Assembly: GCA_024195585.1 (NCBI GenBank)
Contig: SWBL01000006.1
Location: 62,001 to 126,000, forward strand
From: Aureobasidium sp. EXF-3400
Lineage: Eukaryota; Ascomycota; Dothideomycetes; Dothideales; Saccotheciaceae
DNA: 64,000 nt
Direction: 5' to 3'
Shown: one piece after another, positions 1 through 64,000 of the stretch
Position numbering within the stretch: position 1 is the stretch's first letter
Layout of the letters: each line of letters starts with the position of its first letter
Made by a program: the position numbers and the translations under genes
Notes under the pieces: model-generated
What the model saw: only the letters and a program-made list of their open reading frames with translations
Told to the model about the DNA's origin: nothing
The model's database searches: none

Positions 1-1051
1 AACGGGCGTCCAAGTCTGTTTCGTGACGCGGAGGAAGTTCTTGGTTATACTCAAGTCCGAGCACCGGGGCATATATGGCCATGGCAGAGACGATTGCGCG
101 TACGTGCCGGATATCCAGACATGCCATACCTTGTCCTCCTGATCTTCCTGTTATCCTGATGCATCGCGATTGTGTCAGCCGCGACCGAGGAGTCGCAGCA
201 CGTAAAGTGGAGATAGAGTTACAACGACTCCAACCTCCTCGTTATTCCCTGGTGGTGAGCAAAGCTTATTTCCGAGCGCGACTCGTGCGGATACACTTCT
301 GCCGAGGATCCCGTTGACCCAACGCAAAGATTCTGTCTGCGGATGCGGGTATCAAGTGCTTTGTCGATAGCGTCGTTGGATCACGATTCAGAGGATCGAA
401 ATGCTGTTGATAGCCTGATAAATTGTAGGTTGACAGCTTGTACAAGATGTTCACACTCGGGAATATGTTTGCCGATCGCGACTTCTTCCAACTTGGTGTG
501 TCTGTGCGTCCTACTCGTCTGTCGGCTCGGTATTTTATTTCCGAGTAGGATCACGATTATAACTGCAGAACATATAAGAGACGAAGGAGAGTACATGGTG
601 AGTACCAGCTCTATTTGTGCTACGTACAAGCCTTGCTTCAAAGTCAGATTGTCTTTCCACAGCTCATCTATCACTTCCAATTGCCTTTGAGAGGGCCATC
701 TCAGGACCATGGACAGACAGCACGTCGGATGAGCATTCCGAGTTGACTGACCAAGCATTGGGATCGGGTTTTAGCTTTTCGTATATGCTTGTTTGCTCAG
801 CATACTTATTTCGCAATACGAGACTGTGTGGTCTTGACAAAGAGCTTGGGATGTGACTAAGGAGCGAAGAGCCTGGCGCGTTGCACCTATTGTGCCCTTC
901 ATCGCAGAGACAACTCTGACGAACGGACAAGCAAGGCTCCTGACACACATACGAGAAGATTCATCTGAGTCTTTTCCTCCTTGTAAGTGATCCTGATAGT
1001 CCATCGAGGACGACAAGCAAGACCTACATGTGAAGAGAGCATTACCTTATC
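1..1051. other. No supported gene
   Basis: Only short overlapping open frames on both strands, with no recognisable motif, start context or convincing splice pair. I see no RNA gene or repeat. The left edge may hold a gene end that continues outside the window. Confidence 0.5.
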
Positions 1052-1348
1052 TCAACCCGATGGCTTCTGTTCTTCCTTGTCGGTCTCGTTGACTTTGACG
1101 TAGTCGTCAGGTTTGTCGTTGGCACTCTGCTTCTTCTACAACAACCGCGTTAACCGGAAAACCTTGACTTGTTGAATGGAATCAGTGTATACCTGCTGGG
1201 TGCGGGATGAGAGAGGCCCGGTTGCTCTGTTCTTTTTTGCTGCGTCACCAGCGGCAGACAAAAGCCTGATAGTATCCGGATCTGTAAGTCCCTCTGTGAC
1301 GGCCTTTCGAGCAGCTTCCTTTGTGGCTTCCTCTGAATGCTTAGACAT
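1052..1348 (-). CDS. Small conserved-looking hypothetical protein, 79 aa
   Basis: Two exons, 1348-1193 and 1135-1052, separated by a 57-nt intron with a GTATAC donor, a GGTTAACG branch-like site and a TGTAG acceptor. The joined frame gives 79 residues that begin MSKHSEEATKEAARKAV and end in a Lys/Glu/Asp-rich tail. The central part (TDPDTIRLLSAAGDAAKKN) looks like an amphipathic helix and has the even composition of a real small protein. A later donor at GTCAAG would leave a 33-nt intron, too short, so the GTATAC donor was preferred. No signal peptide or membrane segment is visible. The gene is divergent from TOR. I do not recognise the family and assign no function. Confidence 0.55.
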
Positions 1349-2045
1349 GATGAAGACTTGTTGGGTATGGGACGCGTCTATCGACCTGGGTGCGAATGGA
1401 ATGTGCGATCAGACACAAGCAAGCCGAACAGATGAGCGTAGAGCATCAGGCAGCGTATCGGGCTCGACAATACGTCGCGCTCGCAAACGACACTTCTTCT
1501 GGCCTACCGTGTTGTCGTGTTGGGCACCATCTCGAAGTCGTTTCAGAGATCACCTGCCGTGATGATATATTGTAGACTTACGAAACCCTTTACATACCCG
1601 AGCTTGTCTCTTCCGAGACCTCTTGCTAGATACCGAAGAACACATACACTACACGGAGAGATGTCAGAGTTGATCTGACATTGTGTAGTTTGACGGGCCG
1701 TCCTCGAGAGGAGTGAGAGGCACGTTGACTTCCCCTGTGTGAGCCTGAGAGGCTGTGTGAGACATACACAGAGGACAACGGTAAGCTCAGCATGATCTGA
1801 TGATATGCGTGTATTGGATGATAGAGAACGAGAGAGGATGAGGTCGAGTGGTGGATTGCCTGTCCGGGCTTCACCACGTGCACCCCGCAGTTTTGGAAAG
1901 AGCACCTGCACCTTTGTGCCTGCTCGCATGAACGCATAGCAAGCAATAGCATCATAACTCGAGCCACCCTACTGCCAGACTAGCAGTGCGACAAAGTCAG
2001 AGCTAGATGAACAGCGGCGCATGAGTAGCGCGGTAAGGCAAGACT
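1349..2045. other. Divergent intergenic region upstream of TOR
   Basis: About 700 bp between the start of the 79-residue gene and the TOR start. It must hold both promoters. I see no convincing ORF, repeat or RNA gene. Confidence 0.5.
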
Positions 2046-5000
2046 ATGGCTCAAGCCTACCGCGATGCGCTCGAGCGCACTGTCCAAGAGCTCAAATCAA
2101 GGTAGCCCACCCAAATCGACTCGACACAAGTACTGTGTAGCTGACATGTACCTTCCAGGCGCGATGAGAAGCGACTACACGCCGCCGAGAGCCTGCTGCA
2201 CGAAGTAGAAGCCGCTCATAGAGGTCAGGCTGCACCGTCGGCCAACTGGTGTACCCCAGCTAACACGAGTCCGCCACAGAACTGTCAGCCGCTCAATTTA
2301 CACCCTACTACGTCGAGGTCAACAAACGCATCGCCGAACTCATCCAAAATGGCGCCGATACCCACGAACGAACCGGCGGTCTCTACGCGCTTTCGCAACT
2401 TATCGATTTCAAAGGAGATGATGCCGCTCAGAAGACGACGCGCTTCCATACCGTCCTACGCAAGGTCATGACTGGCAATGACACAGCCGCCATGGTTGTC
2501 GCGGCAAAGACTCTCGGTCATCTCGTCTCGCCTGGAGGAACCCTTACTGCCGAACTGGTCGATGCCGAAGTCAAGGTCGCTCTCGAGTGGCTGCAGATCG
2601 AACGTAACGAGAACCGTCGCTTTTCCGCCGTCTTGAATCTGTACGAACTTGCAAAAAGCTCGCCTACTCTGTTGCACGTATGGATTCCCGACATCTTCGA
2701 GGTCATCTGGGTCGCTCTGCGAGATCCCAAGGTCATGATTCGAGAGTCGGCCGCCAACACCATCAGCCAATGTTTCGAAATCCTCATGGCTAGAGATCCA
2801 CAAGCCCGTCAGAAATGGTTGACCAGGACATATGAAGAGATAGACAAAGGCTTCCAACACAACACGGTCGAGGCTATCCACGGTTCTCTGCTCGCCTTGA
2901 AGGAACTGCTGCAGAAGGGAGGCATGTTCATGCACGGTCCTCGCTACAAGGAGGCTTGCGAGCGCATCCTGTCATACCGTGAACATCGCGACCCTCTCAT
3001 CCGTCGTGAAGTCGTTTACATCATCCCAATTCTGGCCAGGTACGCCCCGAAAGAGTTCTGTAATGGTTATATCCATCGATCTATGTCCCATCTTCAAGGT
3101 CTTCTCAAATCTCCCAAGGATCGCAATCTGTCATTCATTGCCATCGGAAATGTTGCAAATGCTGTCGGCAGCCAAATCGCTCCATATCTGGACAACATTC
3201 TCCTTCATATCCGTGAAGCCCTCAGTGTCAAGGCACGCATCAAGAACACGGATGAGGCGCCGATCTTCAAGTGTATCAGTATGATCTCGATAGCTGTCGG
3301 TCAGACTCTGAGCAAGTACATGGAGGCTTTACTTGACCCCATCTTTGCCTGTGGTCTGAGCGATGCTCTTACACAAGCACTAGTTGACATGGCCCACTAC
3401 ATTCCTCCAGTGAAGCCAACAATCCAGGAGAAGCTTCTCGATCTGCTGAGCATGACTTTGTGCGGCAAGTCGTTTGTTCTGCCAGGTCATCCTAGTCACA
3501 GCACGCCCCTGCCTCGAATTTTCACCAGAGAAGTACGGGATCAACAGGATCCCCAACATGTTGAACACAAAGAGCAGCAGATAGCACTTGCTCTCTATAC
3601 TTTGGGCAGCTTCGACTTCTCCGGCCATGTTCTGAACGAGTTTGTTAGAGACGTAGCAATTCGCTATGTTGAAGACGACGACGCCGAGATTCGCAAGGCC
3701 GCTGCACTGACCTGTTGCCAATTGTTCGTTAGAGACCCGATTGTGTACCAGACCAGTCACTACTCGATACAAGTCGTCAGCGATGTCATCGAGAAGCTCT
3801 TGACTGTTGGAGTAGCCGATCCTGAAGCCGAGATTCGAAGAACCGTCTTGGCTTCGCTAGACGCTCGATTTGATCGTCACCTTGCGAAGGCCGAGAATGT
3901 CCGTACTCTTTTCCTTGCCTTGAACGACGAAATATTCGGCATCAGAGAGGCTGCGATGACCATCATCGGTCGTTTGACCGCTGTCAACCCGGCATACATC
4001 TTCCCTTCTCTGCGCAAGGTCCTGATCCAGTTGTTGACTGAGATCGAATATTCGAACAATGTCAGGAACAAGGAAGAGAGTGCGCGACTGATCAGTCACC
4101 TTGTTGGGTCATCGTCAAAGTTGATCAAGCCATATGTTGATCCTATGATCACGGTACTGTTGCCCAAAGCTCAAGATCCAAACCCTGATGTCGCATCTGC
4201 CACTTTGAAGGCAATAGGTGATTTGGCAACAGTCGGTGGTGATGAGATGGTGAAGTATGTTCCTGAATTGATGAAAGTTATCATCGAGAGTCTACAGGAC
4301 TTGAGCTCGGCGAGCAAACGTCGCGCAGCCTTAAGAACGCTCGGACAGCTCGCCAGTAACTCCGGCTACGTGATTGATCCCTATATCGAACACCCTGAGC
4401 TCCTGTCAATCCTGGTACATGTTGTCAAGAATGAGCCACCAGGTGAATTGCGCAAGGAGACTATCCGCTTGATGGGTATTCTTGGTGCTTTGGATCCGTA
4501 CAGACATCAAGTCATGGAGCAATCATCCGAGAACCATCTCGTCACAGACTCGCAGACTGTCACCGATGTTGGTCTGATCATGCAAGGAACTACACCCTCG
4601 AACGAGGAGTACTACCCGACCATTGTAATCAACACTCTCTTGGACCTGCTCAAAGAGCCCACTCTTGCGCAGCATCATGCCGCCGTAGTCGAGGCTGTCA
4701 TGAGTATCTACAGAACGATGCGCCTGAAGTGTGTCAACTTCCTTGGCCTAGTGGTACCGGGTATTCTTCTTGTCATCCGCACCTCACCAGCAGGCAACAT
4801 CGAGAAGTACTTCAACAACCTCAGCGAACTGGTGGAGATCGTTCGTCAACATATCAGACCTTATCTACCGGAGATTCTTGCGACGGTACAGGACTTCTGG
4901 GCAGACAACTCACCCTACCAGGCGACTATGCTTGCACTTATCGAGTCAATTGCGCAGTCTCTTGAGGGCGAGTTCAAGATTTACCTAGCGAATGTTCTTC

Positions 5001-8000
5001 CCCTGATGCTTGGCGTACTCGACCATGATGTTACGCCTAGACGCTTGCCATCTGAACGAGTGTTGCACGCTTTCCTTGTCTTCGGCTCGAGTGCAGAGGA
5101 ATATATGCATCTAATCATTCCAGTCATCGTCCGCATGTTCGAAAAACCGGGCCAGCCAACACACATTCGCAAGCTCGCCATCGAGACCATCGGCAAACTC
5201 TCGAGACACGTCAACATCTCAGAGTTCGCTGCAAAGATCATTCACCCCCTCTCGCGAGTATTGGGTGGTTCAGAGGCTGGACTCAAGCAGACTGCTCTGG
5301 ACACTTTGTGCGCTCTCATCTTCCAGCTTGGTCCTGATTACATCCACTTCATTCCGACCGTCAACAAAATCCTAATGACCCACAAGGTCCCACATACAAA
5401 CTACGCTTTGATTGTCAGCAAGTTGCAGAAGGGAGAGCCTTTGCCGCAGGATCTGAGTCCAGATGAGCGCTACAAGACTTCTGCCTCAGAAGAAGTACAG
5501 AGAGGTGTTGACAACCGCAAGCTGGCAGTCAACCAGCAGCATCTCAAGATCGCATGGGCAGCCAACGCCAAGTCAACCAAAGAGGATTGGCAAGAGTGGA
5601 TGAGACGATTCAGTCTGGAACTGCTCAAGGAGTCGCCACAAAACGCTCTACGATCATGCTCGCAGCTGGCTAGTTCATACCCGCCTCTTGCCCGACAGCT
5701 GTTCAACTCTGCATTTGTGTCGTGTTGGACTGAGTTGTATGACCACTACCAGGAATCCTTAGTCCGCTCAATTGAGACCGCCCTGACATCACCTCACATT
5801 CCCCCAGAGATTCTGCAGGTGCTTCTTAACCTTGCTGAATTCATGGAGCATGATGACAAGGCTCTTCCGATCGATGTTCGTACTCTCGGTATGTATGCCG
5901 GCAAGTGCCATGCCTTCGCAAAAGCGCTTCACTACAAGGAACTCGAGTTCAACGCCGAGCAAAATGCCAGTAACGTCGAGGCACTGATCAGTATCAACAA
6001 CCAGCTTCAGCAGACTGATGCGGCCTTCGGTATCTTGCGTAAGGCGCAAGGTTACGTGGACGTCCAGATGAAGGAGACTTGGTTCGAGAAGTTGCAACGT
6101 TGGGAAGAGGCCTTGACAGCATATCAACGCAGAGAGCGTGACGAGCCAGACTCCTTTGAGGTTATCATGGGTAAAATGCGCTGTCTTCACGCCCTCGGTG
6201 AATGGGAGGTGCTTTCTTCTCTGGCCCAGGAGAAATGGATGCACGCTTCCTCGGAGAACCGCAAGTCCATTGCCGCCTTGGCTGCCGCTGCTGCATGGGG
6301 CATGGGTCAGTGGGAGCTCATGGATGGCTACTTGTCTGTCATGAAGCTTCATTCGCCTGATCGCTCCTTCTTCGGCGCCATTCTCTCTATCCATCGCAAT
6401 CAGTTTGAAGATGCACAGCTTCACATCAACAAGGCACGAGAAGGCTTGGATACCGAACTCAGTGCACTTCTCGGCGAGTCGTACACGAGAGCTTACAGTG
6501 TCATCGTTCGTGTGCAGATGCTTGCTGAGCTGGAAGAGATCATCGCATACAAGCAAAGCTCCAGTGATCCTCACAAGCAGGAGCGTATGCGACTGACCTG
6601 GACCAAGCGTCTCAAGGGATGCCAGAAGAACGTCGAAGTCTGGCAACGTATGCTCAAGGTTCGTGCCTTGGTCATATCACCTCCAGAGAATGCAGAGATG
6701 TATATCAAGTTCGCCAGCATTTGCAGAAAGGCACAAAGGAATGGCCTGGCAGAGAAGTCACTCAACTCCCTTCTTGGTTGGCAAGGTAGTCTCATGACAC
6801 CAGAAGGTCAAGAGCGCACTCTGCACGCACCCTACCCTGTACAATACGCTGTCTACAAGTACATGTGGTCAAACGGGTATTCTTCAGGCGCCTTGACGGG
6901 CCTCCGGGACTTCACAGAAAGACTACGTATCGACTATGAGCAGAGAACGCTTGCAGTCACGAATCCAGGCACCAACGGCATGAACGGTCTGAACGGAACC
7001 AATGGTGTCAACGGTACACAGTTCCCCGCAGCCGGCGTAAGCCCTCAGATCTCTGAAAGGGACGTCGCCCAATTGGCCGATTGGCAGAAACTGCTTGCCA
7101 GATGCTACCTCAAGCAAGGTGACTGGCTCAGTCTGCAGATGCGCGGAGAGTGGGATGCACACCGAGTACACGAGATAAGATCTTCGTACAAGGCAGCCAC
7201 CCACTACAACCAAGACTGGTATAAAGCATGGCACGCGTGGGCCCTTGCGAACTTCGAGGTCGTTACCGCACTCACGGCGAACAAAGATAGAGGAGAGGCA
7301 GACGGCATGCAAAGACGATACATTCACGACTACGTCGTTCCTGCTATTCAAGGATTCTTCAAGTCGATCGCTCTTTCTCAATCGAGCTCGCTACAAGATA
7401 CTCTGCGCCTGTTGACATTGTGGTTCAACCATGGCGAGCACCAGGAAGTCACCTCTGCAGTCACGCAAGGTGTGACTACTGTCAGTATCGATACATGGCT
7501 TGAGGTCATTCCTCAGCTGATTGCTCGTATCAACCAACCGAACAGACTGGTCAAAGAATCCATTCATCACTTGCTATGCGAGGTTGGACGCGCTCATCCA
7601 CAAGCACTTGTGTATCCATTGACCGTCTCTATCAAGTCGGAAGACAGAGATCGTTCAAGAGCTGCTAAGGACATCATGACAGCCATGGAACAACACAGTC
7701 CCAACCTCTGCAGACAGGCAGCGGTTGTCAGTCACGAATTGATTCGTATTGCCGTGCTCTGGCACGAACAGTGGCATGAGGGTCTCGAAGAAGCGTCCAG
7801 ACTGTATTTCGGCGATCACGACATTGATGGCATGCTTCGCACTCTTGAGCCGCTACATCGCATGCTTGACGAGGGCCCTGAAACTCTGAGAGAAATATCA
7901 TTTATCCAGAGCTTCGGCCGTGACCTTGCGGAAGCTAGAGACTGGTGCAACAACTTCAAACGTACGAATGAGGTTGGTGATCTGAATCAAGCCTGGGATC

Positions 8001-9313
8001 TCTACTACGGTGTTTTCAAGCGGATTGCCAGACAGCTGCCTCAACTTGCCAACCTTGAGCTGCAGTACGTCTCACCAAAGCTCAAGAATGTTCACGACCT
8101 TGAACTTGCTCTTCCCGGAACTTACAAGAGTGGCAAAGAGATTGTTCGCATCCTCTCGTTCGATCCTTCATCAACAGTCATTCAGTCCAAGCAGCGACCC
8201 AGAAAGCTCACCGTCACTGGCAGTGACGGTGGCACTTACCAGTACGTCCTTAAGGGTCACGAGGATATCCGTCAGGATGAACGTGTCATGCAACTCTTCG
8301 GCCTTGTCAATACTCTGCTCTCTCACGATCCCGAGTCTCTGAAACGTCACCTCAACATTCAGCGTTACGCAGCCATTCCTCTATCGACACAATCTGGTCT
8401 GCTCGGATGGGTGCCTAACAGTGACACCTTGCATGTTCTCATTCGGGATTACCGTGAGAGTCGTAAGATCCTTCTCAATATTGAACACCGTATCATGCTT
8501 CAGATGGCGCCTGATTACGACAACCTTACGCTTATGCAAAAGGTGGAAGTGTTCGGTTACGCACTGGACAACACCACTGGTCAAGATCTGTACCGTGTGC
8601 TGTGGTTGAAGAGTAAGAGTTCAGAAGCTTGGCTCGAGCGTCGTACAAACTACACACGCTCCCTCGCAGTCATGTCAATGGTCGGGTACATCTTGGGTCT
8701 CGGCGATCGTCATCCATCGAACTTGATGCTTGACCGCAACACCGGCAAGATCATTCACATCGATTTCGGTGATTGTTTCGAAGTCGCCATGCACCGCGAG
8801 AAATACCCCGAACGTGTGCCTTTCCGTCTCACACGCATGCTTACCTTTGCCATGGAGGTCTCGAACATCGAAGGTAGTTTCCGCACTACTTGCGAACACA
8901 CCATGCGTGTACTCCGCGAGAATAAGGAATCACTAATCGCTGTCCTCGAAGCTTTCATCCACGATCCCTTGCTTACATGGCGTCTTGGCAATAAGAACTC
9001 ACCCCCTGAGCCTTCGTTCCCATCGGAACGCCGTGTCTCGATCATTGGCGAGTTGGACTCAGCACCACGCAGTACACCAGGTGGTCGCAAGCGTGCGCCA
9101 CCCGGCGCCGAGAACGTGCCTGGCGAGGGCAAGGAAGTACAGAATGCTAGAGCCCTGCAAGTTCTCGCCCGTGTCAAGGAGAAGCTTACAGGTAGAGATT
9201 TCAAGAAGGATGTTGAACTGGCTGTTGAGGAACAGGTCGAGAAGTTGTTGTCTGAAGCAACAAACTTGGAGAATTTGTGTCAGCATTACGGTGGTTGGTG
9301 CAGTTTCTGGTAG
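2046..9313 (+). CDS. TOR: Target of rapamycin (TOR) kinase, PIKK family
   Basis: Ser/Thr kinase of the TOR complexes, which couples nutrients to growth at vacuole and endomembranes. Exons 2046-2101, 2159-2223 and 2280-9313 encode 2384 residues, the usual fungal TOR length. The first ATG was chosen because both 57- and 56-nt introns splice in frame into the HEAT region. Order: HEAT repeats to about residue 1200, FAT domain about 1290-1830, FRB domain about 1860-1960 (WHEGLEEASRLYFG), kinase domain with GDRHPSNLMLD near 2182 and HIDFGD near 2202, and a C-terminal FATC ending CQHYGGWCSFW. The FRB serine equivalent to human S2035 is present near residue 1880, and the AWDLYY motif is kept, so rapamycin-FKBP12 binding is expected (inference). 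An Asn-Gly-rich stretch near residues 1602-1621 interrupts the FAT domain. No defect is seen. Identity is certain from the kinase and FATC motifs. Confidence 0.98.
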
Positions 9314-9670
9314 TCCACGAAGGAAACTATGGTGGTTCGGTGTGCGGATATGTTTTGGTATTTGTTTTGCTTTTTACTACGTTGGAGGTGGCTGTGAGCT
9401 CTTTTGCATGCATAGCGGTGGTGTACAAGGTTGCTTTTTGTCTTTCTTCGTTAAGGTAGTAAGATTGTAATCCGATTATGTAGTATAATTTATCATATCT
9501 TGCAATCACTAGCCCGCTCCATCTCATCCTCGCGAACATCGAAAGAGTGATTGATGATACATAACGCCTGCGATTACAGCAAGTCCAAACACGACGTAAC
9601 CAAATAACAAGTATTGGTTGGAAATCCCTTCCCTGAGTTAGACCAAAAATTCGGGCCTCCCCTCGACTAC
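9314..9670. other. Convergent 3' intergenic region
   Basis: T-rich 3' flank of TOR facing the end of the minus-strand small gene. No gene seen. Confidence 0.5.
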
Positions 9671-10033
9671 TCAGAAACTCCAATTATCCAGCTCATCTGC
9701 GAGATCATCCACTCCACAATAATGATCGTGTCTAGGCGTGTCATTACGGAGATCTTCGCTCACAGTCATCAGTGTGTCGCTCAGGGCATCCCATTTGCTG
9801 TCCATTTGTCCAGCGTAATGGTCTTCCTCTCCATCGTCATACTCTACCCAACAATCCCAGCCATATTTTCTTCGGCGTACGATTACACTAGGGTCATAGC
9901 GATCAGGGTAGAGAGAACGATATTTTCCTGTTGATGTTAGATCGAGGTTGCAATGTGGTATAGGGAGTGGTGGGGGTATGGGGGGCTTACGGAGGATATC
10001 TCGGATCACTTGAGCTTTGGTCTTCTTGGCCAT
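9671..10033 (-). CDS. LRxQI-family small protein, KYR subtype, 99 aa
   Basis: Exons 10033-9991 (43 nt) and 9927-9671. The 63-nt intron has a GTAAGC donor, a CTAAC branch site and a CAACAG acceptor. The start is MAKKTKAQVIRDIL, and the split codon (C|GA) leads into KYRSLYPDRYDPSVIV. The phase-1 intron directly after the Ile-Leu of the first helix is the hallmark of the family described under findings. The second exon shows a strand-like PSVIV segment, a Trp-rich strand (YGWDCWVEY) and an acidic C-terminal part. Its closest relative in the window is the broken gene at 31317-31719, which shares MAK...R|KYR..YP. No targeting signal is visible. Function is unknown. Splicing is supported by frame, consensus and the paralogue. 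Confidence 0.7.
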   Translation of the reverse strand: MAKKTKAQVIRDILRKPPIPPPLPIPHCNLDLTSTGKYRSLYPDRYDPSVIVRRRKYGWDCWVEYDDGEEDHYAGQMDSKWDALSDTLMTVSEDLRNDTPRHDHYCGVDDLADELDNWSF

Positions 10034-11230
10034 GATTGATAGACTTGTTGGGGTAGTTGCAGCTGTGTTTAGAAAGCGTGTTGTAGTAGATGCGTTGCAG
10101 TAGGGGGATGGCTGGTGTGTAGTGGAGGAATCAAAAGTGATGTTGAAATCATCGAACTTTATGGTGATTATGTCGGATGCTGCTTGAAAACGTGTGAGAT
10201 CTCGTACGTGAGACGGTCTTGAACATGTACCATGTTTGCTTTGTTTACTGGACTCGCCTTGAGTATTCCAAACTTCTGAGATATGTCTTGCATCAGAATC
10301 TCTTTGTCCATCAAAACAAGACTTTCACACATGAGACCCAGGTGTATATGCTGCCAGATATGTCGGAAAGACATGGATCATCAGAACAGCCAAGCTGATG
10401 GTGAGGGGAGTCTTGAAGTCATACCTCAAGTCTTCTCGAGAACTTTCGACTTTTGAGAGGGCAAAGTGAATGAATTTCCGTAGGCCACAACAAAAGCAAG
10501 AAACTCGGAACAGCATAAACGCCCAACTCATCGTCAACAAGCAATATCTTGGTCACCTACGCAGCCATTGGGACGATGTCTATCTGCTCGCAGACATCCT
10601 GCCTTCATAAGGGCAAAAGCGTACAGATTACCCCTGGATTCAATGGTCAGAACAAGAGGTCTTATCTTATAGATGAATGAGCCGCTTACCAGTGAAGTGA
10701 AAACTTACCTCATATATACCGCAGAGATCCACTCCTATCAAGCAGCAATCACTGCCAGTGTGTTCCATGGCCGATCTAGTAAGTCCTTAATCACTGGTGG
10801 AGCGGTACCTGGGTTCGATCCCCAGGAGAGACCCACTCTTTCGCCACAACCACATCAGTCCTTTCCCCCAGGCAGTGGTTGAGAGTCCCATTGCTGCTTT
10901 GAAAAGAAACCCGAAATCGACAACACCTTGTAAACTCCTCTCCCCCCGAGGTCGCTGGTGTGGGTTTCTCTGGTGTGCAGTTCTTTTGCTCGAGGTATGT
11001 AGGAATAATGTTGTGATGGGAGAGTCTAGTTGTTTTGGGTGAACAGAAGTAATTGATGTTATCCTTTTGTTCACCCGTGAGAATGTCTGCAATCTTGGCA
11101 CAGTAAACACAGTGAGTTGGTTTTGTTTGATCAAGCATCACCGATTGGATTGATGAGGCAACTGCGAAAAATAAATACACCAAAACACGAGCAGACTTCT
11201 CTGACTTCCCATGACAGACCACCGGGAACA
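10034..11230. other. Intergenic; contains a tRNA T-arm-like hairpin at 10809-10825
   Basis: No convincing gene. At 10809-10825 a perfect five-base-pair T-arm (CTGGG, loop TTCGATC, CCCAG) has the Pol III B-box consensus, but I found no matching 5' acceptor stem or A box. It is best seen as a tRNA fragment. Short minus-strand frames at 10168-10374 show no family motif. Confidence 0.4.
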
Positions 11231-11599
11231 CTAAGCCTCGCTATATCCTTCATCCTCACTCTCTTCCTCATCCACGTCAACATCGCAACACGAACAACCG
11301 GCTCTTCCACGTCGAGAGCTATGCTCTATCAGCGACTCTCGATAGCGTGTATACATCTCCATCATAGCCTCGTCTGATGTTCTGGCGAGTCTTGAGGTAC
11401 GGTAGAGCGAGCCTTGATGTTCGCTGTAGATGTAGTACTTCCAGCGAAAAATATTCGAGGAAGAGACCCGGATGTGCTGTAGATGTATGGTGATGGTACC
11501 GAGCTCTGGGAGGCGATCTTGGAGCGTCGCTGTGGTTGTTAGCAATGATGTACAATCATACATAGTCAGAGGTCTTTTACTTTGGATTGAGTACTGCAT
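11231..11599 (-). CDS. Probable divergent LRxQI-family protein with Cys/acidic tail, 105 aa
   Basis: Exons 11599-11581 (19 nt) and 11529-11231, with a 51-nt intron (GTAAAA donor, GCTAAC branch site, CCACAG acceptor). The first exon encodes only MQYSIQ. A phase-1 split codon (A|CG) joins it to TLQDRLPELGTITIHL. The second exon then shows FRWKYYIYS, a later helix with DEAMMEMYTRY, and a tail with a Cys cluster (CSCCDVDVDEEE) rich in Asp and Glu. The intron position, strand-strand-helix order and location inside the array support family membership, although the first exon is much shorter than in the neighbours and lacks the Leu-Arg motif. A longer frame reading an ATG at 11639 is out of phase with exon 2 and was not used. 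Function is unknown. Confidence 0.55.
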   Translation of the reverse strand: MQYSIQSKRPLTMYDCTSLLTTTATLQDRLPELGTITIHLQHIRVSSSNIFRWKYYIYSEHQGSLYRTSRLARTSDEAMMEMYTRYRESLIEHSSRRGRAGCSCCDVDVDEEESEDEGYSEA

Positions 11600-12309
11600 A
11601 TTGCGGGTGGAGGGGCTGATTTTGGTATTTGGAGGACATGATGTCGAAGTTCTGATGGAACACTAGATGTTTGGAGCCTACTTGTTTATCTTGTCGCTTT
11701 TGTAGTACTCACATCCATCTTGACACTCTATAGTAAGACATTTAGAACTCTATGTGTCTCAGATCAACCATTGCCCTGGTTCCGAGGATAGGTCATCGAC
11801 TCAGAAGAATATGGAGTCTCATTGTCTGGATGTCTGGATGTCTCGATGGCTATTCTTTGTTCATTGTTCCCTGGACCATACGACTGTCTCTGTGTCCACC
11901 GAGGCCAGAAGACACACCCAATTACTCGACAGTGGTTTGGGTTGACTATCAAGACGGTCAAAACTTACTGAAACTGTATCCCTGAGCACATGAGGATATA
12001 CACTGCTGCTACTTGTGTTGATAGGAAGAGACGGTCCAAAGATAAGAATGCTTCAGGACTGATTTTACTAAGCGAAAGGGGTATGTGTGGAAAGGGGTTT
12101 CCATTGAATTGAGACAGCTGTCTCGTTGTGAACAGTCTTCATCAATCGACTGTTGATGAGAATTGAAGACCACCAGAGTGACGATGTAGTTCAAGATCGT
12201 GTCCCATATTGGCAAAAGTCACTCGTGTCTCAGAGAGATGCCTATACACCCGATTAGAATACTGACATCACCAAAGAAATGAGGTGTGGAACCTTGAACC
12301 AAGAGCAGT
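11600..12309. other. Intergenic, no supported gene
   Basis: Several short frames on both strands without motifs. Nothing recognised. Confidence 0.45.
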
Positions 12310-12642
12310 TTACTTAGGAAGTGGGACGTTGTTCTCCTTGGCCATCTTCCAAACCTCGTCGCTCAGATACTGCGCCACATGCTGCAGAGCTTCTCTCTCG
12401 GTGTTGTGGCCCCTGATAGCATGAACGTACTCAGATCTGTTTCTTGCGGTCACGATGGCCCAGTAGAGATCGTCGTGTGTAGCAATAGCGATTCGAATGT
12501 CTCCTTCGGTAAGGCCATAGACATAGCGGAAGTTGTCTAGTGACGTTAGAACCAATGGAAGAGTCTCTGCGTTCATGAGAATCACTGTACCATTGATCTG
12601 GGCTCGCAGCGACATCAAGGTGTCAGCAGAGAATGAAGCCAT
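12310..12642 (-). CDS. LRxQI-family small protein, 92 aa
   Basis: Exons 12642-12591 (52 nt) and 12536-12310. The 54-nt intron (GTACAG donor, TCTAAC branch site, CACTAG acceptor) is a multiple of three without an in-frame stop, so retention would only insert 18 residues. Exon 1 encodes MASFSADTLMSLRAQIN; the split codon G|AC gives Asp and leads into NFRYVYG. Exon 2 has IRIAIATHDD and YWAIVTARN, both strand-like, then a helical C-terminus (EREALQHVAQYL) with a Lys-rich end. The start was taken at the ATG that gives a first exon the same length as in the next gene; the frame is open ten codons further upstream. It pairs most closely with 13250-13574. Function is unknown. Confidence 0.75.
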   Translation of the reverse strand: MASFSADTLMSLRAQINGTVILMNAETLPLVLTSLDNFRYVYGLTEGDIRIAIATHDDLYWAIVTARNRSEYVHAIRGHNTEREALQHVAQYLSDEVWKMAKENNVPLPK

Positions 12643-13249
12643 GGTTGGTAGAATTGCGTCTGGGATTCGCAAGTGGTATTCAACCAGGTGAAAATTGGTT
12701 GAGCTTGACGTGTTGCTGCTGTGAGAGTGGATGTCGGCTATTTAGAGTGATTTTATTGACTTGGTGGATGTTTGCGCCTTCCACTCCATGCGATTCTGGT
12801 TCGTGCCTGGCTCAGTCAAAGACTTGTCACTATCAGAGACAAACAAAACACGAACGAACCATGAAAAAAGATATGACTAATGAATCGATCATTGTCAACT
12901 TCTAGATCGTAACAGTGTTTGCAAACACGACAGACCGAAAGAACGGAAGCAAGATATGTCACAACCTCAGCAACCTCGATGCACACGCCCAAGAAGATGG
13001 GAAAGCATAGTATCTACTTCCATAGTCCGCTTGACGTCTGGAAACGGGTGGAAGATGAATACACTTTGGATCTCAATCATTCATGGCTTGTAGGCAGGGG
13101 TATCAAAGATGGATTGAGAAAGCTATGCATGGGTTGTGACTGAAGTTCTGCTGAACTGATACTGAATGTAACCTGAATCATCAGGTTGATGCTGGAAGAC
13201 GTACTAGGGTGTATCATCAAGACAGATCATTTTTGTGCCAGACCTTCCG
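12643..13249. other. Intergenic, no supported gene
   Basis: A plus-strand frame near 12919-13143 has no motif and no clear ATG context. Nothing else seen. Confidence 0.45.
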
Positions 13250-13574
13250 CTAGAGAATCCCATCCTTCTTGGCCTTCTGCCAGACCCTGGTGCTCAGAAG
13301 CTTGAGCAGATGTTGGAGAGCACCCTCATCGGTGTCAACCCCGTCAGATCTCCAGTGGTCATCAGTGTGCGTTCTGCCCACCATGGCCCAGTAGCGCTTG
13401 CTATGAGAGGCAATGGCGATGTTGGGTTCTTCTTCGCAGTCTGGGTAAAGGTAGCGAAAGTTGTCTAGGCATTCATGTTAGTATTTGAGAAAGAGAATTG
13501 GCACCGACAAAGAATTGCTCACCCTTGATTTGGGTCCGCAACAGCATCATGGTACCGGTGGGGTGAGAAATCAT
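13250..13574 (-). CDS. LRxQI-family small protein, 88 aa
   Basis: Exons 13574-13523 (52 nt) and 13464-13250, with a 58-nt intron (GTGAGC donor, ACTAAC branch site, GCCTAG acceptor). Exon 1 encodes MISHPTGTMMLLRTQIK, and G|AC gives the Asp before NFRYLYP. Exon 2 shows NIAIASHSK and YWAMVGRT, both strand-like, then EGALQHLLKLLSTRVW and a basic end. It resembles 12310-12642 over its length (LR-T/A-QI, DNFRY-x-Y, ALQH, VW-x-x-AK), which points to a recent tandem duplication. Orientation and spacing match that neighbour. No targeting signal. Function is unknown. Confidence 0.75.
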
Positions 13575-14004
13575 GGTTCGTCGATTTGCAATTATCGATG
13601 GAATTACGAAGGATGGAAGCAAGGGTGAGGAGCTGGAAAGTGCAGTGGAGATCTGGTCGTAAGAATAAGAGTATAGGACGAGAAGCATATAGTGGGCGGT
13701 TTAAGTACGATATTTCAGTTCAAGAAGTACCAAGGATAAGTTTAGAGAAGAAAGAAACCTGTGAGACTGCATTCACTATTCAACGAAGCATGTCTCAGAG
13801 GGGAAAATCTGTCTTTCTAGATCTCGTAGAATTTATAGGAGACTGATCGGGTCGGGTGTCAACATCTGCCACATAAACAGCCGGCGAGGTCTTGAACGGT
13901 CATGTCGAATTGAGAAGTCGGCCAAGTCGTGGGACAAAAACAATGAGTACTACTCAATAGATGACAACATCAGTATCGATTGTTCAATTCTCTCTGTAAC
14001 ATTA
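13575..14004. other. Intergenic, no supported gene
   Basis: A plus-strand frame at 13586-13846 overlaps the promoter side of the minus-strand gene and looks like chance. Nothing else seen. Confidence 0.45.
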
Positions 14005-14326
14005 CTAACCAAATCGCTTGGCAAGTGAAACCCCCTCCTCCTTGAGCTTTTGCCAAAGTTCTTGCTCATGGTAAGGTGACATATTCTCCATGGCAGCCTC
14101 TCTGGTCTTGGACCCTTGAGCAGAACGAATACGATCCTCAGAACAAGATAGATGGAAGATGATGACCCACCAGAGGTGGTCGTGTTCCGCGAGGGTGATG
14201 ATGGGATCTGGAAAGCCGGGGCAGAGAGCTCGGATATTGTCTAAGAAGCGTTGTCAAGCCCTTTGTGATCTAGTAATTTGGTGCGTAAGGGAATGTCTTA
14301 CCGACGATCTGAGCACGAAGGTCCAT
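14005..14326 (-). CDS. LRxQI-family small protein, 86 aa
   Basis: Exons 14326-14302 (25 nt) and 14240-14005. The 61-nt intron has a GTAAGA donor and a CTTAG acceptor. Exon 1 is only MDLRAQIV, and G|AC gives Asp before NIRALCPGFPDP. Exon 2 continues with IITLAEHD and a strand LWWVIIFHL, then a C-terminal helix containing LWQKLKEEG, close to the VWxKAK endings of the two genes to its left. The ATG next to the motif was chosen because no conserved sequence lies upstream, but the frame stays open to an ATG near 14455. It is the last minus-strand member of the array. Function is unknown. Confidence 0.7.
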
Positions 14327-14642
14327 TTTTGGGTTGGCAAGGTTGGCTATCGCTTGTGAGTCGAGACGGAGGACCTTTGTTTGAAGAGTCTCAATGACTT
14401 GCAAGCTGTTATGATGATAATAAGCGTGCATAGGAGGATAAGTGAATCCATACACCTTCCAAAACTCCAGATCGCTTTCACTCGATCTTGGTCGGTAATC
14501 GACTGAGTGAAAGACGCGTTTGTATCATCGAAACCAAACAAAGCCTACCTAGTTACTCAGAACACGAAGTCAAGCTGCTTGATATCCGAGACACATCACA
14601 ACACCAACAGTCAGCTGTCTCGAAGAGAACCGTACAGAAAAC
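14327..14642. promoter_or_regulatory. Divergent promoter region at the hinge of the array
   Basis: 316 bp between two head-to-head family genes. It must hold both promoters. No ORF, hairpin or repeat was recognised by eye. Confidence 0.4.
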
Positions 14643-15014
14643 ATGATGTCTTACAACTTCAGCGAGCTCGCTGGTCTCCGCGAGCAGATTCTCGGTCAGG
14701 AAATCCACACTGTAACTCTTGAACGACACTGACTTTTACAAGAGAACTACCGTGTCATCGATACTGGCAACGCCGACGCACTCCTCATCATCACTCTGCG
14801 CAAGAAGAACCCTGCAGAGCTCTTGATGTACCCCTTCGTCACTTATCGCACCGAAGACATGTATGAGGCTGTCTTGATCACCTCACTCGACAAAGGCAAG
14901 AAGTTCTTGATGAGCGACTCCAGTCCCTGGAACACACCTATTCCTGCTCTGATGGAGCTGCTGAAGCAGACTTCCAAGATCTTGGGAGAGAAGATGTCGG
15001 AGGGTCAGAAATGA
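14643..15014 (+). CDS. LRxQI-family small protein, 107 aa
   Basis: Exons 14643-14694 (52 nt) and 14743-15014, with a 48-nt intron (GTCAGG donor, ACTGAC branch site, TACAAG acceptor). Exon 1 encodes MMSYNFSELAGLREQIL; two ATGs in a row open it. G|AG gives Glu before NYRVIDTGNADA. Exon 2 shows LLIITLRKKN and MYEAVLITSL, both strand-like, then IPALMELLKQTSKILG, the family C-terminal helix. An alternative acceptor two bases downstream would break the frame. It is the first plus-strand gene of the array. No targeting signal. Function is unknown. Confidence 0.75.
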
Positions 15015-15964
15015 TCTGGAACAGAGAAGCAGATTCACTCAGGGGCCTGTTCACGCTTTCTTTCTTATTGAAAGACTAGAAGTTCGCTGGTTCGCTGCTG
15101 CGGCGGAAATCACGCATTACACAAAGGCAAGTCGATGCAACAGAGATACGAGCCGCAGTACTAATACGAGACCAGAGCAGATAACTACTGAGAATGAGAA
15201 GTGCAAATTTGCCTCCCAGGATTCTAGGGCTCACGAAAAAGGCTGGAATCAATACAGATCGTCGTCTAACCAGTTGACTCAACTTCCAACCCATCAATCC
15301 CACTTGTAGTCATCTCACTCTGTGTACGCTTGGTTCTCACTGGAAGCCAAAGTGTGCAGTAGGTCACCAGCAAACAAGGCTGTTACAGGAGCCCAACAGT
15401 TTATGAAACAAGCTGTTCTCGCCAGTAAAGACAATGATAAATTTCAACTCTTTACTGATCGACAAAAGAACATGATCGACTATTTGAGCTTGTGGCTATG
15501 ATACATATATCACCTCGACAACAAGATGAATTTGTTTGTACGAATCTCGTAAGTGCCCTGAGGACTAACAAATAGTCATTCTTTCTTTGTTAGGCTCCAG
15601 TGACAACAGTGCTGAACAGTCATTTCTATACGTTCCCAAGATCATGCTGTAGTCAGGAAAGATAATGCCGGTCAATCAAGATCTTTCAGCTTCTGCTACA
15701 GAGTATTTGGAATAGATACTTCTGGAGGCATGACCTCTTGACAGTGATAGCATGCATCTTGTCACTCTTACCGGTACGATGACTACGAGCATCTTGATTT
15801 GTTTGGACAGTCCGTGTGTTTCCATGGGACAGGTTGTGAACTACCATGCTAGGGTTTGCTCACATATCAAGCCTCCTCACTACCCCTGAATGCTTCCCTC
15901 TCCTCAGATCACAGCATACTCAAGCCCTGTCCAGAAAGGACGCCTGGAGACTCACAACGAAGCA
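15015..15964. other. Intergenic, no supported gene
   Basis: About 950 bp. A minus-strand frame at 15076-15303 has no motif. I found no family exon on either strand. Confidence 0.45.
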
Positions 15965-16290
15965 ATGGCCGACGCCGGTAACAATATCCTCGGTCTTCGT
16001 GCTCAGATTCTTGGTAAGCATTTTCCCCCTCTATATTCCCATCCATCGCTGCTTGATGTGTCTAACACAACCCAGACAATGTCATATTCCTCCGCCCTAC
16101 CAAGCCAATAATCATCACCACGTCGCTATCAATCACAAGCAATCGCTGGTCAGCACAGGTCTTGGATGACGTCGAGGCCGTCGCTACTACAGACCTCTAT
16201 CCGACTGTTGAGCTTGCTTTGAGGGCCCTGCTGGAGGAGACTAGCAAGATGGTCTGGGAAAGACAGATTCCAGTGTACATCCCTTACTAG
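15965..16290 (+). CDS. LRxQI-family small protein, 87 aa
   Basis: Exons 15965-16013 (49 nt) and 16076-16290. The 62-nt intron has a GTAAGC donor, a TCTAAC branch site and a CCCAG acceptor. Exon 1 encodes MADAGNNILGLRAQIL, with the same 16-codon length as the next two family genes. G|AC gives Asp before NVIFLRPTKP. Exon 2 continues PIIITTSLS and RWSAQVL, both strand-like, then VELALRALLEETSKMVW, the C-terminal helix. The match of exon-1 length and intron phase across three neighbouring genes is strong support for the model. Function is unknown. Confidence 0.75.
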
Positions 16291-17296
16291 CTTCAGGGAC
16301 TTGATTCCATGAAATTTCTGTTTCCTGTGCTTCTAGAAGACACACATAGTCCGAGATTGGTTCTTGGTATCTTTGAGGTGAAGAAGGGCACACATTATCC
16401 TGGGAGGTTCTTGGTCCGCGCAAATCGCATGCACTTGTCAACGGAGGCATTTTTCGACACTCAAACTGTGTTTCCATCTATCACCTTGTCTGCAAAGAGT
16501 CCCGGATACAAGTCCTCTGTGATTTGTGCTTGGATCAAAGAGGCATCGTACATCACAACAGAGCCCCTGAACAAACAGTCCATGATACGAGAGTGTTTGT
16601 GACATTGATGCAAAGAAGATTGAATGGGAAGATTTCTGACTGGACGATAGGTCCTCTGACTGTAAAACGATTGGTTCTTTCCGCTGAACCAGGATGATGC
16701 TATGACTGTTTCCTGTGCTATGATACGAGATTCCAATCTTTTGATCTATTGCAACAAGGATAACAATACCAACATCATGTCTTGTAAAGTAGGGGTGTAT
16801 TGCTGATACCACTGAAGCTGTCACAGCAAAGCCATAGCCGTCGGGGTCTGATGAGCAAAAAGAAGAAACAGGAAGTTGGTATGAATGGCTCTGGCGCCGG
16901 TAGCGACTGTTCGTGTTCTCGGCAACTCCGTTGCGAAACACACCATATGAGGCAGACGAACGCTTGCACTGAATTGTGTTTTTCTCCTCTGGAAACTGAT
17001 GCTACTTGGCTTGGATACCAAGCCTACCGCCCACCCCTTGGGACCCACCCTGCCACGGGACATATACACCCGCTTGCCAGCACCAACGTCGCTGCAAGAG
17101 ATCATCAACACAAGCAACGATGATTGGAGGAATATGGGAGCGAAAACGGAAAAGACAGAAAAGACTGGGCTCCGTTTGTACTGAGCAAACGCAAGCTGCC
17201 CCTTTATTGTGTCACCTCCAACACTGAAAATATTCGGTTCCATTACTTCCTCCTCAAATTTTTCGTTCCATCATGTTCTTCTCAACGACCGCAACT
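16291..17296. other. Intergenic; possible decayed family copy near 16461-16560
   Basis: On the minus strand near 16562-16500 the frame MYDASLIQAQITEDLYPG resembles a family exon 1 joined to exon 2 without an intron, and stops follow soon. This is suggestive only. The longer minus-strand frame at 16438-16941 has no other support. Confidence 0.3.
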
Positions 17297-17841
17297 ATGG
17301 GCCATCCAGACAGTGCCATCTTGGGTCTTCGTACTCAGATTCTTGGTAAGTTATACTTTTCTCATGTACCCTCCGACATATTTACTGACACGCTATAGAA
17401 AACTGGCGCTATGCACACCCAGAGCACACCAATGTCGTTGTCGTTACTACCTACGAGTACCGGGCCTTGGATAACAACGGACGGCCGCTTCTGTACGAAG
17501 CTCTGATTGCCGAGGATCGTAGTTATGGCGAAAGGATCTTTCTCCGAGCACAAAGCGACTGCAACATCGAACATGCATTGCGTACGCTGTTTCACTCGAC
17601 CAACGAACAGGTCAAGAAAGTGACCATGGAAATTCCTGTGGAGTCTCTCGAAATCAAGCCCCTCAATCAAGACGATACCAACGCCGAAAGTCATGAAAAT
17701 GGATCTGGAATGAACACCAAGGAGTCAAATAAATCTCCAGAGGAGAAGGAGATGGAGCGCTTCCACAATGCACTTGGTCATGTCCTCGATCTGGCTTCCA
17801 AGAATCGAGTCACTGAGTCCGAGGCCGAGATCGAGAATTGA
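17297..17841 (+). CDS. LRxQI-family protein with extended charged C-terminus, 163 aa
   Basis: Exons 17297-17345 (49 nt) and 17399-17841. The 53-nt intron has a GTAAGT donor, an ACTGAC branch site and a GCTATAG acceptor. Exon 1 encodes MGHPDSAILGLRTQIL. An in-frame ATG at 17273 would add eight residues; 17297 was chosen because it gives the same exon length as its neighbours. G|AA gives Glu before NWRYAHPE. Exon 2 shows NVVVVTTYE and LYEALIAED, both strand-like, then EHALRTLFHSTNEQVKK, the family helix. About 70 further residues, rich in Glu, Lys and Asn, end in a second helix (FHNALGHVLDLASKN). After the stop another frame stays highly charged to about 17950, hinting at a lost C-terminal part. 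Function is unknown. Confidence 0.75.
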
Positions 17842-18401
17842 GGATCTGTTGCCGGAAGAGTATGACAAGAAGGAACAAGAAGAGAGAGTCAGAAGAGGCA
17901 TAAACAAGAGGGAGCAAGGGGCGAGAACAAGGAGACGAAGCAAAGTTTAGCAGTGATATCAACATCGACTGTGTTGGGTCGGATCGATCGATTTATACAT
18001 CTGGTCATGTCATCGTCTGGCCAGTTCATAGGGGCCCGGTATACAAGATCGTTCTAGAGGCGAATCATGCCAGTCCATAGGAGGCTATAGATGGATGAAG
18101 AATAGGAAGGAGGATTCAGTCTTTCGTAGCTGCCTCCGAAACGAAAGCCGTCACATCTACTTCATCCAACTCATTACCAGGTTTCAAAAGTTCCGAGTAT
18201 GTTGACTCGGCTATCAAGTGAAGTCGTCTTCCGGAAAGCACTGGATCCCGAGTGAATGTGAAGGAAGCCAAGACCAAAGAGCTCTGTTTGCGCTGCGAGG
18301 GTGGTGTGCGCTCGCTCTTCTACCAGCCTCATCACTTCCACTTTCTATCCACCTTTCATCAACTCTAATCTTCTTTCCACACACCATACATCAACACAAC
18401 C
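17842..18401. other. Intergenic
   Basis: Apart from the charged out-of-frame stretch at 17842-17950 nothing was recognised. Confidence 0.45.
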
Positions 18402-18750
18402 ATGGCTATCAAGGACAACACCTTTGTGGGTCTTCGCACTCAGATCATTGGTAGTTTTTACCAATCGCTTGCTCCCAATACCTGAGCATCTTTGCTGATA
18501 TGATGTAGAAAACTGGCTTTTCCTCAACCCAGGCGAACCCGTGCCTGTGATTGTCATCACACAAGATAACCAGTACTACGAGGCTATTCTCTTCAACCAC
18601 CGTTCACCTGGCCGCAAGGGCCTCCTGGCATCGACCCGCCGCTCGCACGTCGAAGAAGCTCTGCACGAGTTGCTCAACACGACCGGCGAGATGATCAACA
18701 AGTCTCTGGATCCTAGAAGAGATGATTCTGGTAGACGCATCTTTATCTAA
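18402..18750 (+). CDS. LRxQI-family small protein, 96 aa
   Basis: Exons 18402-18450 (49 nt) and 18509-18750, with a 58-nt intron (GTAGTT donor, GCTGAT branch-like site, ATGTAG acceptor). Exon 1 encodes MAIKDNTFVGLRTQII, and G|AA gives Glu before NWLFLNPGEP. Exon 2 is the clearest example of the family fold: strand PVPVIVITQD, strand QYYEAILFNH, a basic loop, then VEEALHELLNTTGEMINK. It resembles 17297-17841 most (GLRTQI, ENW). The ATG follows a CA-rich leader typical of highly expressed fungal genes. No targeting signal. Function is unknown. Confidence 0.78.
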
Positions 18751-19107
18751 GAAGACAACAAGATCGTCAAGGAGTGTGGGCATCGCATTCATGCAAAGCG
18801 TCAAATTCGTCCGAGTTGGTAAGCGGAAAACAACCACCAACAACGATTTTGAACACAGCACTGACAGATCCAAAGCAGAGGACTAAAGCCCTCGACATGA
18901 AACACTCCCAAAAGTACTTGGCCAAGCCGACCACCGGAAGGAATCGGTAGAAGGAAGTGGGAACACGAGAGAGCGAAATCTCGATAGCTCTTTCACTCAG
19001 CACGAAAAGAATTCTACCCACTCTCTTTGAACCTACCCCTGAATGTGAAATGTTCCATATATTTTGACATGATACCAATGACAAATCATACAAGTCTTGC
19101 TCTATAT
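18751..19107. other. Convergent 3' intergenic region
   Basis: Lies between the ends of the family gene and the minus-strand methyltransferase gene. No gene seen. Confidence 0.5.
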
Positions 19108-20814
19108 CTACACAGCAACATCACCACCAAAGCCCACCGGTCTTCTAGACTGCTCCCCCTGTTTCGGAGGCACATGTGGCAGAACAGCCATAACCTGATA
19201 CAGCTTTCCCATTCCCTGAGGTCCCACATCAACCAATCTCCTCCACCCACTCTCAATCCTCTTAACCGTCTCGGTCAAATCACTCTTCGTTCTCTGCCCC
19301 TCAGTCTTTTCAGCAACACTGCCTCTCTCACGATCAACAGCTAACTTGACAAGTTGAGCAGCTCGTTGCTCAATACCCATAGAAGTAAGGAATCGTGCCT
19401 GATCAACAGGACCGTGGACTTCAACATGCAGAGATGCATTAATGGCACTTTCAGCCAAAGCGAGGAAATCGACATCGGCGCTGATGTCTACTTTTCCTGG
19501 TTCGGAGAGAGGAGATACCATGCGGTGTTCTTTGATTCCGCGAAGAGAGTTTACGGGGATGGTGGAGGGGGTGCCGTAGTCAAGGATCAGAGCGGCGCCT
19601 GAAGCTTGCTTTTTGACGATTTCTTCGATAGCGCGACGGGGAGATACGCGGCGGCCGACGGGAGGAGGGGTTTGGTCTTTGTGGTTTGTGTAGAGGGCTG
19701 AGGGGCTAACGCCTCCACCGATGCGAACGGCAAAGTCTGCGGCGTACGTCTGGGATTCGGGGGAGATTTCGATGACGGAGCCTTCGGTGTCTTTGAGGTT
19801 CTTGTAGCGTTGTGATTGCTCTGGTAGGTAGAGGGAGTGGGGTGTGGCGGCTTGAGAGCGGGTGAGTGAGAATTCGGGGACGGGCTGGTCGCGCTGTGAT
19901 TTGGGAGTGTTGAGTGTGTCGTGGGTTGCGTAGGGTGAAGTGGGTGATACGACGAGTTCGCGCCATTGAGAGACGGTGTTTGGGTTGCCGGTGGCTGAGG
20001 GGTCGACCTTGTGGACGCCGGTAGGGGTGCGGATCTGCTTGGGAGCAGCTTGAGCCTTGACAGACTCAAAGACGTGGATAGGGAGAGCATCGAAGAACTC
20101 GTGGGCGACGATGAAGGGCGAGCTATCTGTCTCTCTGGGCACAAAGCGTATGTCCTCGCACCAGATGATGTTCAAGTCTGGAGTGTACTTGCATGTACTC
20201 TTGTAACCAATATCGATCTCTTCCAGAGGGTTGTCGCCACAGAGAAGCTTGTGTTGAGCTTGACGCAACGAAGGGCTCGCCTCGACCATGTAGATACCAT
20301 CGATAGCCTGAGCCAAGGGTTTGAAGTTGCGAATGGATCTCAACATGTCGTCCATCAAGGTTCCTCGTCCAGGGCCCATCTCCATCAGGTAAACGCCACT
20401 GCTCTTTCTGCCTTGGGCAATCCATTCTGCAACGAACCATAGTCCAATGAGTTCACCAAAGATTTGAGATATTTCTGGAGATGTGACAAAGTCTCCTTTC
20501 TTGCCAAAGGGATCTTTGCCTTCGGTGGACTGTGTGTAGTAGCCGGTTTCGGGGAAGGTCAGGCATTGTCGCATGTATGCCGCTACTGAGATAGGGCCAG
20601 TCGTCTTTAGAGAGTGTCAGTACACCGATGCTACATGAGAAGACAGAAGCGGACTTACAGTGATGGCTTCGCCCAATGTCTTTGCCAGAGGCGTAGACCA
20701 CTCTCTAGAGCTTGTGGACGAACATCTTGCGCCGGAGCATGTCAGGACTCGCCGCGACAGTGCGAGCCGCTCACTAGCCACCCTCCTGGCTATTTGAATC
20801 GTGCTGCGTCTCAT
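19108..20814 (-). CDS. NDUFAF7: NDUFAF7/MidA-type SAM-dependent protein arginine methyltransferase, 550 aa
   Basis: Mitochondrial methyltransferase that in other species dimethylates an arginine of the complex I subunit NDUFS2 during assembly. Exons 20814-20659 and 20604-19108. The 54-nt intron has a GTAAGT donor, an ACTGAC branch site and a TAAAG acceptor, and joins GEAIT to TTGPISVAAYMRQCL, a conserved start of the catalytic domain. The SAM-binding site follows (MEMGPGRGTLMDDMLR), preceded by GDFVTSPEISQIFGELIG. The first 45 residues are Arg/Ser-rich without acids, as in a mitochondrial presequence. A Pro/Ser-rich insertion lies between SPTSPYATHD and the C-terminal SAM-fold strands (AALILDYG). 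The start is the ATG nearest the Arg-rich stretch; an open frame runs upstream. Divergent from the CDK11 gene. Confidence 0.93.
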
Positions 20815-20979
20815 GCTTCTACTCCGGTGTCCGATTGAGTGAAGATGTGGATGGTGTTTATTGCGACAAAAAGTTGGAGAGCTGAAGCTCGGAGGTCTCC
20901 AACTTCGCCGCAACTTCATGACGCACTCGTCGGCATCCCCCTCCAACTATAACACTGTCCAACCACATCCAGTTCCATC
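20815..20979. promoter_or_regulatory. Short bidirectional promoter
   Basis: Only 165 bp separate the start codons of the divergent NDUFAF7-type and CDK11 genes, so both promoters and 5' UTRs must overlap here, unless the true NDUFAF7 start lies further upstream. Confidence 0.6.
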
Positions 20980-22329
20980 ATGACATCGCGCTGGGCTGAT
21001 GACAAAAACGATGCCGCCCTAGACGCACAACGCAAGCAAGAGAAGGAGCAAAAAAAACGCGCAAAAGCCGAAAAACAACGCAAGCAAGAGGAAGCCGACC
21101 GACTACGACAACAACAGGAACAAGCAGCAGAGGCCGCCGACAGACCATCCAAGAGAAGACGTCTATCGCCTGCACAACAAGATGATCAACCGCGACAACT
21201 CGTTCGCTTCAACGCCCCGTCATGGCAACCCGCTCGCACAATCGACAGCTTCGAACGATTGAACCACATTGAAGAAGGCAGTTATGGCTTCGTATCACGA
21301 GCAAGAGAACTGGCTACTGGAGAGATCGTCGCGATCAAGAAGATGAAGATGGAGCCGGGAGCTGCACAAAACGGCTTCCCAGTCACAGCCTTGCGCGAGA
21401 TCCAGACACTATCTGCTGCAAAACACAGACACATTGTTGACCTGCGAGAGGTCGTCGTGGGCGAGAAAGGCAACGTCGACGACATCTTCCTTGTCATGGA
21501 CTTTCTGGAACACGATCTGAAAACACTCATGGACGATATGGAAGAGCCATTCCTACCTAGTGAGGTTAAGACATTGATGCTACAACTCGGCAGTGCCATC
21601 GAATTTCTTCACGACAGATGGATCCTACATCGCGATCTGAAAACCTCAAACATTCTCATGAACAACCGAGGCGAAATCAAAATTGCCGATTTTGGTATGG
21701 CCCGCTTCTGCGGCGACCCTCCGCCCAAGAACCTCACACAACTCGTCGTCACCCTCTGGTATCGAGCTCCCGAGCTTCTTTTAGGTACCACGACATACGA
21801 TAGTAGTGTCGATATGTGGAGTGTAGGCTGTATCTTCGGCGAACTTCTTACCAATGTTCCATTGCTCCAAGGCAAGAACGAGGTAGACGAGCTCAGCAAG
21901 ATTTTCGAACTATGTGGTGTACCCACCGATGCCTCATGGCCTGGTTTTAAGCGCTTGCCCAACGCTCGCTCATTACGACTACCACGAAACGCACAAACGA
22001 CTGGCTCAGTGATACGCTCAAAGTTCCCTTTTCTGACTAAAGCAGGTACGGATCTGCTATCCGCTTTGCTTTCTCTGAATCCAGCGAGCAGGCCATCGGC
22101 GAAGGAGCTTCTGGAACACAATTACTTCACGGAAGACCCGCGGCCTAAGAGCACAGCTATGTTTCCTACTTTCCCTAGTAAAGCTGGTCAAGAGAGAAGG
22201 CGTAAACACAGGACGCCCAATGCGCCTATGCGTGGTGAGGGCGGTGCTGCTGCTGCGGACTTTAGTGGGTTGTTTGCGGGACGCGACGATGAAGAGATTG
22301 GTGGTGGTTTCCAGTTGAAACTGGTATAA
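20980..22329 (+). CDS. CDK11: CDK11 (PITSLRE-type) cyclin-dependent kinase, 449 aa
   Basis: Nuclear kinase of the CDK11 group, linked in other fungi and animals to transcription, splicing and Mediator function. Single exon. Residues 1-60 are a Lys/Gln/Arg-rich coiled coil ending in a basic nuclear-localisation-like run (KRRRLSP). The kinase domain covers about 90-386: Gly-loop EEGSYGFV, ATP lysine K120 in VAIKK, the cyclin-binding helix PVTALRE at 134-140 (PITSLRE in human), catalytic HRDLKTSN near 217, DFG at 237-239 and VTLWYRAPELLLG. All catalytic residues are present. The C-terminal SMFPTWP-like segment (AMFPTFPSK) is also typical of CDK11. The last 50 residues are Gly/Ala-rich. Shares a short promoter with the methyltransferase gene. 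Confidence 0.95.
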   Translation: MTSRWADDKNDAALDAQRKQEKEQKKRAKAEKQRKQEEADRLRQQQEQAAEAADRPSKRRRLSPAQQDDQPRQLVRFNAPSWQPARTIDSFERLNHIEEGSYGFVSRARELATGEIVAIKKMKMEPGAAQNGFPVTALREIQTLSAAKHRHIVDLREVVVGEKGNVDDIFLVMDFLEHDLKTLMDDMEEPFLPSEVKTLMLQLGSAIEFLHDRWILHRDLKTSNILMNNRGEIKIADFGMARFCGDPPPKNLTQLVVTLWYRAPELLLGTTTYDSSVDMWSVGCIFGELLTNVPLLQGKNEVDELSKIFELCGVPTDASWPGFKRLPNARSLRLPRNAQTTGSVIRSKFPFLTKAGTDLLSALLSLNPASRPSAKELLEHNYFTEDPRPKSTAMFPTFPSKAGQERRRKHRTPNAPMRGEGGAAAADFSGLFAGRDDEEIGGGFQLKLV

Positions 22330-22920
22330 GATAGATTAATGTGAATGATCGACACAAACCAGATGCCCACTTTCAATAATGTATTCTGCCTATTCACAAA
22401 CTTCAATGTTCGAGCAGACGGGGAGAGTGTCGCCCAAACTTCAAGACAATCAATGAGGTACTCATTCAAGAATCAAGAAGCGTTCACGACATGTCGTTTT
22501 ACATGCTCAAACACCACGCAATCAAGTCAGTGGAGTTTAGATGTCCGTCTGATCTCAATAAGTAATCATTTTCGCTCCTCAATTGAAGAAGAGGGTCGAT
22601 GTAAATTACCAGTCAGGGTCCCCCACCCCGCGAACCAAAATTTCGACCAGCAACTTTTGAATGCCGGCGCATTGCGATCGCGAATCTGATCATTGCTCAG
22701 TCTTCTTCACCTATACACACCACAACCAGACTAGACACTTCCATACCAAGCGACTAAACACATCTGCACATTTACCGAAACCTTGTCGCATATCATCTCC
22801 GCCATCACTCGAGTCACCGACCCTCATCCCAGCAACTTGCATTCAACACCGAACATTCAATCGCAAATCGCAAACCGTACCGCAAGACTTTAGTCGCACA
22901 GCTATACCAACTTCACAAGC
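22330..22920. other. Intergenic / 5' leader of the Pol III subunit gene
   Basis: No gene seen. Short frames across 22345-23068 are chance or leader sequence. Confidence 0.5.
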
Positions 22921-22950
22921 CACAACAACAACAACAACAACAACAACACA
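22921..22950 (+). repeat. (CAA)n microsatellite in the 5' UTR
   Basis: A run of about nine CAA units lies directly upstream of the RPC31 start codon, probably inside its 5' UTR. Such unstructured leaders are common in fungal genes. Confidence 0.85.
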
Positions 22951-22959
22951 AACACCACA

Positions 22960-23779
22960 ATGTCAAGAGGAGGCGGCTGGGGCGGCGGCGGTGGAAAGAA
23001 TGATTTGGGCAAAATGGGCGGACAAGCTCTACCCTGGGAATACGATCCAGAGCTCGAAGGAAAACTAAACACCAAGCCCAGCGAGAAGTTTCCCGTAAGT
23101 TGCTCTCCTCTTCCCTCTACCCTCCTATCCCACCTCATACCCTGCCTTTTTACAAGTAGAGTCTCACCAACACTCTCCTCAACAGCCAATTCAACCCCCA
23201 ATAGCCGATCCCCCATCCATCTTCGAGCGCCAACTAGTATCCCACTATCGCACTCTCCGCGCAAGAATCCACGATGGCCCTTTCTACGCAATCCTCGACT
23301 CCTCTGCCCGCGTCCACAAGTCCGGTAAAAAGTCACCGCCGACTGCTCATTACGATCCCTTTGAATCAATGCCCACTTACTCCCAACGCTACACGAAGAA
23401 GAAAAACACACTGCCAAAACTGTCTTCTCGGCCGTTTGTAAAGTCTTTCTTTCCTGAAGAGCTATGGGCGATCGTGGAGCCTGGCAGCGCTGGTGTGGCT
23501 ACTGGACCGAAAAAGACATTGAATCTATCTACACGGACGAGGTTGGATAGATTTGATGCTGATATTGAGGATGAAGAGGATGCAGATGGTGATGATGGAG
23601 CAGATGAGGATAAAGTGGATGGAGCGGAGGATGAGGATAAGGAAGAGGAGGATCCGGATCAGTTTGACGAGGACGATGAGGATGATAATGATGATTATAA
23701 TGCGGAGCAGTACTTTGATGGTGGAGATGATGATGAGTTTGGTGGGGATGATGGTGGTGGTGATGGGGATGATTATTGA
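22960..23779 (+). CDS. RPC31: RNA polymerase III subunit C31 (RPC7), 242 aa
   Basis: Subunit of the C82-C34-C31 subcomplex that helps Pol III initiate at tRNA and 5S genes. Exons 22960-23094 and 23186-23779, with a 91-nt intron (GTAAGT donor, CAACAG acceptor) in phase 0. The protein opens with a Gly-rich MSRGGGWGGGGGKND, typical of this subunit. It has the conserved core FERQLVSHYRTLRARIHDGP and KPFVKSFF-type sequence (RPFVKSFFPEELW), and ends in a long Asp/Glu tract with several Gly. The acidic tail is the usual C31 signature. Length fits the family. It converges with the CSN8-like gene. Confidence 0.9.
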
Positions 23780-23915
23780 AAGAAGATACAAGATTCTGGT
23801 TTCTTGTTATGTTCATACGCTGTTGTATACCCCATCAGAAGCTTCTCAAATACCTTCAATGCTGCCTTTGCGCCATGTATGCATGTTGTCGTAATTTCGT
23901 AAACTGTCGAGGAGG

Positions 23916-24883
23916 TCAAGTCCCCTTTGGTTTCCTGATAACCACCACTCCATCCTCTCTCAACATCCACCCAACCTTGTCCTTTTCGACCAAGTCTTCC
24001 CACCCTCTCTCAGCACTTCTCTCCACGAAACCTTTATCCACCATCATATAACTCCTCCCCAAACACTTCAACGCATGCAACCTTACCCCATCCTCAGCCC
24101 AACTCATCAAACACCTCTGATAGCCATCGACCGCCCTCCTCGTCCTCCAAAACAAGACCCAATCATCATGCACCAACGCCTTCAGCACAGCATCAATCTT
24201 CATATCCCTAACACCGTACGCCTTTCTCAAGCGATACGCATCCACAAACTCACCTTGCCTACACGCCGCATCCAAAATCAAATAACTAGCAAATTCCTGC
24301 AACTCTGGTCGTGTCAAAGGTGTTTTAGGATGTATTTTGTAGAGTAGATATTGTAGTGCTGGATGATAGGTTTCGAGATGTTTGCAGAGGATTGCGGCGC
24401 GGATTTGGAAGGTGTAGACTCTTTGGGCAAAGGCATCGGTGCGGTGGCTGGAGACGAGGGCTTCGCGGAGTTTGCGCATGGCCATGAGGATGGTGGACAT
24501 CTCTTGCGGGGGCTCTGAGGTGGTGGGGTGAAGTTGAGCTTTTGCTGGGTTTAGAGGTGTCGGTGTGGGAGATGTCGAGGTAGAGTTGATGTCGAGGTTG
24601 TGGAAGGCAGCTTCGAGGCTCTCGCCGCTGGGGTGGGAAGCGCAGAATTTCATGTAGCGGGCGACTATACGTTCGAAGTATGTCTCTTGGGTCTTGGGGT
24701 CTGCCAGTCTTCAACCCTCGTTAGCACACTGCATCGTATATTCTCTAGAAGTAAAGTATACCTCGTCTCGCCCTTGGAAGGCAGACCATAGACTTCGAGC
24801 GGGTCAATCTGCGGTTGCCGGAGACGACCCCAGGCACCCGAAGGCCCTCGCCGGGCTGGCGGTCGCGAATTCGAGGACGACAT
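23916..24883 (-). CDS. CSN8/PSMD8/eIF3K-domain-like protein, 304 aa
   Basis: Exons 24883-24762 and 24708-23916. The 53-nt intron has a GTATAC donor, a GCTAAC branch site and a TGAAG acceptor. The join restores a continuous frame through KGETRLADPKTQETYFERIV. The protein starts MSSSNSRPPARRG and has a short Ser/Pro/Thr linker. Its helical C-terminal half includes FQIRAAILCKHLETYHPAL, YRLRKAYGVRDMKIDAVLKA, LVHDDWVLFWRTRRAVDGYQ and LHALKCLGRSYM. This helical layout with a final short winged-helix-like stretch recalls the CSN8/PSD8/eIF3K domain of proteasome lid, signalosome and eIF3 subunits; I place it there by pattern memory, not by alignment. It could also be a SAC3-like PCI protein. No signal peptide. 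Divergent from the PAQR gene. Confidence 0.7.
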
Positions 24884-25252
24884 GGTTCGTATCGAGTTTG
24901 TTGTCGTTGCGATGGAGGGGTTGCTTCGTGTTTACGCTGACGTAGCTTGTCCCAAACAGGAAAGACTTGCGAAACCTTCCTTCTTCGAGTCGCCGACTCC
25001 AAGCAAACCATATATCAGTCCACTGTCGCAGCCTGCGACATCGTACTCTCGCTTATCAGGCGGTATCTTTCAAGGATCTTCGTGTCACTCATCCTTGGAT
25101 TGTGCTGCGTTGAATCCAACTCGTCTTTCTGTTGAGACTTCTCACCATATCAAGCACTATATCTCCGAGTCATCGCAGACAATATTTCGAATTTGCAACA
25201 TTGATCTCTCTGGACCATCGATATACATCCCAAAGACAGACTTACTCTCAGA
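24884..25252. promoter_or_regulatory. Divergent promoter region
   Basis: 369 bp between two divergent starts. Nothing further recognised. Confidence 0.5.
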
Positions 25253-26333
25253 ATGAATCACCGCAAGCCTACTCAACTCACTTCCATTCAGGAACAAAAC
25301 GAAGTACCAGAAGATGACTTGATTACAAAGGTCGAAAAGAAAGTTTCCCATGCTTTGACAGTCCTCTGGTCAGACCTACCCTCATGGCAACAAGACAACC
25401 ACTACATCCATTCAGGCTATCGACCAGCGAGTAATTCTTTCTCTCGCTCTTTCTCCTCTCTTTCTTACATTCACAACGAAACTGTGAATATCTACACACA
25501 CCTCTTGGGCGCTGTTGCCTCTCTGGTCTGCTCTGTCTACTTACACTCACTCATCAAGCCGAGATATGACAGAGCAACTACCGAAGATGTCATTGTCTTT
25601 GGATGTTTCTTTGCTGGTGCCATCGCTTGTCTAGGCATGAGTGCCACTTATCATACCATCTCCAATCATTCGCCCAAGGTCAATAAGATCGGAAACCAGC
25701 TGGACTATGTTGGGATCGTGTGTTTAATCTGGGGCAGCTTTATCCCGAGCATTTTCTACGGCTTTGCTAGAGAGCCGGGATACATTGCTGTGTACTGGTC
25801 AATGGTGAGTTTAACAATCTCACTAACCATTGCATATTACTGACCATCATAGATCACCCTCATCGGCATCGGCTGCGCGACCGTATCCATTATGCCCAGT
25901 TTCCGGACACCCAAGTGGCGTCCGTTTCGTGCAGGCATATTCGTCGCTATGGGTGCAAGTGCTGTTATCCCAGTTCTGCACGGCGTTTCGTTGTTCGGAA
26001 TCGCTCAACTCGAGCGACAAATGGGCCTCTCCTGGCTTGTTTTGCAAGGCGTGTTGTATGTCTCTGGCGCGGGCATCTATGCCGTGAGTATCACCTCGAC
26101 CTGATAACATTCACGAATACTGATTAGAATCATAGGCTCGATTCCCAGAACGCCTGAAGCCTGGCTCTTTCGATATTTGGGGCAGCTCTCACCAGATCTT
26201 CCATGTTCTGGTCTTGCTTGCTGCGGCGTCTCACTTTGTCGGTCTCGTCAAGGCATTCGATTACGAGCATAGTGCACGAGCTCAGGCTGACAATGTCGTG
26301 TACGGTCTCAGTCAAATCTTTACGAAGAACTAA
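25253..26333 (+). CDS. PAQR / Izh (hemolysin III-like) seven-helix membrane protein, 326 aa
   Basis: Member of the adiponectin-receptor-like PAQR family, which in yeast (Izh proteins) is linked to zinc and lipid homeostasis. Exons 25253-25804, 25853-26083 and 26136-26333, with 48- and 52-nt introns, both phase 0. Diagnostic motifs: HNETVNIYTHLLGA at the start of helix 1, GMSATYHTISNH after helix 2, NQLDYVGI, and the C-terminal SHQIFHVLVLLAAASHF, which supply the conserved Ser, Asp and three His of the metal site. The N-terminal 60 residues are soluble and lead into LPSWQQDNHYIHSGYRP, the typical entry motif. All seven helices can be traced and the length is normal. Confidence 0.95.
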
Positions 26334-26994
26334 GTCGTTATCAATGAATACTTGAGAACTCTGCCATGGAGTCCTTTGATACACACACAACTTGCTGGCC
26401 GCCCAGCATTGCCAATACATACTGTATAACCGAGCAACCGAGGTCATACTGCATTTCCGCGAGGAAGTCCATGGCGGAGGACATTCGGCCGGAAAGCCGA
26501 CAACCTTGAAGATCATCCATCCCACTTACCCCGCCAAAACATCTGCGGAGTCCCATACCATTGACCCCACACTCGTGGACATCAGCCGGTCATGGTGCGG
26601 TATAGAAGCATATCACGAGTCAAGCCATGCCATGGTATTGGCGGAAAAACTAAGCTCATGCATAAGAACCATCAAGCTTGAGTCTGTTTGCTGGTTCCTG
26701 CCCACCTCCGCATCCTGCATGCATGTCTTGGCTGGTCACCCCGCAACGACTACTCCATGTTTACTATCGAATATAGTCAACCGACGTCAGCATCACTGAG
26801 ATAGCAGAAGATCTCAACCTACACCTATCTGCTATTGTCCGCCTTGGCTGCCAATCCTGCATAGCCAAGATGGAGAAATATTTCCCAAAATCCTTCTGTG
26901 CTCGATTGAGGCCTGGAGGTCACACTACTTAATCTACGTCGAGCCCACCTGACTGAGCAACAGCAAATCTTTGTACCCAAGCTTGATATCCACT
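26334..26994. other. Intergenic, promoter side of the polygalacturonase gene
   Basis: A plus-strand open frame at 26392-26799 shows no motif and lies in the promoter. Not called. Confidence 0.45.
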
Positions 26995-28541
26995 ATGAGA
27001 ATCGTTTCTTACCTTTTGGCAGCTGCTGCGGCCATCACATCGGCTATCGCCTTCGACATCCCAGACGGTGCATCTATTTCCCAGCCTTGGAAGCACACTG
27101 GACGACCGTACTTCGGCTGGAACAAGAAAGACAGATGGGGAAACAAGGTCGAAGATGATCGCCGCAAGATCACTATTCGTCCTTCTGAAGATGAGACCGA
27201 CGACATCTCAGCAGACTTTGTCTGGGCTCTGGAACAAGCACAGAATGGAGGGCTTGTGCATCTTGAAGAAGGAAAGACATACATCATTGGCAAGAAGATT
27301 GACCTTCCTGTCTTGAATGATGTTTACATCAAGCTTGATGGTACACTAAAGGTGAGAAGAGACAATTACTTCTTGAACATCTTGTCTGACACAATCGATG
27401 CAGTTCACCGACGATGTTGAATATTGGCAAAACAACTACTTCTACTATCCATTCCAGAAGAGCATTACCTTTATGGTCTGGAGTGGCAAGAACATCAAGA
27501 TCTACGGCAAGGGAACTATGGACGGTAACGGTCAGGCATGGTACAATGGCTTTGCTGGCCGTGAGATCCTGGTGAGTCGCAATTTTCGTGGTTTGGTAGG
27601 CAGTAGACTGACTCGTTGACAGGATGCGAGCAACACTTACTACCGCCCTATCCTCTTCTTGACCGACAATGCCACCAACGTTGACGTGGAAGGAATAACC
27701 TTCCTGAACAGCCCGTGCTGGACGACTTTCTTGGTCCGAACCAAGGATGTGTCCTTCGACAATGTATACATCGAGGCTTTCAGCAACAATGCTTCTGTAA
27801 GCTTTCCATTCAAAAACATGACTTGAGTCATGATACTGACTCTTGCTAGGCTCTGCCGAAAAACACCGATGGTTTTGATTCGCTCAACGTCGACGGATTG
27901 ACTGTCACAAACACTCGTGTCAATGTTGGTGATGATTGCTTCTCGCCGAAGCCAAACACCACCAACATCTACGTTGAAAATCTTTGGTGCAACGGCACTC
28001 ATGGTGTCTCGATGGGCTCGATCGGACAATACCCTGGTGTCAAGGACTACATCTCCAACGCCTATATGAAGAACATTACTCTGCTCAATGGTCAGAACGG
28101 CGCTAGACTAAAGTAAGCCTTCCTAAATCCACGATCGAAAGATGACTGTATACTAACCAGTTCAACAGGGCATGGGCAGGACCCACAGCAGGCTACGGCT
28201 ACATTGACAACATCACCTACGAAAACGTACACATCGAAAACACCGACGCCCCAATCGTCCTCGATCAATGTTACTTCAACATCAACGAGACCACCTGCGC
28301 TGCCTACCCTTCCAACGTCAACATCACCAACATCAAATTTATCAACTTCACTGGCTCGTCCTCAGGAAAAGACAACAGAGTGGTCGCAGACTTGACTTGC
28401 AGTCCTGGCGCCACTTGCAGCGATATTTTGTTGAAAGGCATTGAGTTGACTAGTCCGAATGGCACAGCGGAGATTGTTTGTAACAACATCAAGGGAGATA
28501 TTGGTGTGCCTTGTATCTCAGGAGCGGACGGTGATGACTGA
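26995..28541 (+). CDS. Exopolygalacturonase, GH28, secreted, 444 aa
   Basis: Extracellular enzyme that releases galacturonic acid from the ends of pectin. Exons 26995-27351, 27404-27571, 27623-27796, 27850-28112 and 28169-28541, with introns of 51-56 nt. The ATG was chosen because it opens a signal peptide (MRIVSYLLAAAAAITSAIA). The right-handed helix carries all GH28 catalytic motifs: NTDGFD with D240, GDDC with D261/D262, THGVSMGS with H284 and RLK with R319. The NTDGFD...GDDCFSPKP pattern and a long N-terminal part fit exo- rather than endo-acting members. Many Asn-x-Ser/Thr sites are present. It would act with the pectin methylesterase at 37292-38519. Confidence 0.93.
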
Positions 28542-28997
28542 TTGATGAGATCTGAATATGACGTGGTGGTCGAGACTAACGCAACTTCGATAGTATAATC
28601 ATCTTTGCCCAGAACATACCTTTCTACTAAGATGATGGACATCGGATACAAGTTGGAAACCCTTGGAATCGTTGCCATATATCTTTTGCAGGTTATGTCG
28701 AAACAAGTGCTCATTGTCACCACGACTTACCAAAGCATGTCTGAGAAAGGACAATGGACTCCTAAAGACTGTCTGGAATATTTGTACTGTCTGAGATACC
28801 AAGCACAAAGAAAGTAAACCCAAGAATACTGAGAAAGATTTTATACTTGACGTTCCCAATCATAAGTATTGACTGTGAAAAGAAGACTCTTAAGTCTACA
28901 AAAGCGAGCGTAACTACCACTGAGATATCTTTCTCATACCAGACAGCTCCAGCATCAACTCTATAGACTGACTTCCCGGATCCTATCAACAGCCACA
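28542..28997. other. Intergenic, no supported gene
   Basis: Short open frames only. Confidence 0.45.
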
Positions 28998-29264
28998 ATG
29001 CCTCCTCCGCGTAGGTCCAACCCCCCTCCACCATCCTCACCTTTCAAGACCAGGACTCAGTAGCTAACATGTATAGATAAATCTGATGAGCCTTACTACT
29101 ACTATGGCTACAACAACGACTTCGGTGGAGATGACTCCGATGACGACTCCGATGAAGACGATTACGAAGAACAAGATGAAGACTCAGATGAAGATGATAC
29201 GTACTACTCTGATGATGAGGAGGATTTTGACCAATGGAATAATTATGGAAACGAAGAATGGTAA
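28998..29264 (+). CDS. Small Tyr/Asp/Glu-rich protein, 66 aa, paralogue of 30227-30506
   Basis: Exons 28998-29010 (13 nt) and 29077-29264. The 66-nt intron has a GTAGGT donor, a GCTAAC branch site and an ATGTATAG acceptor. Exon 1 encodes only MPPP plus one base of a split codon; C|AT gives His. Exon 2 begins KSDEPYYYYGYNNDFG and then becomes a dense Asp/Glu/Ser tract ending in WNNYGNEEW. The next gene has an almost identical first exon and the same intron phase. No targeting signal or known domain. The acidic tract recalls the tail of the gene at 31317-31719. Function is unknown. Confidence 0.6.
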
Positions 29265-30226
29265 TAGGTGTAGGCTAAGAAGAGGATAGGATCGATAGAG
29301 GCAGTGATGTGGAGGCCGGGAAGTGGTGTTCATGCATGGTGGTGGAGTCTAAGTAACTACAAAACAGTTTCTTGTCTACTCGATAATCATGAATCACCGC
29401 GTATGCTGGAGACAAGTCTCAGACTTTTGACATCTCAAAGGTCTTATAAGTTTGTTACTCGAGGCCTTGCGACTATCTCACTGTCTAAGTACTGTTACCA
29501 TGACTCGGTGATACGTGTTCCCCCAGAAAGTATAAGAAGATCCAAACCTTTGTCTAAGACAGCTGTGTTATCCAGTCCCATGGTCGACGAGAAGACGATC
29601 TGAGATCTAGTACTGGTTGTAGATCTGTCATGTCGGCCAAAGTGGACCGATATGAGACAAACAATCACCTTCTATATAAGCGAGACAAAGAAAATCTGGC
29701 GACTGAAAACAAGCAAAAAACCAAGCAGCTCTGAGACTGCTAGGGAAAACCCCCTCCATCTCGCAGAGTATTCTACCTTTGCAAGTATAGAGCGAAAGAA
29801 TCTGCTTATTATGAGGATCGAACCGACGACCTCTGCAGGAAACTCTCAGGAGTTTTATCGCAAACAAAGGTGGACTTACCAGTTGAGCCACACTAACATA
29901 TTTGCTGGGAGAAAGGGCATTTCAGATCAGTATATTGTCTCAGTGAGTGAAGGGTAGGGATTTGGTGCTTGAAACGTGTTTGCGTTCACTTCTGGTTGTA
30001 ACTCTCGCGAAAGAGCATGATGTTGTTATCTAAGACCTGAATTTTATTAGCCACATGTACAAAAATAGCGAGAGAGGTCTCACATCTCCTAATTCCATGC
30101 ACAACTTCTATGGATCTGTTTTCTACATAAGCAAGCGGTATACCATCGATCTCTCCTCATCATCAAACAGCTTCAGACCCAACAGTCTACCACCTCTCAA
30201 ACACTGCGTCAACAAGAACATTAACA
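29265..30226. other. Intergenic; degenerate tRNA-like element at about 29810-29897 (minus)
   Basis: On the minus strand an A-box-like TGGCTCAACTGG (29890-29879) and a B-box GGTTCGATCC (29824-29815) are spaced as in a tRNA with a small intron, but neither acceptor nor T-stem pairs properly. It is probably a tRNA relic. No protein gene seen. Confidence 0.35.
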
Positions 30227-30506
30227 ATGTCTCCTCCGCGTAAGTTCTAACGTCCCTTATCCTGACTTCTAGTCTAACACTTTTCCAGAATACCTTGATG
30301 AACCTGGAAACCTCTATGGCGACAACTACGGCTACAGTCCTAGCTACGCCACACACGACTCCTCACCTACATCGAGAAGTAACTCGTACGACTGGCCGGC
30401 TGATGATGAGGAAGACAACGATCAAAGAAACAACTGTGGAAATCAATCGAGCTACGGTACTGGCTCAGGTAGTACTAATGGGTACTGGCCGAGAAGTGGC
30501 AATTAG
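30227..30506 (+). CDS. Small Ser/Asn/Tyr/Gly-rich protein, 76 aa, paralogue of 28998-29264
   Basis: Exons 30227-30239 (13 nt) and 30289-30506. The 49-nt intron has a GTAAGT donor and a TTTTCCAG acceptor. Exon 1 encodes MSPP plus one base, and C|AA gives Gln. Exon 2 begins YLDEPGNLYGDNYGYSP, which aligns with the start of the neighbour (DEP then Y-rich), then becomes Ser/Thr-, Asp- and Asn-rich and ends NGYWPRSGN. The 13-nt first exons differ at one base, but the protein bodies have diverged strongly and the acidic tract is reduced. No signal or domain is visible. Function is unknown. Confidence 0.58.
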
Positions 30507-31316
30507 GATTGTGGAAGAGGAGAATTAGCTGTTTGGGATCGCAGTTACTAAATGAGGCTTCGAGTTGGCATATTTTATTCGGTCTTGTTGGCTAGAGGGT
30601 GCTGGAGATAGCAGCAGATGTACAATTGATCGGTTTATCTACACGCAGATTGCTAGTTGTCTGGAATAGACTTACACCTGCACATTCCGAATAATGTCTC
30701 TTGTGTCTATTTGTATATGGTATCTGTAAGAAGATATAATGTCATCGAAGAGATAGACAAATTCTCATCATTGACATTTTGAGGTTGTGGTTATGGATCA
30801 TATCAGTACGTCGATTCATCAGAGAGTAGTGTAAGGGAAGGAACGATACACTCTTCGAGTTATCGCTGAATTGAACCTCAAATGGCGAACGCAGCAAGGG
30901 TATCCCGTTCCTTCGTGTGAGTCTGTTAATGTAGCAGAGATTATGATGATTGCCTTACGCTATGTTGTCGTGTGTTCCTAGAATAGCTCTCCAGCTTTGC
31001 TGAGGGAAAGATCTGAGACTGTTATCATGACAAGATATATCATTTGCAAGACATAAGTGAGTCTAGGTGTGACTTAAGGTAGGACCATCGTTGGAAAGAA
31101 ACAGTTGCGGCTCTGGGTTTGAGCCTCAGACATTGTTGGTGTCTTATATGGGGGATTAGAACAAGAAGACAAAGGAACTATATCAGGCCGAGCTCGAAGG
31201 ATAGTTTATAAAAGCACGGGAATGATCGCTACTACAACATCTTATACCAACCAATACTTCCAAAAAAAAAAAAAACAGATCCGCTTCTTTTCAACCACTT
31301 TCCACCACCACAAAAC
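30507..31316. other. Intergenic; poly-A run at 31262-31275
   Basis: No gene seen. A 14-A run lies about 40 bp before the next start codon. Such runs are prone to length change. Confidence 0.5.
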
Positions 31317-31719
31317 ATGGCCAAAGGAATCAGAAGTAGAATTGCCCGTAAGTCGCACTTTCTTACTACCTTACCCTCCACAGAGTCTGAACTAATCCCT
31401 GGAAAGAAAATACCGTACCAAATACCCGAGACGCCGCGATGCCAAAGTCGTCACCGGCCGCAACAGACAAGGCTGGTGGCTTACCATATGGTACGGCCTC
31501 GAGATCGACCATCGCGGCAAACAAAGCTGGAACAAAAGTTACCTGATCGACAGTATGCGATCCGAAAAAGATGCGCTGAATGAGGTTTTAGGGTGGTTCG
31601 ATGAAGAGTCCGGAGGGTTCTGGTCACCTCTTTCCAATATGGATGACTCTGATGATGAGGACGATGACGATGATGGACTGGGAGGAATCACGCAGGGGAT
31701 GAGACGTATGGTTTGTTGA
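31317..31719 (+). pseudogene. Frame-broken KYR-subtype LRxQI-family gene
   Basis: Exon 1 (31317-31347) encodes MAKGIRSRIA and ends in phase 1 at a GTAAGT donor, as in the intact relative at 9671-10033. The matching body runs from 31408 to the TGA at 31717-31719: KYRTKYPRRRDAKVVTGRN, a Trp-rich strand (GWWLTIWYGLE), DALNEVLGWF, and an Asp-rich tail. The only AG acceptor in place (after CTAAT, ending at 31406) leaves one base too few or too many, so the spliced frame misses the KYR frame. In the intact relative the acceptor is CAG followed by GAAAATA; here the same position reads AAAG followed by AAAATA, consistent with a mutated splice site. A sequencing error in the A-rich stretch or an unusual acceptor could also explain it. 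Function is unknown. Confidence 0.5.
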
Positions 31720-32296
31720 AGCAAGGAGGAGAGAAGTTTGCCCATCATGGTGGACACTTAAAACGAGTCGTAGTTGGTTGCGATGTCTGATTTTTGTTAG
31801 GATTGGTGGTTGGTGGTATAGGCTTCTAGGGAACTATAGAATAAAAGGTCTGCAGGCGGACGCTGATAATTCTGTAAAAAAAATTCCCACAATCCCGTGT
31901 GTAAGGACTTCTGCATTTGTCTTGAAGAACAGTATGCTTCCTAGTATCCTCCAGATCGTTTGTAACAAGTGAAATTGTTGCCTGAACATGTATATGATAA
32001 TAGCAGTAGCAGTGTATATGCTGACCAGGAGCAGCGAGATATTGGACCATAAGAGGCGAGTGATGATGCAGTAAGGAAGGCACAACGCACGATCAAGGAA
32101 AGTGCAAGACAGTCCATCGAGAAACAGACAAGAAAGGAAAGCGGGAACAGCAAACTTCGCATGTTCAAACAGAAGATGTAGAAAGCGGTACATCTGTCTG
32201 TAACTTGAGCGGTACTCTAAGTTTGCTGACAGGATTCAAACCACAAAGAGAAAGTCACAGTACTCCTGTGAGCAACTCTTCCAAGGTCCACGAAGC
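31720..32296. other. Intergenic, no supported gene
   Basis: A minus-strand hydrophobic frame at 31834-32193 has no start context or motif and is not called. Confidence 0.4.
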
Positions 32297-32694
32297 ATGT
32301 ATCGGGACCAGGCTTCACTTACTCCTGACCAGATCCATCTATCTCCTCAAACAACCACAGACCTCTATGAACCCCTCAAGTTCCAGCTCCCTCGCCGCTG
32401 GCCCAAGGGAAGGAAAGAAACCAACCAAAACCCAAAAACAAACTCGTATGAGTAACTGATGTAGCGGAGGAGACCTTGGGCAGTGTGCGCTTTTTTTGGT
32501 CCAGTAAGCTACGGTTCAAGTCGTCCGCCCGACGCTCCTTTTCGCACTTTTTCTTGGTGGGAAACTATGGAGGACAAACTCGCGAAGGAAAACTGGGGAA
32601 GCATTCTTCACCACGAAGTCTGGCAAAACAATCCTTCTGGACATATGTCGAGTCTTGGTGGAGAAGTCATATTGATCAAGCTGATTTAGTGTAA
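32297..32694 (+). CDS. Hypothetical small protein with tandem acceptor, about 110 aa
   Basis: Exon 1 (32297-32445) encodes MYRDQASLTPDQIHLSP, then YEPLKFQLPRRWPKG, and ends in a Lys/Asn-rich stretch at a GTATGAG donor. A strong pyrimidine-rich acceptor follows (TTTTTTTGGTCCAG, ending 32504), and a second AG lies four bases later (32508). Using the first gives 112 residues ending at 32694. The second shifts the frame and gives 109 residues ending at 32689 (with FSWWETMEDKLAKENWG). Both reading frames stay open and both look protein-like. I do not recognise the protein, and the gene model is tentative. It converges on the winged-helix gene. Confidence 0.35.
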
Positions 32695-32830
32695 AGAGCG
32701 CTTGTCTGGTCGTCATAGCGCTTGAGGTAGAGATTGGAGAATATGCTCCCACATATCTGTAAAGACGCATGTTGCTGAGTTCATGACGTTTCTCTGCTAT
32801 CAAGGTCATTCTGCTTGGTCTGGTAACCGG

Positions 32831-34084
32831 TCAATGTGCAGCAGGTAGGTTTGTCGGGTACCAACAGTTTCCGCTGCTATGCTCCGCTCTCTCTATATTC
32901 ATGAGCTCTTCAGCATACTGTAACAGTATAGGAAGCTGGAGACCAGTATCACGTTTGAGGGTGAGCAAGGAGACTCCTCTATCTGGACCGTGTTGGCGCC
33001 TTGTAACAAGTTCGTAGAGCAACTTCTGCGCCCCATCAGAGGTGTTGTATGGTAGTGCGGCGCAAGCAATGGTTGCGAGTGTTGCGTCACCAACAGGAAA
33101 CTCGCGTTTGGTGAAATATTTGGGATCTGGGATTCCCCTGATAGCCGAGGGGAGTATTGGAAAGCCGGAAAAAGAGATCTCTCGGGGCCTGATGGCCCTG
33201 GCCTTGGTGAAGCTCTTTGACTGTCGTGTGGATCGGGTGATGACATACAATCCACTGGTGAATCAACTGGCAACCATGTGGCTGGACCTGTCTGACGAGC
33301 CTTGCCCACTCGTTCAAGATCATGGAGATAACCGACCATGTCAAGATTCTGTAGACCGGTATCACGGGTAATTTGAGATAGAGAGACCCCTGCTGAAGGA
33401 GGCGGAAATTGAGGTCTGGTGAGAAGCTCGTAGAGCATTCTTCTTGCGCCGTCAGAAATGATCGATGGAAGCGAAGCGCAACTAGCGGCCGCGGACCTTG
33501 CATCGCGCGCAGGCGACAGTGAGAAACCGCTAGCGATATCCCTTCTAAGAGTCTCGCGGCGGTTTGGGGCAGGATGGACTCGTGCTGGCAGGCGTGTAAA
33601 CCCAGCAAAATGTTCATCGTCCTCAGTAGTTTCCATAACAGAGGCGTTTCGCTTCTGACCGCGAGGTAGCACAGGCGACACTTCCTCGGTATCCTCTTCG
33701 CCAACGATCGTATTCGGAAAAGGCGACTGATGCAGAAGGGTTTTGACCAACCTCGCGAACTGCCTCCGCCATTTGCTGGGATTGGTACGGTGAAAGTCTA
33801 CCATCATACAGGTAAGCTCCAACAGATCCTCCAAGGCCTTGGCCATGGTATCATGGCGTTTGGACACATCAACGATCCTTTGCCGTAAGATCTTATCGTT
33901 GACGAAAGCATTGTAGCCTTTCTCGATGTCGATAGATTCAACAACGATGTTCAGTCGCGAGATTGGTGTCACGAGCTCGACGTGCTCAAGATTGGCTGTG
34001 AAAGTGGTTAGTTGCAAAATCTAACAATGACACATTTAAGCAAGTACCCAGAATCTGTTCTCGTAAGCCGTGTATATCAGACAT
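32831..34084 (-). CDS. LRxQI-family protein with two winged-helix-like repeats, about 359 aa
   Basis: Exon 1 34084-34048 encodes MSDIHGLREQIL. After a 52-nt intron (CTAAC branch site, TTTCACAG acceptor), exon 2 33995-33249 gives G|CC (Ala) and NLEHVELVTP, then LNIVVESIDI and KALEDLLELTCMMV, the family domain. A linker follows, then repeat 1 (SDGARRMLYELLTRPQ, GVSLSQITRDTGLQ, GPATWLPVD). Repeat 2 (SDGAQKLLYELVTRRQ, GVSLLTLKRDTGLQ, NCWYPTN) lies in another frame, 33126-32831. A 122-nt intron (GTATGT donor at 33248, CCCAG acceptor) joins the frames exactly and gives 359 residues. That intron is inferred from the frame alone; a frameshift is the alternative. The repeats look like winged-helix DNA-binding domains (inference). 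Function is unknown. Confidence 0.62.
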
Positions 34085-34270
34085 GTTCAGTATGTGGTTG
34101 ATATGAAGGAGGACGCGTTGGAGGACGCGTGCTGGGTGCGCTTCCGGAAGTGCAGCCTCATTTATGCACGAACTTTGTAGAGAGACAGCCAGACTCAAAA
34201 GATGCTATAACAAGGACAAAAAAACGCACCTCGCTTGTGCTCAAGGACGCTCAATCGCTGTTCATCGAAA

Positions 34271-35829
34271 TCACTCATCCTCATCCTCCCACTCGTCAAA
34301 AACTGTCCACCTTGCATCATCTTCAGCAGCACGCATTATGCCACCCTTCTCGTTCAATTGTGAGATACCAGCACTGATTTCGCTGTACGGCATTCCAGTG
34401 CGCATCATCATCTGATCTTCGGTCAATCCTCCGGCTGGTCCATCTGCAATGCAGTGATAGATAATCCTAGCAGTTCTTGAAACGTAAGTTGGGAACCATA
34501 CTTGAGGCGTGAACGGAGCAGCCTGGCCTGCTTCTTCGACTTCGCCGAGGTCGTCTGCGCTGATATGCTCCTGCATGTCGTCGTCGATAACAGTTTTGCG
34601 TGATCTTTTGGCTGCTGGCCCTTCGTCTCCAAGGCCGGATGCGTTACGCTTCGAAGTGGTCTTTGCTGCTGCTGGGGTGGAATCAGACTTCTTGGGTCTG
34701 CCTCTGCCACGCTTAGCGGTTGCAGTGGCGTCATCTTCCGTAACCGCAGCCGTAGGAGCGGTCGCCACGGCATCCTTGCGTGGTCCTCCTCTAGGACGGC
34801 CAGTGGACATGGGTGCAGCGGGACTCTTGCGTGGTCTGCCTACAGGGCGGCCGGTCGATGTTGGTACAATATCGTCTTGCTTCTTGGGCCTTCCAGGACC
34901 ACGTTTGGCGCCAGGAGTAACAGTAGACGCCGTGGCTCTTACAGTGGGAGCAGCTCTCTTTGCTTTAGGTTTGACAGCAGGTGAGGAGGCGGAAAGGAGA
35001 ACATTCTTAGGTCTCCCACGACCTCGCTTGACGAGTGGACTACCTAGTGTTTGCGTAGCACCAGCGCCGATCAGGTTTGGAGGATTTCCCAGATGTGCGC
35101 AAGTGTGACTGAGTAAAGCTGTCAATGCACCCTCGATCGTCTTTGATTTGTGCAATTCTCCACAGATATTCTCGCCTGAAGATTTGTCGGCGATGTTGGC
35201 CTGGTAGTACTTCTGATCCAGATATCTAACGACGACATCTACTTTGGAGGGAAGCTGATCATATCCCATGAAGTTGTAATTGGCTGCAGATGTTAGTTAT
35301 GACCGAATGGAGTCTTGTTTCTCATAATTCGATTCCTCGACTGACGTGGGCTCAGAGCTCTCGCGCTGGTCAGATTCGGATCCCTCCTCAAAGTCTGAGG
35401 GTGCGGCCTCAGAAGTGGCAGAGGGTGTCAGGGACGATACATAGTAGCTGCCTCTGTTGAGATATGAGTCATTCTCTACCGTCTCACCAAACTGGCCTGG
35501 CGGAGTAGCACAATCTGTGTGAACATTCTTGTAGATGTTGGCCAAGTGTTCCGCAGTCATGTTAAGAAGATGCTCTAGAGCGGCTGTGATGGTGGGCATT
35601 GGTCGCTCCATTGTGAGAACATTTTTCAGACGACTTTCCTCCACAACGATAGCGTGGTAGGAATCACCTCGCTTCAAGATAACGATCTCGGGAGGATCAT
35701 CATGGACAAGTGACAGCCTCATATGCTTCAGATTTGCTTCACGTCGTATTGAAGGTACGTGGGATCTGATTGTAAGACACGCAAGGGCTTACCAGCAATC
35801 TGTTCTCTCAGACCGTGTATATCTGCCAT
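34271..35829 (-). CDS. LRxQI-family protein with AT-hooks and C-terminal winged helix, about 349 aa
   Basis: The body is one exon, 35283-34271. It begins right after a branch site and acceptor (CTAACATCTGCAG), as G|CC NYNFMGYDQLPSKV, the exact family exon-2 start. The only upstream exon 1 is the MADIHGLREQIA exon at 35829-35793, which splices to it in frame (37 + 1013 nt). Starting at the internal ATG (35269) would give 332 residues. Order: family domain with KVDVVVRYLD, YYQANIADK and IEGALTALLSHTC; then five AT-hook-like motifs (KRGRGRPKN, KRGPGRPKK, GRPVGRPRK, GRPRGGPRK, KRGRGRPKK); a basic stretch (KRSRKT); and a C-terminal domain (SRTARIIYHCIADGP, GGLTEDQMMMRTGMP, DARWTVFDEWE) like the winged-helix repeats of the gene to the left. 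Probably nuclear and DNA-binding (inference). Confidence 0.68.
35297..35829 (-). CDS. LRxQI-family protein with acidic Ser-rich tail, 158 aa
   Basis: Exons 35829-35793 (37 nt) and 35736-35297, with a 56-nt intron (GTAAGC donor, CGTGAAG acceptor). Exon 1 encodes MADIHGLREQIA, nearly identical to exon 1 of the gene at 34084. G|CA gives Ala before NLKHMRLSLVHD. Exon 2 shows PEIVILKRGD and YHAIVVEESR, both strand-like, ITAALEHLLNMTAEHL, then a 70-residue Ser/Glu-rich tail. The stop codon (TAA) overlaps the branch-point sequence (TAACTAAC) of the acceptor used by the AT-hook body, so the two products may be alternative transcripts of one locus. Divergent from seipin, with 182 bp between starts. 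Function is unknown. Confidence 0.7.
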
Positions 35830-36011
35830 GGTATATCTGTATGTTAGAAAGATGGGTTGTTAGGTGATGGGGTGGATGGGGTACAGTCTCGAGGTGTTAG
35901 ATGAGGAGCTAAAAGCTCGGACCTTTCATGTGAGAGCGGTGACGTTGGTGAACATGGGCGGACCAAGTCGGCGGCATCTTTCTTTCTACAATACCACGAC
36001 CATCATGCGAC
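35830..36011. promoter_or_regulatory. Short divergent promoter
   Basis: 182 bp between the family gene start (35829, minus) and the seipin start (36012, plus). Must serve both. Confidence 0.5.
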
Positions 36012-37242
36012 ATGTCCGACTATGCTGATGACGAGCAGCAGGGAGTGGTGACTCGTGTTAAGGTTGCTACCTCACAAATGCTCACGATGGACGCGATTGA
36101 CCAGTCGACAGAACACAGCTCTTCTTCCACTCCGCATCGCTGTCTCCAAACCCGCCCAGCGCGCATATCTAACATCGGTCCTGTTCTTCAGCACTTGCTT
36201 CTTCCTCCTCATCGTCTCCATCGCTGCCTATCTCGCTTTCTACTGGACCTACATCCCTCGCATAGGCTTCAGCCGCCCTATTCACCTACAATTCGATAGT
36301 CTCGAATCGCCGCCATGGGGTGTCGCAAACCTAGCTCCCGAGCTGGTTAGCCTCCAACCGTACGATGTTAAGATCCAGCTACGTCTGCCGCGCACAAAGA
36401 CGAACACCGAGATTGGCAATTTCATGGTCGAAACTGCTTTGTTTGCACCTGGAGAGAAGGGCTCGGTGGTCGACGACTCGCGTATGCCGGTCGCAAAGGA
36501 CCCCACCGTCACCAAAGTCCTTGCTAGCTCGAGAAGAACTGCCATCTTGACATACTACTCGCCCGTCGTTGATCTCGCTCGTAAGGCTACCGAGCTGCAC
36601 TGGCTGATCCTAGGCTGGCGACTTGAAGCTGAAACACTCGACATTCCCGTCTTCAATGGCGTATCGTTTGCAAAAGGATGGAGGAACGTTCCAGATACCA
36701 TGCAGATCCAGGTACAGAGTTCTGCTCGCATGCAAATTTACGAAGCCAATGTCATCTTCAAGGCTCGTTTCCAGGGCCTGAGGTGGATTATGTACAACCA
36801 TCGCCTCACAAGCGCCTTCGTCTTCATTGGTGCTTTCTGGGGCACCGAGGTCCTCTTCACTGCTATATGCTGGGCTATCTTGAGTGTCTGGATATTCTCT
36901 GGCGACGATAGCTCGGTCAAGACAGAAGCAGATGACCACAAACGCATCAAAGCGGAAGAGTCCGAGGACGAGGAACAGCACAAGTTGTCCGACACAGAGC
37001 GAACATACCCTACCTATAGCAAAGGCCCTGCCATGCGCTATACTTCTCCTGCCGTCAAGAAAGAAGAAACAGAGTCTGAACCCTTCCCGTCCCTCCTGGC
37101 CACTGCTCTGGAAGCCGATGATGAGGACGAGAGTGATGACTTCTTCGACTCAGGTCTCGGAACCAGTCTGGAGAGCAGCACTGGTCACACGAGCTCGAAG
37201 GAAGCCTTGCGCAAGAGAAAGAACAAAGCATCAAGAGGTTGA
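36012..37242 (+). CDS. SEI1: Seipin (Berardinelli-Seip protein), lipid-droplet assembly, 388 aa
   Basis: ER membrane protein that forms rings at ER-lipid droplet contacts and organises droplet growth. Model: exon 1 36012-36047 (MSDYADDEQQGV) and exon 2 36112-37242, with a 64-nt intron ending TCGACAG that joins in frame to NTALLPLRIAVSKPAQRAYL, the conserved entry to the first membrane helix. Helix 1 is FFSTCFFLLIVSIAAYLAFY. A luminal beta-sandwich follows (YDVKIQLRLPRTKTNTEIGN), then helix 2 (FVFIGAFWGTEVLFTAICWA). The cytosolic C-terminus is acidic (EESEDEEQHK and further Asp/Glu runs) and ends in a Lys/Arg-rich tail, as in other filamentous fungi. The N-terminal exon is less certain than the rest. 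Confidence 0.88.
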
Positions 37243-37291
37243 AGAATATGTAACGATACCCTGACATGACTATCTCCTACCAACTCTCTCT

Positions 37292-38519
37292 TCAGTTCCC
37301 ATGCACCTGTGATTTCTTATCAATCCACTTCGTATTCCCAAACTTGCCCGAGAACGGGAACTGGAACACCTCTTCCAAAGTACTGTAAGGAGCATACTCC
37401 TCATCCGTCATCACAATCGTAACATTCGCCTCTATTCTCCCCGTAAGATTGAACCCAGGTCCAAAATCCTTATACTCGGCCATCGTAGTATTGACACCAT
37501 ACCTTGGATCAGTAGCACTCCACTTGATATACCCACCACTCTGAATCGAATTATCCAAATAAGTATTTGCGAAGATAGATCTGTGTAATGCATTCCAAGG
37601 TCTTCCTAGAGCACACTTTCCTACAATGCTGAGAGAGGTATTTGCGGCTTTGACGAAGGAATCGTGGATATATGCGCCGTAAGCGTTGGGGAAAGAGGTG
37701 TTGGTGCCTTTCCAGGCTGTTATGCCACCGCCGCAACCACGCAGGGAGAGCAGGGAAGATTGGATCCAGAGGGTGCCGAAGCCGTAGAGGAAGTCTGTTT
37801 GACCGGCTATGGTGCTGTTGTACATGTATGCGTTGCCCAGTTTGCCGATATAGACCTTGAAAATACTGTTAGCACAGGCGTTGTGAGATTATGAGGCAGC
37901 GGGGTCTTACGGTATCTTGATAACTGTAAAAGCCACAGTAGTAGAATCCAGTATTTGCGTAACTAACACTCAATGCCAAACTAGGTCCAGCAGAGTATGG
38001 CAAGTAATCATTCACAAAATTCAAGTTATAAGCTCTGAAATCCGTGTTTCCGAATGGTGTGCCGTCGGGTACGTGGTTACCAGTGGGTCCACTGCCAGTC
38101 AGACTGCTGTTGAAAGTCGGCGCCACGGTAAGTGTAGATGTATACGCGTTATCGTAGCTTCCTGTACTGGCTGTGCCTGTAGCGTTGTGCCAAATCACAT
38201 TGACGCTGTTCTTGGTGTTGTCATTGGGAAACTTGGTTTGGCCGAGAAGAGTCAAGGGACCGGGACGGGTGACGTTGACTTGCTCAGTGTAGTTGCCGGG
38301 TAGGATGAGAATGTAGTATGAGACTGTGTTGTTTGGGATAGAGAGAACAGCAGATTGAATGCTGGTGAACTTTGCTTTGGGTCCGACCAGGAGTGTTCCT
38401 TGAGGACAGCCTTGGAGGGGGTTTTGGGTTGGATATTGGCATTCGCCTCGGCTGTAGGCTTGGGCTGTACCCAGAAGACCCAGCGAGAGCAAGGATATGA
38501 TGGAGTTTGTGGTGACCAT
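37292..38519 (-). CDS. Pectin methylesterase, CE8, secreted, 390 aa
   Basis: Removes methyl groups from pectin and so prepares it for polygalacturonases. Exons 38519-37911 and 37855-37292, with a 55-nt intron (GTAAGA donor, GCTAAC branch site, TTTCAAG acceptor, phase 0). The start is the ATG that opens a signal peptide (MVTTNSIISLLSLGLLGTAQA). Catalytic motifs: GFYSYQDT (Gln and Asp of the active site) split from GQTDFLYG (nucleophile Asp) by the intron, and CALGRPWNA, whose Arg and Trp bind the substrate. Several N-glycosylation sites are present. Length is normal. It nearly abuts the 3' end of seipin (49 bp). Works with the GH28 enzyme at 26995-28541. Confidence 0.93.
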
Positions 38520-39067
38520 CTTGATAGAGGAGAACAATGATGATGACTTACGAGACTTGGCGGCAATGCTTGTCTTTATACCTTATAATTGACTGCACTT
38601 ACGGAAGATCTATTGAGCCATGATGTCGACTCCGCATCTCGTCCCCAAATATATTGCCTACTGCCGGATCACAAGGCAGATTGATGGGCTCCAACAGCAC
38701 TATGCGGAGATTTTCTGGGGTGGTTTGCGGAGGGAGAAGGTGGGGATGGGGTATGATCTGCAGGCTAGAGAAGATCCACCAATAGCGAGGAAAGCCTCTT
38801 CATCTCTCGGCATAGCAGCTGTCTTCCATTGATAGAGAGCCAGCAAATTTGGCGCTGCCTAAAATCGAATCACCAGACAATGTCGCGGCGTTGTTTGGAG
38901 CAGAGGCACGGACAAAAATCAATCGACGTCGAAGCCCTTGATATTCCTGAACCGTTGAGGCAGAGCGACGATTCGTATTCGTGTTTGTGCTCAAAAAGCA
39001 AATTGCGAGTCCGTGAAATCGATCAGATACGATAGACAATAATGTCAATGCAGATGCATCGCGTTTG
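38520..39067. other. Intergenic, no supported gene
   Basis: Promoter side of the pectin methylesterase gene. Nothing recognised. Confidence 0.45.
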
Positions 39068-39294
39068 TTATGCCCAAGGGTCGTGTTCGGTATCAGACAG
39101 GCTTTGTTGAGATGAACCGTGAGTCTCGTTCCTGAAGTGTATGGTTACTATCCAGCGGAATATCGAAAACGTGCCCGCTAGCTTGACATCACTGGTGGCA
39201 ATCAGAGGTGATGGTGCTGAGAACATGTGAGACAGACGTGTCGCGCTCACTCATGGGCAACATACGGAAAGATAAGAGCTCGCAGATCAGCAAC
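39068..39294 (-). pseudogene. Decayed LRxQI-family copy
   Basis: The stretch 39294-39266 reads VADLRALIFP where intact members read MADLRAQIL: the ATG has become GTT, Gln has become Leu, and one extra base precedes the GTATGT donor. A 49-nt intron-like segment ends in GTTCTCAG. Then 39216-39068 reads PSPLIATSDVKLAGTFSIFRW and WIVTIHFRN, which recall the strand segments of exon 2, followed by a stop. The C-terminal family helix is missing. No usable start codon is nearby except in a longer unrelated frame. I read it as a dead copy. Chance resemblance cannot be excluded. Confidence 0.35.
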
Positions 39295-40257
39295 TTTCAG
39301 ACCGGTTTTCAGGAAGATTGCGTCAACAAGTGCAATAATATTGTAAGGGTGGTAAGCAGGTCCGTTGAAAGGATACGGATAAAAAGAAAGCCCAGAACGT
39401 GCTGGAAGATGTTGTGTTCCAAACATGCTTGAACCGCTGGGGCAGGCAAGTGTTGCCAACGAAGCAAAGCACACAAGCCATCTCGCTTGCACAAATTCAC
39501 CAAGTGCTGCCTCCTTTGCCTGAACAACATGTTTTTCTCCACAACGATCATATCGAAACGATTTTCTCAGATGTGCGAAAACAATTGCCCCAGATGCAGG
39601 AATAACAAGCAGCGTCTGTCTGCAACGGTGTACTTGCCTGCCGCGAACAAGTCCGATGGTTCGGACTGTTGAAAGTCTAGCCTTTACGTTTAGCCACGCG
39701 TCGGCTTCGACGACGCCTCCTCAGCTCGTGATTCCTTGAATTCCATGAGACATGAATACAGTACTCGAGTAGCTTTCACGGAAGCTGAGCCAGCTGTTAG
39801 TCGCCGGAACCCACGAGTCAACTGCCTGGAGAGCTTGCAGACCACTCAAGTGCTTACTTCGGAGTTCGCATGAGTTGATCATGATGCTCCGAACTTTGAT
39901 TAATGGTTGACATGGCAAGCTGAGCCCTGTTACCGTTTGCGGCTGACATGGTCTGCGTTGTTGGTTTGAGTTCAGCATGTGCACACCATGATCGGTTGTG
40001 GCAGGCTTCGATACCCGTTCCAACAGCGAATGTGTTCTAGCTGTGGCTGTCTCAATCTGGCGAGCGTCATTTATGCTTCAGCTGATAGCTGAGATCGATC
40101 CGAAGAAAGGTTACGGAATCATAGATATCATATGCTGTACCCTGTGTTGGACTTCATAACTTTTTGGCATTTTTCAATTCGACTATTGTAGACCACCGAT
40201 ACCAGGCTCCAGGATAACAAGCACATTAATCACCGACGGGATCTGGACTCAGTCAAG
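39295..40257. other. Intergenic, no supported gene
   Basis: Several short frames without motifs. Holds the promoter of the GT71 gene. Confidence 0.45.
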
Positions 40258-42702
40258 ATGAGAGGACTCGACTCACTTGACTCAATGACAGGATACTTGA
40301 GCCCCCGGCTCGAGAAGTTCGACCCTGAATATCTCACACACTATGTCAGCAGTCCATCGAGATGCCTCAAGGTCGTGAGAGGACTTGCATTCACAGGATG
40401 TGCTGTGTTCTGTGTTCTTCTATACACAAGTGTGGCAACTCATTCAGACTGGAACTATGTACCATCAAGCCTTGCCACCAACACAACCACTGGCGTCACA
40501 ACTACCAAAATCACAACGCCAACGACGCCGTACAAGGCGACATCACAATCTAAAGAGCAGGGCAAGGGATCGTTATGGGGGCAGAAGAAGCCGCAGTACT
40601 ACACCATCCACACCAATGAACCCTACGATATCGATACCGCTCTTCGCACAGTACTCAACTTGTGCCCAGATGAGATATACTACAACGCATTGACTCTGCC
40701 CATCACGACGGGTGGTGAGGCGAAGCTCCACGAGACTGGTGTGAGAGTCCGCATGTTCAAGAAGTACTTTGATGCATGGGAAGCGTTACACGTAGTAACA
40801 GATAGTCTGTCCGACACCGCTTTTGTACGAGACGATATTCTGCGCCATATCAGAGACTCGAAGGACGTGTCTCCCTTCACCTCCGGATCACGAATCGAAG
40901 CTATGCGACAATACGAGACATACCGCTCATTCTTGTCGAACATGTCCTCCACTCTTTTCCCCTGGACCAACCCCTACTTCTCCGACCACATGACACTTCA
41001 CGGACATATGTACAACGCTGGACGTGGCATTGTCATCTCTGGCAGTAACTCACAAGCTTCGTACATCAAGACTGCAATCTCCTCATTCCGTGCCATGGGC
41101 TGTACCCTGCCAGTCGAGATCATGTACCTCGGCGACACCGATTTGAGCGAAGACGCGCGCATAGACCTTGAAACTATCCCAGATGTCGTTACTCGCGATG
41201 TCAAGAAGATGGTCAACGATCAAGGCTGGGAACTTGAGGGTTGGGCCGGTAAAGCTTTTGCTGCTTTCTTGAGCTCCTTCCGCGAAGTCATCCTTCTTGA
41301 TGCGGATGTCCTATTCTTCAATGATCCAGCATTGATGTTCGAGGAACCTGGCTACGTTGAGACCGGTGCCCTATTCTTTACCGACCGTACGGTCTTCGCA
41401 CAGGACAAGCGAACTTTCCTGCGCAAGATCATGCCAAAGCCTGTGTCTAACAAGCTCAAGGAAAGTAGGTGGTGGTTGGGCGAGACCGGTGAGAACCAAG
41501 AATCTGGTGTCGTTGTAGTCGACAAGTGGAGACATTTCTTGAGTATCTTCCTGACGGCGAGATTGAATGGGCCCGATCGACGCGATACCGATGCCGGTCA
41601 AGGAACGTACAGCTTCTGGTGGGGTGACAAGGAGACTTGGTGGATTGGGTTCGAGCTCGCTGGCGACACGGACTACCACTTCCATCAAGGCGGCACTGGC
41701 AACATGGGCACAGTGACCAACACCGAGCCTATTGAGAAGAAGGAAGAAAAGACGGAAGACAAGCAGGAAGAGAAGAAGGAAGATCAGGATGACACACCCA
41801 AAGAGGAGACGGCGCCTGATGAGAACCCGCATACTACGGACGCTGACGATTTCGAACACAACTTGGCAAAAGTGGAAGAGAACCAGGCTGACAAGACCGC
41901 GGAACCAACAGCCACTTCGGTCGCTGCTGATCTCGAGAACAACTTGAAACAGTTGCAGAGCGATCAGGCTGTGCACACCGAGGAGCCAACAGTAGCACGC
42001 CTCGCGGGCGAAGTCAAGCCAGACATCGAGACTCAGCAGGAATCGAAGGTAGAGTTCCTCGCTCCTGCTCCAGATGCAGACGATGTGATGAAGGCCATCA
42101 AGGCAGCAGAGGCTGCAAGAGCGGCACGACTCCCGACAGAAGAGGGTCACTACCTACCGGTGCTGGAGAACATACAGCCCGCCGATGACTCTGGCGCTGC
42201 CGAATCCGCTACCGCTACCGAAGGATCTCCCGCTTCTACAGAAGAGCCTGAAACTGATCGAGCCCGTTCCCGCCGTCACTTGGCTAAGCGCGACAGTTGG
42301 TTCGATATTGCCATGGAGACCAAGCGTCCAAACCTTACTGGTCCCGGTATGCTCGACCTGCCTGATCAGAACATTATCCTCTGTTCCCCGCAACTCTTGC
42401 ACCTTTCTCGCGATGGCCGACCTCTGTGGTTCAACGGCTGGATCCAGGACAACAAGCACGACGCCAGCTCCGACGTCTCCAAATTCGAGTTCTTCATGAG
42501 TGAGAAGAGGAAGGACAACGAGTGGGCTGAGTGGATTATTGGTGCAGACAACATGTGTTGTCTGAAAGGAGATGATTTGCATATGATGAACGATCAGGAG
42601 TTGAAGGCTTTGGAATTGATCGTGGATATCGCCAAGGAGAACGGATCCTTGAAGGAAGTCTTGGACAAAGAAAGGAAAGCAAACAAGAATATCGCGGACT
42701 AG
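40258..42702 (+). CDS. Mnn1-type alpha-1,3-mannosyltransferase, GT71, 814 aa
   Basis: Golgi type II membrane enzyme that adds mannose from GDP-mannose to glycan chains. Single exon. A short cytosolic N-terminus precedes one membrane anchor (GLAFTGCAVFCVLLYTSVA), then a Thr-rich stem. The catalytic domain shows GIVISGSNSQASYIKTAIS, LPVEIMYLGD, the metal-binding DAD in REVILLDADVLFFNDP, GENQESGVVVVDK and YSFWWGDKETWWIGFEL. About 190 acidic, Ala- and Pro-rich residues (about 490-680) then interrupt the domain before NLTGPGMLDLPDQNIILCSP and LWFNGWI, which belong to the same fold. This insertion contains an imperfect 27-residue tandem repeat. The GDP-mannose transporter for this pathway lies at 57801-59027. 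Confidence 0.9.
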   Translation: MRGLDSLDSMTGYLSPRLEKFDPEYLTHYVSSPSRCLKVVRGLAFTGCAVFCVLLYTSVATHSDWNYVPSSLATNTTTGVTTTKITTPTTPYKATSQSKEQGKGSLWGQKKPQYYTIHTNEPYDIDTALRTVLNLCPDEIYYNALTLPITTGGEAKLHETGVRVRMFKKYFDAWEALHVVTDSLSDTAFVRDDILRHIRDSKDVSPFTSGSRIEAMRQYETYRSFLSNMSSTLFPWTNPYFSDHMTLHGHMYNAGRGIVISGSNSQASYIKTAISSFRAMGCTLPVEIMYLGDTDLSEDARIDLETIPDVVTRDVKKMVNDQGWELEGWAGKAFAAFLSSFREVILLDADVLFFNDPALMFEEPGYVETGALFFTDRTVFAQDKRTFLRKIMPKPVSNKLKESRWWLGETGENQESGVVVVDKWRHFLSIFLTARLNGPDRRDTDAGQGTYSFWWGDKETWWIGFELAGDTDYHFHQGGTGNMGTVTNTEPIEKKEEKTEDKQEEKKEDQDDTPKEETAPDENPHTTDADDFEHNLAKVEENQADKTAEPTATSVAADLENNLKQLQSDQAVHTEEPTVARLAGEVKPDIETQQESKVEFLAPAPDADDVMKAIKAAEAARAARLPTEEGHYLPVLENIQPADDSGAAESATATEGSPASTEEPETDRARSRRHLAKRDSWFDIAMETKRPNLTGPGMLDLPDQNIILCSPQLLHLSRDGRPLWFNGWIQDNKHDASSDVSKFEFFMSEKRKDNEWAEWIIGADNMCCLKGDDLHMMNDQELKALELIVDIAKENGSLKEVLDKERKANKNIAD
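41851..42012 (+). repeat. 81-bp imperfect tandem duplication inside the GT71 gene
   Basis: Two 27-codon units, 41851-41931 (FEHNLAKVEENQADK...) and 41932-42012 (LENNLKQLQSDQAVH...), share the order (F/L)E-x-NL-x-x-(V/L)-x-x-x-Q-A and a later EPT. They lie in the acidic insertion of the mannosyltransferase. Confidence 0.65.
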
Positions 42703-43058
42703 ATATGCTCATGAGGCGTGGTGTTTTGTTACATTAGCATGGCGTTGGGGACTTGCGGGTAGAGCAAGCATTATCAATGATATCCTTTTCCAAGTCAGTC
42801 GCTCTTTCCGTCTCTGACCGTCAGTCAAGACATGTGGTGAAGAGGAAAGTTCGTGAGATCTCATGACGCGTCACGCGGTTGTTCACGTTGAGCATCGCGA
42901 CTGCCTGTCTGGAGCACTCGCCGATCCACACCGATGTTGATTTCCTCCGCGCCTGATTCGCATCTACTTCATTGCCAGAGATAGTACGCATCAGTCTTGC
43001 ACATCAACAGCCATCACACTCTCGCCGCTCCCACCACCTTCGACCTCTTGTCACTTCA
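42703..43058. other. Intergenic
   Basis: 3' flank of the GT71 gene and promoter of the next gene. Nothing recognised. Confidence 0.5.
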
Positions 43059-44551
43059 ATGATGGATTCTGTCAACAAGTGGTCAATCACCTTGGTCAGT
43101 CTCTTACAACGGATCGAGAGTATGGTCTCCTTTTCAGAAAGTCGCGTGCACAGATCCACTGACAATCCTCATCAGATGCATACAAAGCCAAGTGGGCACA
43201 GCCTGCTGAGGGTAAACCTGATATCGTCTTCGACAAATAGAGCTGTTGCAAACCACCAGTCAGTGGGGACCACAATGTGTGGTGGGCCTACGTGCAACCT
43301 CGAGCCCGTCCTTCTGTGCTTGGGCGCGGCAAGACGCTTGAGGCTGCTTTGACGAAACTTCTCAATCAGCTCAAAGGGGATCCTCCGAAACTGGCGAAAA
43401 AATATGAAGTCAAGTTTGACTCGAATACCAAACAGGCGACCATTCCCAAAAGGACGACGACCCCTGAAACGGAAGTAACACCATATGCGATGGAGTTCAA
43501 CCTCCATTCCAAGGCAAAACAGTAGTCAGACCCAGCTGTATTCGCGCCAATTCGACCTTTCACATTCAACTCCAGTATCCTTCCAAACAAACCTGCATCT
43601 CTTTCCAACGTCCAGCTGACTAAACCTGGATCCACCTCGCAGCCTCTTAACACGACGCAAGATACCTGCACCGGGCGTGTGGCTTCAATTGGAAAGGGCA
43701 ATCACGACATCCCGGAAAGCACTCTCACACGCGTGGCTCCACTCCAATGGAAGCTCCATACTCGTGATTTCCCTAGCTCCAGAGACAGTCTGTATCCCGA
43801 CTCAGTGGGTGGGTCCGAAAACGTTATCACACACGCACCTGGTCGTCACCTCGAGAAATACCCTATCGTACCAAACGCGTTTCAATTTGGTTCTTCGCAT
43901 GACTTACTGGCATCCCTCTCGAAGACGCCTATTCTGCAGGATGTGAATGAGGAAGAAAAGCGCAAGGGGGCGGATGTAGAGTCCTGCGTGGACGAGGAAG
44001 ACCGGGAGACAAGGAATGCCCGGAAGGAGGCTCAGAAGATGGCAGACCTCTTGACAGCTCGTCAAGACTTTAGTGACCGGCTGAAGCCCTTCAAATTCGC
44101 TCCGACCAGCCCTCCTGGCCAAAAGCAGACTCAGCAGGAGACAGAACCTTTACCGGCGTGCCAGGGACTCGGCAGTCGTCAGACGCCTTTCACCTTCAAC
44201 AACCTCACTGGAACCTTGCCAGGAGGAACGGGATCTGCCTCCAGCTTCGGCACCTTCGCTTTCGGCTCCTGTCCTCCTACAATCCTTCCAGTGAAGTTGG
44301 AGCAATCACTTGTTCCCCCTTCCTTCGATGTCCAGAAGAGAATCGACACTTTCCCTTTCCAAGCCGCTCGAGCCTCTCCAGTACTCAGTCAATATCGCTC
44401 CCAAGTCGACGATGGTCCCTCTGTCGGCCAGCTCTCCCGCAATCCAAGCCATGTCGTGCAACAGAATCAGGACCGGATGAAACGCGAGTCTTCTGGACCA
44501 CCGGCTGGACAGAGACTTGAGAAGAAGGTCAAAGCTGAGGAGACGAGCTGA
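43059..44551 (+). CDS. Probable LRxQI-family protein with long Pro/Ser/Gln-rich tail, about 445 aa
   Basis: Proposed exons 43059-43119, 43176-43211, 43260-43474 and 43526-44551. Exon 1 ends SLLQRIE in phase 1; A|AT gives Asn before AYKAKWAQPAE, the family junction. Exon 3 shows HNVWWAYVQPR and GKTLEAALTKLLNQL, the C-terminal helix. The frame then meets a TAG at 43523-43525, but a 51-nt segment with a GTAACA donor and a CAGTAG acceptor removes it and keeps the frame. About 340 more residues follow, low in complexity, with a charged helix (EDRETRNARKEAQKMADLL) and a basic end. If the 51-nt intron is retained the product stops at about 137 residues. The second intron (48 nt) has a weak branch site. 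The exon structure is my best reading, and the function is unknown. Confidence 0.5.
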
Positions 44552-45615
44552 TTGCCACAGTCCCATCGTAGCTATCTCACAGCGACATCATCACCTTTTC
44601 GACGCGGGTCTCCATCTGTCCGGCGCGGCGGCTGAACCAAGAAGCAGTGAAGGCGGGTCGGTTCTGTTCAGATGGATTGCGGCGGGTGGCTTACAGCAGA
44701 ATTAGACACGGGGTGCGAATGATGAGTGTTATCATGTCACAAGACGAAACATGTTTTAATCATGATCGGTAATACAGGGAAAAGGAAGTATCGAGATCGG
44801 ACTCCAGTGAGCTGGATGGCTGATGATATTGCACTTGCTAGTCGGTCACAACCCCCGGACGTGGGTATAATCGCGGAGGTATTGCATGAAACTACAGTTT
44901 CTATACATGGTCTGCCGCATAACTATGTAGCTATCTTGAGATTACCTCACCACGTCGCTGATCTGCAAATTTGTGACCCAACAGTCAGTTGTATTTTTAC
45001 AATCATCCTGTCCTGTCCCGTTTTAAATCAGGATCGCTACATATACCTTCTGAACCATTATTCGTGACTTCTCGGTACCAGGTACACAAGACAAAGTCAT
45101 TCTCACGCCCATCGTACCTTCTTCGCAGCTGTGAATAGGAGTGACCGCCATACCGAGGTCTTATCAGGTGCATCGAAGGACAACAGTTTGTTCCATCCTC
45201 ACTGGCAACGTCTCCGACAGAGTGAATCATATGTTCTCTTCAGAGATGAGCTTTTTGTTTCACTCGATTCTTTGTGTTCTTTCAGCTGCCTCGATGTCTC
45301 AGGCGTTCATGTCTAAGACATTGTTTTTGGTTTACCAATGTCTTGAGGACTGTTTTCCAGCAATAGATATGTGTCGAAGTAAACAAATATAGAAGATCAG
45401 GTCAGGTACAAAAGCTGATGTTCTGCTCAAGAAGCTGCATCATCTCATCAACACAGCAAATCGAGCAACAGTATCACCACTACCACCCCTGGTCTACTAC
45501 TTTAGAATCAATACTGCACATTGCAACACCAACACTCTCCACCTCGATCGAAATCTCTCTTCTCGTCACTCTACCGCAAACAACCAACCTTTTTACACAT
45601 CTCAATCTATCCACC
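44552..45615. other. Intergenic, no supported gene
   Basis: Frames at 44726-45067 and 45141-45392 (plus) and 45003-45230 (minus) lack motifs and splice partners. An in-frame ATG at 45418 could extend the next gene, but its Kozak context is poorer than the one used. Confidence 0.4.
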
Positions 45616-46167
45616 ATGGAATATCTCCCTCTTATCGCAACCGTTGCTTACTTCGGCAAAAAGTACCTCTCTATGCGCCGTGAAGAGGCAGCTGAAACAG
45701 CACGCCGTACAGAGGAAGCTGAGGCCGCACGCCGCAAGCAGGAAGCTGAGATTACACGCCTCAGAGAGGAAGCTGAGTTCGATCTCCGTAGAGAGGAAGT
45801 CGGATTCGCACGCATCAAGGAAGAAGCCGAGATTGCACTCCGTACATTGGAAGCCAAGATCTCTGAAAGCATACAGCGCGCCGAAATTGAAGCTGGGATC
45901 ATCCGCTGTAGAGAGGACGGCGAAACCTCACGCTGCAAGGAGTACACTGGAGTCTCACGCTTTGTTGTCACACGCGGTGACAACCAATACGACCTCACAC
46001 TTGCACGCTCCAGAGACGATGTTGAACTCCGTATGGAACGTGGCGAACATGTAATCAAAATCGGACGCAGCAGAGATGAAGACGAAGCTCCGTATACCTC
46101 AGAAACCAGGCACGAGACCCATGATGAATATGGATTCTTTGACGAGCGCTATGATCTTTCAGACTAG
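45616..46167 (+). CDS. Nonapeptide-repeat coiled-coil protein, 183 aa
   Basis: The start is the ATG in CCACCATGG, which opens a hydrophobic segment (MEYLPLIATVAYFGKKYL) that could be a membrane anchor or uncleaved signal. About ten units of nine residues follow (RREEAAETA, RRTEEAEAA, RRKQEAEIT, RLREEAEFD, LRREEVGFA, RIKEEAEIA ...), strongly charged and helical. The C-terminal third (FVVTRGDNQYDLTLARS, then Asp/Glu-rich) breaks the repeat and may form short strands. The repeat is also visible at DNA level as a 27-bp unit, so it expanded by tandem duplication. No known domain. An upstream in-frame ATG at 45418 would add 66 residues of poor quality. Function is unknown. Confidence 0.6.
   Translation: MEYLPLIATVAYFGKKYLSMRREEAAETARRTEEAEAARRKQEAEITRLREEAEFDLRREEVGFARIKEEAEIALRTLEAKISESIQRAEIEAGIIRCREDGETSRCKEYTGVSRFVVTRGDNQYDLTLARSRDDVELRMERGEHVIKIGRSRDEDEAPYTSETRHETHDEYGFFDERYDLSD
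45676..45957 (+). repeat. 27-bp coding minisatellite, about ten units
   Basis: Degenerate tandem units encode R-R/x-x-E-E-A-E-x-x. One unit is extended by four codons (ESIQRAEIEAGII). Lies entirely inside the coiled-coil gene. Confidence 0.7.
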
Positions 46168-46716
46168 ATCACCTGCGGGAACTCTTTCTTTCTGCTTGTG
46201 GTACCCGAGATGCGCAGTTTGCTGGCGAATATGATGGTCCAGGGAGCCAATGTAGACATGGAGGGGTTCTTCGTCCTGGTCTGTGTTTGATCCGAGCGTG
46301 TTGCAAGACGTATCTGGGATGCCTTGGCTTGATATTCGGAGTTTGGAGTTTGGGCTTTGGGATCTTGTTTTGGTCAGATCTGGGTAGCATTATTCTCCTT
46401 TCTAACATTACGCTGTTTTTCCTTGAATACGAATTTCTTCTCTCAACTCTTCTGACTGTGTCACTGGTTCGCGAAGACGTTGACCCATACCGAGTTGATG
46501 TTTGTTGCCCATCTCCAGTTGTGTGCGAATTCTCATTCCTGGACGTGTATTTTTATGCGAGTTGAAGGCGGATCGTCAGCTTTGGGTTGCTTCGGAGTAT
46601 CAGTCTAGAATCTAGAACGGACATACTGGACTGTAGCTCACCCTGGGCTCAGAATCTAGCCAGAAACGCACACTAAGTACACGCTTTGCGCGTAGCTGGA
46701 TATCGGCTCCTGAGGT
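46168..46716. other. Convergent 3' intergenic region
   Basis: No gene recognised. Confidence 0.45.
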
Positions 46717-47090
46717 TCAGATATAGGAAAAGACATGCTCATCTTCAGGGTCGAATTCACAGAGCTTTGAGTTCAGAACCATGCGGGCGGTGACATCGAA
46801 AAGGTTTTGCAGAGCAATTTCCACACTCTCGCCAAAGCGTCCGAAAGCAAGCTGTTGGTGTCCATCGTATGCCACAGCACGCCAGTAAGGAGGCTTGTGC
46901 TGAATCAAATCGTGCTCAGTGACGACAAGAGGACGGCAACCAGGTTTGATGTATTGACAGTTGTCTGATTTGACTCGTGCGTTAGTGGCAGTTCAAGAGG
47001 GAAGTGTAGTCCTGACATACCCAGGATCAGTTGGCGCACATCGATCACGAGGTTGTTGCCGAAAGCCACGCTACTGAAGCTGAGACCCAT
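46717..47090 (-). CDS. LRxQI-family small protein, 105 aa
   Basis: Exons 47090-47021 (70 nt) and 46964-46717. The 56-nt intron has a GTATGT donor, an ACTAAC branch site and an AATCAG acceptor. Exon 1 encodes MGLSFSSVAFGNNLVIDVRQ followed by LIL, longer than in the array members. G|AC gives Asp before NCQYIKPGCRP. Exon 2 continues LVVTEHDLIQ and YWRAVAYDGH, both strand-like, then VEIALQNLFDVTARMVL, the family helix, and a short acidic end. Intron phase, junction and helix all match the array genes 30 kb away. No targeting signal is certain. Function is unknown. Confidence 0.72.
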
Positions 47091-47735
47091 GATTTTAGTC
47101 GCAGAAAATCTGTTGAAGGAGAGGTGTGACGGATCTGTTGTTTTGAGCTGCGGAAAGTGACAGTCCTCAAAGTGTGAAAGCGCTTTGACGAGTGACAACG
47201 ATATGCTTCTTTATCTGGCAAACCGACACGCGATCTCGTCCAGGAAGTGATGACCAAAAACAACCCTACCAAACTGGACCGCACTTGCCAAAGACTCTTA
47301 TTCACCAGACAACAAAACTATCAGTCCCATCACAATCAGCAAAAAACCAGAGCTGAGCTCTATGGGAAAACTCCCGTTCTCATCCCTTGATCATAGCCAC
47401 CAAATGTCGGACATTTGGCTAAGACATGGATTAGAGCGTACACGGCGGGGTTCGAACGGTGGTTTTATTACCGAATTCGTAATATAGGCGTGAGTGTAAG
47501 CCGCTACACCACTCAGCCGATTACAGTGACAAAGGGAACTTGAAGTGAATATATAGACTAGTGAGCGAGATACAGGATTCGATCCTCAGGGGTACCGTCG
47601 TTTTACATTCTGCATTTGACATGTGTTGTAGAGTCATCTGATTCTGTCCGTGACATTGTACCCATGGTTGTAGTGTATATATCTTTGATAGGCGGTGGTC
47701 CAGCTGGCAAATGGTCTCCATCTGAATTCTTTGTT
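47091..47735. other. Intergenic; degenerate tRNA-like element at about 47445-47520 (minus)
   Basis: On the minus strand TGGTGTAGCGG (A-box-like) and GTTCGAACCCC (B-box-like) are spaced as in a tRNA, but acceptor and T-stems do not pair. A perfect 8-bp inverted repeat with a 3-nt loop (CCAAATGT / ACATTTGG) lies next to it at 47400-47418. No protein gene seen. Confidence 0.35.
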
Positions 47736-47823
47736 CTCCTCATCGCAATGCTTTGTCGTCCAGCTCCCAACCACTAGATCTCCTCATCGCAATGCTTTGT
47801 CGTCCAGCTCCCAACCACTAGAT
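47736..47823 (+). repeat. Perfect 44-bp tandem duplication
   Basis: Two identical 44-bp copies, 47736-47779 and 47780-47823, each starting CTCCTCATCGCAATG and ending CCACTAGAT. A third partial start (CTCCT) follows. It lies in non-coding DNA; perfect identity suggests a recent event or an assembly artefact. Confidence 0.9.
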
Positions 47824-48591
47824 CTCCTTGTTTCAATCTTCAAGTCAATACACAAAGACTCGAACCAGAAGTTTTGAAAGTCTTGGCGGTTTTCACCATA
47901 AAGAAGTTCTCGAGAACTCAAGCGATTTGTAACTCCTGATTGGAAGAAAGTTATTACGGGCGACCCGATCAACTAAGGTAGTATCGCACCAGCGGTCTGT
48001 ACTGTTCAGCTAACTCTATGCCATGAGCCTGTTAAGAGCGCGGCGCTTCTACAAGACCTCTGGCTCCTCTTCCAAGCACCAACCAGCACTTTGACCAAGG
48101 ACTACGGCGTGTTAGCCCCTTCTCCTGCTGAGCAGACAGAGGCCGAAGAGGTATCTGCTGTTTGAGTAATGGTGACTGCCAATGGGTGAATACATGAGCA
48201 TTGCCCTCTCGATAAACTCTTGATGCTTGTTGAGACAAAGAGTTCTGGTGTCGGTACAACGAAGACTCACGGCATTCAGTAAGCTGAAGATGTGAATGAA
48301 TTTGACTTGGAGGACCTTCCAGGGTCGAGTCTCCAGGGTGCCTTACCCGTGTGCCCGCTGTACTCTACAATGATGATTCAAACTTATGTTCATCGTATGT
48401 TGCTTTGACGAATAAGCATATTTGGGGCCAATACGGGACGAGTAAGGGAGGTCAAGATGAGTGTTTACGAGAAGTTCAATTGTTGTTACAAGCTCTTCTG
48501 TACGTAGAGTATCTGTTGATCATGAGACATGCTTGATGCAACGTCTCGTGCAAACGAAGCGTCTCCAATCCGTTGCTGAGAAGGTGGGCTT
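47824..48591. other. Intergenic; possible family remnant near 48351-48536
   Basis: The plus-strand frame 48351-48536 contains SSYVALTNKHIWGQYG and LREVQLLLQALL, faintly like a family exon 2, but has no ATG or exon 1. Not called as a gene. Confidence 0.3.
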
Positions 48592-48914
48592 TTAGGCGCT
48601 GGTGACTTCGAGGAGCCTTTCCATTGCTTCAGCCGAGGTGCGTCCAGAGGCGCGAGCGACGGTAACACGAGGGTTTCCGGCGACGACGTAAACGGTGTGG
48701 ATTTGCTCGTCGCCGCGCTTAGTGACGGCAGCGGTGATGGCATAATCCTCCAGCTCGATGAACGTGAGCTCACAGTTCACTGGTGCGAGTCAGCGCTGTG
48801 ATTATAACAAAGCGCTCATCGAGAAGGAGGCAGGCAGGGGGTGGAGGGGATTGGGGACCTGGACGGTGAGTACATACAGATGATATGTCTGCGGATATCC
48901 ATGGTTGATGGCAT
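48592..48914 (-). CDS. LRxQI-family small protein, 74 aa
   Basis: Exons 48914-48878 (37 nt) and 48779-48592. The 98-nt intron has a GTATGT donor, a CGCTGAC branch site and a CACCAG acceptor. Exon 1 encodes MPSTMDIRRHII. The phase-1 codon T|TG gives Leu before NCELTFIELEDYA. Exon 2 continues AITAAVTKRG and HTVYVVAGN, both strand-like, then AEAMERLLEVTSA, where the protein ends exactly at the family helix, making it the shortest complete member. Without the splice there is no ATG for exon 2. No targeting signal. Function is unknown. Confidence 0.7.
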
Positions 48915-50267
48915 CTTGTCTTGTTGCGTCTTTCGGATGTGTAGCGCGCAGAGATGGTTTGTTGATGTAGTAGAGGTGAGAGCGTCCTTAGGTTTGGATG
49001 ATGCTTGTAGAGAATGAGACTTGTAAAGGATGATTGTTGTCTTGTGTGGGAGGATGTTTTGTGTTGAAGTCGCGTGAGAGATGAATGTTTTGTGGTTGTG
49101 TGAGTGATTGAGAGGAACGACGAAGTCAGTCAAGTGAAATAGGGACGTGTCGATACAAACAACCAGGGGTCCGACTCGGCGCTGCGGACTCTGACGGAAC
49201 ACGACAGAACTCGACGGAATCCTGGCATCCCGAGAGCGACGATACCATCTTTGATGTCATCATGAAGCGTGACGATGGACTACTAACTTCTCAGCGCTTG
49301 GAGATGCCTCAGCCAGCATGAGCAATCGCCCGCTCTGGCCCCTATACAGGGCCCTATGAGGGTCAACCTATATATCCCCCAGACCCGCACTCATCACCAA
49401 CGCAGTCATGCGCTTACACACATAGGAGCAAGTTCAGACATGTTGATGGTACGAGCGTCCTGCTGAACGTGGCCTGGGCACTTCAGAGTAGATGGTGAGG
49501 CTCGAAGCTGCCCACCAACATCACACAATCTCGTATCACAAAGCCTACTCACATCAACCACACTGCATAGTCACCGTCATCTCAAGATTGTGTACTGTGT
49601 GATTCGGGTCTACCCCTAGCCCATCATGCCGAGTTTTCCTGTAGCGTACACTTCCAACTCCGGAACGTCTTTCGTGCATTGATCTGGCTCTGTGTGTTGG
49701 AGACGGCCGATAGACTGGACCATACCACACAGTAGTCCGCGATATGTAATGGCGATACCGTGGATAATTTGGAGTGGAAAAGCAAGAGGATCGAGTGAGA
49801 AAGCGGAGCAGGAGGTGAGGTCAAAGCCCGAATTTTGTGCTTCCGCTTTAGGCAACGCCAATTTGCGCTTTCTCTATTTTGTGATTTGTCTGGATTAAAA
49901 TCAACAAAGGAAGGAAATATTCAAGCGTGCATCTTCCAGGCTTCCCTGATCGAGAGACGCATTCCGAATTGTGTCACAAGAATCTCAAACATCGGGCAAG
50001 GCAACAGTCTTCGCGTGTCCCCCTTCAGATCTTGGTACATCTAACGTGGTGATAGTTAAGCTGTATTCGTACAGAGGTAGAGAAATTATTTTACAAGATC
50101 ACACGCCGAAAACGTGCGATCGGGGTTCGGCCTGTTGAGGCCGCGTTAGGAATTGTGTCAAAAGATGATATCAGCTCGAGACTCTCGGCTACCATTATAA
50201 CGCGAGATACCGGAGGAATACATCATAAGAAAGGATATATGTGATGGACTGGAATTCGCAGCTCAAT
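48915..50267. other. Intergenic, no supported gene
   Basis: About 1.35 kb. A minus-strand frame at 49616-49861 and others have no motif. Nothing recognised. Confidence 0.45.
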
Positions 50268-53200
50268 CTACCAGAGATCATGCACTGCTTGGTCACCCTC
50301 GACTTTGTCCCAACTCGAAGACGGTTTTGTAGACACCCGGGGGCGTTCTGGGATCGAAGTCGCAGTTTCAGAGTCTTGGGGTTCGGGGGACATCGGTGAT
50401 CGTTCTTCAGTCTCGACACCATTCGTCGCCGCAGGCGAGTTTGTCCTCTCCACCAGCTTCCTCATCTGTGGGACCAGCTCGGGAATCCTGAAGGGCTTCG
50501 TGACGACCGAGTCCATACCTGCTTGCATCATCACTGTGATTTGCTCGCTTCTTGCATTCGCAGTAACAGCGATGACCGGTACGTGTCCGCTGAACTCTTG
50601 ACTCTTCTGTCGAGCTCGAATCTCCCTGACACAGGTTATACCGTCCATGACTGGCATCTCCTGATCCATAAGGACCACGTCCAATGGTGTCGAAGATTTC
50701 GCTGATGAGTATGCGGAGCTCGCAAGGAAGGTCAGCGCTTCGAGACCGTGGTTGGCGATGTGTACAACACAACCCTGCTTGCGGAGTTGTTGAGCCATCA
50801 CTCGTTGGTTGATCAAATTGTCCTCCACGACGAGTACATGTAGCGGCCTATCCGGTTTCGCTGGTTGTGAAGCTTGTGACTCCGTGTACGAGAACGTACG
50901 TGCTGCAAGCAGGGGACGGATACTTCCAGCATCCTTGAAGTCTGCAGGCGTTGGCATAGCCGTTGAGCCTGTGACAGGCGTGTTCCAGACGTGTTGTAGA
51001 GAGACTGGTGATTCGGGAACAGAAGTTGCTTCTTGTGGGCACCGGCGAGCACGTACGTAGAAGGCGAAGGTGGTACCGTGGCCAAGGCCAGGACTACTGA
51101 CACCAATCTGACCTCCTTGTAGCTCACACAGCTCTCTGCTGATGAACAATCCTAGACCGGATCCTATAAGTTCTTGTCAGTCTTGGGGATACTATTTGGG
51201 TGGTGGTTTTTGTACTGACCGCCATATTGTTTGTAGGTCTTGGGGCTGGCTTGAGAAAAGCGCTGGAACAAGAGGCTCATCTCCTCCTTGCTGAGACCTC
51301 GACCTGTGTCCTGCACAGCGATCTGTATGTAGATGTCCTTGCCCCGGCCCCACTCGGCGGACAATGAGGTCGACTTTTCGTGTTTAGCGTTGCGAGGTTT
51401 GATGAAAGCTAAATTGTGGCGGGCTCCGGTGGGTTTGGTGTATGAGGCACCGAGGTATATCGTTAACCCGCGTCTTTCAGAGAACTGAGTGAACTTGATT
51501 GCGTTCGTAAGCAAATTGATCACGACTTGGAGCAATCTGCTAGGGTCCAGCATAGCATATCCATAGTTGTTCATGATGTCGTAGTAGCTCTGCTCAACTT
51601 CTAGTTTACCCTTGACTGATGCTCTCGAGAGCTCGGCTTCATACATCTTGAGAACCTTCCCAATCAACTGAGGCGGCGAGATTTTATCTGGGGTGATGGC
51701 CAGGAGATTCGAATCGAGCTTTGAGAGGCAGAGAATGTCATCGACAATGCATTTTTGGTGTTGAGCGCACAGAATGATAGTTTGAGCAGCTTCAAGGATC
51801 CCGTCAAGCATTTCAGTGTCTTTTCCTTTCCGTGCGTCACCGTCATCGAGACCTGTGATAATGCTATCCGCTGACTGCAAGATCGCTGAGAGCGGGTTGC
51901 GCAGCTCGTGTGAGACCATGTCGATGAAGTTCTCCGAAGCACGCTTTGTCTCCAGTGCTTCCTGAAGACGAGTGGATAGCAATGTCTCTGTGTAATGTCG
52001 GAAAGAGGTATCATGTAGCCATGCGTGGATACAAACCACATCACCATTCTCGTCGAATTCCGCCACTGCGTTGTTGCAAAGCCATGTTTCCCCGGTGAGT
52101 TCGCTACCAGTGGCTTTGTCCACGGAACGCCAGGGAGTCGTCACTCTATACTCGACCGTCACTGATGCCTTTGACTTGTCTAGTAGCGATTTCCAGGCTT
52201 CTTGAATGCCATGCATATCGTCGGGGTGGACACGCTCTTGCCAGGTTGCTTCTGAATCCCAGAGGTTTTTCCAGTCATACTCCCGTGGCACTCCAACGAG
52301 ATTGATATACTCGTCGTTACAGTAAAGAGGCTTGCCATCGGGCCGGAAGGTGCAAATGCCAATCGGTGCCGACTCGGACATTCGAGTAAATCTCTCCTCA
52401 TTCCGGGCCGCCTTCAAGGTGCTGATTTTCAACTGTGTTGAGAGGTTGTCATGAATCTCCTCAAATCTGGCTTGGTTAAGCAATGAGCTTGACTTCGTCA
52501 AAACATCACGAAGATTATGCGCAAAATGCAAAGAGTCTTCGTTGAACGGCCTCCGCGGATTCAGCCCAAGTATGAAGAACGCTAAAGCGCCAGCGCCATT
52601 CACAGCGATCGGCATCACACAAACTGCTTCGATGGGATCTTCCCAGCCTCGGCCGGGGATCGCGGTAGCAAGGTCGGCTGGCAATGTATTGTCGTGACGG
52701 CGTAGGATGACGGTTTTCCTGCCAATGACGGAGTCGCGACAAGCTCTGGCCAAACCATAGACTGATTTCCGGTCTGTAAGATCAAACTTCCTGGGGATGG
52801 CGGCGTTATTCTGATCAATGCCTAGCGAGCCATGAAGTTGATAATTCCTCAACGAGTTCGCCCAGGAGCTGGAGGTTGAAGAGACGCTATCATCCTCGTT
52901 GGAGTATATTAGTGCAAAAGGAACGTCCTCTGGATACACCTCAAGTGAGTCCAAGCATTGATCCCAGATCTCAGATATGGTTACACTGGAAGAGACCTGC
53001 TCTTTTAGTTTCTCAACCACATCACCCCTGCGCTGATTGATGATATGCCAGCTCAACTCGAGCAGAGACAGTATTGCCCCGCCAGCAAACCCGTCAGATC
53101 CAATGATCGGGAAGATGATGATGTTCCAGTAGGTCTCTTCGAGAACGCCGTTTCTTTCTTGGAAGGAGAGCTCTCGCGGAGACTTGGTGGCTATCCCGTC

Positions 53201-53953
53201 CAGAAGAGCAGGCTGAAACAACTTCGACATCTGGGGCCACATCTCTGCTTCGACCTCTGAATGACTTCTTCCCATGGCGTAAGGGTGCTTCTCGCCCAGA
53301 AGAGACGCGCAAGCGTCATTATATATCATAGTAAGCTCTTTGCCCCAGACTATGACACGTGGGTCGGGGTTTGTACATATACTGAGTACCATGGAACTCA
53401 ATCGACCTGGCCAGTCACACATAGGACCTATGGGAGTGGACGACCAGTCGAAGTCCTTGATGTACTGAACATGGGAAGAAATACCCGGTACATCGAACTT
53501 GGTCCAGTCCAAAACCTTGGCAGGTGATTCTGGCGGTGGTGAGAGGATACCCCACGACGGCGGCTCCTGCTTGCTCAGTCGATCGTCCTGATGTGATAGT
53601 ATGAGTTGATGGCTCGGATCCGGTGAAGCCGCTTGGGCACAGTATACAACCAGCCAGGCGCCACCGACCAGTGTGCTCGCCCACGCTCTTCCTGCAAATG
53701 TCCATGTCTTGCCATTCTCTTTCTGGCCATTGATCAATGTTTGAGACCAGTCTTCCAGAGCACCTGATTGTGCATGTTTGGCCAGGAAGGTATCGAGGGC
53801 GGTATTCGTAAACACAATTTTTTGCTGCTGTTGTGATCGGATATTCGTAGTCGATGGTCCGAGGATGAAGGTTGGGCGATCGTCGTTCCGTAGAAGGTCA
53901 AGAATGCCCACGTCGGCGAGCCTAGGAACACCTAAAGGACTCGACATTGACAT
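50268..53953 (-). CDS. Hybrid histidine kinase with PAS domains and receiver, 1209 aa
   Basis: Cytosolic two-component sensor that would pass phosphate from His to its own receiver Asp and on to an Hpt protein. Exons 53953-51220 and 51163-50268; the 56-nt intron (GTCAGT donor, ATAG acceptor) falls inside the ATPase G2 box and restores GGSGLGLFISREL. Order: N-terminal PAS/GAF-like region (DWSSTPIGPMCDWPGRL, then VWGKELTMIYNDAC), a second PAS near 570-680 (APIGICTFRPDGKPLYCNDE), H-box MVSHELRNPLS with H682, N-box LLQVVINLLTNAIKFT, G1 QDTGRGLSKEE, F-box FQRFSQAS. The C-terminal receiver (HVLVVEDNLINQRV) has phospho-acceptor D1078 in VLMDQEMPVMDG and the Lys in VTKPF. No membrane helix. All catalytic residues are intact. 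The stimulus cannot be read from the sequence. Confidence 0.94.
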
Positions 53954-54663
53954 GAGATATGAGTGGCAGGAGAAATAGCACTATCACAACCTCTTTTCGC
54001 ATTACCGCAGCGTTGAACGCCGACGAAGTCGCAGCAGTACCTGCAAGCAGATCGCAAAACCGGCGAGCATGAATGATAGATACAGACGCGATTTTCACGT
54101 GCAATAAGAGAAATTGAGGATCGAAATTGTCAACTAGCCAGCGATGACGAGGTCTGGAAGCCACCCCGTTAAATGGGAATCGTCTCGCCCTGCTTCCTGA
54201 ACTGCCGCCAGGGCCGCTGTCTCGAAAGAGGAATAAGCACGACGTTATCGACCCCATCTCGAGCTAAAATCGTCGGAACTCAGAAGCTTCGATGACATCA
54301 ATTCGGTAGTTTCGAACAATCGGAGCCCTGTCCGTCGACCTTCGCTCCTCGGAGCGTGTGTCCTCATGCAATCCCATCATGCAATCTCAAGATTCTCATT
54401 TCTCGAGCCACGATTGTAAATATTCCGCCCGTCTCTTGAAATTCTCGTATCGCATCACGGCGGTGAGTCGCCGGTGACTTACTTCATTCGCTTGTCTCGA
54501 GATGTCTCGGAAATTGGGTTGGGTGTGCGGTTGCAAGATACACAGTAGCTCGGTCCGACGACAAAAGCTAGATGGAGCGCAAAGCGCAAAGCGCAATAAT
54601 ATAGGTACATATACCTGAACGGCGAAAAATGAGTTATCAACCAATACCAGCTCAGCTGGCTTA
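53954..54663. other. Intergenic, promoter side of the histidine kinase
   Basis: No gene recognised. Confidence 0.5.
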
Positions 54664-54754
54664 TCTTCATTGGTCTAGTGGTCATGATTTCCGCTTGTCA
54701 GGAGTAAAATCTCGTCAAGCGCGGGAGACCAGGGTTCGATTCCCTGATGGAGAG
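54664..54754 (+). tRNA. tRNA-Asp (GTC) with a 19-nt intron
   Basis: A full cloverleaf can be drawn. Acceptor TCTTCAT (54664-54670) pairs with ATGGAGA (54747-54753) with one G-U, and G54754 is the discriminator base. The T-arm is CAGGG-TTCGATT-CCCTG. The anticodon stem TCCGC pairs with GCGGG, and the loop is TTGTCA..C with anticodon GTC. The intron GGAGTAAAATCTCGTCAAG sits between positions 37 and 38, the standard site. Mature length is 72 nt. Confidence 0.93.
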
Positions 54755-54760
54755 CTTCTC

Positions 54761-54764
54761 TTTT
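54761..54764 (+). terminator. Pol III terminator of tRNA-Asp
   Basis: A TTTT run six bases after the tRNA 3' end is the minimal RNA polymerase III terminator. Confidence 0.6.
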
Positions 54765-54898
54765 GCTTCACGTTGTCCTTGCCCTGGACGTTCTGGTTTT
54801 GCTCTTTTTCATCATATCATGGTAACTAAAGCCAAAGTCTCGAGTTCATTGGCTAAAAATGTTTGACTTGACGACAGCGCTGCCAGAAAAGTAAACTA

Positions 54899-56749
54899 TC
54901 AGACGGTCAAGGTGTAGTTTACTGCATTCCCAGGTACTCTTGGGTAGAACTCGAAAGTAAAAATCACATCCTCGCCCAAAGCTTGCACAGCATTCACAGC
55001 AGCAGCTGTGATGATCAGATTGTTTGTGTCGAAGTTCCACTGAGAGTTATATGTCTGTGTGTACATGTCAGCATTGTGATCACTCTGTTGAACCTATGAC
55101 TTACGGTTCTGGCATTCTGCAAAGGTCCATAGTACTTTGTAAAATCATCGACCAGGTATGTTCCGTTCGCAGTGATTGCTTTGACTGTTGTCAATTTGCT
55201 AATACCCTTCCATTGAACAGGGATGGAGATGCTTGAGCCATTTGCAGCTGCTACGGAACTCGACGTGCTGTTCAGAGTTGGTGTGTCCCAGAGTACGAGA
55301 TCCAAACTCAAGTCAGCGCCGGAAGAGAAACTGAGAGTCAAGTTTGCGATAGAGCCAGGGCTGGTTGAGGGGGTGAAGTATGTGCGGAGGAAAGGAGCTG
55401 AGAAGGTAATGGTGTCGCCAGAGGTTGAGTAGTCGACTCCTCTTGTTAGCGAGTTGTTGCTGGTGCGAGATATCGAGAGCAACGTCGTGTTGGACGGCAG
55501 AATGTAAGGGAGGCTTTGAGAGGTCACGTTCTGGCCGACGCGAACGAAGAGATCGGCACTGGTAAATTGCGTTATTGCATTGGGGTCGGTGGTACTGTCA
55601 GGCAGTGCATTGGCCTCACCAGCGTGGGCTGACATGTAGATATCGATAGCCGTCTGATCACGCCAGATATGGTTTGCACGGTCCAGAAAATCAGCACCAT
55701 TATCCCATAGCACAGTCGAAGTATTGTACTTCGCTGCTGTACGGACGAAGAAGTCGAAGTATCTCCAGCGCGCTGCTGTCTCGGTGGCTACTGGCGATGC
55801 TGCCCATTCGCCGATGATGAGAGGCACGTCCGTGAAGTTGTTGCGGATGTTGGCAATGTCTGCTTCAAGAGCAGCTTTGTCCTGATCTGATCCCCAGATT
55901 GTACTACCCCAGGCGGAGAATATAAAGGGATAAGGCGAGTAGTAGTGATACTGAATGGCCCAAGGGTTGGTGATATTTGTTGGGCGGACGAAGTACTGAG
56001 AGGTCAAGTCACTGTTTTCTTGAGGGCCATTGAGGGTGACCACACGTTGGGGGTTGAAGCCACCAGCATCGGTTATAGCTTTCAGGAACAGATCCTCGAG
56101 CTTTCGCAGTTCAGCTGCATGCGCTGCTGTAGTGCCTGGAGGTTCGTTGATGGGTTCGTAAGCCAACAAGCTCGACTTGCACGCCAGCTTGGTTCCGATT
56201 TGGTACCACAATCGGTAGAATTTCTCTTCGATTTGCGTGTAGTTCGCACTGGCTTGAGTGACATCGGCCCATGTCCAGGAGTCATGATGAACGTTGACAA
56301 GAACATACATGTCGCGCTCGAGAACCATGTCGACCACATCAGATACTCGCTGGAGCCAGACCGGGTTGACTATGTAGTCAGGAACCTCCGTATCGAAATG
56401 ATATGCCCATGTCACTGCAGTTGTCAGTCTGATGCGGACCAGATACACAAAGCATCTTACCTGGAAGTCGAACACCCTTGAAACCCGCCTTCTTCACATC
56501 GTCAAAGGTTGAGGGCACGACTCGGGGGTTCCCCCAATCTCCCTCGTCAGGGATACCATCCAGAGTGTTACCCAGGTTCCATCCTGGGTTCATGCCATCC
56601 ACCCAAGTCTGAGCCGAGACACGAGAGAATGTGCCATTGCAGACAACTCCCGACCCTGTCGAGTTCGTGTATATTGGTAGATTCAGCTTACCCAACGCCG
56701 AAGGGAGAAGGGAAAGTGCGAGAACAGCAGACGAGGACTTGTACTGCAT
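54899..56749 (-). CDS. Secreted GH5 beta-glucanase with C-terminal CBM/Ig-like domain, 584 aa
   Basis: Glycoside hydrolase family 5 enzyme, probably an endo-beta-glucanase. Exons 56749-56461, 56414-55105 and 55054-54899, with introns of 46 and 50 nt. The ATG opens a signal peptide (MQYKSSSAVLALSLLPSALG). The barrel shows MNPGWNLGNTLDG, GFKGVRLPVTW, YVLVNVHHDSW, the acid/base E187 in YEPINEPPG, IQYHYYSPYPF, the nucleophile E299 in LIIGEWAAS and STVLWDNGADF. After the catalytic domain (to about residue 370) come two beta-rich modules: LTRGVDYSTSGDTITFSAPF, as in CBM_X2/CBM46-like domains, and a last one ending FTFEFYPRVPGNAVNYTLTV. Many N-glycosylation sites. Exact substrate unknown. Confidence 0.9.
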
Positions 56750-57201
56750 GGTGCTTGTCAAGACGAGGGACGGTCAATGAGAAAGCAACACGTCGACGGA
56801 TAGTTAGAAGCTCGAGAGCGTACTTATACCTTTTATTACCTACCTTACAGAGCTCAAGATCTCCGACTCGAAACGACCAAAGCTACTTAGCCGACATCTG
56901 AAGAACTGTGCAGAGGTGCATGCAGGATATAGTCCAGGGCTTGTCGCAGGTATATGTGCATGTACCTCGTATTAGGCCTTGGTAGGTGTTGTGATCAGTT
57001 TGAGATTGTCGCATCCTGAGATGAGTTCGATTTAGAGGTCTAAATTGGATACATAGCCATCATAGTAGCAGTGAAGTCAACGAAGATATAACATAATGCA
57101 TAGACATGGAACAATGTAGAGCGAGAAGAGCAGCCCTGTAAATGTGAAGTCTGAAACGAGCGTGTGGGGTTATCACGAAACGGGAAATCTATTCGCCGCG
57201 A
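56750..57201. other. Intergenic, promoter of the GH5 gene
   Basis: Nothing recognised. Confidence 0.5.
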
Positions 57202-57459
57202 TCAACCTTCGCCTTCTTGATCTTCACATGCATGCGCATCGCTTAGTTGACGTCGAATTCGAGTTGTTTGAGGGTCATCTGGTGAAGTGGGCTCGTGTAA
57301 ACGACATTTCCCACCAATGAATTGAGAAGAAGATGGCACTGTTCGCTTGCGCTTGTTGGTCGAAAGGGAGAGTTGAGGAGAAACCTCCAAGTAACCACGC
57401 GAGGCACTAGCCGAGATCCGAGGTCTTTGCATAACATCAAGAGCTGCCTTCCAAGCCAT
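57202..57459 (-). CDS. Hypothetical protein, 85 aa
   Basis: Unspliced frame with a real ATG. It begins MAWKAALDVMQRPRISASAS, contains a short basic motif (NKRKRT) and ends in an acidic tail. Composition is protein-like, rich in Ser, Pro and Arg, but no domain, signal or paralogue is visible. It lies alone between two convincing genes, so it may be a real orphan or chance. Confidence 0.35.
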   Translation of the reverse strand: MAWKAALDVMQRPRISASASRGYLEVSPQLSLSTNKRKRTVPSSSQFIGGKCRLHEPTSPDDPQTTRIRRQLSDAHACEDQEGEG

Positions 57460-57800
57460 TTTATCTCCCTGGTTATGTCAGAGACATCTCATTGGACTCG
57501 TGATCAGCAGAGATATCATGTTTTTGTTGATGTTGGGACGACCCTGCTCAGCTTAGATCCTTGATGTGATCGATTAGATAAGAAGCCTAACACGCGGCAA
57601 GGAGGCTCAGCCACAACCGACTGATCCTTGTCCCGAAGCGGGCAGTTGCAGAGCACCGAGTCGACCCCTGACAAGAGTTTTGCAATCTTCTTATCGCGAA
57701 CAACGTCGCTCATCCCTTTCGTCGAAGTTTGACATTCAAAACTCTTCGGTAGCTCTGAACTCTCCGTGTCTCTACTTACTACATCCGAAACTCTTCCACG
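57460..57800. other. Intergenic, promoter of the GDP-mannose transporter gene
   Basis: Nothing recognised. Confidence 0.5.
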
Positions 57801-59027
57801 ATGGCTGCCAATCAATCTTACGCCAAAGTCCCCGGCGATGAAGAAGAGGAGAAATACAACAATGGCGTCGAAGCGACAAACCAAATACCGACAACGTCAA
57901 CGACAGCACCTGCTAGTGTGACCAACTCACCAATGGTCGCCATCTTGTCGTATTGTGGAAGTTCGATTCTCATGACTGTAACTAATAAATACGTTCTGGG
58001 CGGGCGAGACTTCAATTTGAACTTCTTCCTGCTCTGCGTTCAAGTATGTTGTAATTTCTAGAATGCCATAAACAGTGACTGATTGTTCACAGAGTGTGAT
58101 TTGTCTGGTCACAATCGAGAGCTGCAAACGTGGCGGTCTGATCACATACCGCGAGTTCAACATGGCCCAAGCCAAGAAATGGTTTCCCATCTCTGCACTT
58201 CTGGTCGGCATGATCTACACCGGATCCAAGGCGCTCGCATATCTCACCATCCCGGTCTATACTATCTTCAAGAACCTGACAATCATCTGCATTGCTTACG
58301 GCGAAGTGTTCTGCTTCGGAGGTTCAGTGACACGCATGGCTCTGGTATCGTTTGGCTTGATGGTGCTCAGTTCCGGAATTGCTGCATACGCAGATGTGAA
58401 GACTCCGGCTGAACCTACCGGAGGTGCAAGTGACGGTGGCTTCCTTTCTATGCTCAATCCCGGATACGTCTGGATGGGACTCAACTGCATCTGCAACGCC
58501 GTGTTCGTCTTGGCGATGAAGGTTCGCATCAAGGTGACCAACTTCAAGGATTTCGACAGTAAGTGGCAGTATACACATGGAATGATGAATATCTACTAAT
58601 TCGATTCACAGCCATGTACTACAACAACCTTCTGAGTATTCCCATCTTGCTGGTGTTCTCGCTTCTGTTCGAAGATTGGTCTTCTGCCAACGTCGCGTTG
58701 AACTTCCCAGCAGATAACCGTACAAAGGTGATTGGTGCGATGATCATCTCCGGCTTGTCTTCAGTGTTCATCTCGTACACATCTGCATGGTGTGTGCGTG
58801 TTACTGGTTCGACTACGTACTCTATGGTCGGCGCTTTGAACAAGCTTCCCTTGGCAATCAGCGGTCTGCTGTTCTTTGGAAACCCAGTGACCTTGGGCGG
58901 TTGCACTGCTATCGCACTTGGATTCTTCAGCGGCCTGGTGTATACCTATGCGAAGATCAATGAGAAGAAGACCAAGGAAGCGGATGTCTTGCCAATGACC
59001 AAGATGCCAACAACAAGAGAAACTTGA
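57801..59027 (+). CDS. VRG4: Golgi GDP-mannose transporter (Vrg4/GmtA type), 374 aa
   Basis: Imports GDP-mannose into the Golgi lumen in exchange for GMP, supplying all Golgi mannosyltransferases. Exons 57801-58043, 58093-58558 and 58612-59027, with 49- and 53-nt introns. The soluble N-terminus is followed by about ten membrane helices. Signature motifs are present: [13 protein letters not shown] in helix 1, [14 protein letters not shown] after helix 4 (FKNLT/I motif), [20 protein letters not shown] and the GDP-mannose-binding GALNKLP. The C-terminus is short and Lys-rich ([10 protein letters not shown]), as expected for Golgi retention. Length matches the family. Confidence 0.96.
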
Positions 59028-59375
59028 GTTTGGTCCGGAGTCCTGTGTCAAACAGGAAAACTACCACATGTTTGCACAAGACGTGGTTTAATATATAGAA
59101 CACTGCTTAATAGAATTGGGCGGATGAGAGTATCTCATTCTCAAGCAGCGGAAGGAGTCGTATTTGAGTCCATAAAAGCTTCTCCGAAATATCTTGGAGG
59201 TCCTATATGTTGTGTAAGATAGTTGTGACTAGCCTCGAATAGATACCATATGGATCATGGTCTTTTACGGCCGAGTCAGGCATGACGTACAGATCAGGCA
59301 ACTACAATCCGACATATCGCAACTCTACCCATTGTCTTATTGGAAGCACAATCTCGCAACTAATCACCAATACTT
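59028..59375. other. Intergenic
   Basis: 3' flank of the transporter gene and promoter of PIS1. Nothing recognised. Confidence 0.5.
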
Positions 59376-60349
59376 ATGAATCGCCAGGCTTTGCGTCAGA
59401 GAGTCACTGCTATGCAGGCCGAACCACCTGACGGTGTAGAGAATAGTACACAACCAACTTTGGCCGGCAACACGAGAGAGAATATCTTTCTGTTTGTTCC
59501 AAATCTCATAGGTATGTTGGTGAGATTACTGCGATAAATGATATTGACAAACAAATCCAGGCTACACTCGGGTCGTCCTCGCCATAATCTCGCTCTACTT
59601 CATGCCAGTTCACCCCCGTCGCTGTAGCGCCATCTACGCGGCTTCATGTCTTCTCGATGCCCTCGATGGCTATGCAGCCCGAAAACCGAACCAAGGCACA
59701 AGATTTGGCACTGTGTTGGACATGGTCACTGATCGCTGCACAACCACCTGCTTGCTCGTTTTCCTGGCTACGGCAATGCCTAGATGGGCTATGCTGTTTC
59801 AATTGCTGATCAGTCTTGATTTGGCAAGTCATTATGTGCATATGTATGCTACGCTGAGTATGGGTGGTAGTGAGCTGAGTCACAAGAACGTTGATGCTGA
59901 GAGGAGCTGGTTGTTACATTTGTATTACTCGAATAAGGTAGGTTCGGAAAATATGGTGGTTCTTCTTCATTGACACGATCAGATTGTGCTATTCACCCTT
60001 TGTTTCATGAATGAGTTATTTCTCCTCGCACTATATCTTCTTGCCTTTAATGGTCAGGATGACTTGCTGTCGCAATCTCAGATGAATGACGTTGTTCGAG
60101 GGGAGCCGTGGTCGGCAGGAGCGATGGAAATTGCTCGGTAAGGAAATCTTGACTTCCAGTGGCCGATTGAATAGCTGACACATAATTTCGCTTAGATCGA
60201 ACAAGATCCAAAGCTCTATACCTCGCGCTCTCGTGGGGCTTTCTGTACTACCAATGTTGGTCAAGCAATATATCAATGTACAGCAACTAGTCATCGCGAG
60301 TCAATGGCTTGCTGAGGGTGATGCTGCAGAGCGTGCCACACGAGAATAG
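59376..60349 (+). CDS. PIS1: Phosphatidylinositol synthase (CDP-DAG:inositol transferase), 273 aa
   Basis: ER enzyme that makes phosphatidylinositol from CDP-diacylglycerol and inositol. Exons 59376-59511, 59561-59937, 59983-60137 and 60196-60349, with introns of 45-58 nt, all in frame. The first exon supplies a soluble leader and NIFLFVPNLIGYTRVV, the usual entry. The CDP-alcohol phosphatidyltransferase motif D-x2-D-G-x2-A-R-x8-G-x3-D-x3-D is complete in LLDALDGYAARKPNQGTRFG and VLDMVTDR. Membrane helices follow (LLVFLATAM, IVLFTLCFMNELFLLALY, ALVGLSVLPMLVKQYI). The C-terminus is a short charged helix. The protein is slightly longer than yeast Pis1. Confidence 0.95.
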
Positions 60350-60620
60350 TTAATGCCTGCTACATGAGGCCTTGATGCCAGGGCTGAGGATGATGATTTT
60401 TGGCCCATTCTTGGTAGTCTACAGCCCAAGGAAAATTAAAAAGAGAGGAGATGCGGTATAAGTCCCAAGATCTGTTGCTAGAATTGGGAAGGTTCGTGTC
60501 TTGATAATTTCCATATTGCGCGAACAAAGCTGATGTAGATCGTCAAGAGATACTGACGAATAGGTAGTCGGTGCCTGAAATCCGAGTAGGTCCTCCCTAG
60601 ATATCTGTCCGTCAAGTAAG

Positions 60621-62675
60621 TTATCTATACAAGCGTCCACGCTGCAAATTTGCCACGTTCCCACTGCCAATAGCAATATACCCAACCTCATCTTCAGCCG
60701 CAACATCTCCAATCTTGGCATACCAATCCTTCATCAATATCGACCTGTCCGTACTGCCAAGTGTAGTCGCCACGGATGTTTGGTCCACGAACGGACTTTC
60801 CTTGACCAATGACGAGATATTGAATCCGATATCTGGTCCAAGACGACAAAGAGCTGCTATCAGACCACATAGACCTATGAAGACTGTGACGATGGACGAC
60901 AGCATGAGGATCACGAACCACATCACATTACATTTCAAGACTAACATGTCTCGCGTCTCAGTTGCTGTGGTGTTCAGCAGCGATGTGTCAGCGTCTCCTG
61001 CATCTGCCGCAAGATTTGTGTTTCGAAGGCCTTTGGGAATCGCATTGGGGGCGAGAATTGCCATCCAATAGGTATTTAACAGCTGACTGAGGCGCAACGC
61101 GAATGTTGCGTTCGATACAACTGTGGTAATTGGTGTTTCTATAGAGCCGTTGAATGGGTTCTGCGGGTCGATGATGAAGTTTTGATACGGGGTGGCAGTG
61201 TCGCTGGATCCTGAGGAGAGAGCCTGTGCGAAATGTAGACTGAACCAATAGAATGCGGAATCTTTCCAATCATATGAGTAGGTATTGTCGTAATCGTCGA
61301 ACGGTGTGTAAGTTTCTGGAGCGTGTGTCTTACGTGAACTCCTAATATCCGTCGCTGTACAGCTGCCTGATGAGCAGGCGGCGGAGACTTCGACATACGT
61401 GGTTCTTATAGTGCAGTTCGCAGCCACCCAATGACCGTGGTCATTGTTGTCATCCATGTAGGTGATGTGTCGCGGCCTGGTATTGACTGGCGAGTTCCAA
61501 GGTAGTGAAGCATTGTGCAGATCTATTGAGAACAGGTAGACATTTGCCGAGCCGCAAGTCGTGTTGTAGGCCGCCATAAGACCAGGTTGCTCGAATTGAT
61601 CCATCGCCGCTGTCAGTTCCGCTACCGTGCTGTCGTAGTGGTACCAGATGGAGTATTCAGTAAGATTGAGTGCGACATACAGATCTTCGAAGACAGGACA
61701 TGAAAGAGTCCAGTAAGATGTCTCGATGTTGAAAGAGGTCGTAATGTTGCTGCCGTGCGAGACCATGGACAACGGAATCCCAATCAAGGATGCAAAGTCG
61801 TCACTCGAGTTGAGCTGCGGAACGGGGTACCAACCCTGAGCATCTGCTGTTGAGCTATCAAGACTCTCGATCCTGGGGACTTTCATGTTGCCCCAATTGT
61901 CGACAGAGAACAAGGGATTAGACAAGCTTCCCAGCATTGCTGCTCCAAATAGGACGTCGACTGGCACGAACTGCGAAGTTGTATCTACACCTGTGACTTT
62001 CGTGTCTAGAGGATTTGAATGAGTATCCACGTACTGAAGCATCCAGGTGGTGTTACTCGATCGTATTGCTGAGTCGATGATCCGCAACGAGGCTTGACCG
62101 CCTAGTGGCGAGAGCGACCATATCGCTATAAGTAGCAGGCCCAGGACGCTTAAAGATCCTGTTTGGACCTGTGTAAGCACCGTCTGTACGATGGTCATAC
62201 TGCCGAGCAGTCGATCGAGTGTCCCAATCCTACCACCTCTCTCAAGCTTCCAGAATGTGATCGATTTGAGAGCTCTACCGATAACAGCAGCGAAAAGAAT
62301 AGGGTAGATAGTGGGGCCCTGTGGTAAATCTTTGTTAGCCATGGTCCTTGAAGCCCCGGTTTATAGACATGGGTTGATTTTGGTTACGTGTATACTTACC
62401 AGATTTGACAGTCTCGTCAAGAGTTTGGCTCGTGGACTCTCCATAGGCATGTTCTCATGCATCTTGACTGCAAGAGCGTACACAAAGAATGTGCAAGAGA
62501 GGGCTATAGCAAGCACGTCCATAAGAGCTCCAATAATTTTGCCTGCTTGCCACTGTGAAAGAGCTCGAGGCTCGACTCCGATCTTGTGTTCCGTTCCATT
62601 GGTACTGCGCAGGGAGGTATGCTCAGATTCAATTATCTGAGTCTGAACAGCTTCGAATCTCGCTTGAGAAGCCAT
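60621..62675 (-). CDS. Large fungal membrane protein of unknown function, 657 aa
   Basis: Exons 62675-62400 and 62318-60621. The 81-nt intron has a GTAAGT donor, a GCTAAC branch site and an ACCACAG acceptor, in phase 0. Layout: a cytosolic start, helix 1 (IIGALMDVLAIALSCTFFVY), a second membrane stretch (IYPILFAAVIGRALKSI), KLERGGRIGTLDRLLGS, helix 3 (LSVLGLLLIAIWSLSPLGGQ), then about 370 extracellular-type residues with many Asn-x-Ser/Thr sites and paired Cys (AACSSGSCTA), a last helix near residue 550-575 (VMWFVILMLSSIVTVFIGLC), and a cytosolic tail. This arrangement is common in large uncharacterised filamentous-fungal protein sets; I know no tested function. No catalytic motif is visible. 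Confidence 0.75.
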
Positions 62676-63021
62676 TTAAAATGTGTAACCTTTTGCAGTA
62701 GGATGGTCCAGTCGTGACACGAAGAAGGGGTTGTATGTAACAAAGATGATCAGTAGCCTGGCTGGGATCATGTGGAAAGATGCAACCTTATTGCCAGTGG
62801 CAAGATCGTCGATTACGTACTTCGGACGAAAGGTGTTGCACACATGATGTAGACGCTTCTTCGTGACAGCGCATCCGTGTATCTGCAGCAAGTACTTTTG
62901 TAGGTCGCGCTCTGGATCCAACCACTCTTTACTCACGAATCTCTTGCTTGTGGGAAGGCGCTGCTGTGTGTCCACCTACTATCCTGACCCGTGCAAGAAA
63001 GAGCTTAGAGTTTGTCCAAGA
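62676..63021. other. Promoter region and unassigned sequence
   Basis: A 99-codon minus-strand open frame (62676-62975) looks protein-like (RDLQKYLLQIHGCAVTKKRL) but lacks an ATG at its start. Could be a remnant of a degraded gene. Confidence 0.3.
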
Positions 63022-63297
63022 TCAGTCTGACGCACTGCAGGAGCTGTCAGGCAGGAGTTGAAGGCTTGCTCGAGGAAGATCTACAGGTGGGTGTATCAAG
63101 CTCAGCTTGTATACCTTGCGGGTGATGTACCGCTCAACTGTCGCTAGGTACGGGGTATCAGGTGAGCCAGCCATGATCTGGATCCAGCCTGACGCCTCAG
63201 AAGCCACGCGGGGATTCTTACAGGAGCAGCGGCAAGTAAAGCCATTGACAGACTGCGTATTATTTTGAGGTGCATGGCTGAGGCCGATGAGATTCAT
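63022..63297 (-). CDS. Doubtful hypothetical protein, 91 aa
   Basis: ATG-started frame beginning MNLIGLSHAPQNNTQS with a Cys cluster (FTCRCSCKNP) and LATVERYITRKVY, followed by a GTATAC that could be a donor. It may be the first exon of a longer broken gene that continues into 62676-62975. No domain recognised. Confidence 0.3.
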   Translation of the reverse strand: MNLIGLSHAPQNNTQSVNGFTCRCSCKNPRVASEASGWIQIMAGSPDTPYLATVERYITRKVYKLSLIHPPVDLPRASLQLLPDSSCSASD

Positions 63298-64000
63298 TTT
63301 CTCAAGGCTTGTGAGGCAGAGAAGAGCTTGACTTTGTGGGGGTAGTATCTAGTTAGCAGCATGTTAGCTATCATTGTCAATATAGAGCAAGATACTATGT
63401 TCAGATCCGTTAAGCATTTCTCTTCTTCAAACTCTTGCTGTGTAGCAGTAAACAAGTATGAAGCACGTAAGACAGAGAACGTTCATCTGGCTTGAGACAG
63501 TAGTTGCGTCACATTCGACATGGCAAGAACTGGTCGTCGCGACTTCCATTTGGAGTGCCTTTGGAAAATGTTTATGCTCCGTTAGATTTCTGTAGAAGCC
63601 GAATCAAGAAGTTCATGTAGACCAGCCAGGATTGCGTAGTCCTTGCCAAAATCAGCCTCGCAACCTGAAAATAGCGGGCATATGGGCGGTCGGCAGCTCC
63701 TTGGATGATACAAGTAGGTATGTATTCGACATGTATCGTGCTAGTACCTACTTTAGATACTGACACGTCAAATGGTGCTCTCGATAAGGATGCAGCCTAC
63801 ATACTGTACTCCGCACGCTGTGGGAGGTTGCGTCAACGGATCGGGAATACATCGGGATAGGCTGTACATATGCATATGCATGTGTGTGCATGTCGGTCTC
63901 GATGTATATCAGGAACGTGGACCACAAAAGTATACTGTTAGGACTCGAGCTCCAGTGATTTGCCAATTTATGTTGGCCAGTAGCCCTATGCAGAATCTAT
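63298..64000. other. No supported gene at the right edge
   Basis: Short frames only. A gene could begin beyond the window. Confidence 0.45.

Follow-up and report, generated by a model that had tools for sequence, protein, structure and literature searches.

A clustered family of small split genes in Aureobasidium with a conserved phase-1 intron and a predicted dsRBD-like fold

Introduction

We wanted to know whether a cluster of small split genes in Aureobasidium sp. EXF-3400 forms one gene family, and what its proteins might do. The window is a stretch of 64,000 nucleotides (contig SWBL01000006.1, positions 62,001 to 126,000). A sequence-only reading had proposed about 15 genes and one relic of a common plan, with a short first exon ending in LRxQI, a phase-1 intron directly behind it and divergent protein bodies. 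Aureobasidium is a widespread industrial and extremotolerant genus. Our search found no literature on the family.

Results

The LRxQI small-gene family is real. Fourteen of the 16 copies listed earlier were recovered when spliced models were scored leave-one-out (7.7-58 bits; best reversed-window controls 3.2-7.1); the models left out were splice models that we had chosen, and the control set was the smaller one (683 reversed candidates against 2,114 window candidates). Each of the 14 domains scored above the best reversed-window candidate of its own run. The weakest were those at 11231 and 9671, and the remaining 12 reached 17.9-58.4 bits against controls of 3.2-5.6. Splice models of two exons around a GT-AG intron in phase 1, with stop codons checked, were obtained for the loci at 9671, 11231, 12310, 13250, 14005, 14643, 15965, 17297, 18402, 32831 (gene start 34084), 35297 (gene start 35829), 46717 and 48592. 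Besides these 13, a second confirmed family domain was found at 34271, behind the gene that starts at 35829 (Table 1).

The proposed plan did not hold for every copy. The relic at 39068 scored 0.4 bits, which is noise, and was dropped. The loci at 31317 and 43059 were marginal, and splice-frame and junction problems led us to reject them as intact two-exon members. At 31317 the second exon scored above the best reversed stop-to-stop fragment (7.8 bits), and canonical splice sites, read from the sequence, put it out of frame with exon 1; in type it resembles the copy C586:8734 and the A. melanogenum protein P0021. At 43059 the last exon reached 12-13 bits against the same 7.8, with a shifted junction. 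Among stop-to-stop frames of the whole window, none beyond the listed loci scored above the best reversed fragment.

Table 1. Family genes and associated segments in the window. Scores are profile bits, leave-one-out except for g10; the best reversed control follows "vs" where given.
Gene	Position	Strand	Structure	Score
g1	9671..10033	-	exon 1 9991-10033, intron 9928-9990, exon 2 9671-9927; 99 aa	11.0 vs 7.1
g2	11231..11599	-	exon 1 11581-11599 (19 nt), intron 11530-11580, exon 2 11231-11529	7.7 vs 4.4
g3	12310..12642	-	exon 1 12591-12642, intron 12537-12590, exon 2 12310-12536; 92 aa	50.8
g4	13250..13574	-	exon 1 13523-13574, intron 13465-13522, exon 2 13250-13464; 88 aa	58.4
g5	14005..14326	-	exon 1 14302-14326, intron 14241-14301, exon 2 14005-14240; 86 aa	47.2
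g6	14643..15014	+	exon 1 14643-14694, intron 14695-14742 (AAG acceptor), exon 2 14743-15014; 107 aa	29.4
g7	15965..16290	+	exon 1 15965-16013, intron 16014-16075, exon 2 16076-16290; 87 aa	43.4
g8	17273..17841	+	start 17273 or 17297, intron 17346-17398, exon 2 17399-17841	34.9
g9	18402..18750	+	exon 1 18402-18450, intron 18451-18508, exon 2 18509-18750; 96 aa	52.3
g10 (doubtful)	31317..31719	+	exon-1-like start 31317; family-like second exon 31396-31719, acidic tail	9.4
g11	32899..34084	-	exon 1 34048-34084, intron 33996-34047, exon 2 32899-33995	44.2
g11 domains		-	family 33799-33993; winged-helix-like 33262-33456; further introns possible	
second winged-helix-like copy	32849..33040	-	other frame, behind g11; another intron required	
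g12b	34271..35283	-	second exon of a family member; no first exon belonging to it in the window	21.7
g12b domains		-	family 35087-35281; AT-hook-like repeats 34682-35029; winged-helix-like end 34274-34480	
g12a	35297..35829	-	exon 1 35793-35829, intron 35737-35792 (AAG acceptor), exon 2 35297-35736	42.8
g13 (doubtful)	43059..43525	+	family-like last exon 43260-43525; two introns required	
g14	46717..47090	-	exon 1 47021-47090, intron 46965-47020, exon 2 46717-46964; 105 aa	27.2
g15	48592..48914	-	exon 1 48878-48914, intron 48780-48877, exon 2 48592-48779; 74 aa	17.9

We counted at least 44 spliced members in the window and the retrieved loci, on nine contigs of the 53.4-Mb genome, 31 of them outside the window. 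The count comprises rows of at least 40 bits, minus an artificial g12b row and plus L026:2567 at 20.8 bits; rows below the cut-off were dropped and were mostly overlapping pieces of counted genes. It is a lower bound because the searches score best candidates only, and it leaves out C56:10325, C122:50186 and C239:43329. L038:976 (12.5 bits) and L056:2596 (8.6 bits) may be further weak members. No family member was found on contig C66, although this contig is partly similar to C302.

The junction was largely constant over the 44 members. Phase 1 was best for every one of them, on a profile built from the tested members and with one row (C196:80821) scored through its neighbour. The exact LRxQI motif occurs in 30 of 44; the split codon gave D, E or A in 35 of 44, and Asn came next in 41 of 44. 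Introns were 46-98 nt long, with a median of about 56 nt. Exon 1 ranged over 19-112 nt, wider than the 19-70 nt first given. Annotated Aureobasidium proteins, which are gene predictions, cross the junction as our splice models predict and with the same residues.

In line with the repeated local duplication that had been proposed, related copies adjoin one another. A tree built on few columns unites eight C107/C302 copies (SH-aLRT 93) and, separately, five of seven C196 copies (SH-aLRT 83, with an open fork). The gene g3 groups with A. melanogenum P0010, P0012, P0014 and P0015. Organism-named matches were all from Aureobasidium; g1 has relatives in metagenomes (P0003, P0005), g12a has relatives at C56:66481 and C56:67530, and g12b relatives are present in several Aureobasidium species. 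The g12b exon adjoins g12a directly from behind, and a first exon, MAEISGLREQIL, is present in its partner copy C586:3829.

The proteins change fast and are under constraint. Close family pairs gave dN/dS of about 0.2-0.6, while four neighbouring window genes gave 0.02-0.09 at similar dS (NG86, applied to short pairs; dS was not finite for 9 of the 40), in agreement with the earlier description of a fast-evolving multigene family. Window genes with partner copies on other contigs are g7 (C586:11670; dN 0.40, dS 1.46), g8 (C586:12545; dN 0.33, dS 1.09) and g15 (C87:49829; dN 0.40, dS 1.18); C302:55892 and C107:139163 gave dN/dS of 0.60. Two values weaken the contrast with core genes: 0.32 for a frame beside C10/C37 and 0.13 for a C107/C302 frame. 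Antisense frames that overlap, with dN/dS up to 3.3, were not counted as genes.

We used AlphaFold to predict the fold of one member on a family alignment, which left out P0016-P0018, P0001-P0005 and g6. The model was confident (pLDDT 93) and had an alpha-beta-beta-beta-alpha order beginning with a helix at residues 3-24 (DSSP). For the expectation of a shared fold there is one high-confidence fold, predicted from a single member on the family alignment and not member by member. An earlier model, whose alignment lacked P0002, P0004 and the second exon of g6, was set aside; it is partly an artefact because it reads through the in-frame intron of g3.

The nearest solved folds to the predicted model were dsRBDs (DRB, HYL1, RDE-4, Dicer), HPF/YfiA and T7 Gp1.2, none of them significant. 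The dGTPase inhibitor T7 Gp1.2 was the top Foldseek row (E 0.013, 9% identity). Resemblance to dsRBDs was moderate, and HPF/YfiA reached a Z similar to or slightly above theirs; HPF/YfiA has a strand ahead of helix 1, whereas our model begins with the helix. Searching a viral fold library gave no E at or below 0.001, and the best E of a PDB sequence profile search with the module was only 0.24.

The model has the same order of secondary structure as the canonical dsRBD (PF00035, dsrm), and helix 2 begins with S/T-x-x-x-A, which resembles the dsRBD pattern. However, with HMMER filters on and E allowed up to 5, PF00035 matched none of the 43 members. At the helix-2 positions presumed equivalent to the contact lysines of the KKxAK motif, K or R occurred in 7%, 2% and 0% of 43 rows (the alignment leaves out C107:141591 and C302:59607, which have long inserts, and contains g12b without a first exon). 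These positions carry hydrophobic or acidic residues; the domains are mostly acidic (median pI 5.7; 6 of 43 basic). Canonical dsRNA binding, judged by motif or profile, was rejected on the missing lysines and the missing DRBM match. The genome itself holds 10 PF00035 matches, and none of the contigs with known members carries one of them. No Pfam family was common to the members, as the sequence-only reading had it.

Some members have AT hooks, or winged-helix-like, FG-rich or acidic tails; g2, the weakest by leave-one-out, has an acidic one. AT hooks (PF02178) occur in only one branch, in g12b (three stretches, E 0.0074, 16.5 bits against a cut-off of 17.4) and, by precomputed annotation, in many of its relatives. 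The C-terminal part of g11 and g12b gave isolated weak matches to winged-helix or HTH models of Pfam, and its profile weakly matched the winged helix of the RNA polymerase III subunit RPC6/RPC39 as best PDB sequence match (E 0.019, not significant). The additional copy behind g11 shows 39% identity to the C-terminal region of g11. None of the 44 members had a membrane-like stretch, and none had a signal-like N terminus by a crude hydropathy rule (9-residue mean of at least 2 plus an uncharged run of 12, first 35 residues).

Discussion

Partner copies on other contigs, nuclear-type fusions, the predicted dsRBD-like fold and the genus are additions to what had been noted before. Our favoured explanation, which we hold tentatively and at somewhat less than even chances, is that these genes form a multigene family specific to the Aureobasidium lineage and encode a module for protein interaction, which probably is nuclear and behaves like a type-B dsRBD. 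Each copy would make one alpha-beta-beta-beta-alpha module of about 75-90 residues. As the phase-1 intron cuts helix 1, the short first exon would contribute the start codon together with the LRxQI half of this helix. Since the RNA-contact positions are hydrophobic or acidic, the module most likely binds proteins, perhaps itself, a paralogue or a conserved partner. The AT-hook, winged-helix-like, FG-rich or acidic tails would tether it to chromatin or hold it inside the nucleus, and the numerous copies with a single domain would be variable subunits, either partners or competitors.

Type-B dsRBDs, Staufen dsRBD5 among them, have in common with the predicted module the alpha-beta-beta-beta-alpha order and the absence of RNA-binding residues. 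Helix 1 looks longer in our family than in type-B dsRBDs. We detected no sequence similarity between the two in these searches and, unlike type-B dsRBDs, the family consists of many stand-alone genes in one fungal genus. The Dicer-partner dsRBDs of PMC5716075 are another example of the type-B (non-canonical) class.

In another reading, the family supplies fast-evolving adaptors of RNA silencing that partner Dicer or Argonaute, comparable to the DRB cofactors of plants or Loqs/TRBP of animals, and diversify against mycoviruses or transposons. Dicer, DRB, HYL1 and RDE-4 domains are among the nearest folds, and the genome has Argonaute genes (two nearly equal in score) along with canonical DRBM matches; yet the family has no DRBM match and its nuclear-type tails point to chromatin, and we consider such a role unlikely. 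It is rather improbable that the proteins are divergent dsRNA- or DNA-binding proteins whose module still binds nucleic acid via other residues: the fold, the AT hooks, the winged-helix-like segments and the few basic domains would suit this, but the contact lysines and the DRBM match are absent and the typical domain is acidic.

Clustering and fast protein divergence would also be expected of a selfish, killer or self/non-self recognition family. We give this little credence, as dN/dS is below 1 in pairs with finite dS, g12b relatives occur in several species and membrane-like stretches are absent from the 44 members. Small, clustered, lineage-specific genes may encode secreted effectors, which seems very improbable here, judged by the crude hydropathy test, in which none of the 44 qualified. 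Chance frames or decayed genes without function are hardly credible. The damaged or doubtful loci at 31317 and 43059 would fit, but the leave-one-out scores, dN below dS and the junction residues shared with annotated relatives in other species already contradict them.

A further and improbable reading is that a dsRBD-like fold without RNA-binding residues became a diversifying set of nuclear partners in Aureobasidium. The member with AT hooks and a winged-helix-like end would be a kept hub, dozens of clustered single-domain copies would tune or block it, and strains and species might differ in a so far undescribed system of chromatin-level recognition or silencing. Cluster rearrangement, as at 35.3 kb of the window, could deprive copies of their first exon, alter that exon or fuse copies.

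An expanded, fast-evolving family without a Pfam match or known papers would account for some of the hypothetical proteins of Aureobasidium. If the module is a dsRBD that has been freed of RNA for partner contact, its copies would form a natural variant series for the reuse of a nucleic-acid fold. The AT-hook member, found in several Aureobasidium species, is one gene to test first.

Members of the LRxQI family in the window and in the genome

For each strand we enumerated all two-exon models whose GT-AG intron lies in phase 1 (2,114 candidates in the window, 683 in the reversed window) and scored them with a profile built from 14 spliced members. In this in-sample scoring, 13 two-exon window members reached 56-97 bits and the best candidate for g12b reached 43. 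When each member was left out in turn, 14 of 14 scored above the best reversed candidate of the same run. The leave-one-out scores were weak for 11231 (g2; 7.7 bits vs 4.4 for the control) and 9671 (g1; 11.0 vs 7.1), and the remaining 12 scored 17.9-58.4 bits. The copies at 43059 and 31317 are marginal, because they obtained 12-13 and 9.4 bits, respectively, against 7.8 for the best reversed fragment. The sequence-only reading had listed 15 entries (16 copies, 34271/35297 being two) and a relic at 39068; 14 of these copies were recovered, the other two are the marginal ones, and the relic was noise in profile scoring.

Scanning the window and the fetched loci, we obtained 44 spliced members (13 from the window itself, 31 from elsewhere), located on contigs C6, C10, C37, C56, C87, C107, C196, C302 and C586 of the same genome; g12b is an additional copy. 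The exact LRxQI motif was present in 30/44, the split codon gave D, E or A in 35/44, and Asn followed it in 41/44. Introns measured 46-98 nt, and exon 1 was 37 nt long in 15 of the 44. With the scan free to choose phase 0, 1, 2 or no intron, phase 1 was preferred in 44/44 rows (in-sample profile; one row scored via its neighbour). In 9/9 close pairs the intron was less similar than exon 1; in 7/9 it was also less similar than the beginning of exon 2. A strict DNA pattern (Leu-Arg-x-Gln-Ile-hydrophobic, split purine base, GTRNG donor) matched 17 times in the 53.4-Mb genome vs once when reversed; all but two of the matches (C6:133976 and one on C66) were scored members. A looser pattern gave 26 matches vs 3.

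Relatives in other Aureobasidium

A 43-row alignment compared with 5.8 billion proteins retrieved 16, including annotated Aureobasidium melanogenum proteins and metagenome copies. Among 14 NCBI proteins chosen for their intact N-terminus, 13 scored 54-72 bits with a window-only profile, and P0021 scored 22. One A. melanogenum protein shares 98% identity with the g12b partner on C586 but 69% with g12b itself, which is thus more distant from that species than its counterpart and is 99.7% identical to a metagenome sequence. Named relatives belong to A. pullulans, A. uvarum, A. namibiae, A. subglaciale and further Aureobasidium strains. There were 33 matches when the 7,995 candidates sharing most words were scored, and all those with an organism name were Aureobasidium. 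This is a lineage-specific multigene family built on a predicted dsRBD-like fold. We found no description of it in the literature searched, mostly at listing level.

Second copies and rate of change

Regions of the window have diverged second copies on C586, C56 and C87, and C10/C37, C107/C302 and C238/C271 are further such pairs; none was found for C196 among the fetched loci. Two Argonaute genes had nearly equal scores, and the methyltransferase adjoining the cluster occurred twice (C6 and C586). The genome (53.4 Mb, 717 contigs) has a diverged second copy of most compared regions. This size and these copies are compatible with a diploid hybrid, a state that PMC9535773 reports for A. melanogenum; a mixed assembly is the alternative. 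On C66 (98500-108000), at approximately 4484-4850 of the fetched locus, there are stretches 74-94% alike to the surroundings of a family gene on C302, with an LRMQIM motif and without a scored member; this is possibly a relic.

We calculated dN/dS (NG86) for 40 pairs; dN was below dS in all 31 with finite dS. Seven partner pairs (g12b/C586:3829, C10/C37, g12a/C56:67530, C107:141591/C302:59607, g8/C586:12545, g7/C586:11670, g15/C87:49829) had dN 0.16-0.40, dS 0.5-1.5 and dN/dS 0.19-0.35. The ratio was 0.60 for C302:55892/C107:139163 and 0.4-0.6 for other close paralogue pairs. Four window neighbours (protein kinase, methyltransferase, seipin and a frame of the histidine-kinase region) gave 0.02-0.09; frames taken as genes at other loci gave 0.05-0.13, with one further frame at 0.32. 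Therefore the family proteins diverge several-fold faster than most neighbours, yet are constrained. In a weak tree (52 rows, 97 columns) five of the seven C196 copies cluster, as do the C107/C302 copies, and several window genes pair with C586; judged from these groupings, at least some local duplications predate the split of the two genome copies.

Tails, fusions and possible function

AT hooks and a winged-helix-like C-terminal segment characterise g12b and its relatives; behind the family domain of g11 there are two segments of this type, the first in frame and the other in a different frame. The segment profile did not match RPC6/RPC39 significantly (E 0.019). Acidic tails occur in g2, g10 and C586:8734. 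At C6:39007 (C6:36625-39828) a member is fused, by eye, to FG-rich, nucleoporin-like repeats.

The modelled fold and the computed absence of RNA-contact lysines led us to a tentative proposal, held with somewhat less than even confidence: the module may be a protein-binding domain resembling type-B dsRBDs, tailed members would act in the nucleus, and single-domain members would serve as variable partners or competitors. Alternatively, the proteins could be adaptors in RNA silencing, divergent binders of nucleic acid or an arms-race family; effectors and junk frames are disfavoured.

In the window g12b lies directly behind g12a and is without a first exon, which its C586 counterpart has. The junction is probably a rearrangement boundary, since somewhere within 35286-35442 the contig that matches the window changes from C586 to C56. 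With the 19-22 kb part as reference, C586 carries the 32.3-35.3 kb part in the opposite orientation. In a partial A. uvarum protein, g12a-type and g12b-type domains are joined in the same order. In the metagenome protein P0051 (560 aa) a single frame runs from a g12b-type domain with hooks to a g11-type domain and winged-helix-like segments, which suggests another fusion or a read-through intron.

Other features of the window, with positions
Feature	Position	Remark
TOR-type kinase	2264-9313	beside/between clusters
Methyltransferase	19108-20616	
Protein kinase	20953-22329	beside/between clusters
Seipin	36052-37242	beside/between clusters
Mannosyltransferase	40192-42702	beside/between clusters
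Frame behind the doubtful 43059 copy	43526-44551	recurrent FxF motifs (PFTFN, PFKFA, TFAFGS); possibly another FG-like tail
Open frame	45616-46167	repeated Glu-Ala-Arg units, coiled-coil-like; no Pfam match
Frame of histidine-kinase region	50268-51176	
Histidine kinase	51167-53980	beside/between clusters
tRNA-Asp	54664-54755	
GH5 with CBM_X2	55018-56493	beside/between clusters
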